A stretch of 64,000 nt of DNA from Roseithermus sacchariphilus (GCA_003285105.1 CP030158.1:1225447-1289446); one strand, 5' to 3'. Counted from the first letter of the stretch, positions 1 to 64,000 are shown. Numbers and translations: made by a program. Notes: generated by a model not told the origin, from the sequence alone.

Positions 1-90
1 AGTCGCCAGCAGTACGGCCAGGAAGAGCCCCTGCGCGGCACCCAGCACGATGATGGTGACCAGCCAGCCGTCGGGTGAGGAGGATGCCAT
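1..90 (-). CDS. N-terminal fragment of membrane-anchored regulator (AraC-like), partial
   Basis: Only the first 30 residues are in the window; the gene runs off the left edge. The peptide starts MASSSPDGWLVTIIVLGAAQ and continues with hydrophobic residues, giving the beginning of a first transmembrane helix. The GAAQGLFLAVLL pattern resembles the first helix of Bacteroidota AraC-family regulators that carry an N-terminal multi-helix membrane module. That identification rests on a short match, and another polytopic membrane protein is possible. Confidence 0.4.
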   Translation of the reverse strand, partial: MASSSPDGWLVTIIVLGAAQGLFLAVLLAT

Positions 91-268
91 GAGAATCCTG
101 TGCGATTCGACTCCGGGTTCAGCCTGAAGGGCCATCGCGTAGACGCATCAGCGCGTTCCTTGCTCCGGGTTTCTTCCGGGGTCCGCCGGCCGGCGCGATT
201 TGGAGATGGGCGGTCGGATGGTTTTATTCCGGGCCGTTCCCGTTTCCTCGTTTCAGTTCCCGCTTCCC

Positions 269-1591
269 ATGAGAACGCTCGTCTTCCTGATCCTTGCCGC
301 GTGGTGGATGGGGCCGGCCGTGCAGGCCCAGCCCGCCCCGCGTACGCTGCTACACTGCGGCACCCTGCTCGACCCCGGCGTCTCGATGGCGCCGATGGCC
401 GAGCGCACGGTCGTCGTCGAAGGCAACCGCATCGTGGCCGTCGACGCCGGTTTCACCACCCCTCGCTCCGGCGATAAGGTCATCGACCTCCGCGACGCGT
501 ACTGCCTGCCGGGCCTGATGGACATGCACGTCCACCTCACCGGCGAGAGCCGCAAGGGCGGCTACATCGACCGGTTCACGATCCCCCCGCCGGAGCAGGC
601 GCTGCGGGCCACGCAGTACGCCCGCACGACGCTGCTGGCCGGCTTCACCACCGTGCGGGACGTCGGCAGCAACGAGGGCGTGGGCTTCGCCCTGCGCAAT
701 GCCATCAATGCCGGCATTGTCCCGGGGCCGCGCATGTTCGTCTCGGGGCCGTCGCTCGCCATCATGGGCGGTCACGGCGACCCCACCAACGGCGGCCGTG
801 AGGACCTGCTCGGCATCCCCACCGAGGCCCAGGGCGTCGTCGATGGCGTCGACAGCGCCATCCGGGGCGCGCGCCTGGCCATCAAGCGCGGCGCCGACCT
901 CATCAAGATCACCGCCACCGGCGGCGTGCTCTCCATCGCCCGCGACGGGCTGCGCCCGCAGTTCTTCGAGGAGGAGATCGCCGCCATCGTGCGCGTCGCC
1001 GACGGCTTCGGGCTGAAGGTGGCCGCCCATGCCCACGGCGACGAAGGCATGAAGCGGGCCATCCGCGCCGGCGTCAAGTCCATCGAGCACGGCACTCTCA
1101 TGAGCGAGGAGACCATGCGGATGATGATCGAGCACGGCGTCTACTACGTGCCGACCATCACCGCCGGTCGCAGCGTGGCGGACTCGGCCCGCATCGACGG
1201 GTACTACGTGCCGGTGGTGACGCAGAAGGCGCTGGAGCTCGGCCCGATCATTCAGGGCACGTTCAGCAAGGCCTACCGGGCCGGGGTGCCCATCGCCTTC
1301 GGGACGGACGCCGGCGTCTTCAAGCACGGCCGCAACGCGAAGGAGTTCGAGTATATGGTCGAGGGGGGCATGCCGCCGATGGAGGCCCTCCGTGCCGCCA
1401 CCTACAACGCCGCCGACCTGCTCGGCCGGCTCGACGAGCTCGGCACGCTGGAGCCCGGTAAGCTGGCGGACGTCATTGCCGTCCCCCGCGATCCGCTGGC
1501 GGACATCACGGTGATGCACGAGGTTGCCTTCGTGATGAAGGACGGCGTGGTCTACAAACAGGACGGACGGCCGCAGATCGCCGCGCGCTAA
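269..1591 (+). CDS. Secreted metal-dependent amidohydrolase
   Basis: 440 aa. An ATG at 269 gives a clean signal peptide (MRTLVFLILAAWW...VQAQ), so I prefer it to an in-frame ATG at 200 that would add 23 non-signal-like residues. The composite-domain N-terminus leads into the metal motif HVH at residues 87-89 (GLMDMHVHLTG). It is followed by KITATGG with the lysine that is usually carboxylated, HAHGDEG, SIEHGT and FGTDAG, the complete amidohydrolase-superfamily metal set. Within the superfamily it resembles the imidazolonepropionase-like/prolidase group, which hydrolyses dipeptides or cyclic amides; the substrate cannot be read from sequence. The export signal implies a periplasmic or extracellular enzyme. 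It is monocistronic and convergent with the CBS gene, with a shared terminator between them. Confidence 0.9.
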   Translation: MRTLVFLILAAWWMGPAVQAQPAPRTLLHCGTLLDPGVSMAPMAERTVVVEGNRIVAVDAGFTTPRSGDKVIDLRDAYCLPGLMDMHVHLTGESRKGGYIDRFTIPPPEQALRATQYARTTLLAGFTTVRDVGSNEGVGFALRNAINAGIVPGPRMFVSGPSLAIMGGHGDPTNGGREDLLGIPTEAQGVVDGVDSAIRGARLAIKRGADLIKITATGGVLSIARDGLRPQFFEEEIAAIVRVADGFGLKVAAHAHGDEGMKRAIRAGVKSIEHGTLMSEETMRMMIEHGVYYVPTITAGRSVADSARIDGYYVPVVTQKALELGPIIQGTFSKAYRAGVPIAFGTDAGVFKHGRNAKEFEYMVEGGMPPMEALRAATYNAADLLGRLDELGTLEPGKLADVIAVPRDPLADITVMHEVAFVMKDGVVYKQDGRPQIAAR

Positions 1592-1626
1592 CGGCATCGA
1601 CCCCCGGCATCGCGCATCTCGCCACG

Positions 1627-1664
1627 AAAAAAGGCGACGCCCGTCCGGGGTGTCGCCTTTTTTT
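1627..1664. terminator. Bidirectional intrinsic terminator
   Basis: A 9-bp stem (GGCGACGCC with GGTGTCGCC, one G-U wobble) is flanked by a six-A run on the left and a seven-T run on the right. It can therefore terminate the amidohydrolase on the plus strand and the CBS gene on the minus strand. It lies between the two convergent stop codons. Confidence 0.85.
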
Positions 1665-1708
1665 CTGGTCGCCTTTTGCCGGTAGAGGCCTGCCGGCGCG
1701 TGGTGCGG

Positions 1709-2379
1709 TCAGACCTCCAGGTAGCGCATGAACTCCTGCACGCGGAACTGCAGGTCTTCGTCGTCTTCCAGTTCGCTGAAGCAGGCGACGACGCGGTAGC
1801 CGTGGTGTTCGAGGACGTGGCGGATGCGGGCCGTGTCCGTCGCATTGAGCTTCACCGTCACCCGGATCGGCTCGGTGGACTGCTCGGAGGCTTCGGTGGC
1901 GATCGAGAGGATCTTGCTGCCGTGCTGCTCGATGTCGTAGACGAGTTGCGAGAGCGAGTAGTCCCGCGGCGCGATTTCGAGGGCTAGGATAGCCCCGGGC
2001 TGCTGCGTCGAGAGCATCCGCGCGAACTGTTCGAAGATGTCGTGCCGCTTGACCAGCCCGACGTACGTGCCGTCGGGCTCCGCGACCGGGATCGTCGTCA
2101 GGGCGTGTTGCATCATCGTCTTCGTCACGTCGAAAACGTGGCTGCGTGGGGTGACGAAGACGGGGGCCGGGCCGAGCAGCGTCGTGATGGGCGCATCCGG
2201 GCCGGACGCGTCGAGCAGTTGTTCTTCCGAGACGAGGCCGCGCAGGATACCCTGGTCATCTACCACGGGCAGATGACGCACCCTGAACTCCATCAGCAGG
2301 CCGAGCGCGTGCTCGACCGTGTCGGTGGGCTTCAGGGGGGGGTGGCTCCGCTGATGAGTTCCCGGATCGTCATGGTCAT
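1709..2379 (-). CDS. CBS-domain pair protein, apparent frameshift near the N-terminus
   Basis: The uninterrupted frame from the internal ATG at 2293 (194 aa) begins in the middle of the first CBS domain. It continues through a second CBS domain (VFDVTKTMMQHALTTIPVAE...) to an ACT-like C-terminal part. The natural start is the ATG at 2379, reading MTMTIRELISGATPP, but a run of eight G on the plus strand (2335-2342; eight C in the gene) puts a TGA immediately after it. One more C would restore a continuous frame into LKPTDTVEHALGLLMEF, the expected start of CBS1. CBS pairs usually bind adenosyl ligands and act as regulatory modules. The break may be a homopolymer sequencing error, slippage-based variation or a real pseudogene. 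Confidence 0.75.
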
Positions 2380-2633
2380 CCTATGGGTCAGCGTACTGGA
2401 ACGGGCCGGCGAAACCGGCCCCGGGCGTCACACCATCCCGGGCGTGCAATCCGTGTGCCGGGTTCCTGTACGAAGCCGCAGGGGCCTCGTAACCGGGTAG
2501 CCGGCGACGGTCGGAGGTACTCGCGCGGGCGTCCGGGGTTGCGGTGGGCAGGCTGCGTTGGCAAGGGAATTACAAATATCATCGACGAAGCGCAAGCGAC
2601 TTTTAACGGCCCTGCGCCCCGCCTCTGGAAATT

Positions 2634-4079
2634 TTACGGCACGACGTCTGGCGCGGGGGAGGGATCCGCCGGGAGCCCGCGCAGCCCGGCGTAGCGCATC
2701 AGCACGGGCTGCAGGTCGCGGTCATGGTGGCGTGCCACCCGGAAATGGAGCCGTGCCACCGCCAGGGGCGCCGTATCGCCCTCCCCGCCGGCCGCGTACG
2801 TGTACGTTTCCGAGAGCACCTCGGCCACCCGGTGGATGTGGGCGATGGTCCGGGACTCGGCCACCGGGATGTAGGCCACCCGCTCGACGAAGTCCTGCTC
2901 GATGACGCCGAGCAGCCGGGTCCGCAGGTCGTCCAGCCCGATCCCGCGCAGCGCCGAGACGAACGTGGTGTGGTCGTGCTCCTCCAGGAGGGACGGCAGG
3001 AGGCCGTGTTCGCTCAGGCCGTCCACTTTGTTGAACACCATGAGGGTGGGTTTGTCCCGCGCGCCCAGGTCCCGCAGCGTCTCGTTGACCACGCGGATCT
3101 GGTCCTCGAAGCGCGGGTGGGTCACGTCCACCACGTGCAGCAGCACGTCGCTTTCGCGGACCTCGTCGAGCGTGCTCTTGAAGCTTTCGATCAGGTGGTG
3201 GGGCAGCTTGCGGATGAAGCCGACGGTGTCGGAGAGGAGCACCTCTTTGTTCGTGGCGAGCGAGACGAGGCGCGTGGTGGCATCGAGCGTGGCGAACAGC
3301 CGGTCTTCGGCCAGCACGTGGGTATCCGCCAGCGCATTCATGAGGGTGGACTTGCCGGCGTTCGTGTAGCCCACGAGCGCCACGCGCGTGTATCGGCTGC
3401 GGCCCTTGCGCTGCGTCGTCCGCTGCCGGTCGATGCGTTCCAGGCGCTCTTTGAGCGTGGCGATGCGGTCCCCGATGAGGCGGCGGTCGGTCTCGATCTG
3501 CGTCTCGCCCGGCCCCTTCGTGCCAATGCCGCCTTTCTGGCGGGAGAGGTGTGTCCACTGCCGCGTCAGGCGGGTGCGCAGGTAGTGGAGCTGGGCGAGC
3601 TCGACCTGGGTTTTGGCCGTGGCCGTCTTGGCACGCCGGGCGAAGATGTCCAGGATGAGCCCGGAGCGGTCGAGCAGCTTGCACCCCAGCGAGCGCTCCA
3701 GGTTGCGGATCTGCACGGGCGAGAGGTCATCGTCGAAGATGACGAGGTCGCTCTTGCGTTCCCCGACGAGTTGCTTGAGTTCCTGGACCTTGCCCTTCCC
3801 GATGTAGGTGGCCGCATGAATGCGGGAGAGGGATTGCACCACGCGGTCGGTGACGGTAGCGCCCGCCGTGTCGGCGAGGTGGGCCAGTTCGTCGAGGCCG
3901 TCTTCGACCTCCCAGGTGGTCTGCTCCGGCGTGATGACGCCAACGAGGATGGCGGTTTCGGGTTGGGGAGACTGCGTCGTGTACAAAGGCAGGTACAGTT
4001 GGTGAGACAACGACGGGAGGCGCCGGGGGGGCCGTTCTCCCGTACGTGCTTCAACCGGCATCGACCGGAGGGGTTGCAT
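2634..4079 (-). CDS. hflX: Ribosome-associated GTPase HflX
   Basis: 481 aa from the ATG at 4079; a second ATG at 4061 is also possible and neither has a strong ribosome-binding site. The N-terminal HflX domain contains YIGKGKVQEL and DDDLSPVQIRNLE, followed by the Gly-rich GTKGPGETQIE signature. The GTPase domain has G1 GYTNAGKST, G3 DTVGF and G4 NKVD. HflX binds the 50S subunit and splits stalled or hibernating ribosomes after stress. The gene is the last of a minus-strand run behind a small membrane protein (25-bp gap). The length is normal for the family apart from a Pro-rich C-terminal tail. Confidence 0.95.
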   Translation of the reverse strand: MQPLRSMPVEARTGERPPRRLPSLSHQLYLPLYTTQSPQPETAILVGVITPEQTTWEVEDGLDELAHLADTAGATVTDRVVQSLSRIHAATYIGKGKVQELKQLVGERKSDLVIFDDDLSPVQIRNLERSLGCKLLDRSGLILDIFARRAKTATAKTQVELAQLHYLRTRLTRQWTHLSRQKGGIGTKGPGETQIETDRRLIGDRIATLKERLERIDRQRTTQRKGRSRYTRVALVGYTNAGKSTLMNALADTHVLAEDRLFATLDATTRLVSLATNKEVLLSDTVGFIRKLPHHLIESFKSTLDEVRESDVLLHVVDVTHPRFEDQIRVVNETLRDLGARDKPTLMVFNKVDGLSEHGLLPSLLEEHDHTTFVSALRGIGLDDLRTRLLGVIEQDFVERVAYIPVAESRTIAHIHRVAEVLSETYTYAAGGEGDTAPLAVARLHFRVARHHDRDLQPVLMRYAGLRGLPADPSPAPDVVP

Positions 4080-4104
4080 CGGCCGCCGAGGGGGGCGGTG
4101 CGTC

Positions 4105-4683
4105 CTAGCCCTCCAGCTCCTTCTTGCCGTAGGTGCGTTCCAGCGCGAGGTCGAAGCGGACGTCCAGCTTACGGTGGAGGAGGGCGCGGAACGCCGCGCG
4201 GCGGTACCGGGGCACGGCCAGTTCGAGCCGGCGCCGCCGGTCGTGCGCGTCCAGGTAAAAGAAGACGAAGCCGGCCCGGCAGCCCTGCGGCACCTCGAAG
4301 TAGTCCACCACCTGGCTCCAGCCCACGGCTTCGTCGGCATGGTTGACGTTGGTGATGATGCCATACTCGGTCACGACCACCGAGCCGGCCAGCGAGGCCG
4401 CGACGAGCCAGAAGCCGCCACCCAGGAGGTATCCGCCGAAGAGCGGCAGCGGGATCTCGTGGTCCAGCACCACGGAGAGCCCGAAGAGCACCAGCACCGT
4501 CAGCAGGAAGGCGACCGGCCAGCCGGGCAGGCGGAAGACCGGCCCGGTGCGCCAGGAGAGGACCGGCTGGCGTACGCGCAGCCAGTTGACGACGGTGACC
4601 AGCAACAGCAGGGACGTCACCCCGACGAACCCGAGCAGGAGCACGATGTGCAGGGTCGTGAACAGGTCCGGTGCGGTGAACAT
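4105..4683 (-). CDS. Membrane protein with a C-terminal PH-like segment, function unknown
   Basis: 192 aa, starting at the ATG at 4683 (MFTAPDLFTTLHIVLLLGF). Three or four hydrophobic helices fill about residues 5-105. A soluble stretch follows (VVVTEYGIITNVNHADEAVGWSQVVDYFEV) whose strand pattern resembles bacterial PH-like domains, then a basic tail. The stop lies 25 bp before hflX and the start 74 bp after the BatA-like gene, so the three may be co-transcribed. No catalytic motif is visible. Confidence 0.75.
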   Translation of the reverse strand: MFTAPDLFTTLHIVLLLGFVGVTSLLLLVTVVNWLRVRQPVLSWRTGPVFRLPGWPVAFLLTVLVLFGLSVVLDHEIPLPLFGGYLLGGGFWLVAASLAGSVVVTEYGIITNVNHADEAVGWSQVVDYFEVPQGCRAGFVFFYLDAHDRRRRLELAVPRYRRAAFRALLHRKLDVRFDLALERTYGKKELEG

Positions 4684-4757
4684 GGGTCGCTCGTAAAGCT
4701 CCGTGCCAGCCTCGCTTCGCTTTCGCCTGCGTGGCGCCGGCCCTGCCCGCGGGACCG

Positions 4758-6881
4758 TCACGCCGGGACGGCCTCCGGGCGCCACTGCATGGCGACGATC
4801 ATCTCAGCTACCAGAAAGCCCAACGCGAGCATCAGGAAGACGTTCCACAGCTCGACGCCCGTTCGCTCGGCTTCCAGGGCGGCGGCGACGTGGTCCAGAC
4901 GGCCCCGGACGTCCAGCACCTGCACCTCCGTTCCGAGGGCCTGCCCCAGGCGGGCGGCGGCTTCGGGCGGGGCCTCGGGCCGCAGGTCGGACTCGCGGGG
5001 GTCCAGGTTGTAGACGACGCGCCGGATCAGGCGGTCGCCGGTGCGGACGTCGTAGACGCCGGGGCGGCGGGGGGTGGCATCCAGCGTCAGCAGCGCCGCG
5101 CCGAAGAGGGGGCGCTGCTCCGGGATGAAGGGCTCGCCGTCGGGGCCGACCAGCTCCACCGTGGCCGTCTCCGGGACGCCGCTCAGCCTGAGCTCCGCCG
5201 GCGCGCCGGTGATGAACCGGTCCCCCTGGACGGCCTCGCCGGCCGAGAGGTAGTAGATGCTGCGGTAGAGCAGCGGGATGAACAGCCCCCGCACGGGCAG
5301 GTCGCTCCACCGGAGGTTCGGGGCGACGGCCATCAGGAGGGCCGCACCGCGCCCGTGGCGGATCTCCTGCAGGAACGGGAAGCCGTTCGACAGCCGGATC
5401 AGCGTCTGCTCGGTGCCGGCGCTCGGGCGGTAGTTCAGCGCGAAGAACAGGTCCGGGCGCTCCAGCCGGGCCTCCCCGTCGATCGTCCCGATCGGCTCGA
5501 AGAGGCCCTCGAAGAGCGGGTGCTCCAGGTCGGTGCGGTCGAAGGTGGCCACGGTGCGATCGGCGCCGAGCTCGCCGCTGAAGCCGCCGAAGCGGCCGCC
5601 GCCGAGGGCGCGGAACAGCGCGTCGTAGTCGGCCGGCCGGGCGGCGGCGCCGGGGAAGAGCAGCAGCCCGCCGCCGCCCTCCACGTAGCGCGCCAGCGCG
5701 GCCGTCTCGCCGCTGGACAGATCCCGCGGCCCCACGAGCACGACGGCATCGTAGCCGCCCAGCGCCGTCGCAGCGAGGCGGCTTTCAGGGATCGTCTCCA
5801 CGTCGAAGGCGACGCGCCCGCGGGTCAGGCGAGCCGAGAGCGCCAGGCGCAGGTACTCGATCGGCTCGTCCTCGCCCTGAACCACGAGCAGCCGCCGCTG
5901 CTCCGGCACGTGCAGCGTGACGTAGCGCAGGTTGTCGTAGGCAAAGCCGTCGTCTTCGATCTCCACCGCGCCCGCCAGCCAGCCGCGCCGCTGCGGGGTG
6001 GCGGTGAACAGGACCGTCGTCGGCTGGTTCGGTGCCAGATCCGCCGTGGCCTGCGCCACCCGCTCGTCTTCCAGGTAGAGGCTGGCCACGTAGCCCTCGA
6101 CGGGCGCGGGGCCGTAGTTGACCAGCGTGGCCTCGATCCGCACCGGCTGGCCGACTTCGACGATGCGGCTGCGCACGGTGACGTCGGTGACGGCCACGTT
6201 GGCGTGGGTGCGCTCGCCCACGGGGATGAGCCGCGCACGGACGCCGGGCGGCAGCGGCGTGGTCACCGAGTCGACCAGGGTGGTGCGCTGCAGGTCGGAG
6301 ATCAGGTAGATCTCGCGGTTCAGGTGGGTGGCCTCGGCCAGGCGGGCTCCGGCGCGGGCCATCAGCCGGGCGGCCGTGGGGACGCCCGGCTGCGCGGTGA
6401 TGCCGTCGAGCGCGTCGAGGGCCGGTGCGCGGTTTCGGAAGGCCGCCGGCCCCGGCTCGTCCGCCCCGGAGACGATGAAGACGTCATCGCCCGGTTCGAG
6501 CTGGTCGATGATGGCCGCCGCGATCCGCCGGGCCTGATCCAGGTAGGCACCCTGCGCATCGCGCAGCGTCATCGAGAGCGAGTTGTCCAGGACGAGAGCC
6601 ACCGACGTGGCGGCCCGTCCTCCGAGGGTGCCGGCGAGGCCGCCCGTCAGCGTGGGCCGGGCGAAGGCCAGCACCAGGCAGGCGATGGCGAGCGTCCGCA
6701 GCACCAGGAGCAGCCATTGCTTGATCCGCACCCGCTGCATCGTGCTCTTCTGCAGCTCCTTGAGGAACTCCAGCGAGCTGAAGTCCACCTTCTTCGGCCG
6801 CCGGAAGTTGAAGAGGTGGATGATGAGCGGGATCGCCGCCGCCGCCAGCGCGAACAGAGCCAGGGGGTTGAGGAACGTCAT
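4758..6881 (-). CDS. BatA-like N-terminal domain and VWA-type membrane protein
   Basis: 707 aa. It opens with the double-transmembrane BatA/aerotolerance N-terminal domain (MTFLNPLALFALAAAAIPLI, then an HLFNFRRPKKVDFSSLEFL segment and a second helix near residues 55-75). A VWA-like domain follows (VALVLDNSLSMT...) with the DxSxS metal site as DNSLS, then a beta-rich region and a GATase-like fold of the kind found in DUF4159/BatA proteins (RYVEGGGGLLLFPG). A C-terminal helix (NVFLMLALGFLVAEMIVAM) anchors it again. Such proteins belong to MoxR/Bat-type inner-membrane complexes, but no MoxR ATPase or BatB partner is adjacent here. Confidence 0.85.
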   Translation of the reverse strand: MTFLNPLALFALAAAAIPLIIHLFNFRRPKKVDFSSLEFLKELQKSTMQRVRIKQWLLLVLRTLAIACLVLAFARPTLTGGLAGTLGGRAATSVALVLDNSLSMTLRDAQGAYLDQARRIAAAIIDQLEPGDDVFIVSGADEPGPAAFRNRAPALDALDGITAQPGVPTAARLMARAGARLAEATHLNREIYLISDLQRTTLVDSVTTPLPPGVRARLIPVGERTHANVAVTDVTVRSRIVEVGQPVRIEATLVNYGPAPVEGYVASLYLEDERVAQATADLAPNQPTTVLFTATPQRRGWLAGAVEIEDDGFAYDNLRYVTLHVPEQRRLLVVQGEDEPIEYLRLALSARLTRGRVAFDVETIPESRLAATALGGYDAVVLVGPRDLSSGETAALARYVEGGGGLLLFPGAAARPADYDALFRALGGGRFGGFSGELGADRTVATFDRTDLEHPLFEGLFEPIGTIDGEARLERPDLFFALNYRPSAGTEQTLIRLSNGFPFLQEIRHGRGAALLMAVAPNLRWSDLPVRGLFIPLLYRSIYYLSAGEAVQGDRFITGAPAELRLSGVPETATVELVGPDGEPFIPEQRPLFGAALLTLDATPRRPGVYDVRTGDRLIRRVVYNLDPRESDLRPEAPPEAAARLGQALGTEVQVLDVRGRLDHVAAALEAERTGVELWNVFLMLALGFLVAEMIVAMQWRPEAVPA

Positions 6882-7000
6882 GGCCGAACGGCGTGGGTCG
6901 GGAGATCACCGGGGGAGCGGCTTGCACCCGCATCCGGGAAGCGCAGTTCCGCCCGGCGGCGGTTGTGGGGCCTGCCCGCGCCCGTCCCCCTGAAACACCG

Positions 7001-7032
7001 GCGGGGCGCCCGGCCTGCGCCAGACGCCCCGC
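7001..7032 (-). terminator. GC-rich hairpin after the oxidoreductase gene
   Basis: A perfect 8-bp inverted repeat (GCGGGGCG at 7001-7008, CGCCCCGC at 7025-7032) lies 40 bp beyond the stop of the Gfo/Idh/MocA gene. There is no T-tract on either side, so a termination function is only inferred from position. Confidence 0.35.
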
Positions 7033-7071
7033 AAACGGTGGTGGGGTGGGGGAGAGAAGACGGCCGGGCCG

Positions 7072-8502
7072 TCAGCTCAGGTCCGGCACGACGTACGGCT
7101 CGCGGTAGACCTCCCGCTTGAGCAGCCGGTCCGCTTCCTCGTCGCCGACGAACTTCTCCTTGCGCCCGTCGAAGGTCAGCTCCCGGCCCAGGCGGTAGGA
7201 GATGTTGCCCAGCTCGGCCAGGGCGCTCGAGCGGTGGCCTTCCTCGATGTCGCAGGTCAGGTCCTCCCGCTTGCCCGAGCGGACGGCGGCGATGAAGTTG
7301 CCGAAGTGGCCGCTGTCGCCTCCGCCGGCGAGGTTCATCGCGTCGTACTCGTCCTCGGTCTGGATGTTGTCCGAGTTCGGGCCGGGTTTGCCCTCATAGC
7401 CATAGAACGTTTTCCAGTTGCCGCCGGCGTCGATCTCCAGCCAGCCCTCGCTGCCGTAGAAGATGTTTCCGATCTTGACCTCCCCGTCGGCGTTGGTGAA
7501 CAGGCCGCGCGTGTCGAAGATGAAGACCGTGCCGTCGGCGTACTCGAAGATGGTCGTCTGCGTGTTGGGCGTGTCCTGCGCCGAGTCGAAGATGTAGTAG
7601 CCGCCCGAGGACTTGATCTTGACCGGGTACTCGTCCTTGCCCAGGCCCCAGCGGCCGACGTCCATCTGGTGCGGTCCCTGGTTGCCCGTGTCGCCGTTGC
7701 CGTATTCCCATTGCCAGTGCCAGTTGTAGTGGAACCGGTTGGGGTTGAAGGGGCGCTCGCGGGCGGGGCCGATCCACTTGTCGTAGTCGACGTTGGCGAG
7801 GTAGGCTCGCGTGTAGGCCGGCATCTTGCCCCGGCCGTCGGTGGTCAGGTAGAAGGCCTCGGCGTCGTCCGGCATCGGGCCGTCGGGGTAGCGGCCGATG
7901 TTCCAGCGCGGCTTGAAGCAGAGGCCGCGGGCCATGTAGACCTCGCCGATGCCGCCGTCGCGCAGGAATTTGATGGCGGCGTTGGTGTTGCGGCGCGAGC
8001 GGTTCTGGAAGCCCACCTGCATGAGCACCCCGTTGGCGCGGGCGGCGTGCACCATCTGCCGGCCTTCCCAGAGCTTGTGGCTGGCCGGCTTTTCGACGTA
8101 GACGTGCTTCTTGGCCTGGGCGGCCCAGATGGCGCCGAGCGCGTGCCAGTGGTTGGGGGTGGCAAAGCCGACCGCGTCGATGTCCGGGTTGGCGAACACC
8201 TCGCGCATGTCCACGGCCGTCTCCGGGGCATAGCCGAAGGTGTCCTGCACCTCCTTGACGCGGCGGGGGAACAGGTTCTGGTCGATGTCGCAGAGGGTAT
8301 GGATACGGACGTTCTCGATCGACCCGAATCCGTTGATCAGGCTGCCGCCCCGGCTGCGGATGCCGACGACGGCCACGTTGAGTTGGTCGTTGGCGCCGAA
8401 GGCGCGTTGCGGCACGAACGCGGGGGCGGCGCTGAAGGCGGCCACTCCGGCCGCCGTGCGCTTGAGGAAGTCGCGGCGTGAGACGCCTTTCGTGTCTGCC
8501 AT
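7072..8502 (-). CDS. Tat-exported Gfo/Idh/MocA-family oxidoreductase
   Basis: 476 aa. The N-terminus SRRDFLKRTAAGVAAFSAAP is a classic twin-arginine signal, so a folded NAD(P)-loaded enzyme would be exported. The Rossmann domain follows (VAVVGIRSRGG, then HTLCDIDQN). The family signature EKPASH (the Lys usually takes part in catalysis) is at about residues 135-140, and the C-terminal alpha/beta substrate domain contains NWHWQWEYGNGDTGNQGPHQMDV. AGGAGG is placed well before the ATG at 8502. It lies 64 bp downstream of the sugar isomerase gene on the same strand, a common pairing in Rhodothermota and Planctomycetes. The sugar or inositol substrate is not predictable. Confidence 0.92.
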   Translation of the reverse strand: MADTKGVSRRDFLKRTAAGVAAFSAAPAFVPQRAFGANDQLNVAVVGIRSRGGSLINGFGSIENVRIHTLCDIDQNLFPRRVKEVQDTFGYAPETAVDMREVFANPDIDAVGFATPNHWHALGAIWAAQAKKHVYVEKPASHKLWEGRQMVHAARANGVLMQVGFQNRSRRNTNAAIKFLRDGGIGEVYMARGLCFKPRWNIGRYPDGPMPDDAEAFYLTTDGRGKMPAYTRAYLANVDYDKWIGPARERPFNPNRFHYNWHWQWEYGNGDTGNQGPHQMDVGRWGLGKDEYPVKIKSSGGYYIFDSAQDTPNTQTTIFEYADGTVFIFDTRGLFTNADGEVKIGNIFYGSEGWLEIDAGGNWKTFYGYEGKPGPNSDNIQTEDEYDAMNLAGGGDSGHFGNFIAAVRSGKREDLTCDIEEGHRSSALAELGNISYRLGRELTFDGRKEKFVGDEEADRLLKREVYREPYVVPDLS

Positions 8503-8566
8503 GGGGTCCTCCCTGGGTTGTAGAAGCGAAACGATGATCGTACGGGGATGGTACGGGGGCGAGGCC

Positions 8567-9490
8567 TCACCCGGCGGCGCGCGCCTGTGCCCGGGCTACC
8601 ATCTCCTCGAACAGGGTCCGCTGCTCGATGAGCGCCTGGACCCGGTCGGCCGGCTCGGTGCGGGCCTCCATCAGGATCCAGCCGTCGTAGTCCATGCCTA
8701 CGAGCAGGCCGATGAGCTGCGGGTACGGGTAATCGCCCACGTTGAATTCGCGGACGTGGACCGTCGCGCCGAGGTCGTCCCTGACGAGGTTGAAGTTGTA
8801 TTCCAGCCCCTGCCCGTCCAGGTCCTGCGGGTTGCAGTTCCAGTTGACCCGGACGTTGGGTTCTTCGACGACGTCGAAGATGCGGCGCATGGTGGGGAGT
8901 TGCTGGGTGCCCTGGCCGTGCACTTCGACGCGGATCTCCTGCCCGTAGTCCGCCGCAAACCGGCCCAGGTGGTTGAGCGCCTGGCCGATCTGCTCGATGG
9001 TCTTTTCGACGGGCACGCCGGCCGGCAGGGCGTTGGGCTTGACCTTCACGCCGCTGCCCCCCACGTCGTGCGAGAGCACGATGTGCTCTTTGGCGCCGTC
9101 GATCTCCTGCCAGAGCCGGATCGGGTCCGGGTAATGGAAGGCCCAGTTGGTCCCGAAGCCGACGAGTTCGACCGGGCTGTTCTCGAAGCGGAGCCGCACT
9201 TCGGCGCGTTGCCGTTCGTTCAGGTGGGGCTCGACGCCGTGCGCGTGCTCCACGCGCAGCTCGACGCCCAGCGCCCCGGCCCGCTCGCAGTTGCGCAGCA
9301 GCGTGGGCAGGTTCCAGTCTCGCCCCCACTGGTACGTGACGAGCCCGAAGCGCATGCGAGCGCCGGCGTCGGCGGCCTCGGCGCGGAGCAGGCGGGGAGC
9401 GACCAGCGCCCCGGCCATCATCCCGGCGGCGGCCTTCGAGCCGCGCTGCACGAACGCGCGCCGCGAAAGCCCTTCCTGATGCGCTGCCAT
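8567..9490 (-). CDS. Tat-exported sugar phosphate isomerase/epimerase (xylose-isomerase-like TIM barrel)
   Basis: 307 aa from the ATG at 9490, preceded by GGGAGG; an in-frame ATG further upstream would add non-signal sequence. Residues 8-30 form a Tat signal (LSRRAFVQRGSKAAAGMM). The barrel is AP-endonuclease-2/xylose-isomerase-like. Acidic and histidine metal ligands are visible in GVELRVEH, VLSHDVGG, IRVEVHGQG, VNWNCNPQD and GWILMEARTE. It is the first gene of a two-gene operon with the Gfo/Idh/MocA oxidoreductase. The two probably act together on an oxidised or epimerised sugar in the periplasm, which is inference from context. Confidence 0.87.
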   Translation of the reverse strand: MAAHQEGLSRRAFVQRGSKAAAGMMAGALVAPRLLRAEAADAGARMRFGLVTYQWGRDWNLPTLLRNCERAGALGVELRVEHAHGVEPHLNERQRAEVRLRFENSPVELVGFGTNWAFHYPDPIRLWQEIDGAKEHIVLSHDVGGSGVKVKPNALPAGVPVEKTIEQIGQALNHLGRFAADYGQEIRVEVHGQGTQQLPTMRRIFDVVEEPNVRVNWNCNPQDLDGQGLEYNFNLVRDDLGATVHVREFNVGDYPYPQLIGLLVGMDYDGWILMEARTEPADRVQALIEQRTLFEEMVARAQARAAG

Positions 9491-9645
9491 CTCGTGCCTC
9501 CCTGGATCTCCTGCAAACGAACGGATGCGTCGGGATGGGTGCGGCCCTCGGGGGGAGCACCCGTCCGATAAAGTACAGCCTGTCTGCGATAATTTCTGCA
9601 CGACGGGGCGGTGTCTTCCCAAAATTGCCTCGCCGAACGGCAGCC

Positions 9646-9659
9646 TGTAAGCGCTTACA
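9646..9659. promoter_or_regulatory. LacI-family operator candidate upstream of the isomerase/oxidoreductase operon
   Basis: TGTAAGCGCTTACA is a perfect 14-bp palindrome with the central CG and TGNAANCG half-sites typical of LacI/GalR-family operators. It lies 156 bp upstream of the isomerase start in an otherwise empty region. Its half-site differs from the GAAAA-type sites of the 45-57 kb locus, so a different LacI-family regulator is likely. Confidence 0.55.
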
Positions 9660-9702
9660 ACACCCTCTGTGCGTCAGAAAACGGCTTCGTGTTCTTGAAG
9701 AC

Positions 9703-9800
9703 GCTGCTGGCTGGGGGCTGCTGGCTGGGGGCTGCTGGCTGGGGGCTGCTGGCTGGGGGCTGCTGGCTGGGGGCTGCTGGCTGGGGGCTGCTGGCTGGGG
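9703..9800 (+). repeat. Tandem 14-bp repeat array A (7 copies)
   Basis: Seven exact copies of GCTGCTGGCTGGGG end four bases before the leader-distal end of the CRISPR array. The unit shares its first ten bases with the 14-bp repeat at 58761. It contains no stop codon in either strand, but there is no sign that it is translated. Confidence 0.95.
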
Positions 9801-9803
9801 GCT

Positions 9804-12800
9804 GCGTCATCCCCGCGCCTGCGGGGAAGAGGAAACACCTTTACGATTCCGGGTTCTGCGACGGGGGTCATCCCCGCGCCTGCGGGGAAGAGTCATGGCG
9901 GTTTGTCTGGTTGGTGTGATCGGCGGGGTCATCCCCGCGCCTGCGGGGAAGAGTCACCTTCAGCTTCGTCCGCGGCGACTCGATGAGGGTCATCCCCGCG
10001 CCTGCGGGGAAGAGCCCGTCGCTGGGGACCGGTGGCGCTGCCGTTGCGGGTCATCCCCGCGCCTGCGGGGAAGAGGGATCCCGGCGTGCCGGAGGATGAG
10101 GCGGCCGCGGGTCATCCCCGCGCCTGCGGGGAAGAGCGGCTCCCCGAGACGGTGGCGGCTGTACATGGCGGGTCATCCCCGCGCCTGCGGGGAAGAGTTT
10201 CACGCCTAACGTTCCCGAAACGTGGAACGGGGGTCATCCCCGCGCCTGCGGGGAAGAGCCGTTCTGGATGGCATCCACGACGGCGGCATGGGGGTCATCC
10301 CCGCGCCTGCAGGGAAGAGTTCTTCCATGCCGGGCGCCTGTTAAGCGGATACGGGTCATCCCCGCGCCTGCGGGGAAGAGTGTCGGCGGCGGGCGACAGC
10401 GACACGAACGAGAGGGTCATCCCCGCGCCTGCGGGGAAGAGGTTCACGGCGTCGGTGATGCGTGCCTGCAGGCGGGGTCATCCCCGCGCCTGCGGGGAAG
10501 AGGGGATGGTGACCTGATGGCTCTGCGCGTTCAGGGGGTCATCCCCGCGCCTGCGGGGAAGAGACAACGGGGATCAGAATGGAGATGAGAATGAGCGGGT
10601 CATCCCCGCGCCTGCGGGGAAGAGTGGAGCGCCTGCGCGCCGTCTACGACGAGCAGCGGGTCATCCCCGCGCCTGCGGGGAAGAGCAGCGTCGACACCTC
10701 GCGCTGTAGTGCCGCCCGGGGTCATCCCCGCGCCTGCGGGGAAGAGGTCGTCCTCGTCTATGTCCCAACGAGCCACCAGGGGTCATCCCCGCGCCTGCGG
10801 GGAAGAGCATCCCGTCACCTCCGAGATCTTAGCCCGCAGCGGGTCATCCCCGCGCCTGCGGGGAAGAGCCGTAGGACGGGCCATCGACGTCCAGACCGAC
10901 GGGGTCATCCCCGCGCCTGCGGGGAAGAGGTTTCGTTGACTATGCCCGGATCATGCAGTACCGGGTCATCCCCGCGCCTGCGGGGAAGAGTCATCGGGGA
11001 TGACGGGGACGCGATTCTGTGCGGGGTCATCCCCGCGCCTGCGGGGAAGAGCAGCCCGGTTTTGTTGTAGTATCGCGCAAACCGGGGTCATCCCCGCGCC
11101 TGCGGGGAAGAGAGCCAATCTTCGGCGTCGAGGGCATCCCATCGGGGGTCATCCCCGCGCCTGCGGGGAAGAGTCGCCGGGGGCGCGTGCCCACGCCGCC
11201 GAGGTGGGGTCATCCCCGCGCCTGCGGGGAAGAGTGCGCGGTCGCAACGGGAGCGACCCGCACGAGCGGGTCATCCCCGCGCCTGCGGGGAAGAGTGAAA
11301 GAAACTGCGGTTACTGCTACGCAAATTGGGGTCATCCCCGCGCCTGCGGGGAAGAGGGGTATAGCAAGAGCGCCGGGACGACTGCCACGGGGTCATCCCC
11401 GCGCCTGCGGGGAAGAGGTAGAGGAGGCTGATCGCCACTTTGCCGCCATCGGGTCATCCCCGCGCCTGCGGGGAAGAGTTGAGGGCAGGGAATCGGATCT
11501 TGCCGGAAGGGGGGTCATCCCCGCGCCTGCGGGGAAGAGCGGAATGCGGCTCATTTACAGACGTTGCCGGAGGGGTCATCCCCGCGCCTGCGGGGAAGAG
11601 CCCTGTCGCTAAAATACGGCATAGACGACGACGGGGTCATCCCCGCGCCTGCGGGGAAGAGGACCCGAAATAGGTCAGGGGGCTGGCGGTCGTGGGGTCA
11701 TCCCCGCGCCTGCGGGGAAGAGCGGGGATCGTAGTGACGGGGCGGGGCACTACTCGGGTCATCCCCGCGCCTGCGGGGAAGAGCCATCGACGTCCAGACA
11801 GACGTGCGGGGCTTTCGGGTCATCCCCGCGCCTGCGGGGAAGAGTGTGTACAACACGACCGCCTCGCCATTGACCTAGGGTCATCCCCGCGCCTGCGGGG
11901 AAGAGATGCTTGGCGCTTGGGCTACGAAAAGCGGTGCGGGGTCATCCCCGCGCCTGCGGGGAAGAGTTCAGCCGGCGCAGCCGCCGGCGGCTCCAGCACG
12001 GGTCATCCCCGCGCCTGCGGGGAAGAGTGGCCTACGGCCTGAGCGCCGGGGGCTCTATTAGGGTCATCCCCGCGCCTGCGGGGAAGAGGCTACCCCCCAC
12101 GGGTGCGGTGAGATATGGCACGGGTCATCCCCGCGCCTGCGGGGAAGAGTATCGTTTCCGTTTGGTGGTGCAGGACGACCGCGGGTCATCCCCGCGCCTG
12201 CGGGGAAGAGGTCACAGATCATCCCACCCCTGGAGCATCGACGGGGTCATCCCCGCGCCTGCGGGGAAGAGGATGTCCCGGCGCATGGCCACCCGCGATC
12301 CCGCGGGTCATCCCCGCGCCTGCGGGGAAGAGCGTTTCCGTTTGGTGGTGGTGCAGGACGACCGCGGGTCATCCCCGCGCCTGCGGGGAAGAGCGCTCCA
12401 GGGCCGACAGCTTGGCATACAGCGACGGGTCATCCCCGCGCCTGCGGGGAAGAGAGGTCCTGATCCCACACGAGCGCGTACTGTTTGGGGTCATCCCCGC
12501 GCCTGCGGGGAAGAGACGGCCCGCCGCGTGGAGGCCAAGGCGGCCAAGGGGTCATCCCCGCGCCTGCGGGGAAGAGCCGCGCGGCGCGAGCTGGAGCAGG
12601 CCCTGCAGGGGGTCATCCCCGCGCCTGCGGGGAAGAGCTCAGCGGCACCTGCGAGAGCGGCGCCTTGAAGGGGTCATCCCCGCGCCTGCGGGGAAGAGTT
12701 CGGCGCGATCGACGTGGGACTCACGCACTACGGGTCATCCCCGCGCCTGCGGGGAAGAGCCTCGTGCCACCTACCGGGAGCTACTCGGGACGGGGTCATC

Positions 12801-13247
12801 CCCGCGCCTGCGGGGAAGAGCGCTCTGCCGTGATCTCCAGCTTGCTGGAGTGCGGGTCATCCCCGCGCCTGCGGGGAAGAGCGCCGGGATCGGTGTGTCG
12901 TGTGGTATCAGCCAGGGTCATCCCCGCGCCTGCGGGGAAGAGGACCCCTACGACGACAGCGTCTGCCGACGTGAGGGGTCATCCCCGCGCCTGCGGGGAA
13001 GAGGGTCAGGGTTGCGAGCGGCGGAAGCCCACGCGGGGGTCATCCCCGCGCCTGCGGGGAAGAGCACCATCGTGGCGGGGGGCCTGGTGGCCGCCGCGGG
13101 TCATCCCCGCGCCTGCGGGGAAGAGCCGTCGGGGGGATCATCGTCGGCGTCGGCGGCAGGGTCATCCCCGCGCCTGCGGGGAAGAGCCCGCCGCACGAGC
13201 GATGGCGCGAACGGCGAGGGGGTCATCCCCGCGCCTGCGGGGAAGAG
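9804..13247 (-). CRISPR. Type I-E CRISPR array, 57 repeats and 56 spacers
   Basis: The 28-nt repeat recurs at an exact 61-bp period from 9804 to 13247, leaving 33-nt spacers. On the plus strand the repeat is GGGTCAT, the stem-loop CCCCGCGCCTGCGGGG, then AAGAG. On the minus strand it matches the Escherichia-type repeat pattern (TTCCCCGC...GCGGGGAT.A.CC), so crRNAs are read leftward with a 5' handle ending GACCC. The first repeat (9804) has GCG instead of GGG, as expected for a leader-distal terminal repeat. Repeat 9 has one G to A change at 10311. The cas operon reads in the same direction and ends 98 bp to the right. Spacers 18/33 and 39/42 are related pairs. Confidence 0.98.
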
Positions 13248-13292
13248 ACTAAAAATTAGCCCGAAAACGCCGCTTTTTGTGTCAAAGAACGG
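13248..13292 (-). promoter_or_regulatory. CRISPR leader/promoter candidate
   Basis: A 45-bp AT-rich stretch separates the cas6e terminator from the first leader-proximal repeat. On the minus strand it contains TTGACA (13285-13280) and TAATTT (13258-13253), separated by 21 bp. That spacing is long for a sigma-70 promoter, so the exact promoter is uncertain. Position and base composition mark it as the leader of an array transcribed leftward. Confidence 0.55.
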
Positions 13293-13328
13293 AAAAAAAG
13301 CGCCGGTACGCAATCGGTACCGGCGCTT
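13293..13328 (-). terminator. Intrinsic terminator after cas6e
   Basis: A perfect 12-bp stem (AAGCGCCGGTAC and GTACCGGCGCTT, 13298-13309 and 13317-13328) with a 7-nt loop is followed on the minus strand by seven T. It lies 18 bp after the cas6e stop and separates cas mRNA from the array transcript. Confidence 0.9.
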
Positions 13329-13345
13329 CGCTCACCATGTTTTCG

Positions 13346-14047
13346 TCAGGCCGGGCGAACCATCAGCAGGCCATATCCGAACGCTCGCCCCCGCCCGAGT
13401 CCTTCCCGCAGCGTGCGCGTGAAGGCGTCCCGGTCGGTGATCCGCAGCGTCCCGGTGAACTCGACCTCGTGGAAGGTCATGGCCTTGCCCCGGGGACGGC
13501 CGCGCTCGGTACGGACGATCCGGCGCGCCACGATGGGGCCGGGCGCACAGGCCTCGACGGCGAACCCCCTCCGCTCACCCTGCCGTTCGAGCCAGCCCCT
13601 CAGCTCGGCCTCACGCCAGGCGGCAATCGCCTCGGGCGTCGTCGGGGTGTCTCCGGGCCGGCCCATCCGCCGGAAGGCCAGCTCCGGGTTGATCCCCACG
13701 GCCACCCGGCGCTTCTTCCCGTCGCGGAAACCCTTCCGATCTACGGTCGGGTTGGCGCGCAGGAAGAACCGCAGCGGGGTGTCGGCCGGGATGCGCTGTG
13801 GGTCGAAGCATTTCGTCTGCATCCGCGCCGTGCCGTCGAGGAAGCCCCAGTCGGGGGCGCGGGTGCTCTGGACGAGCAGGCTGTGGTGTGAACCCCGTTC
13901 GTCGAGGCTGAAAAGGAACGGCCGTGCGCCCCCGTTGCGGGGGATGCCGGGGAAGGCTTTCCAGGCGAGCTGGTGAGCCTGGTAGGGATCGAGGTGCCGC
14001 CAGCAGGGGCGGCCTCGGGGCAGATGGAGCAGGCTAACGTACAGCAT
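13346..14047 (-). CDS. cas6e: CRISPR endoribonuclease Cas6e
   Basis: 233 aa from the ATG at 14047 (MLYVSLLHL). It cuts pre-crRNA at the base of the repeat hairpin and stays bound in Cascade. The segment PYQAHQLAWKAFPG aligns with the Escherichia CasE region holding the catalytic histidine; here that is His25 by alignment. The C-terminal Gly-rich loop GLGRGRAFGYGLLMV is the RAMP signature that contacts the RNA stem. The start overlaps the cas5e stop by 14 bp, and the gene is the last of the cas operon, ending just before a strong terminator. Confidence 0.95.
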   Translation of the reverse strand: MLYVSLLHLPRGRPCWRHLDPYQAHQLAWKAFPGIPRNGGARPFLFSLDERGSHHSLLVQSTRAPDWGFLDGTARMQTKCFDPQRIPADTPLRFFLRANPTVDRKGFRDGKKRRVAVGINPELAFRRMGRPGDTPTTPEAIAAWREAELRGWLERQGERRGFAVEACAPGPIVARRIVRTERGRPRGKAMTFHEVEFTGTLRITDRDAFTRTLREGLGRGRAFGYGLLMVRPA

Positions 14048-14771
14048 CGAAATAGGTCTGGTGCAGGTCATCGGGTTCGGCGGCCTCCAGCGGGAGGCGC
14101 AGCCGCGTGAACGGGGCGGCGGCATAGGCCCGGCGCGGGCCGATGAGCCGCCCCCGGCGCGTGCCGTGGGTGACGGAGCGGGCATCAGCCAGGGCCGGGG
14201 GCAAGTCGCCCCGCTCGACGTAGCCGTCCAGCCACACCGTGAGCACCCCGGCCGCCCGACCCCGGCGCCACGTCCGGTCCCCGCGAGGGAAGGCCCGGCC
14301 CGTGGCCTGTGCGGCCTCACGCAGCGCCGCGAACGGGTCGTCGCCGGCCGGCTCGGGCAAGAGCGGCAGGGATGGCGGGCAGGATCGCCGGCCCAGGAAG
14401 GTCACGTAGACGGGCCGCCGCAGCGCCTGTTCGGCCCCGGCCACGGCCGCCGCCTCGCCCTCGACGAGGACGACGAAGTGGGCATCGTGGTGGTAGTCCC
14501 GCGAGGTGAGCGTGCGCGGCTTGCCCTCGCGGGTTTCCACCGTGTGGAAGTCGCGCAGGACCCGCCCGGGCCGTACCGTGGCGGCGTGGACGCGGAGGGC
14601 CTGATGCAGGTCGAGCAGGCGGTCGTCGGCGCGGGGGATGCCCAGGGCGGCGGCCACGAGCCCGATCACGGCGGCGCGGCCGGGGAACTCGCCCGCCTCG
14701 CGGAGCTGCCCGAAGCCGGTGTCCGCCCAGCTCTGCATCGGCCCGTAGAGGTGAAGCAGGAATCCAGGCAT
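14034..14771 (-). CDS. cas5e: Cascade subunit Cas5e
   Basis: 245 aa. The N-terminus MPGFLLHLYGPMQSWADTGF is the Cas5e signature (LxGPxQSWG-like), and GEFPGRAAVIGLVAAALGIPR follows the family pattern. Cas5e caps the 5' handle of crRNA and contacts Cse1 and the last Cas7 subunit. It starts 3 bp after the cas7e stop and overlaps cas6e by 14 bp, indicating translational coupling. Length is normal. Confidence 0.95.
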   Translation of the reverse strand: MPGFLLHLYGPMQSWADTGFGQLREAGEFPGRAAVIGLVAAALGIPRADDRLLDLHQALRVHAATVRPGRVLRDFHTVETREGKPRTLTSRDYHHDAHFVVLVEGEAAAVAGAEQALRRPVYVTFLGRRSCPPSLPLLPEPAGDDPFAALREAAQATGRAFPRGDRTWRRGRAAGVLTVWLDGYVERGDLPPALADARSVTHGTRRGRLIGPRRAYAAAPFTRLRLPLEAAEPDDLHQTYFDAVR

Positions 14772-14774
14772 GGT

Positions 14775-15938
14775 TCAGACCGTCGCGTTCGTGTGGTTGC
14801 GGAGGAAGGCCCAGAGGTCCGAGAGCTTCTCGGCGCGTTCGTACGGCCCGTCGGGCAGGTCGCCTTCGAGCACGAAGGCGGCGGCACGGTCGTCCAGCTC
14901 GTAGGCTTTCACGAGGCGGTCGTAGCGGCGCAGCATCCGGCGGATGCTCTCGGCCACGTAGCCGTCCTCGGTGGCCGGCACGGGCGCCTCGAAGGCCGCC
15001 GCCAGCGAGCAGGGCGTCTTGACGTCCCGGATCACCAGCAGCGCCGCCTCGGCCGGGCTGTGGCTGGCGAACGAGTTCTGCTTGCCCGAGGGCGAGACGC
15101 GGCAGGCGGCGTCGAAGACCACCTCCAGCGCCTCCACCGCTGCGTCGCGATCCCCACCCAGGTTCTGCACCAGCAGGTCGAAGTCGCACGAGAAGTACTT
15201 GTAGTAGACCGCGCTGTTGAAGTCCAGCTCGCCGATGTGGCCGCTGCCGCGCGTCTCCGCCTCGCTCTCCGCTTCACGGTCCTGCTTCCAGTCGTCCACC
15301 GCCGTGAAGTAGTCCGTCTCGGTGATGGTGGTGTGCGTGGCGATGGGGTGGGCCACCTGCATGGCGGCGTCGACGGCTTTGAAGGCGTTGGCCTCATCCG
15401 TGGTCATCCGCCCGAAGAGGGCCACGTCCACCCCGTCGGTGGGGCGCTCGTTGATCCCGCTCTCGGCGGCGACGGTCTTGCTCAGGTCCTTGATGGCGCT
15501 CTTCGTGAGCTTCCGGTCGGACTCGACCGTCTCGCGCACGAACTGCGTCAGCCGGGCGATCTCGCCCTTCGTGAGGAAGACGATCTGGGAGGTCTTCAGG
15601 GCAAACTCGTCGTCCTTATTGACCTTCTCGGCCTTACCGAGACCGTTGGCGACGGCCTCGCAGACGATGCCCAGGCGTTCGAGCTTTTCGGCGTCGCCCT
15701 CGTAATCGCCTTTCAGCGACTCGTAGATCATCAGGGGGATGTGGAGCGAGCGGGTGGAGATCTTGTCGCCGAGGCGCTGGGCCACGTAGGGCGACTTGCG
15801 GATGGCGCGCTTGAGGGCCTGCGAGGAGATGCGCCCGCGTTCGGTGCCGCCGAAGTAGGCGGTCTTGGGCCGGCCGAAGTCGTCGCGGTTGAGGTTGGCC
15901 GGGGCGTGGGGAGTCAGCAGATGGAGTTCGATCAACAT
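14775..15938 (-). CDS. cas7e: Cascade backbone subunit Cas7e
   Basis: 387 aa. Residues near the N-terminus (NLNRDDFGRPKTAYFGG, then RGRISSQALKRAIR) are diagnostic for Cas7e/CasC, six copies of which form the crRNA-binding spine of Cascade. SGHIGELDFNSAVYYKYF and the C-terminal thumb-like region are also family-like. It lies 30 bp after cse2 and 3 bp before cas5e on the minus strand. Confidence 0.96.
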   Translation of the reverse strand: MLIELHLLTPHAPANLNRDDFGRPKTAYFGGTERGRISSQALKRAIRKSPYVAQRLGDKISTRSLHIPLMIYESLKGDYEGDAEKLERLGIVCEAVANGLGKAEKVNKDDEFALKTSQIVFLTKGEIARLTQFVRETVESDRKLTKSAIKDLSKTVAAESGINERPTDGVDVALFGRMTTDEANAFKAVDAAMQVAHPIATHTTITETDYFTAVDDWKQDREAESEAETRGSGHIGELDFNSAVYYKYFSCDFDLLVQNLGGDRDAAVEALEVVFDAACRVSPSGKQNSFASHSPAEAALLVIRDVKTPCSLAAAFEAPVPATEDGYVAESIRRMLRRYDRLVKAYELDDRAAAFVLEGDLPDGPYERAEKLSDLWAFLRNHTNATV

Positions 15939-15968
15939 GGTCGTGTCTGGTATGATGCGTGAATGGAA

Positions 15969-16586
15969 TCAGGCGGTTTCCTTAGAGGATTCAGGTGTAG
16001 CGCCTTCAAGACGACTGAAATAGTCGTTTGCCCAGCGCGAAACGACGGACTTTGGATCGTCCGTGAACAGGAAGATTAGCAGGTTTTCTGCATCATCGGG
16101 TTTGACGCGAACGCCTTTCTGGCGGAAGTACCTGAAGGCACGGCTGAGCGCTTCGAGGCGACGGGGTGTTTCCGGTGGCTGGTTGACGAGCCGTGCGAAG
16201 CGAGCAACAGAGACAATGGGGGCCTTGCTTTTCGGTGGCTTGAAGGCACAGGCTGCGCCGAAACTCGAACAGGCTGTCCCCTCTTCCGAAGCGAGTGCAA
16301 AGAGGTGGAGAGAGCGAGCGAGTCGTGAGATGACATGGCGTGATTCCTCCTCTGAGAGTTCGCGCAGCCACGATTCATTGCCAAGACGTTCCCAGAGAGC
16401 AGCGATCATGAGTAGGTTTGGCTCTTGCTCTGCGGGTGCCCATCGTCGGAAAGCGGCACGTATGGCGGTGACCACGTCATGCGGCTCATACTGTTGAATC
16501 CACGGCGGACGTTGAATCAGGCGTTGAAGAAGACTTGCTTCCTGGCGGAGTTGGGTCCAGTTGGGTATGCGGTCGGCGGGGTTCAT
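15969..16586 (-). CDS. casB: Cascade small subunit Cse2 (CasB/Cas11)
   Basis: 205 aa. Identity comes mainly from position between cse1 and cas7e, size, an all-alpha profile, and the conserved basic segment around HVISRLARSLHLFALASEE and RFARLVNQPPETPRRLEALSRAFRYF. Two copies form the inner belly of Cascade and contact the target strand. The start overlaps the cse1 stop by 4 bp. The gene is visibly poorer in GC than its neighbours and uses more AT-ending codons, which may reflect separate acquisition or exchange. Confidence 0.9.
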   Translation of the reverse strand: MNPADRIPNWTQLRQEASLLQRLIQRPPWIQQYEPHDVVTAIRAAFRRWAPAEQEPNLLMIAALWERLGNESWLRELSEEESRHVISRLARSLHLFALASEEGTACSSFGAACAFKPPKSKAPIVSVARFARLVNQPPETPRRLEALSRAFRYFRQKGVRVKPDDAENLLIFLFTDDPKSVVSRWANDYFSRLEGATPESSKETA

Positions 16587-18313
16587 GCGTCTGCGGGTTC
16601 AGGTTTGACGGACCGAGCTTTGGAGATTTCTTTGTAGAGCATTTTGCGGGCGGCGTGGGCGTAGGGCATGGTGCGCGGGAGGGTGCTGTAGTGCTCGAAG
16701 ACCGGCTGGTACTGCTGCCAGACCTCGCGGATGACGGTGTCCTCCCAGTCGGCTTTCAGGGTCGTCTCCTCGGCCACGAGGGCGTCCGGGCCGTGCCCGG
16801 CCACGTCGGCAATCCGGCCGGCGTAGTCGATGAGGTGCCCCTGCACAGCCCGCCAGAACGCTGCCAGCGTATCGCGGCCGAAGGGTTCATCCACCGAAGG
16901 CGTGGATTCCAGCTTTTTCAGGCGGATCTTGCCGTCGTCGGTCTCCTCGGCGCGGACGCCAGCCCCGGCCGTGCGCTGCACCGCCTGCCCCAGCGCCCGT
17001 GCGGCCTCGGCGGCGAACCTGGCGGCGTCATGGGTCAATTCCGCTGCCTTGTCGAGCACGAGCAGGGTTTCCGGCGTGTCGGAGGCAACGGGGCGATAGA
17101 CGAAGTCGCTCTGTTCGATGCCTCCATGCACGTTCTTCTGGTTGCTCAGCATATGGAAGCCGAACACGTACAGGTGCGTCGAGAGGCCGAGTTCTTGAAG
17201 GGGCTCGGCGTAGAGCTGGGCGACGGCCGGAGCCAGCGTGTAGCGTGCGGCGCCCCGGTCGGAGAGCCCGCCGAAGAAGGCGGCCCCGATGGCCTCGGTG
17301 AGCCCTTCGATGCGCTGTACGAGGAAAGGCCGCTCGCCCGTCACGTCGCCGGTCTTGCGGTCGTAGAGCTTCTCGGTGGGGACGTTGGGATGGCGGAAGA
17401 GGCGGTCGGCGCGGGTACCGCTGTCGAGGTCGCCCTTCATGCCGTAGGCGATGCCGGTGCTCTTTTTGGACGCTTTGCGGGCCACGAGTCCTTCGACGCG
17501 CTCGCCGGTGAGGGGACAGATGCCCTCGGCCTCCTCGTACCAGAGCCAGTGGTAGGCCGTCATCCAGCCCAGCCCCGCCCGCAGCGTGATGCCGCCCACG
17601 GGCACGTCATCCTGCGGCGGATCGGCCCAGAAGAGGCCGTCGTAATCGCCCGGCCGGAGGTGCATCGGGTCGGCGTAGGCGCCGGCGTACTCCCGCTGCT
17701 GAGCGCGGCTGAGGACGTTGAGCCAGATGGTGCGGCGCAGCCAGAGGGTGCCGTCCGGGCCGGGGTCGGTGACGAGCACGCGCACGGGTGTGTCGCCGTT
17801 GGTGCCCTTCTGGTAGCCCCGCCCGCCGGTGCCCTCGTAGAAGGTGTTGCGGGCGAAGAGGAAGAGCCCGGCCTGTTCCGGCGAGACGGCCCAGTCGGCA
17901 TCGGCGCGGTGGAGGAACTGGCGGTCGCCTCTGGCCGAGATGAACACGGCCACCTCCAGCCCCTCCGCTTTTTTCTCATCGAACGGAGCGGGGGCCTGCA
18001 TGAAGCGGGGGCCGTCGCCGGTGAGGGCGAAGCGTGCGCGCCAGGGGGCCACGTGCGCCTCGAACTCTTCGTCCGTCATCGGCGCCTCGATGCGTTCGGC
18101 CAGCTCGGTGGCGTCGGCGGGCTCGAAGAGCCATTGCGCCAGGAAACTCATCAGGTTCAGCGCAGCCACGTCGTAGAAGGCCTGCGCATAGTCGAGCGCG
18201 TAGGGCGCGTCCGGCTCGGTGAGCAACTCCCGAAAGCTCTTCTCGACGCGTTCCCCTGCGGGCGTGCGCAGCCGGAAGCGCTGGTGTTCAAAGACGTTCA
18301 TGGGATCGGGCAT
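16583..18313 (-). CDS. casA: Cascade large subunit Cse1 (CasA/Cas8e)
   Basis: 576 aa. It contains the family motifs ALNLMSFLAQWLFEP, GPRFMQAP, the loop GGRGYQKGTNGDTPVR and a zinc-site-like ICPLTG. The C-terminal helical bundle includes YAGRIADVAG and HAARKMLYKEI. Cse1 recognises the PAM and recruits Cas3. The start may be the ATG at 18313 or an in-frame ATG four codons on (18301). It lies 18 bp after cas3 and overlaps cse2 by 4 bp. Length is slightly above the Escherichia protein. Confidence 0.95.
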   Translation of the reverse strand: MPDPMNVFEHQRFRLRTPAGERVEKSFRELLTEPDAPYALDYAQAFYDVAALNLMSFLAQWLFEPADATELAERIEAPMTDEEFEAHVAPWRARFALTGDGPRFMQAPAPFDEKKAEGLEVAVFISARGDRQFLHRADADWAVSPEQAGLFLFARNTFYEGTGGRGYQKGTNGDTPVRVLVTDPGPDGTLWLRRTIWLNVLSRAQQREYAGAYADPMHLRPGDYDGLFWADPPQDDVPVGGITLRAGLGWMTAYHWLWYEEAEGICPLTGERVEGLVARKASKKSTGIAYGMKGDLDSGTRADRLFRHPNVPTEKLYDRKTGDVTGERPFLVQRIEGLTEAIGAAFFGGLSDRGAARYTLAPAVAQLYAEPLQELGLSTHLYVFGFHMLSNQKNVHGGIEQSDFVYRPVASDTPETLLVLDKAAELTHDAARFAAEAARALGQAVQRTAGAGVRAEETDDGKIRLKKLESTPSVDEPFGRDTLAAFWRAVQGHLIDYAGRIADVAGHGPDALVAEETTLKADWEDTVIREVWQQYQPVFEHYSTLPRTMPYAHAARKMLYKEISKARSVKPEPADA

Positions 18314-18331
18314 GGCAGTTTCGGGGGCTGG

Positions 18332-21214
18332 TTAGAGGTCTTCGAGCGGGACGTCCTCGGCGGCCGGGGGCGTGTCCTTCGTGCGGGCCACCGTGAGGCC
18401 GAGGGTTGTATCGTAGGCGCCTTCGACGGACGGATGCCGGAACGTGCCGTCCGCCTCCAGCAGCAGAAAGAGACGGTCGTCGTAGGGGTGTGTCTCCCGC
18501 CACCAGCGGTAGAGGCCGGCGAGCGCCTCGGGCGGGTCGGCCTCGGCCGGGCGCGGGCCGTACCAGGGGAAGCTGACCGAGGCCAGGGCGAGGGCTTCCT
18601 CCACGGCCAGCCGGGCCTGCCAGTCGCGTTCGGCTGGCACGGCGAGCGGGCTAGTGGACCCGAGCGGTGCGGGGCCGTTCGGCGTCTCGCGGAAGAGGAC
18701 GGCGGCGGCGCTGTGCGCGCCGTAGCGGGTGGTCAGGGCCACATGCTCGCCGGCGTCGCTGCGGTCGTTACGGGGGCTGCGCATCACCGGGAACTGGTCC
18801 GGGGCGGTGAAGAGCGCCTGCCGGGCAGCCCGCTCCATCTCATCGCGGCGTTTCTTGAAGCGCTCGCGGGCGGTGCTTAGCCGCTCCGGGTCCACCCCGA
18901 GGCGCTCGGCCGTCCAGTGCGCTTCGTTCCGGTCGTAGAGCTCCGCCACGAGCGTGCGGCAGGCGTCGGGCAGCGTCCACACCGGGTGCTCGCGCACGAG
19001 CACGGCGCTGCGGGCCAGCGTGTCGGCGTCGTAGACGTAGACGCTCGTGCCGAAGTCGAGCCGGCGGCGGGCCTCGGCGTCCGGCATCAGGACGCCGAGC
19101 ACGGGCGCGTCGTGGCCGTGGCGGCGGCCGGGGCGGTCGTGCCGGTGGAGACGTCCGGCGCGCTGGAGCAGCAGGTCCACCGGCGCCAGGTCCGAGAGCA
19201 TCGCGTCGAAGTCCACGTCCACGCTCTGCTCGATGACCTGCGTGGCGACGACGACGCGGGCCGCCGGGCGACGCGGGTTGTCCGGCGCGGGCGGGCCGAA
19301 GCGTTCGAGCAACGTTTCCTCCTTCGCGTTGCGGTCGTGCCGGGTGAAGCGGGCGTGGAGCAGGTCGGCCTCGATGCCTTCGGCGCGCAGCGCCTCGAAG
19401 GCGGCCTGCGCCTCGCGGACGGTGTTACGGATCCAGGCCACACAGCCGCCCTGCAGCACCTTCTCCCGCACCCAGGCCACACCCGCCGCCGTGCGGTCGT
19501 CGGCCTCGCCGGCGGCCTCGATGGGCTCGACGCGCACGTCGGTCCGCCGGGCCGTCTCGGGCGCGGGGTCGGGCAGCACGATGACGGGCGCGTCGCCCAC
19601 GGCGTGCAGGAGCTGCGGGTAGGCGTCGGCCTCGGGCGGTGCGGCCGCGTCCCCGGATCGCGTCCGGGGCGGGCTGTAGGCGGCGAGCAGGCGGCGGCGC
19701 AGCCCGGCGGGGAGCGTGGCCGAGAGGAGGATGACTTTGGCGCCGAGTGCGCCGAGCCAGGCCAGCAGATGCTCCAGCAGCACGCCCATGTAGACGTCGT
19801 AGGCGTGCACCTCGTCGAGGACGACCACCTTGCGGGCCAGCCCGAAGAGCCGCACGAAGCCGTGCCGCACGCCCATCGCGCCGAGCAGGGCCTGGTCGAT
19901 GGTGCCGAGGCCGAGGGGCGCCAGCAGCGCCCGCTTCGAGGGCTGCACCCAGGAGGGCGCCACCACCTCCGACGGCGGCGTCGGATCGCGGGGATCGGCG
20001 CGGCGGGCGCGGTCGAAGACGGTACGACGGGTTCGTTCACGCAGCGCCCGGTAGTCGCGGAAATAGTGCTTCGCCCCGTGGGCCAGGGCCAGCGCCAGGT
20101 CCGTCTCGCCCCGGATGCGTCCGGCGTAGCGTTCGACGCGGGCGAAGAGCGCGTTGGCCGTGGCCTGCGTGGGCAGCGCGGCATAGAGGCCGGCCGCCGT
20201 GCCGTGCCGGAGGGCCTGTGTGGCGAGGAACAGCGCGATTTCTGTCTTGCCCAGCCCCATCGGTGCTTCCACCACGGCGATCTCCGGCCCCTCATTGCGG
20301 CCGAAGGGGATCGCGCACGCCGCCGCCTGGAACCCGGGGCGCGGCCGCCATTGCTCCCCATCCGGGCTGAACAGCGCGGCGAACAGTTCCTCCACCGTAC
20401 CCTCCGGCGGGCGAAAACCGGCGATCAGGCCGGCCTCACGCAGCGCGGTTTCGGCGGTGCGGGCCTCGCGATGACGAGCAAGGTACGCCTCGGCCCCGGC
20501 GCGGTCGGTCACGTCGGGCGAGAGCGGGAAGGAATCGGCGTTGGAGCCGAACCAGTCGGCCACGGAGACGAAGCCGGCGGTGAGGAGCAGGAAGGCGTGG
20601 GGCGGTTCCGGCGGCAGCGGAAGCGGCGGGCCAAAGTGGTGCACCAGCTCGGCGAGCAGGACCGGGACGAGCGGGGCGAACAGCGGATGGGTGCGAACGG
20701 ATGGATCCGGCAGGGTGTCATTTTCGGGGTAGAGCGTGCCGTGATGACCGGCGCCTACGCGCAGGAGCGGCAGCAGCGTCTTCCAGTTTCGGTCCACGCC
20801 CGATGCGGCCCCGTAGCGTCCGCCGAACAGGGTGCGGAAGATTCTGTACGTGCCTGCACCGTGGTCGAAGCTCGCGCCGTTGGGCACGGGGTCGGACCAC
20901 GTTGTGCCGTAGCCGTACGCCCAGCCCTGTGGCGACTTCGCCTGGAAGGCCGGGTAGAGCTTGCCCACGTCGTGCGCGGCGGCGGTGAGGACGAGCGCGC
21001 GGCGGACGGCTTCGGGGTCGGCGTCGGGCCAGAGGGCACAGAACCGCCGGAACAGGTGCGGGTCTTCCCGCAGCCACGTCTCGGCCACGAGGCCCACGTC
21101 CAGCAGGTGCAGCGGCAGCGGGTGGCGCGTCCACGGCGGCGGGTTCCCGTCGTCGTCGCGGTCGCGCTCGTTCGTCTTGGCCCAGAGGCAGTAGAGGAGC
21201 TGTTCAGGAGACAT
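18332..21214 (-). CDS. cas3: CRISPR helicase-nuclease Cas3
   Basis: 960 aa from the ATG at 21214, which overlaps the cas2 stop by 11 bp. The N-terminal HD nuclease has His36, the His81-Asp82 pair (AAAHDVGK), HGAG and GHHG. The superfamily-2 helicase follows, with Walker A EAPMGLGKTE, Walker B DEVH, motif III LLSATLP and motif VI LLQRAGRLHRH. Cas3 unwinds and degrades DNA after Cascade R-loop formation. All catalytic motifs are intact, so interference should be functional. Its place between cas2 and cse1 is unusual; type I-E operons normally begin with cas3. Confidence 0.97.
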   Translation of the reverse strand: MSPEQLLYCLWAKTNERDRDDDGNPPPWTRHPLPLHLLDVGLVAETWLREDPHLFRRFCALWPDADPEAVRRALVLTAAAHDVGKLYPAFQAKSPQGWAYGYGTTWSDPVPNGASFDHGAGTYRIFRTLFGGRYGAASGVDRNWKTLLPLLRVGAGHHGTLYPENDTLPDPSVRTHPLFAPLVPVLLAELVHHFGPPLPLPPEPPHAFLLLTAGFVSVADWFGSNADSFPLSPDVTDRAGAEAYLARHREARTAETALREAGLIAGFRPPEGTVEELFAALFSPDGEQWRPRPGFQAAACAIPFGRNEGPEIAVVEAPMGLGKTEIALFLATQALRHGTAAGLYAALPTQATANALFARVERYAGRIRGETDLALALAHGAKHYFRDYRALRERTRRTVFDRARRADPRDPTPPSEVVAPSWVQPSKRALLAPLGLGTIDQALLGAMGVRHGFVRLFGLARKVVVLDEVHAYDVYMGVLLEHLLAWLGALGAKVILLSATLPAGLRRRLLAAYSPPRTRSGDAAAPPEADAYPQLLHAVGDAPVIVLPDPAPETARRTDVRVEPIEAAGEADDRTAAGVAWVREKVLQGGCVAWIRNTVREAQAAFEALRAEGIEADLLHARFTRHDRNAKEETLLERFGPPAPDNPRRPAARVVVATQVIEQSVDVDFDAMLSDLAPVDLLLQRAGRLHRHDRPGRRHGHDAPVLGVLMPDAEARRRLDFGTSVYVYDADTLARSAVLVREHPVWTLPDACRTLVAELYDRNEAHWTAERLGVDPERLSTARERFKKRRDEMERAARQALFTAPDQFPVMRSPRNDRSDAGEHVALTTRYGAHSAAAVLFRETPNGPAPLGSTSPLAVPAERDWQARLAVEEALALASVSFPWYGPRPAEADPPEALAGLYRWWRETHPYDDRLFLLLEADGTFRHPSVEGAYDTTLGLTVARTKDTPPAAEDVPLEDL

Positions 21215-21524
21215 CTGCTTTCCCTTTCGTTTTCTTCCCAGCGTCTGCCGGCGGCTGTTCGACGAGCCAGAGGCCGTCGTAGCGGACGGGACGGCGGGTG
21301 GCGGGGCCGTGGCTCCTGAAGGCATAGCCCTGCGCCGTGGGGCGGCTCCAGGCCATCACGGCCGAGGTGCGCGCCGTGGCGTCGTCCAGCACGGCCTGCC
21401 AGAGCTTCAGGCGCATCCGCTGGTCGAGGCGGCCGACGAAGAGGCCGGGGCGGATCTCCAGGCAGTAGCGCGAGAGCAGGCCACGGGTGCGCTTCGGGGC
21501 GTTGGTGAGGCTGAAGATGACCAT
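21204..21524 (-). CDS. cas2: CRISPR adaptation protein Cas2e
   Basis: 106 aa. The start MVIFSLTNAPKRTRGLLSRY and PGLFVGRLDQRMRLKLW match the Cas2e (CasX/TIGR01873) pattern of short ferredoxin-like proteins. A dimer bridges two Cas1 dimers in the spacer integrase. It starts 18 bp after cas1 and ends inside the cas3 start. A Lys-rich C-terminal tail (GKKTKGKADVS) makes it slightly longer than the 94-aa Escherichia protein. Confidence 0.93.
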   Translation of the reverse strand: MVIFSLTNAPKRTRGLLSRYCLEIRPGLFVGRLDQRMRLKLWQAVLDDATARTSAVMAWSRPTAQGYAFRSHGPATRRPVRYDGLWLVEQPPADAGKKTKGKADVS

Positions 21525-21542
21525 GGGGCGTGTCGGATCGGG

Positions 21543-22568
21543 TCAAAAAGGCAGGCCGTCGTCGGCGTCCAGGGGTGGGGGCGGCTTCGGGTGGGCGGGC
21601 TTCGGCGGGCGGTCGCCGTGCAGCTCGGCAGCGACGGCGCGGGCGTCGGGCAGGCGGGGCCGGTGCTGCCAGGGGGCGTCCTCGGGGCGGGCCGTCTCGG
21701 CCCGGCAGCCGCCCAGTTCCTCCGGCGCCCCCTGCTCGCCTTCTCCGGCATCCAGCAACGTCTCGATGCCGGGGATGAGCCGCTCCAGCAGCTTCACGCG
21801 GCGGAAGCCGTCGCGCAGTTCGTGGCGCACGCGGCGGTCCAGGTCGTGCTCGCTCTCGGCCGCCAGCCGGAAGGCCGCCGGCGCGGCCAGCTCCATCTTG
21901 TAGAGGTCCGCCAGGTCGTGCACGAAGGCCAGCGGGTAGCCCGTGTGGATGAAGCCGAGGGCGGCGCTGTAGCCGGCGATCAGGATGGCGGCGTGGCAGA
22001 CGCCGTAAAGGCAGGCGTTGGCCGCCGAGAGGGCGCGGTTGACCGGGTCCTGGCGGCTCCAGTCGGAGCGGTCGTAGTGGCGCCCCTGCCAGTCGATGCC
22101 GTGCTCCTCGGCCAGGCGGCGGTAGATGGCGCGGACGCGGGCGCCCTCCATCCCCCGGAGTTGCTCGATGGAACGCTTCTGCGGCGGCTCTTCGAGAAAG
22201 CGCATCCGGTACATGGCGCGGGCCACCGCCAGGCGGCTCTTCGGGTTGAGGGCCAGGCGCGCCTGCCGGAGGAGGCGGTACGAGTGCGCGGCGCCCTCCT
22301 GCCCGGCGCTGTAGAGCCGCACCCCGCCCTCGCCGGTCCAGATGACGAGCGTGCGGTTCTCGGCGCAGAGCTTGACGGCCGCGTGCGTGATCGTCGTGCC
22401 CGGCTCCAGCATCAGCACGGCCGAGGCCCCCACCGGGAGCTGCGCCCGCACGCCCCGCCGGTCCGTGACGACCAGCGCCGCGCCGTCCACCTCCACCGTG
22501 CCATACTCGACCGAGAAGACGGCGATGCGGTTGCGCAGGGGCATGACGGGCGGCTTGTTCGGTTTCAT
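21543..22568 (-). CDS. cas1: CRISPR integrase Cas1e
   Basis: 341 aa. The N-terminal beta domain (RIAVFSVEYGTVEVDGAALV) leads into the alpha catalytic domain. This holds a conserved Glu in RRLAEEHGIDW, the His of FIHTGYPLAF and the Asp pair of VHDLADLYK, the metal ligands expected for Cas1. The C-terminus extends about 40 residues beyond the usual end into a Pro-rich tail (PPKPAHPKPPPPLDADDG). Its ATG overlaps the stop of the WYL regulator by 4 bp, so the two are translationally coupled. Confidence 0.95.
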   Translation of the reverse strand: MKPNKPPVMPLRNRIAVFSVEYGTVEVDGAALVVTDRRGVRAQLPVGASAVLMLEPGTTITHAAVKLCAENRTLVIWTGEGGVRLYSAGQEGAAHSYRLLRQARLALNPKSRLAVARAMYRMRFLEEPPQKRSIEQLRGMEGARVRAIYRRLAEEHGIDWQGRHYDRSDWSRQDPVNRALSAANACLYGVCHAAILIAGYSAALGFIHTGYPLAFVHDLADLYKMELAAPAAFRLAAESEHDLDRRVRHELRDGFRRVKLLERLIPGIETLLDAGEGEQGAPEELGGCRAETARPEDAPWQHRPRLPDARAVAAELHGDRPPKPAHPKPPPPLDADDGLPF

Positions 22569-23572
22569 GGCGATTCAGGATCAGGTCTTTCGTACTGGCG
22601 GGCGGCCTCGGCGTGCGCCCGGGCCACCTGCTCCACGAGCAGGGGCGGTTCCAGCACACGGATGCGAGGGCCCCACGAGCGACACCACGCCGCGATTTCG
22701 TCCAGCCCCTCCACCTCGAAGGACACCACGGCGCTGCCGTCCGGATGCTCGGCTTCGATCTGCTGCGTGGGGTGATAGACTTTCCGGTGGAAGTAGGGGA
22801 GAATCTCCGGCTTCACGGCCACGCGGACGGTATAGACGGCATCGCCGGCGACGGCCCGGAAGCGGTCGCGCGCGTGCAGGTGCAGGTCGAAGTCCTTCGG
22901 AGGGTCGAAGTGCGTGCCGGTCAGAGGGCGCACCGAGCGAAAGCCGGCCAGCGCGAAATCCTTGACGCGCCCGTCCCGGCAGCACCAGGCCGCCAGCAGC
23001 CACGATCCCCCGCGCACGTAAAAGCCCAGCGGATGCAGCCGGCGGCCCAACGAGAGCTGCCGGCGGGACGCCGTGTAGTAGTCGGCCTCGACGGGGGTGC
23101 GTTCGCGCACGGACGTCAGCAGCGTGCGGAACAGCACCGGGTCGAAGGGTGCCGGCGGCCCGTCGGGGTGGGAGAAGTCCCAGACCTCCGATTCCGTCTC
23201 CGGCTCGAAGGAGAACACCTCGGCGAGCCAGGCCTGCGCGAACCGTCGGGCGGCCGCGGCGAGGGGGCGGTCGAAGGGGGTCGGGGCCAGGAGCGAGCGG
23301 GCGGCCAGCGCGGCCACGGTCAATGCTTCGGCCTCTTCTTCGCTCAGGCGCACGGGCAGGGGCGGAAGCGGGTGCGCCCCGGATACGAGGCGAAAGCGCT
23401 TGAGCAGCCCGTCTCGCCGGGCTTCGACGAGGCCGTCGCGAGCCAGCGCCGTCAGGTGGCGCCGCACGGTGCGGTCCGTCACCCTCAGGCGATGGGCGAG
23501 TTCGGCCTGGGTCAGCTCGGCGCCGGTGCCGAGCACCAGGAGCAGGGCGGTGCGGGTGTCGGGATCAGGCAT
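22565..23572 (-). CDS. HTH and WYL-domain transcriptional regulator, first gene of the cas operon
   Basis: 335 aa. An N-terminal DeoR-type helix-turn-helix (LTQAELAHRLRVTDRTVRRHLTAL) precedes a WYL module (residues about 150-230, LHPLGFYVRGGSWLLAAWCC) and a C-terminal WCX extension. WYL regulators often control CRISPR-Cas and other defence loci, sensing a nucleic-acid-type ligand. The 4-bp ATGA overlap with cas1 and the absence of another promoter point to control of the whole operon, possibly through the palindrome at 23603-23620. Regulation in either direction is possible. Confidence 0.9.
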   Translation of the reverse strand: MPDPDTRTALLLVLGTGAELTQAELAHRLRVTDRTVRRHLTALARDGLVEARRDGLLKRFRLVSGAHPLPPLPVRLSEEEAEALTVAALAARSLLAPTPFDRPLAAAARRFAQAWLAEVFSFEPETESEVWDFSHPDGPPAPFDPVLFRTLLTSVRERTPVEADYYTASRRQLSLGRRLHPLGFYVRGGSWLLAAWCCRDGRVKDFALAGFRSVRPLTGTHFDPPKDFDLHLHARDRFRAVAGDAVYTVRVAVKPEILPYFHRKVYHPTQQIEAEHPDGSAVVSFEVEGLDEIAAWCRSWGPRIRVLEPPLLVEQVARAHAEAARQYERPDPESP

Positions 23573-23602
23573 ACGGCAAGGTAGGCAGCGTCTGGCGGGG
23601 TT

Positions 23603-23620
23603 TCGGACAGGGTTGTCCGA
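23603..23620. promoter_or_regulatory. Inverted repeat upstream of the WYL-cas operon, operator candidate
   Basis: TCGGACA-GGGT-TGTCCGA is a perfect 7-bp dyad, and outer GGGG/CCCC blocks extend it. It lies 31 bp upstream of the WYL regulator start, where an autoregulator would be expected to bind. A transcript hairpin in the 5' leader is an alternative. Confidence 0.45.
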
Positions 23621-23696
23621 TCCCCGGCAGACACGCAGGTCGCGCAGCCATAACCCGTGCCGCGCGGCCCGGGAGAAGCCGTTGCCGCGGGGCCGT

Positions 23697-25073
23697 TCAG
23701 GATCCGGCCGTCAGCGGGGCGAAGTGCGCGGTGAAGTGCCGCAGGCGCGGCGGCTCCCACGTGATCCGGTAGCCCGGCAGGCGCTCCTTCTCCCGCTGCA
23801 CCTCCTCGAAGCACTCGATCACGTAATCGATGTGGCTCTGCGTATAGACGCGGCGGGGGATGGCCAGCCGGACGAGGTCCATCGGGGCCGGCTGCTCCGA
23901 GCCGTCGGGCCGGCGGCCGAACATGACCGTGCCGATCTCGCAGGAGCGGATGCCGCCCACCTCGTAGAGCGCCACGGCCAGCGCCTGACCCGGGTACTGG
24001 AGCGGGGAGAGGTGCGGCAGCATCCGCCGGGCGTCGACGTAGACGGCGTGCCCGCCCACCGGCTGCACGATGGGCACGCCGAGCCGGCTCAGCGCCTCGC
24101 CCAGGTACCGCGTCGAGGCGATGCGGTACTGCAGGTAGTCCTCGTCGACCACCTCCTCCAGGCCGATGGCGATGGCCTCCAGGTCGCGCCCGGCCAGGCC
24201 GCCGTAGGTGGGGAAGCCCTCGGTCAGGATGAGCAGCGTGTTGGCCTGCTCCGCCCAGGCGTCGTCGTTCATCGCCAGCCACCCGCCGATGTTGACGAGC
24301 GCATCCTTCTTGGCACTCATCGTCATCCCGTCGGCCAGGCTGAACATCTCCCGGACGATGGCGCGGACGCTGTGGTCGGCGTACCCTTCTTCCCGCAGCT
24401 TGATGAAGTAGGCATTCTCGGCGAAGCGGCAGGCGTCGATGAACAGCGGCACGCCGTGGCGGTCGCACACGGCCCGGACGCCCCGCAGGTTGGCCATCGA
24501 CACGGGCTGGCCGCCGCCGGAGTTGTTCGTGACGGTGATCATCACCAGCGGCACGCGGCCCGGGTGCTCGGCCAGGAACGCCTCCAGCCGGTCCAGGTCC
24601 ATGTTGCCCTTGAAGGGATGCCGGCTCTCCGGGTCGAGGCCTTCGGGGATGACCAGGTCCACGGCCTCGGCGCCGGAGGCTTCGATGTTGGCACGGGTGG
24701 TATCGAAGTGGGTGTTGCCGGGCACGCGGTCGCCCGGCTTCACGGCGACGCTGAAGAGGATCCGCTCGGCGGCCCGGCCCTGATGGGTGGGGATGATGTG
24801 CCGGAAGGGCATCAGCGCGCGCACCGCGGCCTCGAAGCGGTGGTACGAGGGCGATCCGGCGTAGCTCTCATCGCCCTGCATGATCCCGGCCCATTGCCGC
24901 GCGCTCATCGCCGAGGTGCCCGAGTCCGTCAGCAGGTCGATGAGCACGTCGTCGGCGTGCAGGCCGAACAGGTTGTACCGCGCCTCCCGGATCAGCCGCT
25001 CCCGCTCGGCTCGCGTGGTCATGCGGATCGGTTCGACGACCTTGATGCGGAACGGCTCGATGATGGTCTTCAT
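23697..25073 (-). CDS. tnaA: Tryptophanase (beta-eliminating lyase)
   Basis: 458 aa from the ATG at 25073. It is a PLP fold-type I enzyme converting L-tryptophan to indole, pyruvate and ammonia. The N-terminal EPFRIKVVEPI, the block LLTDSGTSAMS, THQGR, and the PLP-lysine region SAKKDALVNIGG are typical of the tryptophanase/tyrosine phenol-lyase family. Where tyrosine phenol-lyase has the arginine that binds the phenol hydroxyl (ERG), this protein has isoleucine (CEIG), as in tryptophanase. That favours tryptophanase even though other stretches look phenol-lyase-like. No TnaC leader or tryptophan permease is adjacent. Confidence 0.88.
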   Translation of the reverse strand: MKTIIEPFRIKVVEPIRMTTRAERERLIREARYNLFGLHADDVLIDLLTDSGTSAMSARQWAGIMQGDESYAGSPSYHRFEAAVRALMPFRHIIPTHQGRAAERILFSVAVKPGDRVPGNTHFDTTRANIEASGAEAVDLVIPEGLDPESRHPFKGNMDLDRLEAFLAEHPGRVPLVMITVTNNSGGGQPVSMANLRGVRAVCDRHGVPLFIDACRFAENAYFIKLREEGYADHSVRAIVREMFSLADGMTMSAKKDALVNIGGWLAMNDDAWAEQANTLLILTEGFPTYGGLAGRDLEAIAIGLEEVVDEDYLQYRIASTRYLGEALSRLGVPIVQPVGGHAVYVDARRMLPHLSPLQYPGQALAVALYEVGGIRSCEIGTVMFGRRPDGSEQPAPMDLVRLAIPRRVYTQSHIDYVIECFEEVQREKERLPGYRITWEPPRLRHFTAHFAPLTAGS

Positions 25074-25147
25074 GGGAAAAGCAACGTGAGGGGAGAGAAC
25101 AGGATACACCGGCGGGGTATGGCGGGATGGCGGGAAGGTCGAGGGAC

Positions 25148-25202
25148 GAAGGCCGACGGTCAGGTGCGTGACACGTTACTTACTTTCCGACCGTCGCCCT
25201 TC
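25148..25202 (-). terminator. Long inverted repeat between clpS and tnaA
   Basis: Arms of 14 bp at 25148-25161 and 25189-25202 pair with one mismatch around a 27-nt loop, just after the clpS stop. There is no T-run on the minus strand, so it may attenuate rather than terminate transcription. Confidence 0.3.
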
Positions 25203-25212
25203 GGCCTTTTCC

Positions 25213-25554
25213 TCACTCGGCTGGTTCGATGAGGGCAGACATGGAGCCCTTGCAGCGCGGGATCCGCCAGTCGGGGCCGTAGGCGTGGATCTGGTCCCGC
25301 TTCAGCTCGGCCCGCTCGCGGGTGGTGGTGTCGACGATGACGCGGCCGGCGGCGTCGACCTCGCAGGCCATCTGGAAGGCCCGCTCGCGGCTGTGCCCGA
25401 AGAGCTTCATCAGCATCTCGATGACGTACTCATAGGTGTGGTCGTCGTCATCGAGCAGGATGACGTGATACGGCGGGAGGTGGATGGTAACGGTCTGCTC
25501 CTCTTCGAGCACGTCCGCCGCCGGCGTGGCGGGGGCGGCATCCAGCACAGTCAT
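25213..25554 (-). CDS. clpS: ATP-dependent Clp protease adaptor ClpS
   Basis: 113 aa from the ATG at 25554. The core YHVILLDDDDHTYEYVIEMLMKLFGHS and RERAFQMACEVDAAGRVIV is the ClpS fold that presents N-degron substrates to ClpA-type unfoldases. The variable N-terminal tail is about 28 residues and acidic. It stands upstream of tnaA on the same strand with a 139-bp gap. ClpA is not in the window. Confidence 0.93.
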   Translation of the reverse strand: MTVLDAAPATPAADVLEEEQTVTIHLPPYHVILLDDDDHTYEYVIEMLMKLFGHSRERAFQMACEVDAAGRVIVDTTTRERAELKRDQIHAYGPDWRIPRCKGSMSALIEPAE

Positions 25555-25808
25555 GACACACACGGCAGGGGAACGGGGCGGCTCGGAGGCGGGGTGCCGC
25601 TCGGCGGCGCCGGCCTCCACGGGGTACGAAGTCGCAGCCGGGCCGGCGGGTTCCCCGGCGGGAACCCGGGGGAGGGGAGGATCCCCGTGCTGCTGTACGC
25701 CCCGGGCCATCGGCGCACGGCCGTCAGCCAGAAACCCATGGCTCGGAGCCAGATTTCGTGTACCTTGAAGGCCCCTTTCCGGCTGTTTTCTTCTTCTGGA
25801 CCTTGCGT

Positions 25809-26405
25809 ATGCCCATGTCTCCGCAGACGGAACGAGCGCAATGGCTGCAGCAGGTCCGTGCGGGCGACACCGACGCGGCCGGCCGGCTCCTGCCGCAGGT
25901 CTACGACGAGCTGCGCCGCATCGCGCACCAGCGCCTCCGGCAGCATCGCCCCGGGCAGACCCTCAACACCACGGCGCTGGTCCACGAGGCCTACCTCAAG
26001 CTGGTCGATCAGACGCAGGTGGCCTGGAACGACCGGGCGCACTTCTTCGCCCTGGCCTCCCGGGCCATGCGCTTCATCCTGGTCGACCATGCCCGTGCCC
26101 GCACGGCACAGAAGCGCGGGGGGCGCCAGGAGCCCCTCCCCCTCGACGCCGTGCAGGTGGCCGCGGCCGACGTGCGGGCGGCGGAGCTGCTCTCGCTGAA
26201 CCAGGCCCTCGATCGCCTCGCCGAGCACGACGAACGCCTGGCCGCCGTCGTGGAATACCGCTTCTTCGGCGGGCTCACCTACGAGGAGATCGCCGAGGTG
26301 ACCGGCCGATCCGTGCCCACCGTGAAGCGGGACTGGCAGCGCGCCCGGGCCTGGCTCTACCGGCTGATGCAGGCCGATGGCCCTCCGGGCGCCGACGCGC
26401 CGTGA
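25809..26405 (+). CDS. ECF-type RNA polymerase sigma factor
   Basis: 198 aa from the ATG at 25809 (MPMSPQTERAQW); an ATG two codons later is equally possible. Region 2 contains LLPQVYDELRRIAHQRL, LNTTALVHEAYLKL and RAHFFALASRAMRFILVDHAR. Region 4 contains GGLTYEEIAEVTGRSVPTVKRDW, the HTH for the -35 element. This pattern is the ECF subgroup often found next to Ser/Thr kinases in Rhodothermota and Acidobacteria. The kinase gene follows 83 bp downstream, so the pair probably forms one signalling unit. No anti-sigma factor is seen. Confidence 0.93.
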   Translation: MPMSPQTERAQWLQQVRAGDTDAAGRLLPQVYDELRRIAHQRLRQHRPGQTLNTTALVHEAYLKLVDQTQVAWNDRAHFFALASRAMRFILVDHARARTAQKRGGRQEPLPLDAVQVAAADVRAAELLSLNQALDRLAEHDERLAAVVEYRFFGGLTYEEIAEVTGRSVPTVKRDWQRARAWLYRLMQADGPPGADAP

Positions 26406-26488
26406 TCCGGCCGCGCCGCTGATCCCGGCCGGCATGCTTTTCCGATAGGCCTTTTACTGCCGCTTCCCGGAATCCTGTCCCCACGCCC

Positions 26489-29443
26489 ATGGACGCGTTC
26501 TCTCCCGACCGCTGGAAGCGCATCGACCACTTGTTCGAGGCAGCGCTGGACCAGCCCCCGGACCAGCGGGATGCCTTCCTCCGGCAGGCCTGTGCAGAAG
26601 ACCCGGATCTGCTCGCGGCGGTGCAGGGCCTGCTGGCCGACGCCGAGGAGGCCGGCCGGCACCTGGGCGAGTCGGTGACGGACTTCGCCGCCGTGCTCCT
26701 GCCCGACCTGGCGGCCGACCTGGCGCGGCCGCCGGAGGAAGCCCCGGCGCAGATCGGGCCGTACCGCATCCGGGGCGAACTGGGCCGGGGCGGCATGGGC
26801 GTCGTCTACCTCGCCGAGCGCACCGACGTCCCGTACCGCCGGCCGGTCGCCCTCAAGCTGGTCCGGCGCGGCATGGATTCCGAGGAGATCCTCCGGCGCT
26901 TCCGCTACGAGCGGCTCCTGCTGGCCCGCCTGCAGCACCCGAACATCGCCCGGCTGCTCGACGGCGGGCAGGCCGAGGACGGACGGCCGTATCTGGTGAT
27001 GGAGTACGTCGAGGGCGAGCCCATCGACGTGTACTGCGACCGCCGCCGGCTCTCGGTCGAGGAGCGGCTGCGTCTGTTCATGCAGGTGGGGATGGCCGTG
27101 CAGGCGGCCCACCGCAACCTGGTCGTCCACCGCGACCTGAAGCCGTCCAACATCCTGGTGAGCGAAGCCCCCGGTTCGGGTCCGGAGCAGGCTACGGTGA
27201 AGCTGCTGGACTTCGGCATCGCGCGGCTGCTGACCGACGAGGCGGCGCCCGCCGGGCCGGTGACGGTGCCCTACACGCGCACGGGCATGCGGGTGCTGAC
27301 GCCGGCCTATGCCAGCCCGGAGCAGCTGCGGGGCGAGGCGGTGACGACGGCCGCCGACGTCTACGCCCTGGGGGTGGTGCTCTATGAAGTGCTGACGGGC
27401 CACCGCCCCTACACCTCCGGCGAGGGCCAGACGCTGGAGCAGGCCATCCTGACGCAGACGCCGGCGCGGCCGAGCACGCGGGTGGAGGAGGAGGGGCTCG
27501 CGGACGGCGGCTCGCCGGAGGCGCCTCGCACGCGGGAGGCCATCTGCGCGGCGCGCCGAACGACGCCGGAGCGGCTGCGCCGCCGCCTGCAGGGCGATCT
27601 GGATACGATGCTGCTGATGGCGCTGCGCAAGGAGCCGGAGCGGCGCTATGCCTCGGCCGAGGCCTTCGTGGACGACATCCGCCGCCACCTGGCCGGCCTG
27701 CCCGTCCGGGCGCAGCGCGACACCTGGCGCTACCGGGCCCGGAAGTTCGCCCGCCGTCACACCGCCGGCCTGGCCGTGGCCGGCCTCGCCCTGCTCCTGC
27801 TGGCCGGGCTGACGGCGTTCTACACCGCCCGGCTCACGCAGGAGCGCGACCGCGCCCGCCTGGAGGCGCAGAAGGCCCGGGCCGCGCTGGCGTTCATGGA
27901 AGACCTGTTCGACGGCGCCGACCCGGACGCCACCGCCGGCGACACGCTCGATGCCTTCGACCTGCTCGCGCGCGGCGCCCGGCGGCTCGAACAGCCCGGC
28001 GCCCTCCCGCCCGCCGAAGCCGCGCAGACGGCCCACACCCTCGGCGCCCTCTACCTGAAGCTGGGCGACTACGACGCCGCCGAGCGCTGGCTCACGGCGG
28101 CCCTCGACGGCTGGCACCGGCTCCCCCGGGCCGAGGCCGAGGCGGAGGCGGTCACGCTCGTGTCGCTCGGCCACCTGGCCACCCACCGCGGCCAGTACGC
28201 CCGCGCCGACTCGTTCTTCGCCGCCGCCCTCGCCCTGCCCGCCGGCGCACCCGCCGACCGGGCCGGCCGGCTCGTCGAATACGGCGATGCGCTGGCCGAA
28301 CGGCAGGACTACCGGCGGGCCGACTCGGTCCTCCACCGGGCACTCGCCCTCCTGCCCGGCACCGACCCGGCGAGTGAGGAACGTCGCGCCGACGCCTGGT
28401 TCGTCCTCGGCACCATCGCCATGAACGAGGCGGACTATGCCCGCGCCGAGAGCCTGTTCGCCCGCGTGCTGGCCTGGCGCAAGGCCCACCTCGGCCGGAT
28501 GCACAACCGCACCCTCGACGTGCTCAACAACCTGGGCAACCTCTACGCCGACGAGTACCGTTACGAGGAGGCCGACTCGCTGCTCTCCGAGGTGCTGCGC
28601 CTGCGCACGGCACTCCTCGGCCCCGAGCATCCCCTCACGGGCGAGGCCCTGAACAACCTGGGGCTCGTGGCCTTCGGGCTCGGCGACTACGACCGCGCCG
28701 ACTCGCTCCTGCGCCGCTCCCTGGCCCTGGCCGAGCAGCACGCCGGCCCCGTGCACCGGGACGTGGGCATGACGATGAACAACCTGGGCTGGGTGGCCCT
28801 GCGCCGCGACCGACCGCAGGACGCCGAGGCCCTGTTCCGCCGGGCGCTGGCCATCATGGAAGCCGCCTCGGGGCCCGTCAGCGCCGACGCCGCCCTGCTG
28901 CTGGGCAACGTGGGCTTCGTGCTCCACCAGCAGGACCGTCCGGCCGATGCCCTGCCCTTCTTCCAGCGCGCCGTCGACGTGCGGCGGCAGGTCCATGGCG
29001 ACAGCAGCATGCACGTGGCCTGGCGCCTGTTCGCCCTGGGCGAGGCCCTGCGCGACCTCGGCCGCCTCGACGAAGCCGAGGCCGCCCACCGCGAGAGCGT
29101 CGCCCTGCGACGGGCGCTGCGCCCCGCCGGGCATTTCGACGTCGGGCGCGGGCTCAACGGCCTGGGGCGCACCCTCGTCGAGCAGGGCCGCTATGCCGAG
29201 GCCGAGCCGGTGTTGCGCGAGGCGGTGGCCATCATGGACGCCCTGGCGCATCCCAACCGGGCCATCTCCCAGCTCTGGCTGGGGACCTGCCTCACCGGCC
29301 TCGGCCGCTTCGACGAGGCCGAGGCCCTGCTCCGGGCCGCGCAGGCCGCCCGCCCGGACGACCCGCTCGTCCGCCGCGCCCTCGACGCGCTCCACGAAGC
29401 CCGGCAGCGTGCGGCCTCCGCCGCACCGCCTCCCGATGGCTGA
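26489..29443 (+). CDS. Transmembrane serine/threonine protein kinase with C-terminal TPR repeats
   Basis: 984 aa. The kinase domain (about residues 88-400) has the P-loop GRGGMGVVY, the ATP lysine in VALKLVRRG, catalytic HRDLKPSN near residue 214 and DFGIARL near 240, all intact. A transmembrane helix (TAGLAVAGLALLLLAGLTAF) lies near residues 427-446. The rest is a long series of TPR-type helices (for example LNNLGNLYADEYRYEEADSL) likely outside the inner membrane or binding partners. Pairing with the preceding ECF sigma gene suggests that kinase activity controls the sigma factor, but no substrate can be read from sequence. Confidence 0.93.
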   Translation: MDAFSPDRWKRIDHLFEAALDQPPDQRDAFLRQACAEDPDLLAAVQGLLADAEEAGRHLGESVTDFAAVLLPDLAADLARPPEEAPAQIGPYRIRGELGRGGMGVVYLAERTDVPYRRPVALKLVRRGMDSEEILRRFRYERLLLARLQHPNIARLLDGGQAEDGRPYLVMEYVEGEPIDVYCDRRRLSVEERLRLFMQVGMAVQAAHRNLVVHRDLKPSNILVSEAPGSGPEQATVKLLDFGIARLLTDEAAPAGPVTVPYTRTGMRVLTPAYASPEQLRGEAVTTAADVYALGVVLYEVLTGHRPYTSGEGQTLEQAILTQTPARPSTRVEEEGLADGGSPEAPRTREAICAARRTTPERLRRRLQGDLDTMLLMALRKEPERRYASAEAFVDDIRRHLAGLPVRAQRDTWRYRARKFARRHTAGLAVAGLALLLLAGLTAFYTARLTQERDRARLEAQKARAALAFMEDLFDGADPDATAGDTLDAFDLLARGARRLEQPGALPPAEAAQTAHTLGALYLKLGDYDAAERWLTAALDGWHRLPRAEAEAEAVTLVSLGHLATHRGQYARADSFFAAALALPAGAPADRAGRLVEYGDALAERQDYRRADSVLHRALALLPGTDPASEERRADAWFVLGTIAMNEADYARAESLFARVLAWRKAHLGRMHNRTLDVLNNLGNLYADEYRYEEADSLLSEVLRLRTALLGPEHPLTGEALNNLGLVAFGLGDYDRADSLLRRSLALAEQHAGPVHRDVGMTMNNLGWVALRRDRPQDAEALFRRALAIMEAASGPVSADAALLLGNVGFVLHQQDRPADALPFFQRAVDVRRQVHGDSSMHVAWRLFALGEALRDLGRLDEAEAAHRESVALRRALRPAGHFDVGRGLNGLGRTLVEQGRYAEAEPVLREAVAIMDALAHPNRAISQLWLGTCLTGLGRFDEAEALLRAAQAARPDDPLVRRALDALHEARQRAASAAPPPDG

Positions 29444-29506
29444 ACGCCCGGAGCCGCGGGAGGCGTCCGATGGGGAGCCGCCGGTGGGGAGGGCAGCCGA
29501 AGGGGG

Positions 29507-29995
29507 TCAGGCGTGGATGCGCTGCCCGTAGCGCCGCTGTATCCAGTCTGCCAGCGGCATGCGGATGCGCGGCGGCAGCGAGCGGTGTTCCTTCTTCAGC
29601 GTGAGGAAGATCCACTTGTGCTCGAGCACGTTCAGCGCCGCGGACACGTCCCACAGCGGCGGCAGCACGATCGTCACCTCCCGGCCCACCCGCTGCAACT
29701 CCGCCAGGAAGCGATCCGGGTCGTCGACGTGCTCCATGGTGTGGGAGCACAGCACCGTGTCGAACTGCTGGTCGGCGAAAGGCAGGTGGTAGATGTCGTC
29801 GATCAAGACGAAGCGCGGGAGGGGGCCGTGCTGCACGATGTCCGCGTTGACGCCGCCGCCGTCCGTCTTGCCGCAACAGATGTTGAGGTCCCACCGCTGC
29901 CGGTTCAGGATGCGACGCTTGAGGACGGTATAGCTGAGGTAGTTGAGGCCATACAGCAGCGCGATGAAAGCCAGCAGGATCAACAGCAGAGGCAT
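29507..29995 (-). CDS. Membrane-anchored SAM-dependent methyltransferase (class I-like)
   Basis: 162 aa from the ATG at 29995. A hydrophobic N-terminal segment (LLLILLAFIALLYGLNYL) anchors the protein. The remaining short Rossmann-like part has a motif I-like stretch (LNICCGKTDGGGVNADIV) and the methyltransferase-11 hallmark LPFADQQFDTVLCSHTMEHV. At about 130 residues the catalytic part is compact and lacks the long C-terminal region of typical enzymes. The gene diverges from uvrA with a 236-bp shared upstream region. Confidence 0.8.
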   Translation of the reverse strand: MPLLLILLAFIALLYGLNYLSYTVLKRRILNRQRWDLNICCGKTDGGGVNADIVQHGPLPRFVLIDDIYHLPFADQQFDTVLCSHTMEHVDDPDRFLAELQRVGREVTIVLPPLWDVSAALNVLEHKWIFLTLKKEHRSLPPRIRMPLADWIQRRYGQRIHA

Positions 29996-30231
29996 GGGCA
30001 GGAAAGGCCGTGGGGGCGGTCCGAGGGGAAGCGGAGCGGGATGGCGGTTGTACCGCGCGCCGCCCCTGCTGTTCGGAAAGGCCCACGCCCGGCGGCACCG
30101 CCGTCCGCTTCTGCCGCTGCGCGCACGCTTCCGCACCCTCCATCCGTCGTTTTTTTGCCATCGGCCCGGCACGCGCCGCGCCCGTCGCCGTATACACGGG
30201 ACGGACTTTCCACGAACGGACCCGCCCGCCG

Positions 30232-33117
30232 ATGCCTGACACGCCCGCCGTCGAGACGCCCGCCGCCTCCAACGGCGCCGACCTCCGCCCGGTCGCCCGC
30301 CGCCACATCGTCATCCGGGGCGCCCGGCAGCACAACCTGAAGAACATCGACCTGGACCTGCCCAAGGGCAAGCTGATCGTCTTCACCGGCCCCTCCGGCT
30401 CGGGCAAGAGCAGCCTGGCCTTCGACACGATCTACGCCGAGGGGCAGCGGCGCTACGTGGAGAGCCTGAGCGCCTACGCCCGGCAGTTCCTCGAACGCAT
30501 GGACAAGCCGGACGTGGACCTGATCACGGGCCTGGCCCCGGCCATCGCCATCGAGCAGAAGACGATCTCGAAGAACCCGCGCTCGACGGTGGCGACGCAG
30601 ACGGAGATCTACGACCACCTGCGGCTGCTCTTCGCCCGCATCGGCACGACGATCTCCCCCGTCAGCGGCGAACCCGTCACGAAAGACACCCCCCGCTCCG
30701 TCGCCGAGACGCTCACCGACCGGCTGGAGGACCGCACGCGCTTCTACCTGTGCTTCCCGCTGCCGGCGCACAAGAAGGCCTCGGTCCGGGCCGAGCTGGA
30801 AGCGCTCCAGGCGCGCGGCTTCTTCCGCCTGGTGGTGCTCCCCACCGAGAAGCAGGCCGAGAAGGGCGAGACGGAGTCGGTGCTGGACCTGAACGAGACG
30901 CCCCCGGAGAAGGTGCGCGTGGCCCGCGAGCGGCTGCTGGTGCTGGTGGACCGCCTGGCCGTCCGGAAGGGCGACGAGGCGACGCGCTCGCGCATCGCCG
31001 ACTCGGTGGAGCAGGCCTTCCGCGAGGGCGGCGGGCGCTGCGTGGCCCTCGTGGCCCGCGGCGGGCCGATGCTCCACTTCAGCGAGCACTTCGAGCGCGA
31101 CGGGCTGACCTTCGAGGAGCCGACGCCCCACCTGTTCGCCTTCAACAGCCCCGTCGGCGCCTGCCCCACGTGCCAGGGCTTCGGCCGTGTCCCCGGCATC
31201 GACGAGGATCTCGTTATCCCGAATCCTGACCTGTCGATCCGCCAGGGCGCCCTCGCCCCGTTCCGCACCGAACAGTGGAGCGCCCACTTCCGCGACCTGA
31301 TCCGCGTGGCCGCGCAGACGGGCATGAACATCGACGTGCCCTACCACCAGCTCTCCGACGACGAGAAGCGCATCATCTGGGAAGGCCGGGGCGATTACGT
31401 CGGGCTCTACGGCTTCTTCCGCTTCCTGGAGAAGCATAGCTATAAGATGCATTATCGCATCTTCCACGCCCGCTTCCGCGGCTACACCCGCTGCCCGGAC
31501 TGCCGGGGCTACCGGCTGCGCCCGGAGGCGCTCTACGTGCAGGTCGGCGGCCACCACATCGGGGAGCTCTGCGAGCTGACGATCAAGGACGCCCACGCCT
31601 TCTTCGACGCGCTGACGCTGAGTCCCTTCCAGGAGAAGGTGGCCGGGCGCATCCTCGAAGAGATCCGCAAGCGGCTGCGCTACCTGGTCGACGTCGGGCT
31701 GGACTACCTCACGCTCGACCGGCTCAGCCAGACGCTCTCCGGCGGCGAGAGCCAGCGCATCAACCTGGCCACCAGCCTCGGCTCCAGCCTCGTCGGCTCG
31801 CTCTACGTGCTGGACGAGCCGACGATCGGGCTGCACCCGCGCGACACGGACCGCCTCGTCCGGATCCTGGAGCACCTGCGCGACATCGGCAACACGGTCC
31901 TGGTCGTCGAGCACGAGGCCGACGTCATGCGCCGGGCCGATCAGATCGTGGACCTCGGCCCCGGCTCCGGGCGCTTCGGCGGGGAGGTCGTCTTCCAGGG
32001 GGATTACGAGGCCATCCGGCAGGACGAGCGCTCGCTGACGGGCGCCTACCTGAGCGGCCGCCGGCAGATCGCCGTGCCGGCGACGCGCCGCCCGGTGCGG
32101 GAGGACTACCAGCTCGTCGTCGAAAACGCCCGGCAGCACAACCTCAAGCGCCTCACCGTGCAGATCCCCCTGGGCATGATCGTCTGCGTCACCGGCGTCA
32201 GCGGCTCGGGCAAGTCGACCCTCGTGCACGACACGCTCTACCAGGCGCTGCGCCGGCTGAAGGGGCAGAGCGACGGCAGCGCGAAGGTCGGCGCGCACGA
32301 CGCGCTGCGGGGGCACCCGCTCATCGACCAGGTGGAGATGGTCGACCAGAGCCCCATCGGCCGGACGCCGCGCTCGAACCCGGTCACCTACACGAAGGCG
32401 TTCGACGCCATCCGCGAGGTCTTCGCCGCCACGCGCGAGGCCCGGCTGCGCGGCCTCCGGCCCGGCTACTTCTCCTTCAACGTCCCGGGGGGTCGCTGCG
32501 AGCAGTGCCAGGGCGAGGGCGTGATCAAGGTGGAGATGCAGTTCCTGGCCGACCTCTACCTGGAGTGTGAGGCGTGCAAGGGCACCCGCTACAAACGCGA
32601 CGTGCTGGAGATCCGCTACCGCGGCAAGACCATCCACGACGTGCTGAGCATGACGGTGGACGAGGCGGCCGCCTTCTTCGAGGATCAGACGCCCATCCGC
32701 AACAAGCTCGCCGTGTTGCAGGACATCGGCCTGGGCTACCTGACGCTCGGGCAGCCGTCGACGACGCTCTCCGGCGGCGAGGCGCAGCGGATCAAGCTGG
32801 CGGCGCACCTGGGCAAGACGACGAAGGACCACACGCTCTACCTCTTCGACGAGCCCACGACGGGCCTGCACTTCGCCGACATCGAGAAGCTGCTGCGGGC
32901 CTTCAACGCGCTCGTTGAGCAGGGGCACTCGGTGCTGCTGGTCGAGCACAACATCGACGTCATCAAGAGCGCCGACTGGGTGATCGACCTCGGCCCCGAG
33001 GGCGGCGTGCGCGGCGGCTTCATCGTGGCCGAGGGCACCCCCGAGGACCTGGCCCGGCACGAAACGAGCCACACCGGGCGGTTCCTCCGCGAGGTGCTGT
33101 CGCGGCACCGGCTGTAA
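30232..33117 (+). CDS. uvrA: Excinuclease ABC subunit A
   Basis: 961 aa from the ATG at 30232. It is the damage-recognition ATPase of nucleotide excision repair. Walker A of domain I (GPSGSGKSS) and of domain II (GVSGSGKST) are present, with two ABC signatures (LSGGESQRINLA and LSGGEAQRIKLA) and Walker B segments YVLDEPTIGLHPRD and YLFDEPTTGLHFAD. The zinc modules are complete: CPTC with CPDC near residues 310-420, and CEQC with CEAC near 757-783. Full-length and intact. A short out-of-place copy of a UvrA-like C-terminus lies 770 bp downstream. Confidence 0.97.
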   Translation: MPDTPAVETPAASNGADLRPVARRHIVIRGARQHNLKNIDLDLPKGKLIVFTGPSGSGKSSLAFDTIYAEGQRRYVESLSAYARQFLERMDKPDVDLITGLAPAIAIEQKTISKNPRSTVATQTEIYDHLRLLFARIGTTISPVSGEPVTKDTPRSVAETLTDRLEDRTRFYLCFPLPAHKKASVRAELEALQARGFFRLVVLPTEKQAEKGETESVLDLNETPPEKVRVARERLLVLVDRLAVRKGDEATRSRIADSVEQAFREGGGRCVALVARGGPMLHFSEHFERDGLTFEEPTPHLFAFNSPVGACPTCQGFGRVPGIDEDLVIPNPDLSIRQGALAPFRTEQWSAHFRDLIRVAAQTGMNIDVPYHQLSDDEKRIIWEGRGDYVGLYGFFRFLEKHSYKMHYRIFHARFRGYTRCPDCRGYRLRPEALYVQVGGHHIGELCELTIKDAHAFFDALTLSPFQEKVAGRILEEIRKRLRYLVDVGLDYLTLDRLSQTLSGGESQRINLATSLGSSLVGSLYVLDEPTIGLHPRDTDRLVRILEHLRDIGNTVLVVEHEADVMRRADQIVDLGPGSGRFGGEVVFQGDYEAIRQDERSLTGAYLSGRRQIAVPATRRPVREDYQLVVENARQHNLKRLTVQIPLGMIVCVTGVSGSGKSTLVHDTLYQALRRLKGQSDGSAKVGAHDALRGHPLIDQVEMVDQSPIGRTPRSNPVTYTKAFDAIREVFAATREARLRGLRPGYFSFNVPGGRCEQCQGEGVIKVEMQFLADLYLECEACKGTRYKRDVLEIRYRGKTIHDVLSMTVDEAAAFFEDQTPIRNKLAVLQDIGLGYLTLGQPSTTLSGGEAQRIKLAAHLGKTTKDHTLYLFDEPTTGLHFADIEKLLRAFNALVEQGHSVLLVEHNIDVIKSADWVIDLGPEGGVRGGFIVAEGTPEDLARHETSHTGRFLREVLSRHRL

Positions 33118-33180
33118 CCAGGCGCAACATCCGCGTCAGAGTGAGGCGACGTAACAGGTTGCGATTCTGCCTTCTCGATT

Positions 33181-33630
33181 TCACGGAAGATGCTCCAGGT
33201 CGTTCAAATCCTTATGCTGACCGCTGGCCCGTTTATTCCGCTTCAAACACTCCAGACCGATAATCGAGACGTCAACCTCTCCAAGTTTATCCTCAACACG
33301 CTGCGCATAGCACGACGCGAATTCAACTCCGCTCGCGCTTGTTAAAATCTCTACCCGCAGCGGCGGATACCCCATACGTATGATCTGATCCTTTCGCTCG
33401 AACAGCTCTGGCTGCAATGTCGGCACATCGAAGCCGAATGCTCGTAGTGCCCGGTAGACCCGTTGCGCGTTCTCCTCAGAGCGCTCGATCCAGATGTCAA
33501 GGTCACCTGTGGATCGAGGGTAGCCGTGATAGGCCACCGCATAGCCCCCGACGATGAGATACTTTACCTCATGAGCGCGAAACAACCTCAACAGTTCGCT
33601 GAATTCGGTCGGAAGCTGGATCGTAGGCAT
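33181..33630 (-). CDS. Nucleotidyltransferase-fold protein (DUF6036-like), toxin-antitoxin-type pair
   Basis: 149 aa. Residues about 28-47 (YLIVGGYAVAYHGYPRSTGD, continuing into LDIW) carry the GG and DxD core of a minimal nucleotidyltransferase. The rest follows small DUF6036/AbiEii-like proteins. Such proteins often act as nucleotide-transferring toxins or antitoxin modifiers. The gene is lower in GC than its surroundings, suggesting transfer. Its first 62 bp overlap, out of frame, the end of the small upstream gene on the same strand, so the two are tightly coupled. Confidence 0.82.
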   Translation of the reverse strand: MPTIQLPTEFSELLRLFRAHEVKYLIVGGYAVAYHGYPRSTGDLDIWIERSEENAQRVYRALRAFGFDVPTLQPELFERKDQIIRMGYPPLRVEILTSASGVEFASCYAQRVEDKLGEVDVSIIGLECLKRNKRASGQHKDLNDLEHLP

Positions 33631-33775
33631 AGTTGAGCTGGCGCATCTCTTCGAGCGCGGCGAGGCGTTCCCAGGGGGTCAAAGACAACCAGTAGGCACG
33701 GTCCTGTTCTTCAGCCTCCGCAAAAGACGTGACGGAGAAGGCCGATCTATCCAGCCTGGAACGTGTACCTGCCAT
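33569..33775 (-). CDS. Small partner protein of the nucleotidyltransferase, function unknown
   Basis: 68 aa from the ATG at 33775 (MAGTRSRLDRSAFSVTSFAE). It reads on through DRAYWLSLTPWERLAALEEM and RQLNYGYDPAS-like sequence (here RQLNYAYDPASDRIQRTVEV). I have seen this layout repeatedly directly upstream of small nucleotidyltransferases, so it probably is the cognate partner. It has no enzymatic motif. It ends inside the nucleotidyltransferase gene after a 62-bp overlap in another frame. Confidence 0.7.
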   Translation of the reverse strand: MAGTRSRLDRSAFSVTSFAEAEEQDRAYWLSLTPWERLAALEEMRQLNYAYDPASDRIQRTVEVVSRS

Positions 33776-33879
33776 GGGTCTGAAAGTGTTTGGGATGATT
33801 GCACGATGTAACGCCTCACCCACGCTTCCGCTCCCCGGGCAGGCTAACGAAAAGCCCAGCCCTTGTGGTACGTCAGCAG

Positions 33880-33939
33880 ATCGAGCCGGCGGCCCACCCC
33901 GAGAATCACACCGGCCGCTTCCTCCGCGAGGTGCTGTGA
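33880..33939 (+). pseudogene. Remnant of a UvrA-type C-terminus
   Basis: The plus strand reads ...EPAAHPENHTGRFLREVL followed by TGA. The end of the intact uvrA product reads ...ARHETSHTGRFLREVL before its last five residues. The bases are also close (ccgcgaggtgctgt is shared). No upstream UvrA sequence remains, so this is a short leftover of a duplicated or transferred uvrA 3' end. Confidence 0.6.
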
Positions 33940-34007
33940 GCATCCCACGAACCCGGGAGGCGCCCGAGCGTATTTCCAGATCAGATGCAATCCAGCCGCC
34001 CGATCCC

Positions 34008-34334
34008 ATGAAAGTCCGCGTCAACGACGACGGCGTCGTGATCCCACGTCATCTTCTCGGCGGTGCGGCCGAAGTCGAGATTCGCAAAGAGAACGGCATC
34101 GTGGTGGTGATCCCGCTGCCTGCCGATGATCCCATCCTGGGCCTGGGCAGTCAACCCGTCTCCTCCGGCCTCCCCGACGCGTCTGCGGCGCACGACCGCG
34201 AGCTGTGCCATATGCCGGAACACATCTGCCAGGTGGCTGTACCTCCGTCAGCCATCCGCGTATCCAGAGGCTCATCATGGCGGTCGCGACACACATACCC
34301 GACCTGGCCAGTCCGTCCACGCTGCTGGGGCTGA
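34008..34334 (+). CDS. AbrB/antitoxin-like small protein with an extended, probably degraded C-terminus
   Basis: The ATG at 34008 opens MKVRVNDDGVVIPRHLLGGA, followed by EVEIRKENGIVVVIPLPADDPILGLG. This resembles short SpoVT/AbrB-related antitoxins that normally end about 65-70 residues in, after a stretch like DASAAHDR. Here the frame does not stop there. It runs on for some 40 atypical residues and overlaps the start of the Xre gene. No PIN-type toxin follows, so this is likely an orphaned, decaying antitoxin. Confidence 0.45.
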   Translation: MKVRVNDDGVVIPRHLLGGAAEVEIRKENGIVVVIPLPADDPILGLGSQPVSSGLPDASAAHDRELCHMPEHICQVAVPPSAIRVSRGSSWRSRHTYPTWPVRPRCWG

Positions 34335-34705
34335 AGGTGCAGAGCCTCGTCGAGGCGGTGCGCGAGGGGCTGCCCTACGAGGCGTATGAACGCCTGCGTT
34401 CCCGGCTCGGCCTGAGCGCCCGCGAACTGGCGGAGATGCTCTCGATCCCCGAGCGCACCTTGCAGCGACGCCGGCAGTCCGGGCGGCTGACGAAGGAGGA
34501 ATCGGACCGGTTGCTGCGCCTGGCCCGGATCGTCGGGCTGGCGCTGATGGTCTTCGAGGGCGATGCGGAACGCGCCGTGCGCTGGCTGACCACGCCCAAA
34601 ACCTTGCTCGGCGGCGAATCCCCCCTGGCCCGGGCCGACACCGAGCCGGGGACGCGGGAGGTGGAGGACATGCTCTACGCCATCGAGTTTTCCATGCCGG
34701 CCTGA
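34277..34705 (+). CDS. Xre/MbcA/ParS-type antitoxin
   Basis: 142 aa from the ATG at 34277. A helix-turn-helix region (LGLSARELAEMLSIPERTLQRRRQ) precedes a C-terminal toxin-binding domain (EESDRLLRLARIVGLALMVFE, then ALRWL-like sequence and the final NPP-free tail). This is the antitoxin of the RES-Xre (type II) toxin-antitoxin family. It normally represses its own promoter and blocks the toxin active site. The RES toxin gene follows 45 bp downstream on the same strand. Confidence 0.9.
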   Translation: MAVATHIPDLASPSTLLGLKVQSLVEAVREGLPYEAYERLRSRLGLSARELAEMLSIPERTLQRRRQSGRLTKEESDRLLRLARIVGLALMVFEGDAERAVRWLTTPKTLLGGESPLARADTEPGTREVEDMLYAIEFSMPA

Positions 34706-34750
34706 GCAAGGTCTTCGTAGTCCGTTTGAACGGCCCGGGAGGCGTCCCTC

Positions 34751-35221
34751 GTGCACCTTGCGTGGAGACTGACGAAGGCCCGCTACAGGGATACGGCCCT
34801 GCGGGGGTACGGCTCCCTGTTGCACAGCGGCCGTTGGCACCACCGGGGCATCCCCGTCGTCTACGCGGCCGACACACCGGCGCTGGCTCTGCTCGAGACG
34901 ATGGTGCACCTCGAGGAGGCGGACCTGCTGGCGTTCGACTTTGTTGCGTTCCCGATCCGCTTCGGGGACGATCTCCTGGAAACCCTCGAACCGGTTGCAC
35001 GCCCGGAAGACTGGAACGCCTGGCCGTGGCCGGCCAGCACGCAGCACCTGGGCACGAGCTGGTTCACGGCGCAGCGCTCGGTCGTGCTGCGGGTGCCCAG
35101 CGCCGTCGTACCGCACCAGTACAACTACCTGATCAACCCGACCCATCCGGATTTTTCGCGCCTGGAGATCGGTCCGGCAGAGCCGTTTCCGGTGGATCCG
35201 CGCCTGGCACGGCGCCGGTGA
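34751..35221 (+). CDS. RES-domain NAD-degrading toxin
   Basis: 156 aa from a GTG at 34751, preceded by GGGAGG at a good distance. The RES core is present: an N-terminal WRLTKARY, SGRWHHRGIPVVYAADTPAL with the conserved Arg, LALLETMVHL with the Glu, and a Ser-containing block RSVVLRVPSAVVPHQYNYLI. RES toxins deplete NAD+ and arrest growth. It forms a pair with the upstream Xre antitoxin and lies in a short region of mobile-looking genes downstream of uvrA. Confidence 0.9.
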   Translation: MHLAWRLTKARYRDTALRGYGSLLHSGRWHHRGIPVVYAADTPALALLETMVHLEEADLLAFDFVAFPIRFGDDLLETLEPVARPEDWNAWPWPASTQHLGTSWFTAQRSVVLRVPSAVVPHQYNYLINPTHPDFSRLEIGPAEPFPVDPRLARRR

Positions 35222-35593
35222 GGCGCGGCGGCCGGCCTCGTGACGACCTGTCCGGAGCGGTTGCCCGACTGCCCTGCCCCTCGCCGAACCCGATTCCCCG
35301 GTTCTTCCGGGCACCGAATATCCAACACCACACGCGGTGTCCCGCACCCTTTCCTCCCGAATGGCAACAGCCTGCCATGATGCAAAAGCCCGGAAGCCCG
35401 TTTCTCCCGATGCCGGTGTTGGATAGCCGCTTCTTCGCGTAGCGTGTGCGATCCGGCACGGCCTGCTGCTGCGAAAGGGCGCTGCGAAAGGCCGGGGAGG
35501 CCGGCGCGTAACGGCTTCGCAACCCGCCGCACAAAGGCGGTCGTGCGGCGTAGTACGGGTTCGCATGTTGCACCCCATCCCATCGCATCGAAC
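35222..35593. other. Intergenic region with an 11-bp inverted repeat
   Basis: No convincing gene is present. TATCCAACACC (35319-35329) and GGTGTTGGATA (35415-35425) form perfect arms 85 bp apart, and the enclosed sequence is not coding-like. No target-site duplication or transposase was recognised, so a small mobile remnant is only a possibility. Confidence 0.5.
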
Positions 35594-36139
35594 ATGGCTG
35601 TTGCATCTCCGTCCGTCGCCACGCTGGGTGGCGGCTGTTTCTGGTGCCTGGAGGCCGTCTTTCGCCCGCTGCGCGGCGTCGAGCGGGTCGTCTCGGGCTA
35701 CGCCGGCGGGCACGTCCCGCACCCGACCTACCGGCAGGTGTGCAGCAAGACGACGGGCCACGCCGAGGTCGTGCAGATCACGTTCGATCCGGACGTCGTC
35801 TCGTACCGCACGCTGCTGGAGATCTTCTTCGCCATGCACGACCCGACCACGCCCGACCGCCAGGGGGCCGACGTCGGGCCGCAGTATCGCTCCATCATCC
35901 TGTACCACGACGAGACGCAGCGGCAGACGGCCGAGGCGGTCATCGCGGAGCTGGAGGCGCAGGGGGTGTTCGACGCGCCCATCGTCACGGAGTTGAAGCC
36001 GTTCGACGTGTTTTACCCCGCCGAGGAAGCGCATCAGAACTACTACGCGCGGCATACCTGGCAGCCGTACTGCGTGGCCGTCATCTCCCCGAAGCTGCGC
36101 AAGCTCCGCCAGCAATACGCGGACCGGCTGACCGGCTAG
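35594..36139 (+). CDS. msrA: Peptide-methionine (S)-S-oxide reductase MsrA
   Basis: 181 aa from the ATG at 35594. The active-site motif GGGCFWCLEAVF places the catalytic Cys at residue 15. SGYAGGH, DPTTPDRQGADVGPQYRS and the YYARH block complete the MsrA domain. It repairs oxidised methionine S-sulfoxide using a thioredoxin-type reductant. The domain stands alone, without a fused MsrB. Confidence 0.95.
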   Translation: MAVASPSVATLGGGCFWCLEAVFRPLRGVERVVSGYAGGHVPHPTYRQVCSKTTGHAEVVQITFDPDVVSYRTLLEIFFAMHDPTTPDRQGADVGPQYRSIILYHDETQRQTAEAVIAELEAQGVFDAPIVTELKPFDVFYPAEEAHQNYYARHTWQPYCVAVISPKLRKLRQQYADRLTG

Positions 36140-36331
36140 CGGGGGGAGGCGGCCGCGCCGCGGGGCCGGCGGCGCCGTTACCTTCGGTTGCGTTCCGGCG
36201 GCTATGCCCCCGCCGGGGCAGACCGTGAGTTTCGGGTAAAAACGTTGTTCCAACAGCGAACCGTCCCAAACCCGCGCGTCCGTCCGCCGTTCAGCAGACC
36301 GCCGTCCCGATCCATACGCCGCCCGAGCCGC

Positions 36332-37558
36332 GTGCCGTCGTCCTCCTCGCATAGCCCGTCTTCGCGTCCGGCGCCGCTGCGTGTGGCCCTGTTCACGGGG
36401 GCCTACAACCACATCGCCGACGGCGTCTCGCTGACGCTGAACCGGCTGGTCGCCTTCCTGGAGCGGCAGGGCGCCGAGGTGCTCGTCTTCGGCCCGACGG
36501 TGGCGGACCCGCCCGTCCGGCACGCCGGCACGCTGGTGCCGGTCCCGTCGATCCCGGCACCGGGGCGGCCGGACTACCGGATCTCGCTCGGCCTGCCGGG
36601 GGCGGCCCGCGCGCGGCTGGCGAGCTTCCGCCCGGACCTCGTCCACATCGCCACGCCGGATCTGCTCGGCCTGCGGGCGCGGCGCTGGGCGCTGGAGGCC
36701 GGCGTGCCGCTGGTGGCGTCCTACCACACCCACTTCACCTCCTACCTGAAGTACTACCGGCTGGAGGCGCTGGAAGGGTTGCTCTGGGCCTACCTGCGCT
36801 GGTTTTACCGGCCCTGCGCCCACGTCTACGTGCCCTCCCCGTCGATGGCCGACGTGCTCGCCGCCCGGGGCATCGAGGGCAACGTGCGCCTCTGGGCGCG
36901 CGGGGTGGATACGGACCGCTTCAACCCGGCGCATCGGTCGCTGCCCTGGCGGCGGTCGCTCGGCTTCCGGGACGACGACGTCGTGGTGGCCTACATCGGG
37001 CGGCTGGTCTGGGAGAAGGGGCTGGATCTGGTGGCCGAGCTGTTCACCCGGCTGGAGGCCGACGGCGTGGCCCACCGCAGCCTGATCGTGGGAGACGGCC
37101 CGATCCGGCCCGAGCTGACGGCGCGCCTGCCCCACACCGTCTTCACCGGCCACCTCGCCGGCGAGGACCTTGCCCGGGCCTATGCCTCGGCGGACGTGTT
37201 CGTCTTCCCCAGCGAGACGGAGACGTTCGGCAACGTGACGCTGGAGGCGATGGCCTCGGGCCTGCCGGCGGTCTGCGCCGACGCCACCGGCAGCCGCTCC
37301 CTCGTCGAGCACGGCACGACCGGCTACCTCGCCCCCCCCGGCGACGTCGCCGCGTTCCTCGGGTATGTTACCCGGCTCGTGCAGGACGCGGCTCTACGAA
37401 AGACGATGGGCGCCGCCGCGCGGCACCGGGCGCAATCGTATGCCTGGGACGTCGTGCTGGGGACGCTGCTCGGGTATTACGAGGAGCTGCTCGGGCGCAC
37501 CTCCCCAACGGCAGCGACGACGCCGGCGGTGCCGGCGCCCCATCGCATGCCTCGCTGA
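36332..37558 (+). CDS. Glycosyltransferase family 4 (GT-B), SqdX/MgtA-like
   Basis: 408 aa if the GTG at 36332 is used. The frame is open from a TTG at 36188, but the extra 48 residues are Arg/Pro/Ser-rich and unlike the family. The N-terminal Rossmann domain (LRVALFTGAYNHIADGVSLT) and the acceptor motif VASYHTHFTSYLKYY resemble sulfoquinovosyl- and mannosyl-transferases acting on lipids. The C-terminal donor half has VVAYIGRLVWEKG and the EX7E-type ETETFGNVTLEAMASG. The next gene is another GT4 enzyme 25 bp downstream, so a two-gene glycolipid or polysaccharide unit is likely. Confidence 0.85.
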   Translation: MPSSSSHSPSSRPAPLRVALFTGAYNHIADGVSLTLNRLVAFLERQGAEVLVFGPTVADPPVRHAGTLVPVPSIPAPGRPDYRISLGLPGAARARLASFRPDLVHIATPDLLGLRARRWALEAGVPLVASYHTHFTSYLKYYRLEALEGLLWAYLRWFYRPCAHVYVPSPSMADVLAARGIEGNVRLWARGVDTDRFNPAHRSLPWRRSLGFRDDDVVVAYIGRLVWEKGLDLVAELFTRLEADGVAHRSLIVGDGPIRPELTARLPHTVFTGHLAGEDLARAYASADVFVFPSETETFGNVTLEAMASGLPAVCADATGSRSLVEHGTTGYLAPPGDVAAFLGYVTRLVQDAALRKTMGAAARHRAQSYAWDVVLGTLLGYYEELLGRTSPTAATTPAVPAPHRMPR

Positions 37559-37583
37559 TGTTTCACCCACCCTTTCCGATCTC

Positions 37584-38747
37584 GTGCGGCTGCTGTTCGT
37601 CTCTCACTCGTTTCCCCCGGCCGGGCGTCCGCTCTCGAACGTCGGCGGGATGCAGCGCGTGGCCACCGAGCTGCACGCGGCGCTGCGCCGGCAGCCCGGC
37701 CTGACGCTGGAGTCCCTCGTGCTCCGGGCCAGCTGGGACACGACGCACCTCAAGACGCCGCCCTTCCTGGCCCGGGCCGCCTGGCAGATCCGGCGGATGG
37801 CTCGCGCGGGCGCCATCGACGCGGTGCTGTTTTCCTCGATGGTGACCGCCTCGCTGGCCGTGCCGCTGCGGCGGGTGCTGGCCGCGGCCGGGGTGCGGAC
37901 CGCCGCCATCGTCCACGGCCGGGACGTGACGCTGCCGGTGCGGCCCTACCAGCGGTTCGTGCCCCGCGTGTTCGACGCGCTGGATGCCGTGCTGCCCGTC
38001 AGCCGCGCCACCGGCGCCGCCTGCCTGGAGCGGGGGCTGGCCGCCGAGAAGCTGCACGTCGTCCCCAACGGCATCGACCTGAACCGCTTCGCCCCGCTGA
38101 ACGACCCGGCCACGATGCGCCGCTCCCTGCTCGAAGCCGTCGGCGGCGACCTGCCCGAGGGGGCGCTGCTGCTGTGCAGCGTGGGCCGGCAGGTCGAGCG
38201 CAAAGGGTTCGCGTGGTTCGTCGACCAGGTGATGCCGCTGCTCCCGGCGGACGTGCACTACTGGCTCGCCGGAGACGGCCCGGAGGCCGGGGCCATCGAG
38301 GCGGCCATCGACCGGCGCGGCCTGCAGGAGCGGGTGCGGCTGCTGGGGCGGGTCTCCGAGGCCGCGCTGGAACAGCTCTACCGCGGCGCCGACCTGTTCG
38401 TCATGCCCAACATCCCCGTCCCGGGCGACATGGAGGGCTTCGGGGTGGTGATGCTGGAGGCGGGCCTGGGCGGGCTTCCCGTCATCGCCGCCCGGCTCGA
38501 AGGCATCCAGGACGTCGTGGCCGAGGGGAAAAACGGGCACCTGGTCGAGAGCGGGGATGCCTGGGGCTTCTCCGAGGCGATCATGGCCTACTACGACGAC
38601 CGCGAGGCCCTGCAGGAGGCCTCGGAGCGCGCGGCGGCCTACGTGCGGGACACCTTCAGCTGGCAGGCCGTGGCCCGGCGCTACGTGGACACCCTGGCCG
38701 CCGTCGTGGGCACCTCCGTCCCCGTGCTCGAGCCGGATCCCGCCTGA
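37584..38747 (+). CDS. Glycosyltransferase family 4 (GT-B)
   Basis: 387 aa from a GTG at 37584 (MRLLFVSHSFPP), which starts exactly at the Rossmann fold. Diagnostic segments are NVGGMQRVATELHAAL, VPNGIDLNRFAP, LLCSVGRQVERKG, YWLAGDGPE and the EX7E-type EGFGVVMLEAGLGG. It probably transfers a hexose from a nucleotide-sugar donor to a lipid or oligosaccharide. It overlaps no gene and ends 9 bp before the convergent phosphorylase-like gene. Confidence 0.87.
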   Translation: MRLLFVSHSFPPAGRPLSNVGGMQRVATELHAALRRQPGLTLESLVLRASWDTTHLKTPPFLARAAWQIRRMARAGAIDAVLFSSMVTASLAVPLRRVLAAAGVRTAAIVHGRDVTLPVRPYQRFVPRVFDALDAVLPVSRATGAACLERGLAAEKLHVVPNGIDLNRFAPLNDPATMRRSLLEAVGGDLPEGALLLCSVGRQVERKGFAWFVDQVMPLLPADVHYWLAGDGPEAGAIEAAIDRRGLQERVRLLGRVSEAALEQLYRGADLFVMPNIPVPGDMEGFGVVMLEAGLGGLPVIAARLEGIQDVVAEGKNGHLVESGDAWGFSEAIMAYYDDREALQEASERAAAYVRDTFSWQAVARRYVDTLAAVVGTSVPVLEPDPA

Positions 38748-38756
38748 GACGGCCGC

Positions 38757-41700
38757 CTACGCGTCCGCTCCTACGTCGACCCGAAGCTGCCGGATGGCGC
38801 CCGTCCGCGAGAACACCTGGACGGACGCGGTGCTCGGCAGGGTCGTGCCCGCAATCCGCTCCGTGCGGCCGTCGCGGTAGTGGATCGTGATGCCGGGAGG
38901 TCCGCCGCGGCGGTATACCACCGGCACCTGGCCGTAGGTGAATGCGAGCGAGCCGGCCTCCAGGTCCAGGGTCCGGCGCGTGCCGTCGAGGTCGTAGCAG
39001 GCAAACGCCGCCGGCTCGGCGAGCCACTCGGTGGGGCGCAGCATCCACGGCTCGAAGCGCAGGAGGCCGTCCTCCACCCACACGCCCAGCTCGCCCCAGC
39101 GGGCAAGGATGTCTTCCTTCACCTGGCCCGTCATGCCCGGTTGTTGCGCTCCCGCGTGGGCCGGCGTGTGTGAGTAGGGGTCGATCGGGAAGGCGCCGTA
39201 GACCTCGGGAGACTTCGTCAGCCCGATGCCGGCCCGCAGGTCGTAGTAGACCGCGATCAGCGCCTGCAGCGTCTCTTCGGCCGCGCCCTGCCGGCGGGCG
39301 TCGAGGCAGACCTCCTGAACGGCCAGGACGAGCTTGGACACCATGTGCCAGTAGATGCACCCGAGGCCTTCGTACCCGAAGAACGTGCCGGAGCGGCCGG
39401 TGTAGGAGGCGTGATCGAACAGATCGTCGAAGAGCGCCACCACGGCGGCTCCCTCCCGGTCGACGAGGTCGGCGTAGCCCTGCTCCCGGAGCCGGTCCAG
39501 CGCGGCCTGCACGTCCCGGCGGTTGCGGAAGGCGCCGTTGAAGTGATAGCCGCCCTGCACGTCGCGCACGACGAGGTGGCGGTTGCCGTCGGCCACGAGC
39601 GTGCGCAGCAGCGCGGAGGCCTCCACGCGGTCCGGGGGGATGATGTTTTTCTCCTGGAAGCGGGGCAGGCGACGGTCGGGATACAGCAGGTAGCTGTGCT
39701 GATCGGGCCGGTAGAGGTCGCTGGTGCGGAGCGCGGCCAGCAGGTCCAGCGCCTCGGCCGGGGTGAGCACCCCGGCGCTGAGCACGGCCACCTGGCCTTC
39801 CAGCATCAGGTAGAGGTGCCGCAGCGTGATGCCGCCATCGGGGGCCACCGCCATCAGGTTGTAGGCATGGTAGAGCCCGTCGGGGCGGCGGTTGGTGCGG
39901 ATCGAGGCGTCGAGGAAGGCGCGGGCGCGGTCGAGGAAGGCGCGGATGCGGGCCGGCGGCACGGCGCGCCGGCGCCCGGAGAAGCCGGCGGCGTAGATCC
40001 GCTCCCGGTAGGTGCTGCCCGCCGCACCGACGGCATCGAGCATGGCCCGGCGGTCGCCGTCGGTGAAGCCCCGCGCCAGCCGCGGCTCGAACCGCTCGAA
40101 GGCGGCTTCCAGCGCGGCCAGGAGCTCGGCCACCTCCTCCGAAAGCGCCACCGCCTCGTCCGGCAGCGCGGCAAACAGGTCGGCGGCGAAGGCGAGGAAG
40201 CGGCGCAGGTAGTACAGCGTGACCATCGAGACGCCGTAGCCGACCAGGGCGTTGTTGGCGTCATTCCATTCGGGGCGCTGCGTGTTCATCCAGATGCCGC
40301 CATCGGGGATGAAGTTGGTCAGCTTCGCCAGCACCGGCACCAGCAGCTTCTCGGCCAGGGTGACCAGGTAGACCTCGCCGTGCTCGTCCAGGACCAGCTT
40401 GCCGTCGGCCCCCATCGCCGCCACGCGGGCCTCGATCCGGGCCGCCCGCTCGTCGTCGTACGTGATGGTATCGTGCGGGTCGCGCAGCAGATCGGCATAG
40501 GGCGCGATGCGGTAGGGGACGTTAGCGTAGGCAAAGAGCCGGCGGGCGAGCAGGTGCTCCAGGCGGCCGGGGTGGTGCGCGCGCGAGAGTTCGAGCAGCT
40601 TGAGGAGGTAGATGATCTGATGATCCCCCCAGTAGCCGATGTACGACCAGGGATCGTGGGGGTCGATGACCTCCCAGTCGATCCCCTCGCGGGTGATGCG
40701 GTAGGGGTTGTAGCCGTCCGGTGTGGAGGCGTTGACGAAGCGGGCGATCATGCCCTCCAGGTAGTCCGGGAAGGCCCGGCCGAGGGCTTCCCAGTTCTGG
40801 AAGATGTCGCGCCAGTTGCCCTGGTAGTTGCGCACGAGGCGGCCGTCCTCGGTGTGCGTTTCGATGGAGAACGCGTTCCAGGGGCGGCTGGGGTCGCCGT
40901 GGCGGCGGCTGAAGCTGAGCGGGAGGTACTCGTAGCAGAGCCGCTCGAGCTGCGGGTCGTCCTGCGCGGCGGCGGCGGCCCGCAGGTCCTGCAGGGTGAG
41001 CGTGGGGGGAAGCGCCGCCAGGAAGGCCGCGCCCCGCTCGGCGACCGGGCGGTTGGCGTGACGGAGGAAGTCCACCAGGTCCGCCCGCTCGATGGCGTAC
41101 TGATCGGCGAAGACCCCGCCACGCATGACGTTGAACAGCACATTGGCGTAGTGCCGCGCTGTGGTCGGCGCGTCGGCGGTGTACTGCAGGCCGTCGGCGG
41201 TGGCGACGATGCGCCGGAGGCCGTCGGTGCCGGCCTCGACGTCTGCCGTCACCTCGGCCGCGAGGGCGTCTTGCTGCGCCAGCGCCGTGGTGAGCGCGAC
41301 GACGTCCGCCGCGTCCTGGGCGACGTCCGCCACGAGGATCCAGGAACGGGCTTCGCCGGGGGCGAGCGCCAGCGTGGCCTCGACGAAATAGGCGCCGCGC
41401 TGGGCTCGCACGTCCACCTCGGTCTGCACCGCACGGCCCTCCCGGAAGGCCGCCAGCTGTCGCGACGAGAGCAGGACGGCCGTCACATCCAGCCCGGCGG
41501 CCCAGACGGTGGTGGCCTTCAGCGCCTCGCTCGGCTCGGCGCGATCCACCGGAATCGAACTCAGCGTAAAGAGCCCCAGGCCCGTCGCTGGATCGAGTTC
41601 GTTCTTCTTGTAGGCGTCGAGCAGGTTGCTGCGCTCGGTCTGCATGGCGCGCGTGGCCCCGTAGGGCAGCACCTGCTGCAGGCCGTCGAGCACGCGCACG

Positions 41701-42248
41701 CGCACCGGCTCGGCGCCGTGGTGGTGGAGGGTGACGTGCTTGACGAAGCCGAAGCGTGTGCTGGGGCTCCAGGTGTAGGCCAGCGTCAGCCCCAGGTCGT
41801 CGTTGATCTCTTCGAACCGGATCTGGTTGCCGTAGACGCTCTTGTAGAGGTGGCGGCGGCGGGCATAGAGGCCGGCGTACCGCTCGGAGAACGGCTCCCA
41901 GAGGTACACGCGGTCGCCCTGCTCGACGAGCAGGAGCGTCTTGCTGCCGGTGCGGTCCTGCGCGTCGTGGATCCGGTCGTCCGTCTCGTAGGGGAACAGG
42001 GCATGGTCCGGGTCCTTGCGCCCGGCCGTCAGCGCGCCGGTGCTGGAGATGAACAGCCAGTGGTCGGCCTCGCTCACGATCGACATGAAAAACGGCGCCA
42101 TGCGATCGACGTGGGCGATGCGATACCATCGGACGCCGTCCCGTTCCACGAAGCCGCCCTCGACCGGCTGTGCGTGCCGCTTCAGCGGAGCCGGGCCGAC
42201 GTACACCGGCCTCTGCGACGGGGATTCCACGATGGGGGAGATGGGCAC
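38757..42248 (-). CDS. Large glycoside-phosphorylase-like enzyme (GH94/GH149/GH161-type), putative beta-1,3-glucan phosphorylase
   Basis: 1163 aa from a GTG at 42248, which follows TGAGGT and lies just after the upstream stop; an overlapping ATG at 42290 would add 14 residues. There is no signal peptide, so it is cytoplasmic. An N-terminal beta-sandwich half and an (alpha/alpha)6 half are suggested by the pattern. The region NYQGNWRDIFQNWEAL, then GMIARFVNASTPDGYNPYRI and WSYIGYWGDHQIIYLLKLLE, matches a recognisable family of cellobiose-phosphorylase-like proteins; the Asp of WRD is the likely catalytic acid. Size and location beside a GH16 enzyme favour a GH161-type beta-1,3-glucan phosphorylase. 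That assignment is inference. Confidence 0.65.
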   Translation of the reverse strand: MPISPIVESPSQRPVYVGPAPLKRHAQPVEGGFVERDGVRWYRIAHVDRMAPFFMSIVSEADHWLFISSTGALTAGRKDPDHALFPYETDDRIHDAQDRTGSKTLLLVEQGDRVYLWEPFSERYAGLYARRRHLYKSVYGNQIRFEEINDDLGLTLAYTWSPSTRFGFVKHVTLHHHGAEPVRVRVLDGLQQVLPYGATRAMQTERSNLLDAYKKNELDPATGLGLFTLSSIPVDRAEPSEALKATTVWAAGLDVTAVLLSSRQLAAFREGRAVQTEVDVRAQRGAYFVEATLALAPGEARSWILVADVAQDAADVVALTTALAQQDALAAEVTADVEAGTDGLRRIVATADGLQYTADAPTTARHYANVLFNVMRGGVFADQYAIERADLVDFLRHANRPVAERGAAFLAALPPTLTLQDLRAAAAAQDDPQLERLCYEYLPLSFSRRHGDPSRPWNAFSIETHTEDGRLVRNYQGNWRDIFQNWEALGRAFPDYLEGMIARFVNASTPDGYNPYRITREGIDWEVIDPHDPWSYIGYWGDHQIIYLLKLLELSRAHHPGRLEHLLARRLFAYANVPYRIAPYADLLRDPHDTITYDDERAARIEARVAAMGADGKLVLDEHGEVYLVTLAEKLLVPVLAKLTNFIPDGGIWMNTQRPEWNDANNALVGYGVSMVTLYYLRRFLAFAADLFAALPDEAVALSEEVAELLAALEAAFERFEPRLARGFTDGDRRAMLDAVGAAGSTYRERIYAAGFSGRRRAVPPARIRAFLDRARAFLDASIRTNRRPDGLYHAYNLMAVAPDGGITLRHLYLMLEGQVAVLSAGVLTPAEALDLLAALRTSDLYRPDQHSYLLYPDRRLPRFQEKNIIPPDRVEASALLRTLVADGNRHLVVRDVQGGYHFNGAFRNRRDVQAALDRLREQGYADLVDREGAAVVALFDDLFDHASYTGRSGTFFGYEGLGCIYWHMVSKLVLAVQEVCLDARRQGAAEETLQALIAVYYDLRAGIGLTKSPEVYGAFPIDPYSHTPAHAGAQQPGMTGQVKEDILARWGELGVWVEDGLLRFEPWMLRPTEWLAEPAAFACYDLDGTRRTLDLEAGSLAFTYGQVPVVYRRGGPPGITIHYRDGRTERIAGTTLPSTASVQVFSRTGAIRQLRVDVGADA

Positions 42249-42258
42249 GGTACAGACC

Positions 42259-43629
42259 TCAGGGGTTGACGTAGAAGGGGATGTTGGCATGGCCGGCGTT
42301 GCCCTGCCCGTCGTAGACGTAGACGAACAGCCGGTATGCGCCCGGCTCGGCCGGCGCCGTCAGGCGGATCCGGGCGGCGTCCGGGCGGTCGATGACGCCC
42401 TCGATGCGCTCCGGCACGGGCTCGTCGTCGCCGCCTTCCCCGACGTCGGTGCTCTCGCGCCGGACCTCCCAGGCATGGCGCAGGGGGTCGCCATCGGGAT
42501 CGGTGGCGATCACCTCGGCCGGGTACGTCGTGCCGGCCTGCAGGTAGATGCCGTCGTACGCCGTGCGGCCGTCCAGCGTGGCCGCTTCCAGGCGGGGCGA
42601 GCGGTTCTCGGGCCAGGTGCCGTTCCAGAGGTAGTGCATCACGTCCACGGCCTCGGTGCGCTCGCCGGTGGGCAGGAACAGGCCGTACCAGGTGGGGGTG
42701 CGTTCCTGCTTCTGGCCCCAGAGGAAGACGTACGAGCCGATGAGCTGCGTCGTATCCGCCGCGATGACCGTCTCGTAGCGCATCCGGTACAGATCGGCCT
42801 TGACGGAGCTGGTGTTCTCGATGGGCGCGCCCCAGGGCGTCTGCGGCACCTCCCAGTGGCCGGTGGCGCCCCACTCGGTGATCATGTACGGCCCGTCCCA
42901 GCCGGCCTCGTCGAGGTAACGCGGCAGGTTGACGATGTCGGCATACATCTGCACGCTGAGCAGGTCCAGGTCCGGCGCGCGCGTCTTGATCTCATCGACC
43001 AGCTCCTTGCTGATCCCGGCGAGCATCGTGGTGGTCAGGTGGTTCGGGTCGATCTCGTGGATCATCTCCGAGATCTGGTTGACCGCGTCCCAGACCTTCG
43101 GATTGGTGGCGCCCAGGTTCAGCTCGTTGCCGATGCCCCAGATGATCAGCGCCGGGTGGTCCCTGTATTCCATCACCTCGGCGCGCACCCGCTCCAGTTG
43201 CGCCGCCACGGCCGCCTCGTCGTCGTAGTCGAAGTTGAAGACGCCGCGGCCGGTGCCGGGGCGCTCGCGCGCGATCTCCAGCCCCATCGTCACCACCAGC
43301 CCGTGGGCCAGGGCGCGGTCCAGCACCTCCCGGCCCGATTCCCGGCCGTTGTCGGTGCGCCAGGTGCGGAACGAGTTGCCGCCGTGCGCGGCCAGCCGCT
43401 CGACGTCGCCGAACTCCAGGCCGGCGCCCTTGATGTAGAACGGCTCATCGTTCAGGAACAGCCGGTAGCGGCCCTCGACCTGCCGGATCTCGGCCCGGAT
43501 GGGGCCGGCCGGCGGGGCGGCCTCCTCGGGCTGAGGCCCGCAGGCCGGCAGGAGCAGCGGCAGGAGCAGCGGCAGGAGTCGCCATGCCGGGAGGCCGTGG
43601 GCAAACAGAGGCGGGGAGGAGGAGCGCAT
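42259..43629 (-). CDS. GH2-like (clan A) glycoside hydrolase lipoprotein
   Basis: 456 aa. A lipoprotein signal with lipobox LLPAC places Cys at residue 30. The TIM-barrel half carries IIWGIGNEL, in which Glu169 follows Asn as in clan GH-A acid/bases, and ITEWGATGHW with Glu252 as candidate nucleophile. The C-terminal 110 residues form an Ig/PKD-like domain (EVIATDPDGDPLRHAWEV). It is a paralogue of the gene at 47599-49059, sharing the GSYVFLWGQKQE block. It lies 10 bp upstream of the phosphorylase gene, so the two are co-transcribed. Substrate is probably a beta-glucan oligosaccharide, by context. Confidence 0.8.
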   Translation of the reverse strand: MRSSSPPLFAHGLPAWRLLPLLLPLLLPACGPQPEEAAPPAGPIRAEIRQVEGRYRLFLNDEPFYIKGAGLEFGDVERLAAHGGNSFRTWRTDNGRESGREVLDRALAHGLVVTMGLEIARERPGTGRGVFNFDYDDEAAVAAQLERVRAEVMEYRDHPALIIWGIGNELNLGATNPKVWDAVNQISEMIHEIDPNHLTTTMLAGISKELVDEIKTRAPDLDLLSVQMYADIVNLPRYLDEAGWDGPYMITEWGATGHWEVPQTPWGAPIENTSSVKADLYRMRYETVIAADTTQLIGSYVFLWGQKQERTPTWYGLFLPTGERTEAVDVMHYLWNGTWPENRSPRLEAATLDGRTAYDGIYLQAGTTYPAEVIATDPDGDPLRHAWEVRRESTDVGEGGDDEPVPERIEGVIDRPDAARIRLTAPAEPGAYRLFVYVYDGQGNAGHANIPFYVNP

Positions 43630-43693
43630 GATGCGGTACCGTCGTCGGGCCGGAGCCCGGGTGCAGAGAACGAGAACGGGGAACGAGAACGGG

Positions 43694-45262
43694 TCAGGTC
43701 GCCGGCGTTTTGACCAGCATGGCTTCCAGCTCTTCGAGCGATTTGCCTTTCGTCTCCGGCAGCACGGCCAGCACGAAGACCAGACCGATCACCGCGAAGA
43801 CGCCGTAGATCAGGAACGTCAGGGCGCTGCCCAGCGTGGCCAGCTCCCACGGAAAGACGAGCTGGACCAGGAAGCTGACGGCCGAGTTGATCAGCCCGAC
43901 GAAGGAGATCGCCAGCCCCCGGATCCAGTTGGGGAAGAGCTCCGAGAAGAGCACCCACATCACCGGCCCCAGGGACACCGCGAAGCACGCCACGAAGCCC
44001 AGGATGCCGATCAGGATCAGGGTCGGGTTCATGGAGATGGCGGCCTGGATCATCTCCGACTCGTAGGCCCGCGCCTGCTCCCGCCCCAGCGCCTCGATCA
44101 GCGCGTTCTTGAAGGCCACGTCCGAGTCGAACGTCTGGCCGACCAGCCCCTGGAGGGCCTCCGCCGGGATCTCTGCCGGCAGCGCGGCCAGGTCCTCGGC
44201 GTCGAGCGTGTAGGTGGCCTGCGAGAACCCGAAGGCCAGCACGAACATCGACACCGCAATGCCCGTCAGCCCGATGCCCAGCAGCGGCTTACGCCCCAGG
44301 CGGTCGACGAGCCCGAGGGCGATGATCGTGAAGACCAGGTTCGTCAGCCCCACCATGATGGCCTGGGCGAACGAGGCGTCCGTGCCGATGCCGGACTGCT
44401 CGAAGATCATCGGCGCGTAGAAGAACACCGAGTTGATCCCGGTGATCTGCTGGATGATCGCGATGACGACGCCGATGGTCAGCACCAGCCGCAGCGAGGG
44501 CGACAGCAGCGCGGACACGGGCACCTTCTCCCGGTGCGTGTCCGAGGCCAGGCTGGCCTCTACCTCGCGGATCACCTGATCCGCCGCGTCCGCCCCCATC
44601 GCCCGCTCGATGATGGGCCGCGCCTCGGCACTGCGGCCCTGCATGATCAGCCAGCGGGGGCTGGGCGGCACCACGAACAGCGCGAAGTAATAGAGCAGCG
44701 CCGGCAGCGTCTCCACGCCCAGCATCCAGCGCCAGTTGTACGCATCGAACTGCAGCGCCTGCGCCCAGGCCAGGTCGGACTGCCCCAGTTGCAAAATCAG
44801 GTAGTTCGAAAAGAAGGCCGCCGAGATGCCGATGACGATGTTGAGCTGGTTGAAGGAAACCAGCTGCCCCCGGATGGCCGGCGGGGCGATCTCGGCGATG
44901 TACATCGGGGCGATGATCAGCGAGGCGCCCACGCCGAAGCCGCCGATCATCCGGGCCACGACGAGGAACCAGAAGCTGGGCGCCAGGGCCGAGGCAATGG
45001 CCGACACGGCGAACAGCAGCGCCGCGAGAAACAGCACACGCCGCCGCCCATACCGGTCGCTCAACGGCCCGGCCACCATCATGGCGAGCGTGGCCGTCAG
45101 CGTCAGCGAACTGACGCTCCAGCCCAGTTCCAGCTTGGTCAGGTCGAACTCCGTTTCGATGAAGCCGACCACGCCGGAGATCACCGAGGCATCGAACCCC
45201 ATCAGGAAGCCACCGAGGGCGACGATTAGCGCCGTCTTGCCGACGTAGAGACGATTGATCAT
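43694..45262 (-). CDS. Sugar-porter family MFS transporter
   Basis: 522 aa from the ATG at 45262. Twelve hydrophobic helices are visible. Sugar-porter signatures include SDRYGRRRVLF between helices 2 and 3, PPSPRWLIMQGR, QQITGINSVFFYAP, DRLGRKPLL and PETKGKSLEEL at the end. A roughly 60-residue loop in the middle of the second half is longer than in XylE or GLUT proteins. It imports a mono- or disaccharide across the inner membrane by proton symport or diffusion. It heads the operon that contains the GH2-like and phosphorylase genes and has a LacI-type palindrome upstream. Confidence 0.95.
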   Translation of the reverse strand: MINRLYVGKTALIVALGGFLMGFDASVISGVVGFIETEFDLTKLELGWSVSSLTLTATLAMMVAGPLSDRYGRRRVLFLAALLFAVSAIASALAPSFWFLVVARMIGGFGVGASLIIAPMYIAEIAPPAIRGQLVSFNQLNIVIGISAAFFSNYLILQLGQSDLAWAQALQFDAYNWRWMLGVETLPALLYYFALFVVPPSPRWLIMQGRSAEARPIIERAMGADAADQVIREVEASLASDTHREKVPVSALLSPSLRLVLTIGVVIAIIQQITGINSVFFYAPMIFEQSGIGTDASFAQAIMVGLTNLVFTIIALGLVDRLGRKPLLGIGLTGIAVSMFVLAFGFSQATYTLDAEDLAALPAEIPAEALQGLVGQTFDSDVAFKNALIEALGREQARAYESEMIQAAISMNPTLILIGILGFVACFAVSLGPVMWVLFSELFPNWIRGLAISFVGLINSAVSFLVQLVFPWELATLGSALTFLIYGVFAVIGLVFVLAVLPETKGKSLEELEAMLVKTPAT

Positions 45263-45370
45263 CGGAGCAATGAGATGGGTGGATGGAAACCCGGCGGTCC
45301 TGGCGCCGGGCGATGCGCACAGGCACACTCCGGACGAACGTCCTTGCCTCGTCGCGCCACGTGCGTGTTC

Positions 45371-45382
45371 GAAAACGTTTTC
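45371..45382. promoter_or_regulatory. LacI-type operator candidate (MFS operon promoter)
   Basis: GAAAACGTTTTC is a perfect palindrome with a central CG, 109 bp upstream of the transporter start. The same GAAAA-NN-TTTTC plan recurs at 45560 and 56956. Confidence 0.65.
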
Positions 45383-45559
45383 ATGCTACGGCATTTCCGC
45401 CGAAATGTCCACCGGTCTGCCGCGGCAGGTCCCGCACTCCGGCCCGCCGTAGATCGGATCGAAGATGCAGGAATCAACCGGGAGAAGGCCTGAGGGGACA
45501 TCGGAGACTCCGGCCGGCCCGGCCGCTCTTGTATCCGACCGGAGCGTATGGTACTTTTC

Positions 45560-45571
45560 GAAAAGCTTTTC
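45560..45571. promoter_or_regulatory. LacI-type operator candidate (lacI-like gene promoter)
   Basis: GAAAAGCTTTTC is a perfect palindrome 84 bp upstream of the LacI-family gene start. It is likely an autoregulatory site. Confidence 0.65.
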
Positions 45572-45654
45572 ACGTTGTTGTCGGCCGGCCCCCTCGTGGG
45601 GTAGTTGGGTTCGGCGGCCCCTCGGCCTGATGTGTCCCCCCCTCACGGAGAACC

Positions 45655-46704
45655 ATGAGTGTTACCATCCGCGACGTAGCCCGGCGAGCGCAGGTCTCGA
45701 TCTCCACGGTTTCTCGGGTGCTGAACGATACCTGTCGGGTCAGCGAAGAGAAGCGGCGCCGGGTGCTCGAGGCCGCCGAGCAACTGGGATACCGGCCCAA
45801 CCCGGTGGCGCGAAGCCTGCTCACGAAGGAGACCGGCGCGCTGGGGGTGGTGGTGCCCTTCGTCTTTGGCGAGTTCTTCGCCGAGCTGCTGAACGGAATC
45901 GATGCGGCCGCTCAGGAGCGCGCTTTTTGCCTGACGATCTCGACGTCGCACCGGCACGAGCATGAGTTGCGGGCGGCGCTGCAGAGCCTGCACAAACGCG
46001 TCGACGGCGTGCTGCTCATGACCCCGGAAATGCCGGGAGAGCAGGCGGTGGCCCATCTGCCGGAGGACGTGCCGGTCGTCTTCCTCAACACCCGCCTGAG
46101 CGGTGACGGCTACGCCGTCGTCAACTTCGATAACGCGGGCGGCTTCCGGGCGCTGACCCGTCACCTGATCGCGCTGGGCCATCGCCGCATCGCCGTCATC
46201 ACGGGGCCGGAGGCGGCGTTCGACGCGGCCGAGCGGCTCCGGGGATACCGGATGGCGCTCGAAGAAGCCGGTATGGCCTTCGATCCGGCCTGGCTGATAC
46301 CCGGAGACTACAGCCAGCGGGCGGGGTACGAGGCCGTGCAAACCCTCCTCGCCTGGCCCGAGCGCCCCACGGCGATCCTGGCCTCGAACGACCAGATGGC
46401 CTTCGGCGCCCTGAGCGCCCTGCGCGAGGCGGGCCTGCGCGTCCCGGAGGACGTGTCCCTGGCCGGCTTCGACGACGTCCCCAGCGCGCGCTACACCGTC
46501 CCCTCGCTGACCTCCGCGCGGGTGCCCATCCGAGATCTCGGCGCGCGGGCCGTGCAGTGCCTGGTCGATCACATCCAGGCTGAGACGCCGCCGGCTCCCC
46601 GCTCCCTCGTCCTCCCGGTCGACCTGGTCGTTCGGGACTCGACGGCCCCCGTGGGCGGGCGTCTCCACACCGCCGCGATCGAGCCGACGGCTCGCAAGGC
46701 GTGA
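45655..46704 (+). CDS. LacI-family transcriptional regulator
   Basis: 349 aa. The DNA-binding head VTIRDVARRAQVSISTVSRV and the hinge-helix region RPNPVARSLLTKET are typical. The periplasmic-binding-protein-like sensor domain follows (GALGVVVPFVFGEFFAELLNGI). It lies in the middle of the glucan locus, divergent from the transporter operon and convergent with the GH16 gene (4-bp gap). The three GAAAA-NN-TTTTC sites at 45371, 45560 and 56956 are its probable operators, so it likely derepresses both glucan operons when a beta-glucan oligosaccharide binds. Confidence 0.93.
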   Translation: MSVTIRDVARRAQVSISTVSRVLNDTCRVSEEKRRRVLEAAEQLGYRPNPVARSLLTKETGALGVVVPFVFGEFFAELLNGIDAAAQERAFCLTISTSHRHEHELRAALQSLHKRVDGVLLMTPEMPGEQAVAHLPEDVPVVFLNTRLSGDGYAVVNFDNAGGFRALTRHLIALGHRRIAVITGPEAAFDAAERLRGYRMALEEAGMAFDPAWLIPGDYSQRAGYEAVQTLLAWPERPTAILASNDQMAFGALSALREAGLRVPEDVSLAGFDDVPSARYTVPSLTSARVPIRDLGARAVQCLVDHIQAETPPAPRSLVLPVDLVVRDSTAPVGGRLHTAAIEPTARKA

Positions 46705-46708
46705 GGGG

Positions 46709-47554
46709 TCAGTCGGCCCGTTCATAGACCCGGACGTAGTCCACGACCATGCGCTGCGGGAAGGGGGTCGTCTCGTCGGGCGGGCCGGGGAGACGACCGC
46801 CCACGGCGACGTTGAGCAGGAGGTAGAAGGGCTGGTCGAACGGTGCGGGATAGGCGCCCCCCGTCGAAAACCATTCGGTTTGCGTCAGGAACGGCACGTT
46901 GTTGATGTACCACCGGATCTCGCCTTCTTCCCACTCGAGGGCGAACACGAAGAAGTCGTCGGCAAAGGTGCCGTGGACGAGCTGGAAGGGGCCGCCCGAG
47001 GAGACGTTCTGCGGGAACGGGCCGCCGTAGTGGAGGGTGCCGAAGACCTCGTCGGGCTGGCCGCCGACGGCTTCCATGATGTCGATCTCCCCGCTGGCGG
47101 CCCAGCCTCCGTAGGCTTCCTCGGCCGGGAGCATCCAGACGGCCGGCCAGAGGCCCTGCCCCACCGGCAGCCGGGCGCGGATCTCGAACCGGCCGTACGT
47201 CCACGCGGCGCGATCCTTCGTGCGGATCCGGGCCGACGTGTAGGTGCCGTCGGCCTCCCGGCGGGCCGTGATGGTGAGCACCCCGTCGCCGACGGAGAGG
47301 TTGTCGCGCCGGTACTGCTGGAGTTCGTCGTTGCCCCAGCCGCAGAGATCCGGGCAGCCGTCGCCGAGCTGGTACGCCCAGCGCGTGGTGTCCAGCGCCG
47401 TGCCGTCGAACTCGTCGGCCCAGACGAGCCGCCAGCCGGGGGGCGTGGCGGTGGGGTCGGGAATGGTCAGGTCGGCGGCGTTGTCGCATCCGGCGCCGAG
47501 GGCGATCAGCACCAGCAGGAGCGGGCATACGCGATGCAGGCGGGACAGCGTCAT
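46709..47554 (-). CDS. GH16 endo-beta-1,3-glucanase (laminarinase-type) lipoprotein
   Basis: 281 aa from the ATG at 47554. A lipoprotein signal ends in LIALGAGC with Cys23. The GH16 jelly roll has LVWADEFDGTALDTTRW, the catalytic signature GEIDIME (Glu156 nucleophile, Glu161 acid/base) and VAVGG near the end, with WLPA-type MLPAEEAYGG. The residue set EIDIME(A) is that of laminarinase-like endo-1,3(4)-beta-glucanases. It would degrade laminarin or other beta-1,3-glucan at the cell surface. It is the last gene of the minus-strand operon that begins near 56880. Confidence 0.92.
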   Translation of the reverse strand: MTLSRLHRVCPLLLVLIALGAGCDNAADLTIPDPTATPPGWRLVWADEFDGTALDTTRWAYQLGDGCPDLCGWGNDELQQYRRDNLSVGDGVLTITARREADGTYTSARIRTKDRAAWTYGRFEIRARLPVGQGLWPAVWMLPAEEAYGGWAASGEIDIMEAVGGQPDEVFGTLHYGGPFPQNVSSGGPFQLVHGTFADDFFVFALEWEEGEIRWYINNVPFLTQTEWFSTGGAYPAPFDQPFYLLLNVAVGGRLPGPPDETTPFPQRMVVDYVRVYERAD

Positions 47555-47598
47555 GGGGCGTCGGGGGGAAGGGCGGACGGGACCGGGTCGGCCGCCGG

Positions 47599-49059
47599 TC
47601 AGGGTGAGGTCTGGCTGCTGACGTAGAAGGGGAAGTTGGCCGTAGCCACGTTCCCGTGGCCATCGTAGACGTAGGCGAACATCCGGTAGGGGCCTTCCCG
47701 GCGCGGCGCGCGGATGACCAGGCGCCCTCCGTCCTGCGCCACGACGTCGATGGGCACCGCCTTCGGGCGGCTTTCCGCGTCGCCGCCGGCCCGGATGTCC
47801 GTGCTCTCGGGCAGCAGCTCCCACCGGTAGCGCAGCGCGTCGCCGTCGGGATCGGTGACGGTGGCTTCGAAGGTGATCCGGCCGCGGGGCTCCACGTAGA
47901 GGCTGGCGTAGCGGTCCTGCCCGTTGGCCGTGATGTTTTCCATGCTCGGGGCGCGGTTGTCCGGCCACGTTCCCGTCCAGAGGTAGTGCAGCACGTCCAT
48001 GACCTCGGTTTCGGCGCCGTCCTCCGTGAACAGGCCGTACCAGGTGGGGGTCGTCTCCTGCTTCTGGCCCCAGAGGAAGACGTACGAGCCGATGCAATAG
48101 GCAGAGTCTGCGGCGATGCCCTGCTCGTACCGCAGGCGGTACATCTGCGCTTTCTCTTTGCTCGTCTGCTCGATGGGGGCGCCCCAGGCCGTCCTGGGGA
48201 CCTCCCAGTGGCCGTCGGGTCCCCACTCGGCGATGACGTAGGGGCCGTCCCAGCCGGCCCGGCGTAGCTGGGTGCCCACGTTCGGCCCCTCGTAGCCGTA
48301 GTGGCGGAATTTGCGCGTGCCCCCGACCAGCTCGCCGTAGGTGTTGATCCCGTAGACGTCGATGGCCGGCGCCCGCTCCATGATGAGTTGCACCTCGGCC
48401 ACGTCCAGCCCGGCCGTGACCGTCATGACCGGATGATGCGGATCTTCCTCATGGATCATCTCGGCGATGTCGTTGATCGCGTTCCACACCCGGAAGTCCG
48501 TGTAAAACAGGTCGTTTTCGTTGCCCACGCCCCACATGAGGATGGCCGGGTGATCCTTGTAGGTGCGCACGATCTCCCGGAAGCGCGCGAGCTGAGCCTG
48601 CACGCTTTTGGCGTCTCCGTAGTCGAAGCCCTGCCGCTCCTGGCCCACCCAGAGGCCAAAGAGCACGCTCAGCCCCTTCTCGTGGGCCTCGTCCAGGATG
48701 GCGATGGCCTCGCCGGCGCCCCACGTGCGGACGGAGTTGGCGCCGTAGGCCACGGCCCGGTCCAGATGGACCTGCCCGCCCACGCCGCGGATGTAGTACG
48801 GCTCCCCGCCGCGCAGGAGCGTCCAGCCGCCGTCCTCGTTCCTCCGCAGCTCGACGGGAATCGCGCCCTGGTAGCGAAGCCCCGAGGCCACCACCCCCGA
48901 CGCCGCCGGGCGATCGGTGACGGTACGGTCCTCGTTCTGAGCCTGCGCCGGGCGCCCCATGACGCCTGCTGCGATCAGCACGACGAGCACGAACGTGTCC
49001 GCCCGGCGCCGGACCGGGCCGCCGGCCACCCGTCGTGTCGGAAAGGCATTCGTGTACAT
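47599..49059 (-). CDS. GH2-like (clan A) glycoside hydrolase, exported
   Basis: 486 aa from the ATG at 49059, preceded by GAGGAGG. A signal peptide (DTFVLVVLIAAGVMGRPAQAQ) lacks a lipobox. The TIM barrel has ILMWGVGNEND with the clan-A Asn-Glu pair, and VIAEWGPDGHWE with a second Glu as candidate nucleophile. The C-terminal Ig/PKD-like domain reads EATVTDPDGDALRYRWEL. It is paralogous to the lipoprotein at 42259-43629, and the two may act on the same substrate in different places. Exact family (GH2 or another clan-A family) is not certain. Confidence 0.8.
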   Translation of the reverse strand: MYTNAFPTRRVAGGPVRRRADTFVLVVLIAAGVMGRPAQAQNEDRTVTDRPAASGVVASGLRYQGAIPVELRRNEDGGWTLLRGGEPYYIRGVGGQVHLDRAVAYGANSVRTWGAGEAIAILDEAHEKGLSVLFGLWVGQERQGFDYGDAKSVQAQLARFREIVRTYKDHPAILMWGVGNENDLFYTDFRVWNAINDIAEMIHEEDPHHPVMTVTAGLDVAEVQLIMERAPAIDVYGINTYGELVGGTRKFRHYGYEGPNVGTQLRRAGWDGPYVIAEWGPDGHWEVPRTAWGAPIEQTSKEKAQMYRLRYEQGIAADSAYCIGSYVFLWGQKQETTPTWYGLFTEDGAETEVMDVLHYLWTGTWPDNRAPSMENITANGQDRYASLYVEPRGRITFEATVTDPDGDALRYRWELLPESTDIRAGGDAESRPKAVPIDVVAQDGGRLVIRAPRREGPYRMFAYVYDGHGNVATANFPFYVSSQTSP

Positions 49060-49070
49060 AGAGGGCCTCC

Positions 49071-50348
49071 TCAGTCCAGTTCTACCAGCCGGAGATGATC
49101 GATGTATACCTCGCCGGCGCCCGCCATGAGCACGACGAGCTGCTTGATGTTTCGCGGGTCGGCCCCCGGGCGGGTGGCCACCGGGAGGTCGCCGACGGTG
49201 GCCGGGTTCGCAGCGCGCGCCCGCTCGATGCCGCGCAGGGCCGTCAGCGGGATCGTCACCGTCTGCCAGTCCGCCGAGAACGCACCCGCCGGCGTGAAGC
49301 GTGCCTCGACCTCGGCCAGCGATAGTTGCCAGGCGTAGTCTTCCAGCCCGACGCGCAGCGGCAGGCGCGCAGCGGTGCCGGAGGGCAGCCGCACGTCGAA
49401 GCGGATCGCCGCCCGATCCCAGATGCCGGTCATGTCGACGGGGTGCCACTGGTCCCAGCTCACGCCCATGGCGGCTTCGAAACACGTCTCCGGGCTCAGG
49501 TCCCAGCGCAGGTGGAGCGCCACCTGCCCGGAAGACGCCGTGGCGTCCGTGATCTCGACTGACTGGCAGGCGTCCGTCACGAGCCCCCAGCCGTCGTCGT
49601 TGATGAAGACTTCGTCGAAGAGCACGATCGGCAGGGCCGTGGGGTCCGGGCGCGGCGGCTCGACCAGCCACGGTTCCTGCTCTTCCTCCTCGTAGAAGAC
49701 CAGCCGGATGGCATCCACGTAGATGCTGCCCGACTGCTGCAACTCGAACATGAGTTGCTTTACGTTCGTCGGGTCCAGATGCTCGACCTCCAGGTCGAAG
49801 TCCGCCAGCGGGACGACCACGCGCTGCCAGGTTTCGTCGATGAAGGGGCGCTCGAAGTAGCGGTTGCCGGTGTAGGCAAAGCCCATCCCGCCGGCGTAGT
49901 CTTCGAGGGTGAGCACGATGGGCAGGCCATACATGATGCCCTCGCGGGAGCGCACGTACATCTCGATGGCCGCGTAGGGTAGCACCTCCGAGAGGTCCTT
50001 GCCCACCCAGCCGTCCCAGCCGATGCCGAAGCCGGCCCATTCACAGCCCTCGGCGGTGCGGTTCCACGACACCTCGATGGCGTGCGTGCCCTCGTAGGCT
50101 ACGTCCGAAGTGACCCGCCCCTGCGTGCAACGCGGATCGTCCTGGAACCACACCGTGTCGTCGGTCTGGTCCTGGAAGATCACCGGCTCGACCGCCAGCG
50201 ACAGCTTCCGCGGGCGCTCCGGCGGCGGCTCCGTCTCGACGCCGCTGTAGAGCGACACCGGCTGGAGGCGCACGCACCCGGCCAGGGCGAGCACGAGGAG
50301 CAGCACGCCGGACACGGGGTGGAAAAGGTGGAATCGCAGGCCGTTCAT
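49071..50348 (-). CDS. Lipoprotein with two tandem jelly-roll carbohydrate-binding-like domains
   Basis: 425 aa. A lipobox (LALAGC) anchors the protein. Two similar domains of about 190 residues follow. Both have a block with W, G and acidic residues (VSWNRTAEGCEWAGFGIGWD; LRWDLSPETCFEAAMGVSWD), a TLEDYA/GLEDYA element, and an ending of NVKQLMFELQQSG or NIKQLVVLMAGAG with IYVD. This pattern is like CBM11-type or related beta-sandwich glycan binders. It is probably a surface glycan-binding protein of the locus. Confidence 0.72.
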   Translation of the reverse strand: MNGLRFHLFHPVSGVLLLVLALAGCVRLQPVSLYSGVETEPPPERPRKLSLAVEPVIFQDQTDDTVWFQDDPRCTQGRVTSDVAYEGTHAIEVSWNRTAEGCEWAGFGIGWDGWVGKDLSEVLPYAAIEMYVRSREGIMYGLPIVLTLEDYAGGMGFAYTGNRYFERPFIDETWQRVVVPLADFDLEVEHLDPTNVKQLMFELQQSGSIYVDAIRLVFYEEEEQEPWLVEPPRPDPTALPIVLFDEVFINDDGWGLVTDACQSVEITDATASSGQVALHLRWDLSPETCFEAAMGVSWDQWHPVDMTGIWDRAAIRFDVRLPSGTAARLPLRVGLEDYAWQLSLAEVEARFTPAGAFSADWQTVTIPLTALRGIERARAANPATVGDLPVATRPGADPRNIKQLVVLMAGAGEVYIDHLRLVELD

Positions 50349-50380
50349 GGGAGCGGATCTGGCGCGGTCGGTGGGGGGGG

Positions 50381-51421
50381 TCAGAGGACGAGCGGGCCAC
50401 CGGCGGTGAACGTGATGTAGTCGATCCCGTACTCGACCGGGAGCGGCGGCCTGGGCTGGTTGTTGGCATCCGAGATGAGCACCACGCGGACCGCCACGAT
50501 CTGCCGGGTCTGCTCGTCGGTGAGGCCCGCGCCGAACGCGCCGAAGCTGCTGGCGGGCTCGGCGTAATGCGTCCATCCCTCGAAGTCGATGGTCCCGAGG
50601 TTGGGGAATTCCACGTCGCCGCCCAGCGGCACCACGAGGTCCTGGCCGTCCTCGTACGTGCCGCTCCCGTTTCCGTCCACGACCACCTCCACCACGGCGA
50701 TGGTGTACGGCGTGCCGGAGCCGTAGAGGAAGCAGTTCAGGTAGAGTTCGCTCGCGATGTTCGTGGGGACGTCGAACGTGCCTCCACCGGGCGGACGGAT
50801 CGTGATGAGGCCGACGAAGAAGTTGTTCGCCACCACGTCGTCCTGCCCCCGCATCAGGTAGAAGCCGTTGCCCTGGGCAGCAGGCGGGTCGCTGGTGATC
50901 CCGGCGGTGTCGTCGAACTCGAACTCGAAGTTGCCGACGCTGATGAGGTCGCCCCCCTCGAAGTCGGCCACCACCTGTCCCTCGTAGACCTTCGGGGCGA
51001 GGACGTCGAGGCGGACCCGCAACGTGTCGGAGGCTTCTTCGGGGACGAAGAGCCGTGCCTCGACGGGCTCTTGCCGGAAGAGCGGGAGCTGCGTGGTGCC
51101 TCCTCTCCAGCGGGCGTTCTCGGCGGTCAGCTCGCTCGAGAAGCCCTCGATCCGCTTGAGCGCTCCGCTCGTCTCGCCGACGATCTCCACCACCCAGTTG
51201 ACCTGTTTGTTGAAGCGGGCGGTGAAGACGACGTCCTGGCCGGCGGCAAAGTCGACCGCCGTGCGGCTGGCGGCCAGGGGCTCCAGCAGCGCGAAGTCCC
51301 CGAATCGGTCGATGAGGCGCGGGCCATCGGGGTCCGTGATGTGGTCACAGCCGGCAGCCACCAGGGCGGCGAGCAATGCCAGGCCCAGGGCCAACCCTCG
51401 TGGAAACGGTACGGCAGTCAT
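50381..51421 (-). CDS. Lipoprotein, function unknown (beta-glucan locus)
   Basis: 346 aa. A lipoprotein signal ends at ALVAAGC. An N-terminal beta-rich domain has an Ig-like pattern. The C-terminal part (VVADFEGGDLISVGNFEFEFDD) ends in a domain like that of the T9SS-sorted protein (VVEVVVDGNGSGTYEDGQD). No catalytic motif is visible. It lies 32 bp upstream of the preceding lipoprotein gene on the same strand. By position a glycan-binding or scaffold role is likely, without direct evidence. Confidence 0.68.
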   Translation of the reverse strand: MTAVPFPRGLALGLALLAALVAAGCDHITDPDGPRLIDRFGDFALLEPLAASRTAVDFAAGQDVVFTARFNKQVNWVVEIVGETSGALKRIEGFSSELTAENARWRGGTTQLPLFRQEPVEARLFVPEEASDTLRVRLDVLAPKVYEGQVVADFEGGDLISVGNFEFEFDDTAGITSDPPAAQGNGFYLMRGQDDVVANNFFVGLITIRPPGGGTFDVPTNIASELYLNCFLYGSGTPYTIAVVEVVVDGNGSGTYEDGQDLVVPLGGDVEFPNLGTIDFEGWTHYAEPASSFGAFGAGLTDEQTRQIVAVRVVLISDANNQPRPPLPVEYGIDYITFTAGGPLVL

Positions 51422-51443
51422 GGCGGGGCGTGGATGAGGCAGG

Positions 51444-53246
51444 CTAGAACGACATGCTGTAGAGCGCGAAGAACTGCCCGAGGCGGTAGTCCTCGGCCGG
51501 CGTCGCCGCGTCGTGGTAGCGGAAGCGCTGGTACTGGATCGTGAGGTAGATGCCCTCGCGGAAGCGGTAGCGCAGCCCGGCGCCGAGCAGGGCTTCCCGG
51601 TCGTCCGTGACGAACGGCGCGGGGAAGTCGCGGACGTCGTTGAAGTTGATGAGCTGGGGGACGTAGTCGCGGCCGTTGGAGGCCCGCCGCTTGGCGCCGA
51701 GCAGGACGTCGAGCCGGTCGTAGACCTCGGCCGTGAGTCCGGCTTCGACGAGGGTGGAGGAGAGGTCGACCTCTTCCACGGCCTCGCCGCCCCGGCGGGT
51801 CTGCTCGATCTGGCTGCCGAGGGTGAGCACCAGGGGCCGTTGCCACCCCAGCAGCGGGGCGAGTTGCAGGTCGGCCTCGGCGCGCACCAGGCGGAAGTCC
51901 TTCAGCTCGGTCGTTCCCTGGCCGCGGATCTCCCGGAGCAGCGCCGCGTCGAGGGCGGCCGCGAGGAGGCCTTCGGCCGGGGCATAACGTGCCTCCAGGC
52001 GCAGCCCGCGGCGGTTCGGCGTGGCGGGGCCGTAGGGGAGGACGTTGCCGTAGCGCGGGTCGTAGGGCATCAGCTGGTCGGCCACGCGGAACGTGTAGAG
52101 CCCCCGGTCCCGCCCGAGGTCGAACAGCGTCACGTCGCGGATCGCCCGGTCGTTACCGATGCGGTGGAAGAAGCTCTTGGTCCGCGTGTAATCGACGCGC
52201 TTGCTCTGGGCTGCCCCGCTGAAGAAGTCCGGCCCGACGTCGATGAACAGCGCGGCCACACGGAGGCCCGGGTTGCGCCAGGTGGCAGCGACGCCCGCCT
52301 CCAGGAACGTGTCGCTCTCGTCGACCAGCGTCTCGGCCGAGCCGTCGGCGTCGGCCTCGCGCTTCCGCACGACGGCCGAGCGGCCGGCCTCGCCGAGGAC
52401 GTGGAGGGTCCACCGCCCCCGGTCGAGCACGGTGAGGTCGGCGTCGACGGTGGTGACGGCGTTGCGGATGCCCGTGTCGGCCTGGCCGGTAGCCAGGTCG
52501 TCCCACGTATAGGCGAGCGTGGCGCCGAGGCGCGCCTGCGAGCGGGTGTCGCCGAAGCGCGAGGACACCGCCGCGATGCGGCCGCCGCCGATGAACCGGT
52601 TGGGCGTCGTCGTGTAGTCGGTCGTGCGGAGCCGGGCCAGGAAGCCCTGTACGCGGGCGACCTCCAGGCCCCGGTCGAAGGCCAGCTCGAAGTCCAGGTG
52701 CGCCCCCTGGAGCCGCCGCTCGTTGGCGCCGGTGAAGAAGGCCTCGTGGTAGATGACGTCCTTCTGCGGGCGAAAGAGTTCGGGTTCGTTGACGACGCCG
52801 TCTTCACGGGGGACGTACAGCGTGTAGGGCGTCAGGGCCAGGTCCATGTCGCCGACGCGGTAGCGCAGCACGTTGGCGATGATGCCGCGGGCCCACAGCT
52901 CGCGGACTTCGACGGACACGCCGGCTCCGAAGAACCCGCCGAATTCGTTACGGAAACGGATGACGCCCTGCACCTCGGTGACGTCGTTGGGCTGGCCGTT
53001 GACGGCGAGGTCGAGCAGGAACTCGCCGTCGGTGAGGTGCTCGGCGGTCGTCGTGTCGGCATCGAGCCGCGTGCCGCCGATGCCGGTCTGCTGCAGGAGG
53101 CTGCGGCCGTAGCCGTTGAAGTGGATGCCGGGTCCCGTCGCCTCGGCATCGGGAGGGCCGCCCTGTTCGGAGCTCTGGGCATGCACGCCGCCCACGGGCA
53201 GCGAGAGCACCAGCACCAGCAGGCAGGATCGCAGGGGGAAACGCAT
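51444..53246 (-). CDS. Outer-membrane beta-barrel protein, function unknown
   Basis: 600 aa from the ATG at 53246. It has a signal peptide (LRSCLLVLVLSLPVGGVHAQ) and then alternating hydrophobic/polar strands throughout (for example TRLGATLAYTWDD-like, RLGATLAYTW). It ends in aromatic FFALYSMSF, the C-terminal Phe typical of outer-membrane barrels. No TonB plug domain or CarboxypepD-like N-terminus is visible, so it is not SusC. It could be a passive glycan porin or assembly protein of the glucan locus. Confidence 0.7.
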   Translation of the reverse strand: MRFPLRSCLLVLVLSLPVGGVHAQSSEQGGPPDAEATGPGIHFNGYGRSLLQQTGIGGTRLDADTTTAEHLTDGEFLLDLAVNGQPNDVTEVQGVIRFRNEFGGFFGAGVSVEVRELWARGIIANVLRYRVGDMDLALTPYTLYVPREDGVVNEPELFRPQKDVIYHEAFFTGANERRLQGAHLDFELAFDRGLEVARVQGFLARLRTTDYTTTPNRFIGGGRIAAVSSRFGDTRSQARLGATLAYTWDDLATGQADTGIRNAVTTVDADLTVLDRGRWTLHVLGEAGRSAVVRKREADADGSAETLVDESDTFLEAGVAATWRNPGLRVAALFIDVGPDFFSGAAQSKRVDYTRTKSFFHRIGNDRAIRDVTLFDLGRDRGLYTFRVADQLMPYDPRYGNVLPYGPATPNRRGLRLEARYAPAEGLLAAALDAALLREIRGQGTTELKDFRLVRAEADLQLAPLLGWQRPLVLTLGSQIEQTRRGGEAVEEVDLSSTLVEAGLTAEVYDRLDVLLGAKRRASNGRDYVPQLINFNDVRDFPAPFVTDDREALLGAGLRYRFREGIYLTIQYQRFRYHDAATPAEDYRLGQFFALYSMSF

Positions 53247-53257
53247 ACCGCTAGCGG

Positions 53258-55327
53258 TTAGATGAAGATCTTGAGTTCGAGGGTGAGCTCGCGGCCCCGG
53301 TAGGTATCGACGGCGAAGCTGCGGTCTTCGAAGTCCATCCATCGTTGGCGAAGGTAGAGCCCGGCGTTGGGCGCGATCGTCCAGTCGAAGCCGAGGCCGA
53401 GGCCGGTGGCGTGCTGGTCGCGCGGCCGCCCGCTCGCGGCATCCCGAACCGTGAACCGCCCTCCACGGGCGTTCTCCAGCCCCAGGTAGCCGGTCAGGAT
53501 GAATCCGTCCAGGATCTCGTAGTAGAGATCCACCTCGTGGTACTGCACGAAGACGTAGGTGTCGTCGTCCCGCGGCACGAAGGTGGCCTTCCGATTGGCC
53601 GATCCGAAGCTGCCCAGGTAGAACAGGTAGAGCGGGCGCTGGAGCAGGCGAGTCCGCAGCTTGCCCTGGAGGTCGACGGCGTGGTAATACAGGCGATGGA
53701 ACGGGATGCCCGTGACCTGGTCCACGTCGGTCAGTTGTACCCGCTCGAAGACGCCCCGGAAGAAGGAGTACTGCCGCCCGAACGGCCCGAAGGACGTGGC
53801 GCAGACGGCGTTGGCGGGGAAGGGGTTGTAGATGCGGGACACCGCCAGCCCGTTGATGCGGTGGACGTAGGACAGCTCCGAGGTCGTCGGCGAGAGTTCG
53901 TGCGCGAGGCTCCAGCCTGCGCCCAGGCGGACCGGCCCGCCGTTCCAGGTGGTGTTCAGGTTGATGCCGCGGCGGTTGTGGGCCAGCTGGCCCACCTGGG
54001 TCAGCAGCCCCCCGGCGGAGGCCTGCCCCGCCGTCACGGCACAGCGGGGGTCGGCCTGGATCGAGGGGTGGTTGGTGGTGGCGATCTCGCCGTTCTCGTT
54101 GAAGAAATGCCGCCCTACCTGATAGAACTGCACCTCCAGCGGGAGCAGGGTGTAGTCCGCCGGCACGCGGGCACGCACCATGAGCGCTTCCCCCCACGGC
54201 GTCGTGTAGTCCGGGCTCTCGAAGCGGCTGGCTCCGAATTCCCCGCTCAGCCCGACCCCGGCCACGTCGACGTCGAAGGACGCCGTGTGCACCTGGTAGG
54301 CGCGGCGGGTGCCAGCCAGGCTGTCCAGCGTGCGGTAGCTGTAGATCGACTGCGCGGCGACCCGGTCATCCCCGAACGCCTTCTGCACCCGCCCGCCCAT
54401 GATGTAGCTGGGCAGGGCGCGGGCCTCGCCGTTGAAGCCGATGTAGGTGGGGACCTCCCCGGCCTCGCCCCGCCGCCTCACCGTTTCGGCCGGGTCAGTC
54501 ACGGCGCCCGGCAGCCCCCCGTTGGGCTGCGTCTTGCCCCAGAAGGCATCGAAGCCCAGGCCGCCCGGCAGCTTCCGGCCGTCGAGGATGAGCCCCTGAA
54601 AGGCCTGGTAGTTCCACCGCTGGTCGCCCGGATTGGCGCGGCCCGTTTCGAAGTAGCTGTCATACTTCGCCATGCCGGTGACCCCTTCCCAGGGCGTGCG
54701 GTCGAAGATGGAGAAGCGGTCCAGGACCTGGTAGACGCCGATCGTGAAGGGGCTGAGGTTGTACCAGTGGATGCCCCCGGCCCGCACCCCGAAGGCGCCG
54801 ATGTCGGTCCGGAACGCGCCGTAGAAGTTGATCCCCAGGTTCAACGACAGCGTGTTGTTCTCGGCCGTGCCCTCGTACGGGGTGAAGACGAACAGCTCCG
54901 TGCCGAAGCTCGCCCGCCCGCTGGGGCGCCCGAGGACGGTGAGCGAAAGCATCGGCTCGCGGTAGCCGTCTCCGACGCTGTAGACCCGCTCGTAGGGCGA
55001 GAGGTTGGGATAGGGCCGCGTCATGTTGCGGCCGTAGAGGAACAGCCGGTAGTACCCGAAGACCGTGACGCGCAGGGGCCGCTTGCGAAGCGCTTTCGTG
55101 GAGTCTGTGGGCGAGTCCGGATAGGGGCGGTACACCGAGTCGGGGCGGGCCGTGGCGGCCTCGCGGCCGTCCCACCCCTGTGCCGCTACTCCTTCCCACG
55201 GCACGCCCAGGAGCAGGAGACCCAGGATCACGGCCAGCCCGGCCCGGAGGCCGGCGGCAGCGGGTGTGCTGCCGCCGGCCATTACCGGGGCCATCCAGGT
55301 GGCCAGGCGTCGAGGCTGATGTGCCAT
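53258..55327 (-). CDS. Outer-membrane beta-barrel protein, function unknown
   Basis: 689 aa from the ATG at 55327; an ATG 11 codons later is also possible. A hydrophobic export signal (LRAGLAVILGLLLLGVPWEG...VAAQ) is followed by many amphipathic strands (FGYYRLFLYGRNMT, LSLNLGINFYGAF, GLGLGFDWTIAPNAGLYLRQ). It is Tyr/Phe-rich near strand ends. There is no TonB box or plug. It lies 11 bp before the 600-aa barrel gene and after the T9SS-sorted protein gene. I cannot assign a substrate; passive porin or transport accessory are both possible. Confidence 0.65.
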   Translation of the reverse strand: MAHQPRRLATWMAPVMAGGSTPAAAGLRAGLAVILGLLLLGVPWEGVAAQGWDGREAATARPDSVYRPYPDSPTDSTKALRKRPLRVTVFGYYRLFLYGRNMTRPYPNLSPYERVYSVGDGYREPMLSLTVLGRPSGRASFGTELFVFTPYEGTAENNTLSLNLGINFYGAFRTDIGAFGVRAGGIHWYNLSPFTIGVYQVLDRFSIFDRTPWEGVTGMAKYDSYFETGRANPGDQRWNYQAFQGLILDGRKLPGGLGFDAFWGKTQPNGGLPGAVTDPAETVRRRGEAGEVPTYIGFNGEARALPSYIMGGRVQKAFGDDRVAAQSIYSYRTLDSLAGTRRAYQVHTASFDVDVAGVGLSGEFGASRFESPDYTTPWGEALMVRARVPADYTLLPLEVQFYQVGRHFFNENGEIATTNHPSIQADPRCAVTAGQASAGGLLTQVGQLAHNRRGINLNTTWNGGPVRLGAGWSLAHELSPTTSELSYVHRINGLAVSRIYNPFPANAVCATSFGPFGRQYSFFRGVFERVQLTDVDQVTGIPFHRLYYHAVDLQGKLRTRLLQRPLYLFYLGSFGSANRKATFVPRDDDTYVFVQYHEVDLYYEILDGFILTGYLGLENARGGRFTVRDAASGRPRDQHATGLGLGFDWTIAPNAGLYLRQRWMDFEDRSFAVDTYRGRELTLELKIFI

Positions 55328-55344
55328 GAGGCCAGCGAAACGGG

Positions 55345-56880
55345 TTATTTCAGCAGAACGACGCTGCGCGTCTCGGAAAACGCCTCGCCCACCACGCGGT
55401 ACAGGTACAACCCGCTGGACAGATGCTGCCCGTCGATGCGGAACGTGTGCCGCGTCTGCCCGGGGAGGATCCCGTCGTGGAGCAGGGCGACTTCCCGCCC
55501 CAGCGCATCGTAGAGCGCCACGCGCACGGGCTGCGTCTGCCGCACCGTCAGCTCGAACTGCGTCTGCGGGTTGAACGGGTTGGGGTAGGCATGCGTCAGC
55601 ACATAGGCCGAGGGCAGATCCGCTGCCCCCGGTTCGCTGGAGGTGACGACGGCCTGGTCGAAGCCGATGTCATCGAAGGAGAGGTTGAAGGGGGATCCCT
55701 GGATGTTGCCCATGGCGAAGACGACGAACTTCACGCGGGAGAAGTCGAAGCCGTCGTCGGCGCCGGGGTTGACCGAGTTGTCGTCGGTGAAGGCGGCCAG
55801 CGGGATCTGCACGAGCTGGTAGACGGGGTCTCCGGCCGAGAGGCGCCAGTTGGCCTGGTACTCGTCCTCGGTGGCGGGTTCGTAGGTGCCGTTGCCGTTG
55901 GCGTCCTCCTGCAGGTTGATCTCGAGCGTGAGGGGGAGGTTGTCGGCCTGGAGGTTGGCGCGGAGGTAGAAGGTGAGGTAGCCGGCGCCGCTGGCGTCGA
56001 CGGTGGGGGTGGCCTCGACGGCGGCGCCGGCGAAGCCGCCGCCCTGGCCGGGGTTGACGCCGAGCGAGAGGGCGGTGTTGGCCGTGCCGTTGCGGTCGTC
56101 GGTGGGTCCGACGCCGGCGCCGACGCCGTCCGTGCCGCCGAAGAAGACCCCGACGTTCGTCACGTCTCCGTCGTCGAACGTGTCGAACGACGCGAGGGGC
56201 ATCGTCATCACCACGGGGTCTTCGGTGAACACGATGTCATCGAAGGAGAGGTTGAAGGGGGATCCCTGGATGTTGCCCATGGCGAAGACGACGAACTTCA
56301 CGCGGGAGAAGTCGAAGCCATCGTCGGCGCCGGGGTTGACCGAGTTGTCGTCGGTGAAGGCGGCCAGCGGGATCTGCACGAGCTGGTAGACGGGGTCTCC
56401 GGCCGAGAGGCGCCAGTTGGCCTGGTACTCGTCCTCGGTGGCGGGTTCGTAGGTGCCGTTGCCGTTGGCGTCCTCCTGCAGGTTGATCTCGAGCGTGAGG
56501 GGGAGGTTGTCGGCCTGGAGGTTGGCGCGGAGGTAGAAGGTGAGGTAGCCGGCGCCGCTGGCGTCGACGGTGGGGGTGGCCTCGACGGCGGCACCGGCGA
56601 AGCCGCCGCCCTGGCCGGGGTTGACGCCGAGCGAGAGGGCGGTGTTGGCCGTGCCGTTGCGGTCGTCGGTGGGTCCGACGCCGGCGCCGACGCCGTCCGT
56701 GCCGCCGAAGAAGACCCCGACGTTCGTCACGTCTCCGTCGTCGAACGTGTCGAAGGCGACCTGGGCCTGTGCCGGGGCCGGGACGAGGGTGGCGGCCAGC
56801 AGCAAGGCGAAGGCGGTGAGCAGAGAGCCTGCGTGGGACGCGCCAGAGACGCGGCGCGCATGTCGTAGCGAGTGTGTCAT
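55345..56880 (-). CDS. T9SS-sorted protein with two near-identical carbohydrate-binding-like domains
   Basis: 511 aa. A signal peptide ends in APAQAQ. Residues about 40-225 and 229-415 are almost identical domains (FDTFDDGDVTNVGVFFGG to FNLSFDDI), likely beta-sandwich binders related to the C-terminus of the neighbouring lipoprotein. The C-terminal sorting domain begins AYPNPFNPQTQF and ends YRVVGEAFSETRSVVLLK, typical of type IX cargo that is anchored at the surface. It is the first gene of the minus-strand glucan operon, preceded by a LacI-type palindrome. Its size and lack of catalytic residues suggest a surface adhesin or binder. Confidence 0.82.
   Translation of the reverse strand: MTHSLRHARRVSGASHAGSLLTAFALLLAATLVPAPAQAQVAFDTFDDGDVTNVGVFFGGTDGVGAGVGPTDDRNGTANTALSLGVNPGQGGGFAGAAVEATPTVDASGAGYLTFYLRANLQADNLPLTLEINLQEDANGNGTYEPATEDEYQANWRLSAGDPVYQLVQIPLAAFTDDNSVNPGADDGFDFSRVKFVVFAMGNIQGSPFNLSFDDIVFTEDPVVMTMPLASFDTFDDGDVTNVGVFFGGTDGVGAGVGPTDDRNGTANTALSLGVNPGQGGGFAGAAVEATPTVDASGAGYLTFYLRANLQADNLPLTLEINLQEDANGNGTYEPATEDEYQANWRLSAGDPVYQLVQIPLAAFTDDNSVNPGADDGFDFSRVKFVVFAMGNIQGSPFNLSFDDIGFDQAVVTSSEPGAADLPSAYVLTHAYPNPFNPQTQFELTVRQTQPVRVALYDALGREVALLHDGILPGQTRHTFRIDGQHLSSGLYLYRVVGEAFSETRSVVLLK
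55666..56754 (-). repeat. Intragenic near-identical tandem duplication, 522-bp copies at 567-bp offset
   Basis: Copy 1 is 55666-56187 and copy 2 is 56233-56754. They differ at only a couple of bases that I noticed (a gtc/atc change and a gcg/gca change). This level of identity at synonymous positions indicates a very recent duplication or ongoing gene conversion. Confidence 0.9.
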
Positions 56881-56955
56881 GGGAAAAGCCGTCCAGGCGT
56901 TCTGGTGTGAAGGGATTTCTGGTATGCGGAGGGCATCCGGTATATAGTAGCTTTT

Positions 56956-56967
56956 GAAAACCTTTTC
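56956..56967. promoter_or_regulatory. LacI-type operator candidate (glucan operon promoter)
   Basis: GAAAACCTTTTC within TTGAAAACCTTTTCAA has seven-base arms around CC, 76 bp upstream of the T9SS-sorted protein start. It lies in the divergent region shared with the altronate-dehydratase-type gene. Confidence 0.55.
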
Positions 56968-57105
56968 AAGTCGGTTGCAAGTCCGGTACAAAGGAGGGGC
57001 GCCCCGGTCCGGATCTCTCCTGACGGAACGGGCTGTGGCCGGTGCGTAGAATCCGGGGTTGCTGCAATGCGCCCCACCGCCGTATTCGTCATCTCCCCTC
57101 TTCCC

Positions 57106-58752
57106 ATGCACGTGCTCCAGATTCACCCGTCCGACAACGTTCTCGTGGCCCTGGAGGATTTGCCCGCCGGCACCGTGGTGCACCACGACGGTGCCGCCTA
57201 CACGCTGCCCGAGCCGGTGTCTGCCAAGCACAAGTTCGTCACCCGGGCGCTGGCCCCCGGCGACCCGATCTACATGTACGGCGTGCTCGTCGGGGTGGCG
57301 ACGCAACCCATCGCCGCCGGAGCGCCGATCTCGCAGGCCAACGTGGCGCAGGCCGCGCAGGACTACGAGCAGCGGCAGGGCCCCGCCACCTGGACGCCGC
57401 CCGACGTCTCGCGCTGGCGGGACCGCACGTTCCTGGGCTATCATCGCACCGACGGGCAGGTTGGTACGGCCAACCACTGGCTCGTCATCCCGCTGGTGTT
57501 CTGCGAGAACCGGAACGTGGAGGTCCTGAAGGAGGCGTTCGAGAAAGAGCTGGGGTATGCGCGGCCGGAGGTGTACCGCGCCGAGGTGGCGGAGCTGGTC
57601 CGTCGCTACCGGCAGGGGGCCGGCCCGGACGAGTTGCTGGAGGCCGCCCTCGAGGCCTCCGCCTCCACGGCGACGCCCACCCCGCTGTTTGACCACGTCG
57701 ACGGCATTCGCTTCCTGACGCATCAGGGCGGCTGCGGCGGTACGCGCGAGGATGCCCGCAGCCTGTGCGGCCTGCTGGCCGGCTACATCCACCACCCCAA
57801 CGTGGCCGGGGCGACCATCCTGAGCCTGGGATGCCAGAACGCTCAGGTCGAGATGCTCCAGGAGGCGCTCTATGCCCGCAATCCTCGCTTCGACAAGCCG
57901 CTGTTGATCTTCGAGCAGCAGCGCAGCCGCTCCGAGCACGCGATGCTCACGGAGGCCATCCGGCAGACCTTCGTGGGGCTGGTGCGGGCGAATGCGCTGG
58001 AGCGGCGGCCGGCCCCGCTGCATCACCTGACGCTGGGCGTCGAGTGTGGAGGGTCCGACGGCTTTTCGGGGATCTCGGCCAACCCGGCCATCGGCCACGC
58101 GGCGGATCTGCTCGTGGCGCTGGGCGGCACCGTGCTCCTGTCCGAGTTTCCCGAGCTGTGCGGCGTCGAGCAGGAACTCATCAACCGCTGCGTCACGCCG
58201 GCGCTGGGCGAGCGCTTTGCCGCCCTTATGCGGGCCTATGCCGCCCGGGCCGAGGCCGTCGGCTCCGGCTTCGACATGAACCCGTCGCCCGGCAACATCC
58301 GCGACGGCCTCATCACCGACGCCATGAAGTCAGCCGGGGCCGTGCGCAAGGGCGGCACCTCGCCCGTGACGGCCGTGCTGGACTACCCGGAGTACGCCAC
58401 CGAAAAGGGGCTGAACCTGCTCTGCACCCCCGGCAACGACGTCGAGTCCACCACGGCCCTGGCCGGGGCCGGGGCTTCCGTGATCCTGTTCTCCACGGGC
58501 CTGGGCACGCCCACGGGCAACCCCATCACGCCGGTGCTCAAGATTGCCAGCAACTCGGCGCTCGCCCGGCGGATGCCGGACATCATCGACCTGGACAGCG
58601 GCCCGATCATCCGCGGAGAGAAGACCATCGAGCAGGTGGGCGAGGAGATCCTGGATCAGGTCATCCAGACGGCCAGCGGGGCCTACGTTCCGAAGGCCGT
58701 CCGCCTGGGCCAGCACGATTTCATCCCCTGGAAGCGCGGCGTGTCGCTGTAG
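57106..58752 (+). CDS. UxaA-family dehydratase (altronate dehydratase type)
   Basis: 548 aa from the ATG at 57106 (MHVLQIHPSDNVLVALEDLP). An N-terminal SAF domain of about 95 residues is followed by the UxaA core: FLGYHRTDGQVGTANHWLVI, THQGGCGGTREDA with conserved Cys, TILSLGCQNAQVE, LGVECGGSDGFSGIS and FDMNPSPGNI. It dehydrates an aldonic acid such as altronate or galactarate; the family's iron-binding cysteines are present. The second sugar-acid gene that usually accompanies it is not nearby, so the exact acid is open. A 10-copy 14-bp repeat begins 9 bp after its stop. Confidence 0.9.
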   Translation: MHVLQIHPSDNVLVALEDLPAGTVVHHDGAAYTLPEPVSAKHKFVTRALAPGDPIYMYGVLVGVATQPIAAGAPISQANVAQAAQDYEQRQGPATWTPPDVSRWRDRTFLGYHRTDGQVGTANHWLVIPLVFCENRNVEVLKEAFEKELGYARPEVYRAEVAELVRRYRQGAGPDELLEAALEASASTATPTPLFDHVDGIRFLTHQGGCGGTREDARSLCGLLAGYIHHPNVAGATILSLGCQNAQVEMLQEALYARNPRFDKPLLIFEQQRSRSEHAMLTEAIRQTFVGLVRANALERRPAPLHHLTLGVECGGSDGFSGISANPAIGHAADLLVALGGTVLLSEFPELCGVEQELINRCVTPALGERFAALMRAYAARAEAVGSGFDMNPSPGNIRDGLITDAMKSAGAVRKGGTSPVTAVLDYPEYATEKGLNLLCTPGNDVESTTALAGAGASVILFSTGLGTPTGNPITPVLKIASNSALARRMPDIIDLDSGPIIRGEKTIEQVGEEILDQVIQTASGAYVPKAVRLGQHDFIPWKRGVSL

Positions 58753-58760
58753 CGGTGCGT

Positions 58761-58900
58761 TCTGGCTGCTGGCTTCTGGCTGCTGGCTTCTGGCTGCTGG
58801 CTTCTGGCTGCTGGCTTCTGGCTGCTGGCTTCTGGCTGCTGGCTTCTGGCTGCTGGCTTCTGGCTGCTGGCTTCTGGCTGCTGGCTTCTGGCTGCTGGCA
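58761..58900 (+). repeat. Tandem 14-bp repeat array B (10 copies)
   Basis: Ten copies of TCTGGCTGCTGGCT (the last ends in A) follow the UxaA stop directly. The same motifs reappear, scrambled, at 59065-59140 and 59300-59360, next to the 166-bp direct repeats. Confidence 0.95.
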
Positions 58901-58918
58901 TCGTGCCGGAACGAGTTC

Positions 58919-59327
58919 TTCCCCCTGGCCGCGCCACGCGGCCGTACAGGGGGAAGTCCCCGCAGGGGGAAGGGGGTGCACCCCCGCCGCGAAGCCGCCA
59001 TCGCCGGGGTCTACCCCTCCGTCGCTGCGCGACACCTCCCCTTCGCAAGGGGAGGATCTGGCTGCGGGCTGCTGGCTTCGGGCTTCTGGCTGCGGGCTTC
59101 TGGCTGCGGGCTTCTGGCTGACGGCTGCTCGCTGAAAGCTGCTTCGTGCCAACACACGCCCTTCCCCCTGGCCGCGCCACGCGGCCGTACAGGGGGAAGT
59201 CCCCGCAGGGGGAAGGGGGTGCACCCCCGCCGCGAAGCCGCCATCGCCGGGGTCTACCCCTCCGTCGCTGCGCGACACCTCCCCTTCGCAAGGGGAGGAT
59301 CTGGCTGCGGGCTGCTGGCTTCGGGCT
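58919..59327. repeat. Direct repeats of 166 bp (58919-59084 and 59162-59327), REP-like
   Basis: The two copies are identical over 166 bp at a 243-bp offset. Each begins with a nested dyad: CTTCCCCCTG/CAGGGGGAAG outside and GGCCGCG/CGCGGCC inside (58918-58956). A second short hairpin CCTCCCCTT-CGC-AAGGGGAGG follows. They resemble intergenic palindromic REP/BIME elements. No gene is in 58753-59482; short open frames here are out of register with any homologue. Confidence 0.85.
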
Positions 59328-59482
59328 GCTGGCTGAAAGCTGAAAGCTGACCGCTGGCGGCCGTCAGCCGTTTGTGAACATATCGTGAAGATCTGGGAGG
59401 TCGAAGAACCCTGAACGTGGATGCAGGGCGTTCGTGGAGAGGTACATCCTCGTCGACCTCATGCACCAGCCCGAAGACCATC

Positions 59483-59743
59483 ATGCCATCTGCCCGACAC
59501 ATCGACGTCTACACGGCCGGCTGCCCGCTGTGCGAGGACGCCGTCGCTACTGTCCGCCGGCTTGCCGCGCCGGGGCAAACGGTGACCGTGCATGACCTCC
59601 GGGATGCGGAGCAGGCCGATCGCATCGCATCCCTGGGCATCCGCTCCGTCCCGGCGGTCGCCGTAGACGGCCGCCTCGCCGGCTGTTGTGTGGACCGTGG
59701 CGTGGACGAACGTGCGATCCGTGCCGCGGGTGTGGGCGCCTGA
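59483..59743 (+). CDS. Thioredoxin/glutaredoxin-like protein of the mercury operon
   Basis: 86 aa from the ATG at 59483. The thioredoxin-like fold is supported by IDVYTAGCPLCEDAVATVRR with the CPLC redox pair (Cys14, Cys17) and by the cis-Pro block IRSVPAVAVDG. Cysteines in GCCVDRG near the end could bind metal. It is the first of five co-directional genes with merR immediately downstream, so it probably handles mercury or mixed disulfides. A standard glutaredoxin is an alternative. Confidence 0.75.
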   Translation: MPSARHIDVYTAGCPLCEDAVATVRRLAAPGQTVTVHDLRDAEQADRIASLGIRSVPAVAVDGRLAGCCVDRGVDERAIRAAGVGA

Positions 59744-59756
59744 CCCCCTGGTTGCC

Positions 59757-60248
59757 ATGCCCATGACCCGGAGCGAACTGGCGCGTCGGGCCGGCGTGAA
59801 CCCCTCGACCGTGCGCTATTACGAGCGGGTGGGTGTGCTGCCGGAGCCGCCGCGAACGGCCGCCGGATACCGCATTTACACCGAGGAGGACGCCGAGCGC
59901 TTGCGGTTCGTCCAGCGGGCGCAGACCCTTGGCTTCACGCTGGCCGAGATCAGCGACCTGCTGACCCTGTCCGTCTCCGGGGCCGATTGCGAGGCCGTGC
60001 GTGCCCGCGCCGAAGCCCACCGGGCCGACGTGGAAGCGCGCCTGCGTGACCTCGAGCGGGTGCGATCCGTGCTGGACGACCTCATTGCGGCCTGTAGTGA
60101 TCGCCGCTCGACGGCTGTCTGCCCCATCCTGGACGCGCTGCGTCACAGCGGCGACCTTGCTCCGGCACCGTCCCGTGCATCCTCTGCCCACGAATCGACG
60201 GGGGACCCCTCCGGGCCATCGAGCCATGAAGACCATGAAACACGCTGA
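59757..60248 (+). CDS. merR: Mercury-responsive regulator MerR
   Basis: 163 aa from the ATG at 59757, with an ATG two codons later also possible. The MerR helix-turn-helix (LARRAGVNPSTVRYYERVGVL) and RIYTEEDAERL are clear. The three cysteines that bind Hg(II) in MerR are kept at Cys78 (GADCEA), Cys113 (AACSD) and Cys122 (VCPIL), at the expected spacing. It lies within the operon on the same strand as the transport and reductase genes, not divergent as in classical mer operons, and overlaps the MerT-MerP start by 23 bp. Confidence 0.93.
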   Translation: MPMTRSELARRAGVNPSTVRYYERVGVLPEPPRTAAGYRIYTEEDAERLRFVQRAQTLGFTLAEISDLLTLSVSGADCEAVRARAEAHRADVEARLRDLERVRSVLDDLIAACSDRRSTAVCPILDALRHSGDLAPAPSRASSAHESTGDPSGPSSHEDHETR

Positions 60249-60837
60249 CCGCCCGGCCCGCCTCGGGCTCATCGCCGCCCTCGGGGCCGCCGTGGCCGCG
60301 AGCGCCTGCTGCACGATCCCGCTTCTGCTCGTCGCCCTCGGGGTGGGCGGGGCGTGGGTCGGAACGCTGACGGCGCTCGAACTCTACCGCCCGCTTTTCA
60401 TCGGGCTGGCCGTGCTGGCCCTGTCCTACGTGGCCTTTCGAGAGTGGCGGATGAGCCGCCGCGCCTCGTGCGACTGCGAGGCGGCGGTGTCATCCCGTAT
60501 GCGGCGGAGGCTCCTCGCCGTGGGCGCCGTCGCCGCGCTCGGGCTGATGCTCTCGCCGTGGCTCATCCGCGTCACGAACCCTCCGGCCGCCGATGCCGGT
60601 CCGGCGCCCGTGTCCACGGCCCGGGTGGTGCTGGACGTCGACGGGATGACGTGCGCGTCGTGCCACGTCACCGTCCGGCAGGCGCTGCTGAACGTGGACG
60701 GCGTCGAAGCCGCGGAGGTGACCTTCGAGCCGCCCCGGGCCGTCGTCACCTACGACCCCACGCGGGTGACGGTGGACGCGCTCACGGCGGCCACGGCCCG
60801 GGCCGGGTATCCTTCTCGTCCTCATACGGCCTCCTGA
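60226..60837 (+). CDS. merTP: Mercuric transport fusion MerT-MerP
   Basis: 203 aa from the ATG at 60226, overlapping the merR stop. The N-terminal MerT part has three helices and the first-helix Cys pair (ASACCTIPLL, Cys28-Cys29), plus cytoplasmic CDCE (Cys82, Cys84). A C-terminal HMA domain has DGMTCASCH (Cys143, Cys146) and would be the MerP-like periplasmic binder. MerTP fusions are known in this phylum. Its stop codon lies inside the first unit of the 14-bp tandem repeat. Confidence 0.92.
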   Translation: MKTMKHADRPARLGLIAALGAAVAASACCTIPLLLVALGVGGAWVGTLTALELYRPLFIGLAVLALSYVAFREWRMSRRASCDCEAAVSSRMRRRLLAVGAVAALGLMLSPWLIRVTNPPAADAGPAPVSTARVVLDVDGMTCASCHVTVRQALLNVDGVEAAEVTFEPPRAVVTYDPTRVTVDALTAATARAGYPSRPHTAS

Positions 60838-61154
60838 CGGCCGAACCCTGACGGCTGAACCCTGACGGCTGAACCCTGACGGCTGAACCCTGACGGCTGA
60901 ACCCTGACGGCTGAACCCTGACGGCTGAACCCTGACGGCTGAACCCTGACGGCTGAACCCTGACGGCTGAACCCTGACGGCTGAACCCTGACGGCTGAAC
61001 CCTGACGGCTGAACCCTGACGGCTGAACCCTGACGGCTGAACCCTGACGGCTGAACCCTGACGGCTGAACCCTGACGGCTGAACCCTGACGGCTGAACCC
61101 TGACGGCTGAACCCTGACGGCTGAACCCTGACGGCTGAACCCTGATGGCTGATC
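60833..61154 (+). repeat. Tandem 14-bp repeat array C (23 copies)
   Basis: Twenty-one exact copies of CCTGACGGCTGAAC are bounded by one degenerate copy at each end (ccgaac and gatggctgatc variants). The first unit contains the merTP stop and the last the ATG of the GDCCVxC gene, so the array fills the whole intergenic gap inside the operon. Two TGA triplets per unit stop all three plus-strand frames, while the minus strand remains open. Confidence 0.97.
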
Positions 61155-61372
61155 TGATCCTGACCTCTACCATCACCTGCCCGGTTTGCGAGGCCCGCAC
61201 CGAGGCGACCATGCCCACGGAGGCCTGCCAGTTCTTCTGGGCGTGCCCGGCCTGTGGAACCGTGCTCCGGCCCCGGCCGGGGGATTGCTGCGTGTTTTGC
61301 TCCTACGGCGACGTGCCCTGTCCGCCCGTCCAGCAGGCCGATGACGACGCTCCCTCCTCCTGTTCCTGTTGA
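61145..61372 (+). CDS. GDCCVxC-domain small protein (mercury operon)
   Basis: 75 aa from the ATG at 61145, which is formed by the last unit of the tandem repeat. A zinc-ribbon-like pair (CPVC near residue 12, CPAC near 34) precedes the signature GDCCVFCSYGDVPCPPVQ. GDCCVxC proteins (some with selenocysteine) are recurrent partners of mer genes. The cysteines suggest mercury binding or hand-over. It is followed 5 bp later by the MerA-like gene. Confidence 0.9.
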   Translation: MADLILTSTITCPVCEARTEATMPTEACQFFWACPACGTVLRPRPGDCCVFCSYGDVPCPPVQQADDDAPSSCSC

Positions 61373-61377
61373 AGCCC

Positions 61378-62742
61378 ATGCCGACCTCGTACGATCTCCT
61401 TGTCATCGGCTCCGGAGCCGGGGCGACGACGGCCGCCTTCACCTGCGCCCGGGCCGGGTGGCACGTGGCTGTGGTAGACGACCGTCCCTTCGGAGGCACG
61501 TGTGCGCTGAGAGGGTGTGACCCCAAGAAGGTGCTCGTCGGGGTGGCGCACGCGCGCGAGCAGGCCCGCCGGTTCAGCGGGTACGGCCTCGGCGAGCCGC
61601 CCGCATGGCACTGGCCCGACCTCATGGCCTTCAAGCGCACCTTCACCGACCCCGTCCCGGAGCGCAAGGAAAAGGCGTTTCGCGAAGCCGGCATCCAGCC
61701 GTTCCATGGTACGGCACGTTTCCTGGATGCCCATACCCTTCGCGTGGGCGAGGGGGAGGCGGCCGTCGAGCTACAGGCCCGGCACGTGCTGATCGCCGCC
61801 GGCGCCGGGCCTGCTCCCCTGCCCATCGACGGGGCCGACCATCTGCTCACGAGCGATGCGTTTCTGGAGTTGGATGCCCTTCCGCGCCGCATCGCCTTCG
61901 TGGGCGGGGGCTACATCTCGATGGAGTTTGCCTTCATCGCCCGTGCGGCCGGAGCCGCCGTGACCGTCTTGCACCGGGGGGCCCATGTGCTGAACGGGTT
62001 TGAACCCGACCTGGCCGATCGCCTGGCCGAGCAGGCCCGGTCGCGTGGGATCATGCTGCATCTGGAGACGAGCGTGACGGCCATCGAGCCGGGGCGGGAG
62101 GGGTTCGTGGCCTGTGCCGAGACGCGTTCCGGCAAGACGCTACGGGTGGAGGCCGACGTGATCGTGCATGGCGCCGGGCGTGTGCCGAACGTGTCCCGGC
62201 TCCACCTCGACGCCGCCGGGGTGGCCTACACGGAGCGGGGGGTGTCCGTCAACGCGTATCTCCAGAGTGTGAGCGCGCCCCACGTCTATGCCGCCGGAGA
62301 TTGTGCCGACACCCCGGGGCTGCCGCTCACCCCGGTCGGAGGGCGGGAATCCCGGGTGGCTGCCGAAAACCTCCTTCACGGCAATCGGCAGACGGTGGAC
62401 TACACCGGTACGCCGACGGTGGCCTTCACCGACCCGCCGCTGGCCTCCGTCGGCCTGACCGAGGCCGAGTCGCGCAGGGCCGGGCTGGAGATCGAGGTGA
62501 AAGCCGGGGACATGAGCGGATGGTTCGCCCACCGGCGTTTGCGTGAGGAGGCCGCGGCCTACAAAGTGCTGATCGAGCGTGACACCGATCGGATCGTCGG
62601 CGCACATCTGCTGGGAACCGGGGCGGAGGATGTCATCAACCTCTTCGGGCTCGCCATGCGCCAGGGCCTGAAGGCCGAGGCCCTCCGGCAGATGATCTAC
62701 GCCTACCCGACGGCCGGATCGAACATCCCCTATCTGCTCTGA
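61378..62742 (+). CDS. MerA-like FAD-dependent disulfide reductase
   Basis: 454 aa from the ATG at 61378; a TTG nine bases earlier overlaps the previous stop and is unlikely. FAD- and NAD(P)-binding motifs (LLVIGSGAGATTAA; IAFVGGGYISMEFAF) and the redox pair in GGTCALRGCDPKK (Cys42, Cys47) are clear. The N-terminal HMA domain is missing. So is the C-terminal Cys pair that delivers Hg(II) to the active site in canonical mercuric reductase; the protein ends PTAGSNIPYLL. It therefore is a divergent or different reductase in a mer context, perhaps acting on another mercury complex or thiol. It overlaps the convergent DUF89 gene by 13 bp. Confidence 0.82.
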   Translation: MPTSYDLLVIGSGAGATTAAFTCARAGWHVAVVDDRPFGGTCALRGCDPKKVLVGVAHAREQARRFSGYGLGEPPAWHWPDLMAFKRTFTDPVPERKEKAFREAGIQPFHGTARFLDAHTLRVGEGEAAVELQARHVLIAAGAGPAPLPIDGADHLLTSDAFLELDALPRRIAFVGGGYISMEFAFIARAAGAAVTVLHRGAHVLNGFEPDLADRLAEQARSRGIMLHLETSVTAIEPGREGFVACAETRSGKTLRVEADVIVHGAGRVPNVSRLHLDAAGVAYTERGVSVNAYLQSVSAPHVYAAGDCADTPGLPLTPVGGRESRVAAENLLHGNRQTVDYTGTPTVAFTDPPLASVGLTEAESRRAGLEIEVKAGDMSGWFAHRRLREEAAAYKVLIERDTDRIVGAHLLGTGAEDVINLFGLAMRQGLKAEALRQMIYAYPTAGSNIPYLL

Positions 62743-63992
62743 AGCGGGTCGGAGGGGCGTGGCCGGGTGGCAGGGGCCGGAAGGGCGAACTGCGCCACCC
62801 CGTAGGCTCCGGACGTCCGCCAGTCGGGTTCGGCGCCGGCATCCATGCGGGCGATCGTCGCGGCATCGAGGCCGACGAGCGTGTCGCTCTTGAGCGTCCG
62901 CAGCAGCAAGAGCGGCGCGGGGAACCCCCGCACGGCCTCGGCCAGCGGGACGCCGGGCGGCCAGAGGGCGTCGTTCGAGGCGCGGCGGTAGTTGGCATCG
63001 CCCTTGGACACGACCAGCCGGGCGTGGCGGAAGGGCTCGTGCAAGCGCGGCGGCAGCTCCCACAACCGCCCCGCGGTGTTCCAGAAGAAATCCGGCACGA
63101 TGCGGAGCCGCCCGGCGTCGAGGTACCCGCGCAGCCGTGCGGCCAGCGCCGCCGCTTCGCCGCCTCGCCGCGTCATGGCGTCCAGCAGCGTGTGGATGTC
63201 GGCGACGAGGACGTCGCTCACGAGCACCGGCAGCATCTTGACGTGCAGCGTGACGGTGCGGGCGAGGCCGGCGCCCAGCAGCAGGTCGACCAGGGCATAG
63301 TCGAGGGCCTGTTCGGTGCCCGCGTTGTCCATGAGGATGTGGACGGCACCGGGCTCCGTGCCGAGGAGGTGGCTGACGGCCTGCGAGAGGTCGTTGGCCA
63401 GCAGGTGCTCGTCTCCCGCCTCGGTGCCCAGCGCCGCCGTCTGGGTCAGGCTCAGGTCGATGCGGTTCCCCCAGAGGGTGGCCAGCAGCCGTCCGGTCAG
63501 GCGCGCCTCGATCGGGGCCTCGTCCCCGGTGCGTGCCAGCGTCGAGCCCAGCACCTCCCAGAGCGCCTCCGAGGTCACCTCCTCCTGTTTGACCGGGGCA
63601 AAGGGATCCCGGAGCGTGGATTCGTAGCGCACGGCGTCGACCATGAGGCGGTAGACCAGGAACTCGCAGAACAGCCACTCGGAGCCGAGCCAGGTTTCTC
63701 CTTCGAAGGCCCGGAACCGCGCGGCCCACAGGTCGTGGTCGGGCGCCGGCGCGGCGAAGAGCCGCAGGGGTGCATTCGTCACGACCTCGTCGTGGAGGCG
63801 GCGGAGGGCATCCTGCACGGAAGGCGGGTAGTCGGGGTTGCGGGCAAGGGTATCCCGGATGATGCCGGGCACGCGCACGGCCATCGAGTGGTGGGCGAAG
63901 GCGTTGCTGCCGTCGGTGCGGAGGGCCGGGGGGCGCTGCCCCGCCGGTGGGGCTGCGTCGGCGCTTTCCGCCGTGGATTCGGGGATGGTCAT
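62730..63992 (-). CDS. DUF89/ARMT1-like phosphatase or methyltransferase protein
   Basis: 420 aa from the ATG at 63992. The metal-binding core is seen in ILMDNAGTEQALDYAL (Asp and Asn ligands) and VVSKGDANYRR, the conserved GDxNY-type block of the DUF89/ARMT1-like family of metal-dependent phosphatases. These enzymes dephosphorylate damaged or excess sugar phosphates. The C-terminus is Pro-rich and overlaps the end of the MerA-like gene by 13 bp. Which substrate is used cannot be read here. Confidence 0.82.
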   Translation of the reverse strand: MTIPESTAESADAAPPAGQRPPALRTDGSNAFAHHSMAVRVPGIIRDTLARNPDYPPSVQDALRRLHDEVVTNAPLRLFAAPAPDHDLWAARFRAFEGETWLGSEWLFCEFLVYRLMVDAVRYESTLRDPFAPVKQEEVTSEALWEVLGSTLARTGDEAPIEARLTGRLLATLWGNRIDLSLTQTAALGTEAGDEHLLANDLSQAVSHLLGTEPGAVHILMDNAGTEQALDYALVDLLLGAGLARTVTLHVKMLPVLVSDVLVADIHTLLDAMTRRGGEAAALAARLRGYLDAGRLRIVPDFFWNTAGRLWELPPRLHEPFRHARLVVSKGDANYRRASNDALWPPGVPLAEAVRGFPAPLLLLRTLKSDTLVGLDAATIARMDAGAEPDWRTSGAYGVAQFALPAPATRPRPSDPLQSR

Positions 63993-64000
63993 GGATCAGG

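Follow-up and report, generated by a model that had tools for sequence, protein, structure and literature searches.

A putative β-1,3-glucan utilisation locus of Roseithermus sacchariphilus with two plug-less outer-membrane barrels and no SusC/SusD pair

In a 64,000-nucleotide stretch of Roseithermus sacchariphilus DNA (hereafter the window, from whose first nucleotide positions are counted), reading of both strands revealed eleven genes at 38.7-56.9 kb that form two operons and a single regulator gene. Operon 1 lies on the minus strand in the order g11-g10-g9-g8-g7-g6-g5, with intergenic gaps of 11-44 bp. Operon 2, also on the minus strand, has the order g3-g2-g1, with a gap of 64 bp between g3 and g2 and an overlap of 32 bp between g2 and g1. 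The regulator gene, g4, sits between the two operons in the opposite orientation. The genes and the operator-like palindromes associated with them are as follows.

38757-42290, minus strand: g1, GH149 1,3-β-D-glucan phosphorylase (NF058639, 1666 bits; PDB 6hq6)
42259-43629, minus strand: g2, GH158 endo-β-1,3-glucanase with a lipoprotein-like N terminus (PDB 9oro, 8e-92; 6pal, 7e-78)
43694-45262, minus strand: g3, MFS sugar porter, predicted inner-membrane transporter (TIGR00879, 342 bits, cut-off 238)
45368-45383, no strand: operator-like palindrome TTCGAAAACGTTTTCA
45557-45572, no strand: operator-like palindrome TTCGAAAAGCTTTTCA
45655-46704, plus strand: g4, LacI-family regulator, divergent from g3
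46709-47554, minus strand: g5, GH16 laminarinase, lipoprotein-like, EIDIME intact (Pfam GH16; PDB 4dfs, 3e-61; 3azx)
47599-49059, minus strand: g6, GH158 endo-β-1,3-glucanase with a signal peptide (PDB 9oro, 3e-102)
49071-50348, minus strand: g7, lipoprotein with two CBM30/CBM11-like domains, SGBP-B-like (PF21582, 48.7 bits; PF18329, 33.1 bits)
50381-51421, minus strand: g8, lipoprotein conserved together with the barrels (no Pfam match)
51444-53246, minus strand: g9, barrel A, predicted outer-membrane barrel of 600 aa with a signal peptide and no plug
53258-55327, minus strand: g10, barrel B, predicted outer-membrane barrel of 689 aa with no plug
55345-56880, minus strand: g11, T9SS-sorted protein with two CIA30-type jelly-roll repeats (PF08547, 38.7 bits; TIGR04183 above cut-off)
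56953-56968, no strand: operator-like palindrome TTTGAAAACCTTTTCA, lying upstream of operon 1 (g11-g5)

These coordinates hold for all named genes, and third-position GC was of the coding type in the genes whose frame was checked. Two flanking genes, encoding a glycosyltransferase (37365-38747) and an altronate dehydratase (57067-58752), were considered as cluster members and dropped, as neither is conserved with the cluster. The layout itself recurs in dozens of genomes and is therefore far beyond chance.

The locus had been described, in an earlier note made from the sequence alone, as a laminarin-type utilisation cluster containing a phosphorylase-like enzyme without a signal peptide, two 'GH2-like' enzymes and a GH16 lipoprotein with an intact EIDIME site. 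The phosphorylase-like enzyme is a GH149, with a score against the NCBIfam equivalog NF058639 well beyond the cut-off of 1150 bits; it has no signal peptide, and translation may in fact begin at a codon further downstream. The GH2 label did not survive: g2 and g6 matched the PDB GH158 chains 9oro and 6pal with E-values of 3e-102 to 5e-70, far better than their weak matches to Pfam GH2_C (28-31 bits), and GH2 identity was rejected. Both catalytic glutamates of GH158 are aligned in g2, where Glu169 and Glu252 correspond to E137 and E220, the acid/base and nucleophile of BuGH158 (PMC7157763). The EIDIME site of g5 is kept at residues 156-161. The combination of GH149, GH158 and GH16 makes laminarin-type β-1,3-glucan the most likely substrate, which strengthens the laminarin-type assignment, albeit from sequence only. 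The enzyme families are recognisable from these matches, and where in the cell each enzyme acts is inferred. The sugar porter, the LacI regulator (g4) and the two lipoproteins (g7 and g8) that the note had listed were also present.

The same note had reported two outer-membrane barrels without a TonB plug, and this reading stands. Barrels A and B gave no Plug or TonB match in Pfam and belong to no Pfam or NCBIfam family; divergent barrels likewise had no Pfam match. No Pfam porin match representing the known sugar porins (LamB, OprB, chitoporin, CymA and KdgM) was obtained for the two barrels of the window or for divergent ones, and profiles of barrels A and B returned no related chain among PDB sequences, only chance matches. 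AlphaFold2 models built from 29-30 orthologues predicted both proteins as large plug-less β-barrels of ∼20-22 strands, with moderate confidence (pLDDT 69-70, pTM 0.68). TonB-dependent transporters have an N-terminal plug within a 22-strand barrel, whereas barrel A has ∼22 strands in its model and no plug. Searching the models with Foldseek supported a barrel-type fold and yielded no specific relative: the matches were a generic, broad mix of outer-membrane barrels, AlgE among them, and none was close (TM < 0.5). The C-terminal residue of barrel A is Phe, which is common to many outer-membrane proteins. Profile comparison of barrel A with barrel B found no reliable relation between them (5.6% probability). 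The need for two barrels remains unexplained.

The proteins encoded around the barrels include candidate glycan binders. The g7 family profile matches CBM30/CBM11 structures, including the 1v0a/6r3m group. A divergent g8 orthologue gave a weak CBM11 match, and the g8 profile returned only chance matches against PDB sequences. Neither g7 nor g8 matched the SusD families in Pfam. For g11, proposed earlier to be a T9SS-sorted binder, the sorting tail was upheld by TIGR04183, and the binding role is inferred only.

A canonical Sus-type PUL has a SusC-type TonB-dependent transporter and a SusD-type lipoprotein, both of which are absent here, together with co-located CAZymes, surface binders and a regulator, all three of which are present. 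No SusC or SusD lies inside the cluster, as the earlier note had observed; the source genome (G000) carries 48 TonB plugs, the closest of them at a distance of 40 kb, and its closest SusD is at 231 kb. Pfam Plug searches of six relatives likewise placed no plug inside the cluster among the matches listed. In G021 and G039 the nearest plug among the matches listed is > 100 kb from the cluster, and in G011 and G008 a plug gene lies 7-13 kb from it. These negatives rest on Pfam Plug; a home-made profile built from eight plugs of the same genome missed a known plug near the window start and was discarded. No SusD was found genome-wide in the cluster-bearing genomes G006, G011, G053 and G059, which are drafts (88-97% complete). 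In the Bacteroidota neighbourhoods examined there was no SusC-like ORF, the large ORFs scanned being regulators, GH3 and unrelated proteins. Ten Bacteroidota carriers have zero to nine SusD genes each, genome-wide; their distance from the loci was judged from ORF lists, as the SusD contigs were not matched to loci.

We examined how the barrels are distributed relative to the glycoside hydrolases. The two barrels have identical distributions in the order: of 99 genomes, the 10 that carry barrel A are also the 10 that carry barrel B. The barrels are adjacent wherever one contig carries both, and are 58-76% identical among these genomes. GH149 is present in all 10 barrel-bearing genomes compared with 44 of the 99 overall (naive P = 1.6e-4, uncorrected for relatedness), and lies in the same cluster as the barrels where contigs permit. 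The 10 genomes largely reproduce the arrangement seen in the window, and their GH149 and barrel operons face each other, again where contigs permit. In a further 34 relatives GH149 is present but the barrels are not, so β-glucan metabolism there can dispense with them. In a wider scan, using one genome per species, the barB-barA-g8-g7 unit adjoined GH158 at 33 named loci, wherever the contig reached, spanning Rhodothermota, Saprospiraceae, Lewinella, Cryomorpha and other Flavobacteriales. The barrel B profile found relatives in one Bacteroidota order, where 75 of 199 genomes and 32 of 62 genera have them, and 20 regions of that order show the cassette, most with GH158, GH16 or GH3. Some genomes have second cassettes, ∼25% identical, that adjoin sulfatases, GH3 and CBM4/9 proteins. 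The inner-membrane transporter differs among cassettes and may be an MFS sugar porter, a sodium:solute symporter or another MFS protein. A wide phylum sample showed the barrel family to be rare outside these groups; its 394 genomes gave no further barrel match beyond one at E = 0.099, and inclusion of Cytophaga in this sample was not established.

A further connection between the barrels and the remainder of the locus is a shared palindrome. Only three exact copies of TNNGAAAANNTTTTCA exist in the 4.8-Mb genome, and all lie within the locus: two occupy the interval from the regulator to the sugar porter, and the third precedes the barrel operon. The expected count in the shuffled window is 0, and in relatives the palindrome also precedes g11 or the sugar porter. 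A near-match at genome position 1463679 was rejected as a regulon site, since it lies beside lexA and not beside a sugar gene. The palindromes and their placement are direct readings, and action of the LacI regulator on them is inferred. The earlier note had named two findings that would refute it, namely a SusC/SusD pair under the same regulator or barrels unrelated to the glycoside hydrolase genes. No such pair was found, all exact palindromes being in the locus and no SusD lying within 230 kb, and the barrels co-occur with the hydrolase genes. Together, co-occurrence, repeated layout, the 33 loci and the shared palindrome (four tests) demonstrate that barrels A and B belong to the glycoside hydrolase locus and are not bystanders.

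The concept of a PUL without SusC/SusD has a precedent, published for cellulose in Cytophaga hutchinsonii. There, chu_1276-1280 was described as an atypical cellulose PUL that encodes two outer-membrane proteins, two bimodular binders and an endoglucanase, with no SusC/D pair; it is also present in C. aurantiaca and Sporocytophaga myxococcoides, giving three related cellulolytic species reported (PMC12016534). Deletions in chu_1276-1280 abolished or impaired growth on cellulose, and the SusC/SusD homologues of C. hutchinsonii were dispensable for cellulose use (PMC12016534). CHU_1276 was modelled as a TBDT-like barrel, the C-terminal domain of CHU_1279 is CBM11-like and resembles 6R3M (PMC12016534), and CHU_1277 is a cellulose-bound outer-membrane protein with a role in cellooligosaccharide assimilation (PMC5553014). 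This is the nearest described system to ours: its gene kinds and order match barB-barA-g8-g7 beside GH158, at the level of architecture only, and the 6r3m group is also matched by the g7 family profile. In contrast, its substrate is cellulose, whereas GH149, GH158 and GH16 are, by sequence, β-1,3-glucan enzymes; GH149, GH158 and a sugar porter are not described in chu_1276-1280.

Known β-1,3-glucan loci are also comparable. The Bacteroides uniformis 1,3GUL likewise has surface endoglucanases of families GH16 (subfamily 3 there) and GH158 and a binder of the SGBP-B type. It also has a SusC-type TBDT, a SusD-type SGBP-A, GH3 and a two-component regulator of the hybrid type (PMC7157763), in place of which our locus has two plug-less barrels, GH149, an MFS porter and a LacI regulator. 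In marine Flavobacteriia, the laminarin PULs that contain GH149 combine it with GH16 and other β-1,3-glucanases, as here. In the parts of one study of such PULs that were available to us, PULs were defined by susCD or susC, susCD-free clusters were named only 'CAZyme clusters', and no two-barrel cassette was described (PMC10108472). We found no published account of these barrel families in a β-1,3-glucan locus, although most subscription journals were outside the scope of the search.

Based on these results, we propose that the locus is probably a capture and uptake system for laminarin-type β-1,3-glucan that operates without SusC/SusD. The T9SS-sorted CIA30 protein and the lipoproteins g7 and g8 would retain glucan at the cell surface, where GH16 and one GH158 would cleave it. 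The resulting oligosaccharides would pass the outer membrane through barrels A and B, which would probably form one complex with the lipoproteins, and the remaining GH158 would trim them. The sugar porter would then move oligosaccharides or glucose over the inner membrane, and cytoplasmic GH149 would release glucose-1-phosphate by phosphorolysis, with the LacI regulator governing both operons via the shared palindromes. Transport by the barrels is an inference that rests on where they lie, on their fold and conservation, and on the parallel with C. hutchinsonii; complex formation, and whether passage is diffusive or not, are also matters of inference. The suggestion of an alternative uptake system in Rhodothermota is thus supported, with barrel transport an inference, but its restriction to Rhodothermota is not, as Saprospiraceae and Flavobacteriales carry the system too. 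It counts against this best reading that there has been no experiment on any of these barrels, that their models are of moderate confidence with generic fold matches only, and that relatives with GH149 but no barrels exist.

Alternatively, the barrels could act as a platform that displays or anchors the surface lipoproteins and the glucanases, either exporting them or keeping them in place, with sugar entering through general porins. The two lipoproteins always adjoin the barrels, loss of CHU_1277 lowers cell-associated β-glucosidase activity in C. hutchinsonii (PMC5553014), and CHU_1279 is physically needed even when its binding is damaged (PMC12016534), all of which suit such a platform. However, two large barrels track one substrate class and not lipoproteins generally, and CHU_1277 reportedly has a part in cellooligosaccharide assimilation (PMC5553014); we regard a platform as unlikely but worth keeping in view. 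Less plausible still is that a TonB-dependent transporter encoded elsewhere takes up the sugar and the barrels are accessory channels. The many plugs in the source genome mean that a distant transporter could serve, a point that also stands against the best reading, and the plug genes near the clusters of G011 and G008 would suit it. Against this, none of the six relatives has a plug in the conserved cluster among the matches listed, the nearest in G021 and G039 are distant, the exact palindromes do not extend beyond the locus, and the Bacteroidota neighbourhoods examined have no SusC-like ORF.

Synthesis and export of β-1,3-glucan, instead of its consumption, is the reading we find hardest to credit. 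GH149 is reversible, large barrels can export glycans (as the AlgE fold match recalls), and a glycosyltransferase adjoins g1. That glycosyltransferase is not conserved with the cluster, however, the cassettes showed no glucan synthase, and the presence of three secreted endoglucanases together with a sugar porter and a LacI-type regulator indicates use.

Returning to the preferred reading of capture and uptake without SusC/SusD, we place the locus as the β-1,3-glucan variant of the recently proposed SusC/D-free, two-barrel kind of PUL, with a spread far wider than the three species reported. Within a large class that has so far been overlooked, this locus type may be the more common form. More tentatively, and with rather less than even confidence, barrels A and B may represent a new TonB-independent class of two-barrel glycan importer that, with two lipoproteins, takes the place of SusC/SusD in Rhodothermota and in Bacteroidota and has branched out to different substrates, namely β-1,3-glucan, cellulose and probably sulfated glycans, the last because the ∼25%-identical paralogous cassettes adjoin sulfatases and GH3. 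The orphan cellulose cluster of C. hutchinsonii may fit this wider class. In these bacteria, SusC/SusD is taken as the defining mark of glycan uptake, and a cluster that lacks the pair is often dismissed as incomplete. The four surface genes recur over two phyla with laminarin enzymes and without SusC/D, and predictions of laminarin eaters will therefore miss these organisms; laminarin is a major algal carbon store. The cultured carriers Lewinella cohaerens and Cryomorpha ignava allow direct tests. Cryomorpha is without GH149, and a GH3 with no recognisable signal peptide adjoins its porter, which fits the import of oligosaccharides.

Thirty-four GH149 genomes lacked the two plug-less outer-membrane barrels, A and B. 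In barrel-less relatives (L109, L112-L116, L119-L124), the module of MFS sugar porter, GH158 and GH149 was present without barrels, and no SusD was found near it.

Regulator and transporter differed in some loci. GH158 was adjoined by a Reg_prop/Y_Y_Y/GerE propeller regulator, which replaces the LacI regulator, in Bacteroidota loci (L073, L075, L088, L165 and others). In three loci the position immediately before barrel B was taken by a sodium:solute symporter-type gene rather than an MFS sugar porter; this gene was assigned by Pfam SSF in L153 and L165 and judged only from the start of the sequence in L134:

L134 13824-15512, symporter-type gene
L153 5621-7264, symporter-type gene
L165 7311-8999, symporter-type gene

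Second barrel cassettes, about 25% identical, were also identified:

L162 7508-10795, second cassette
L164 15784-20000, second cassette
L166 6706-11316, second cassette
L171 463-4572, second cassette

Sulfatases, GH3 and CBM4/9 T9SS proteins lie near some of these, which are possibly the same machinery used for sulfated glycans.

A near-match to the operator-like palindrome of the β-1,3-glucan locus occurs as two tandem copies adjoining lexA (G000:C1:1463679, L140) and is probably lexA's own operator.

Within the T9SS-sorted protein g11 (window 55345-56880), ∼170 residues are identical between the two CIA30 repeats, with 94% DNA identity across 570 bp, divergent ends included; either the repeat was duplicated recently or the near-identity is an effect of the assembly. 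The adjoining glycosyltransferase (window 37365-38747) showed no conservation with the locus. Beyond the locus lie two overlapping repeats similar in sequence, directly preceded by an altronate/galactarate dehydratase gene:

window 58760-58899, 14-bp unit TTCTGGCTGCTGGC, present in 10 perfect copies
window 58817-59335, 243-bp repeat
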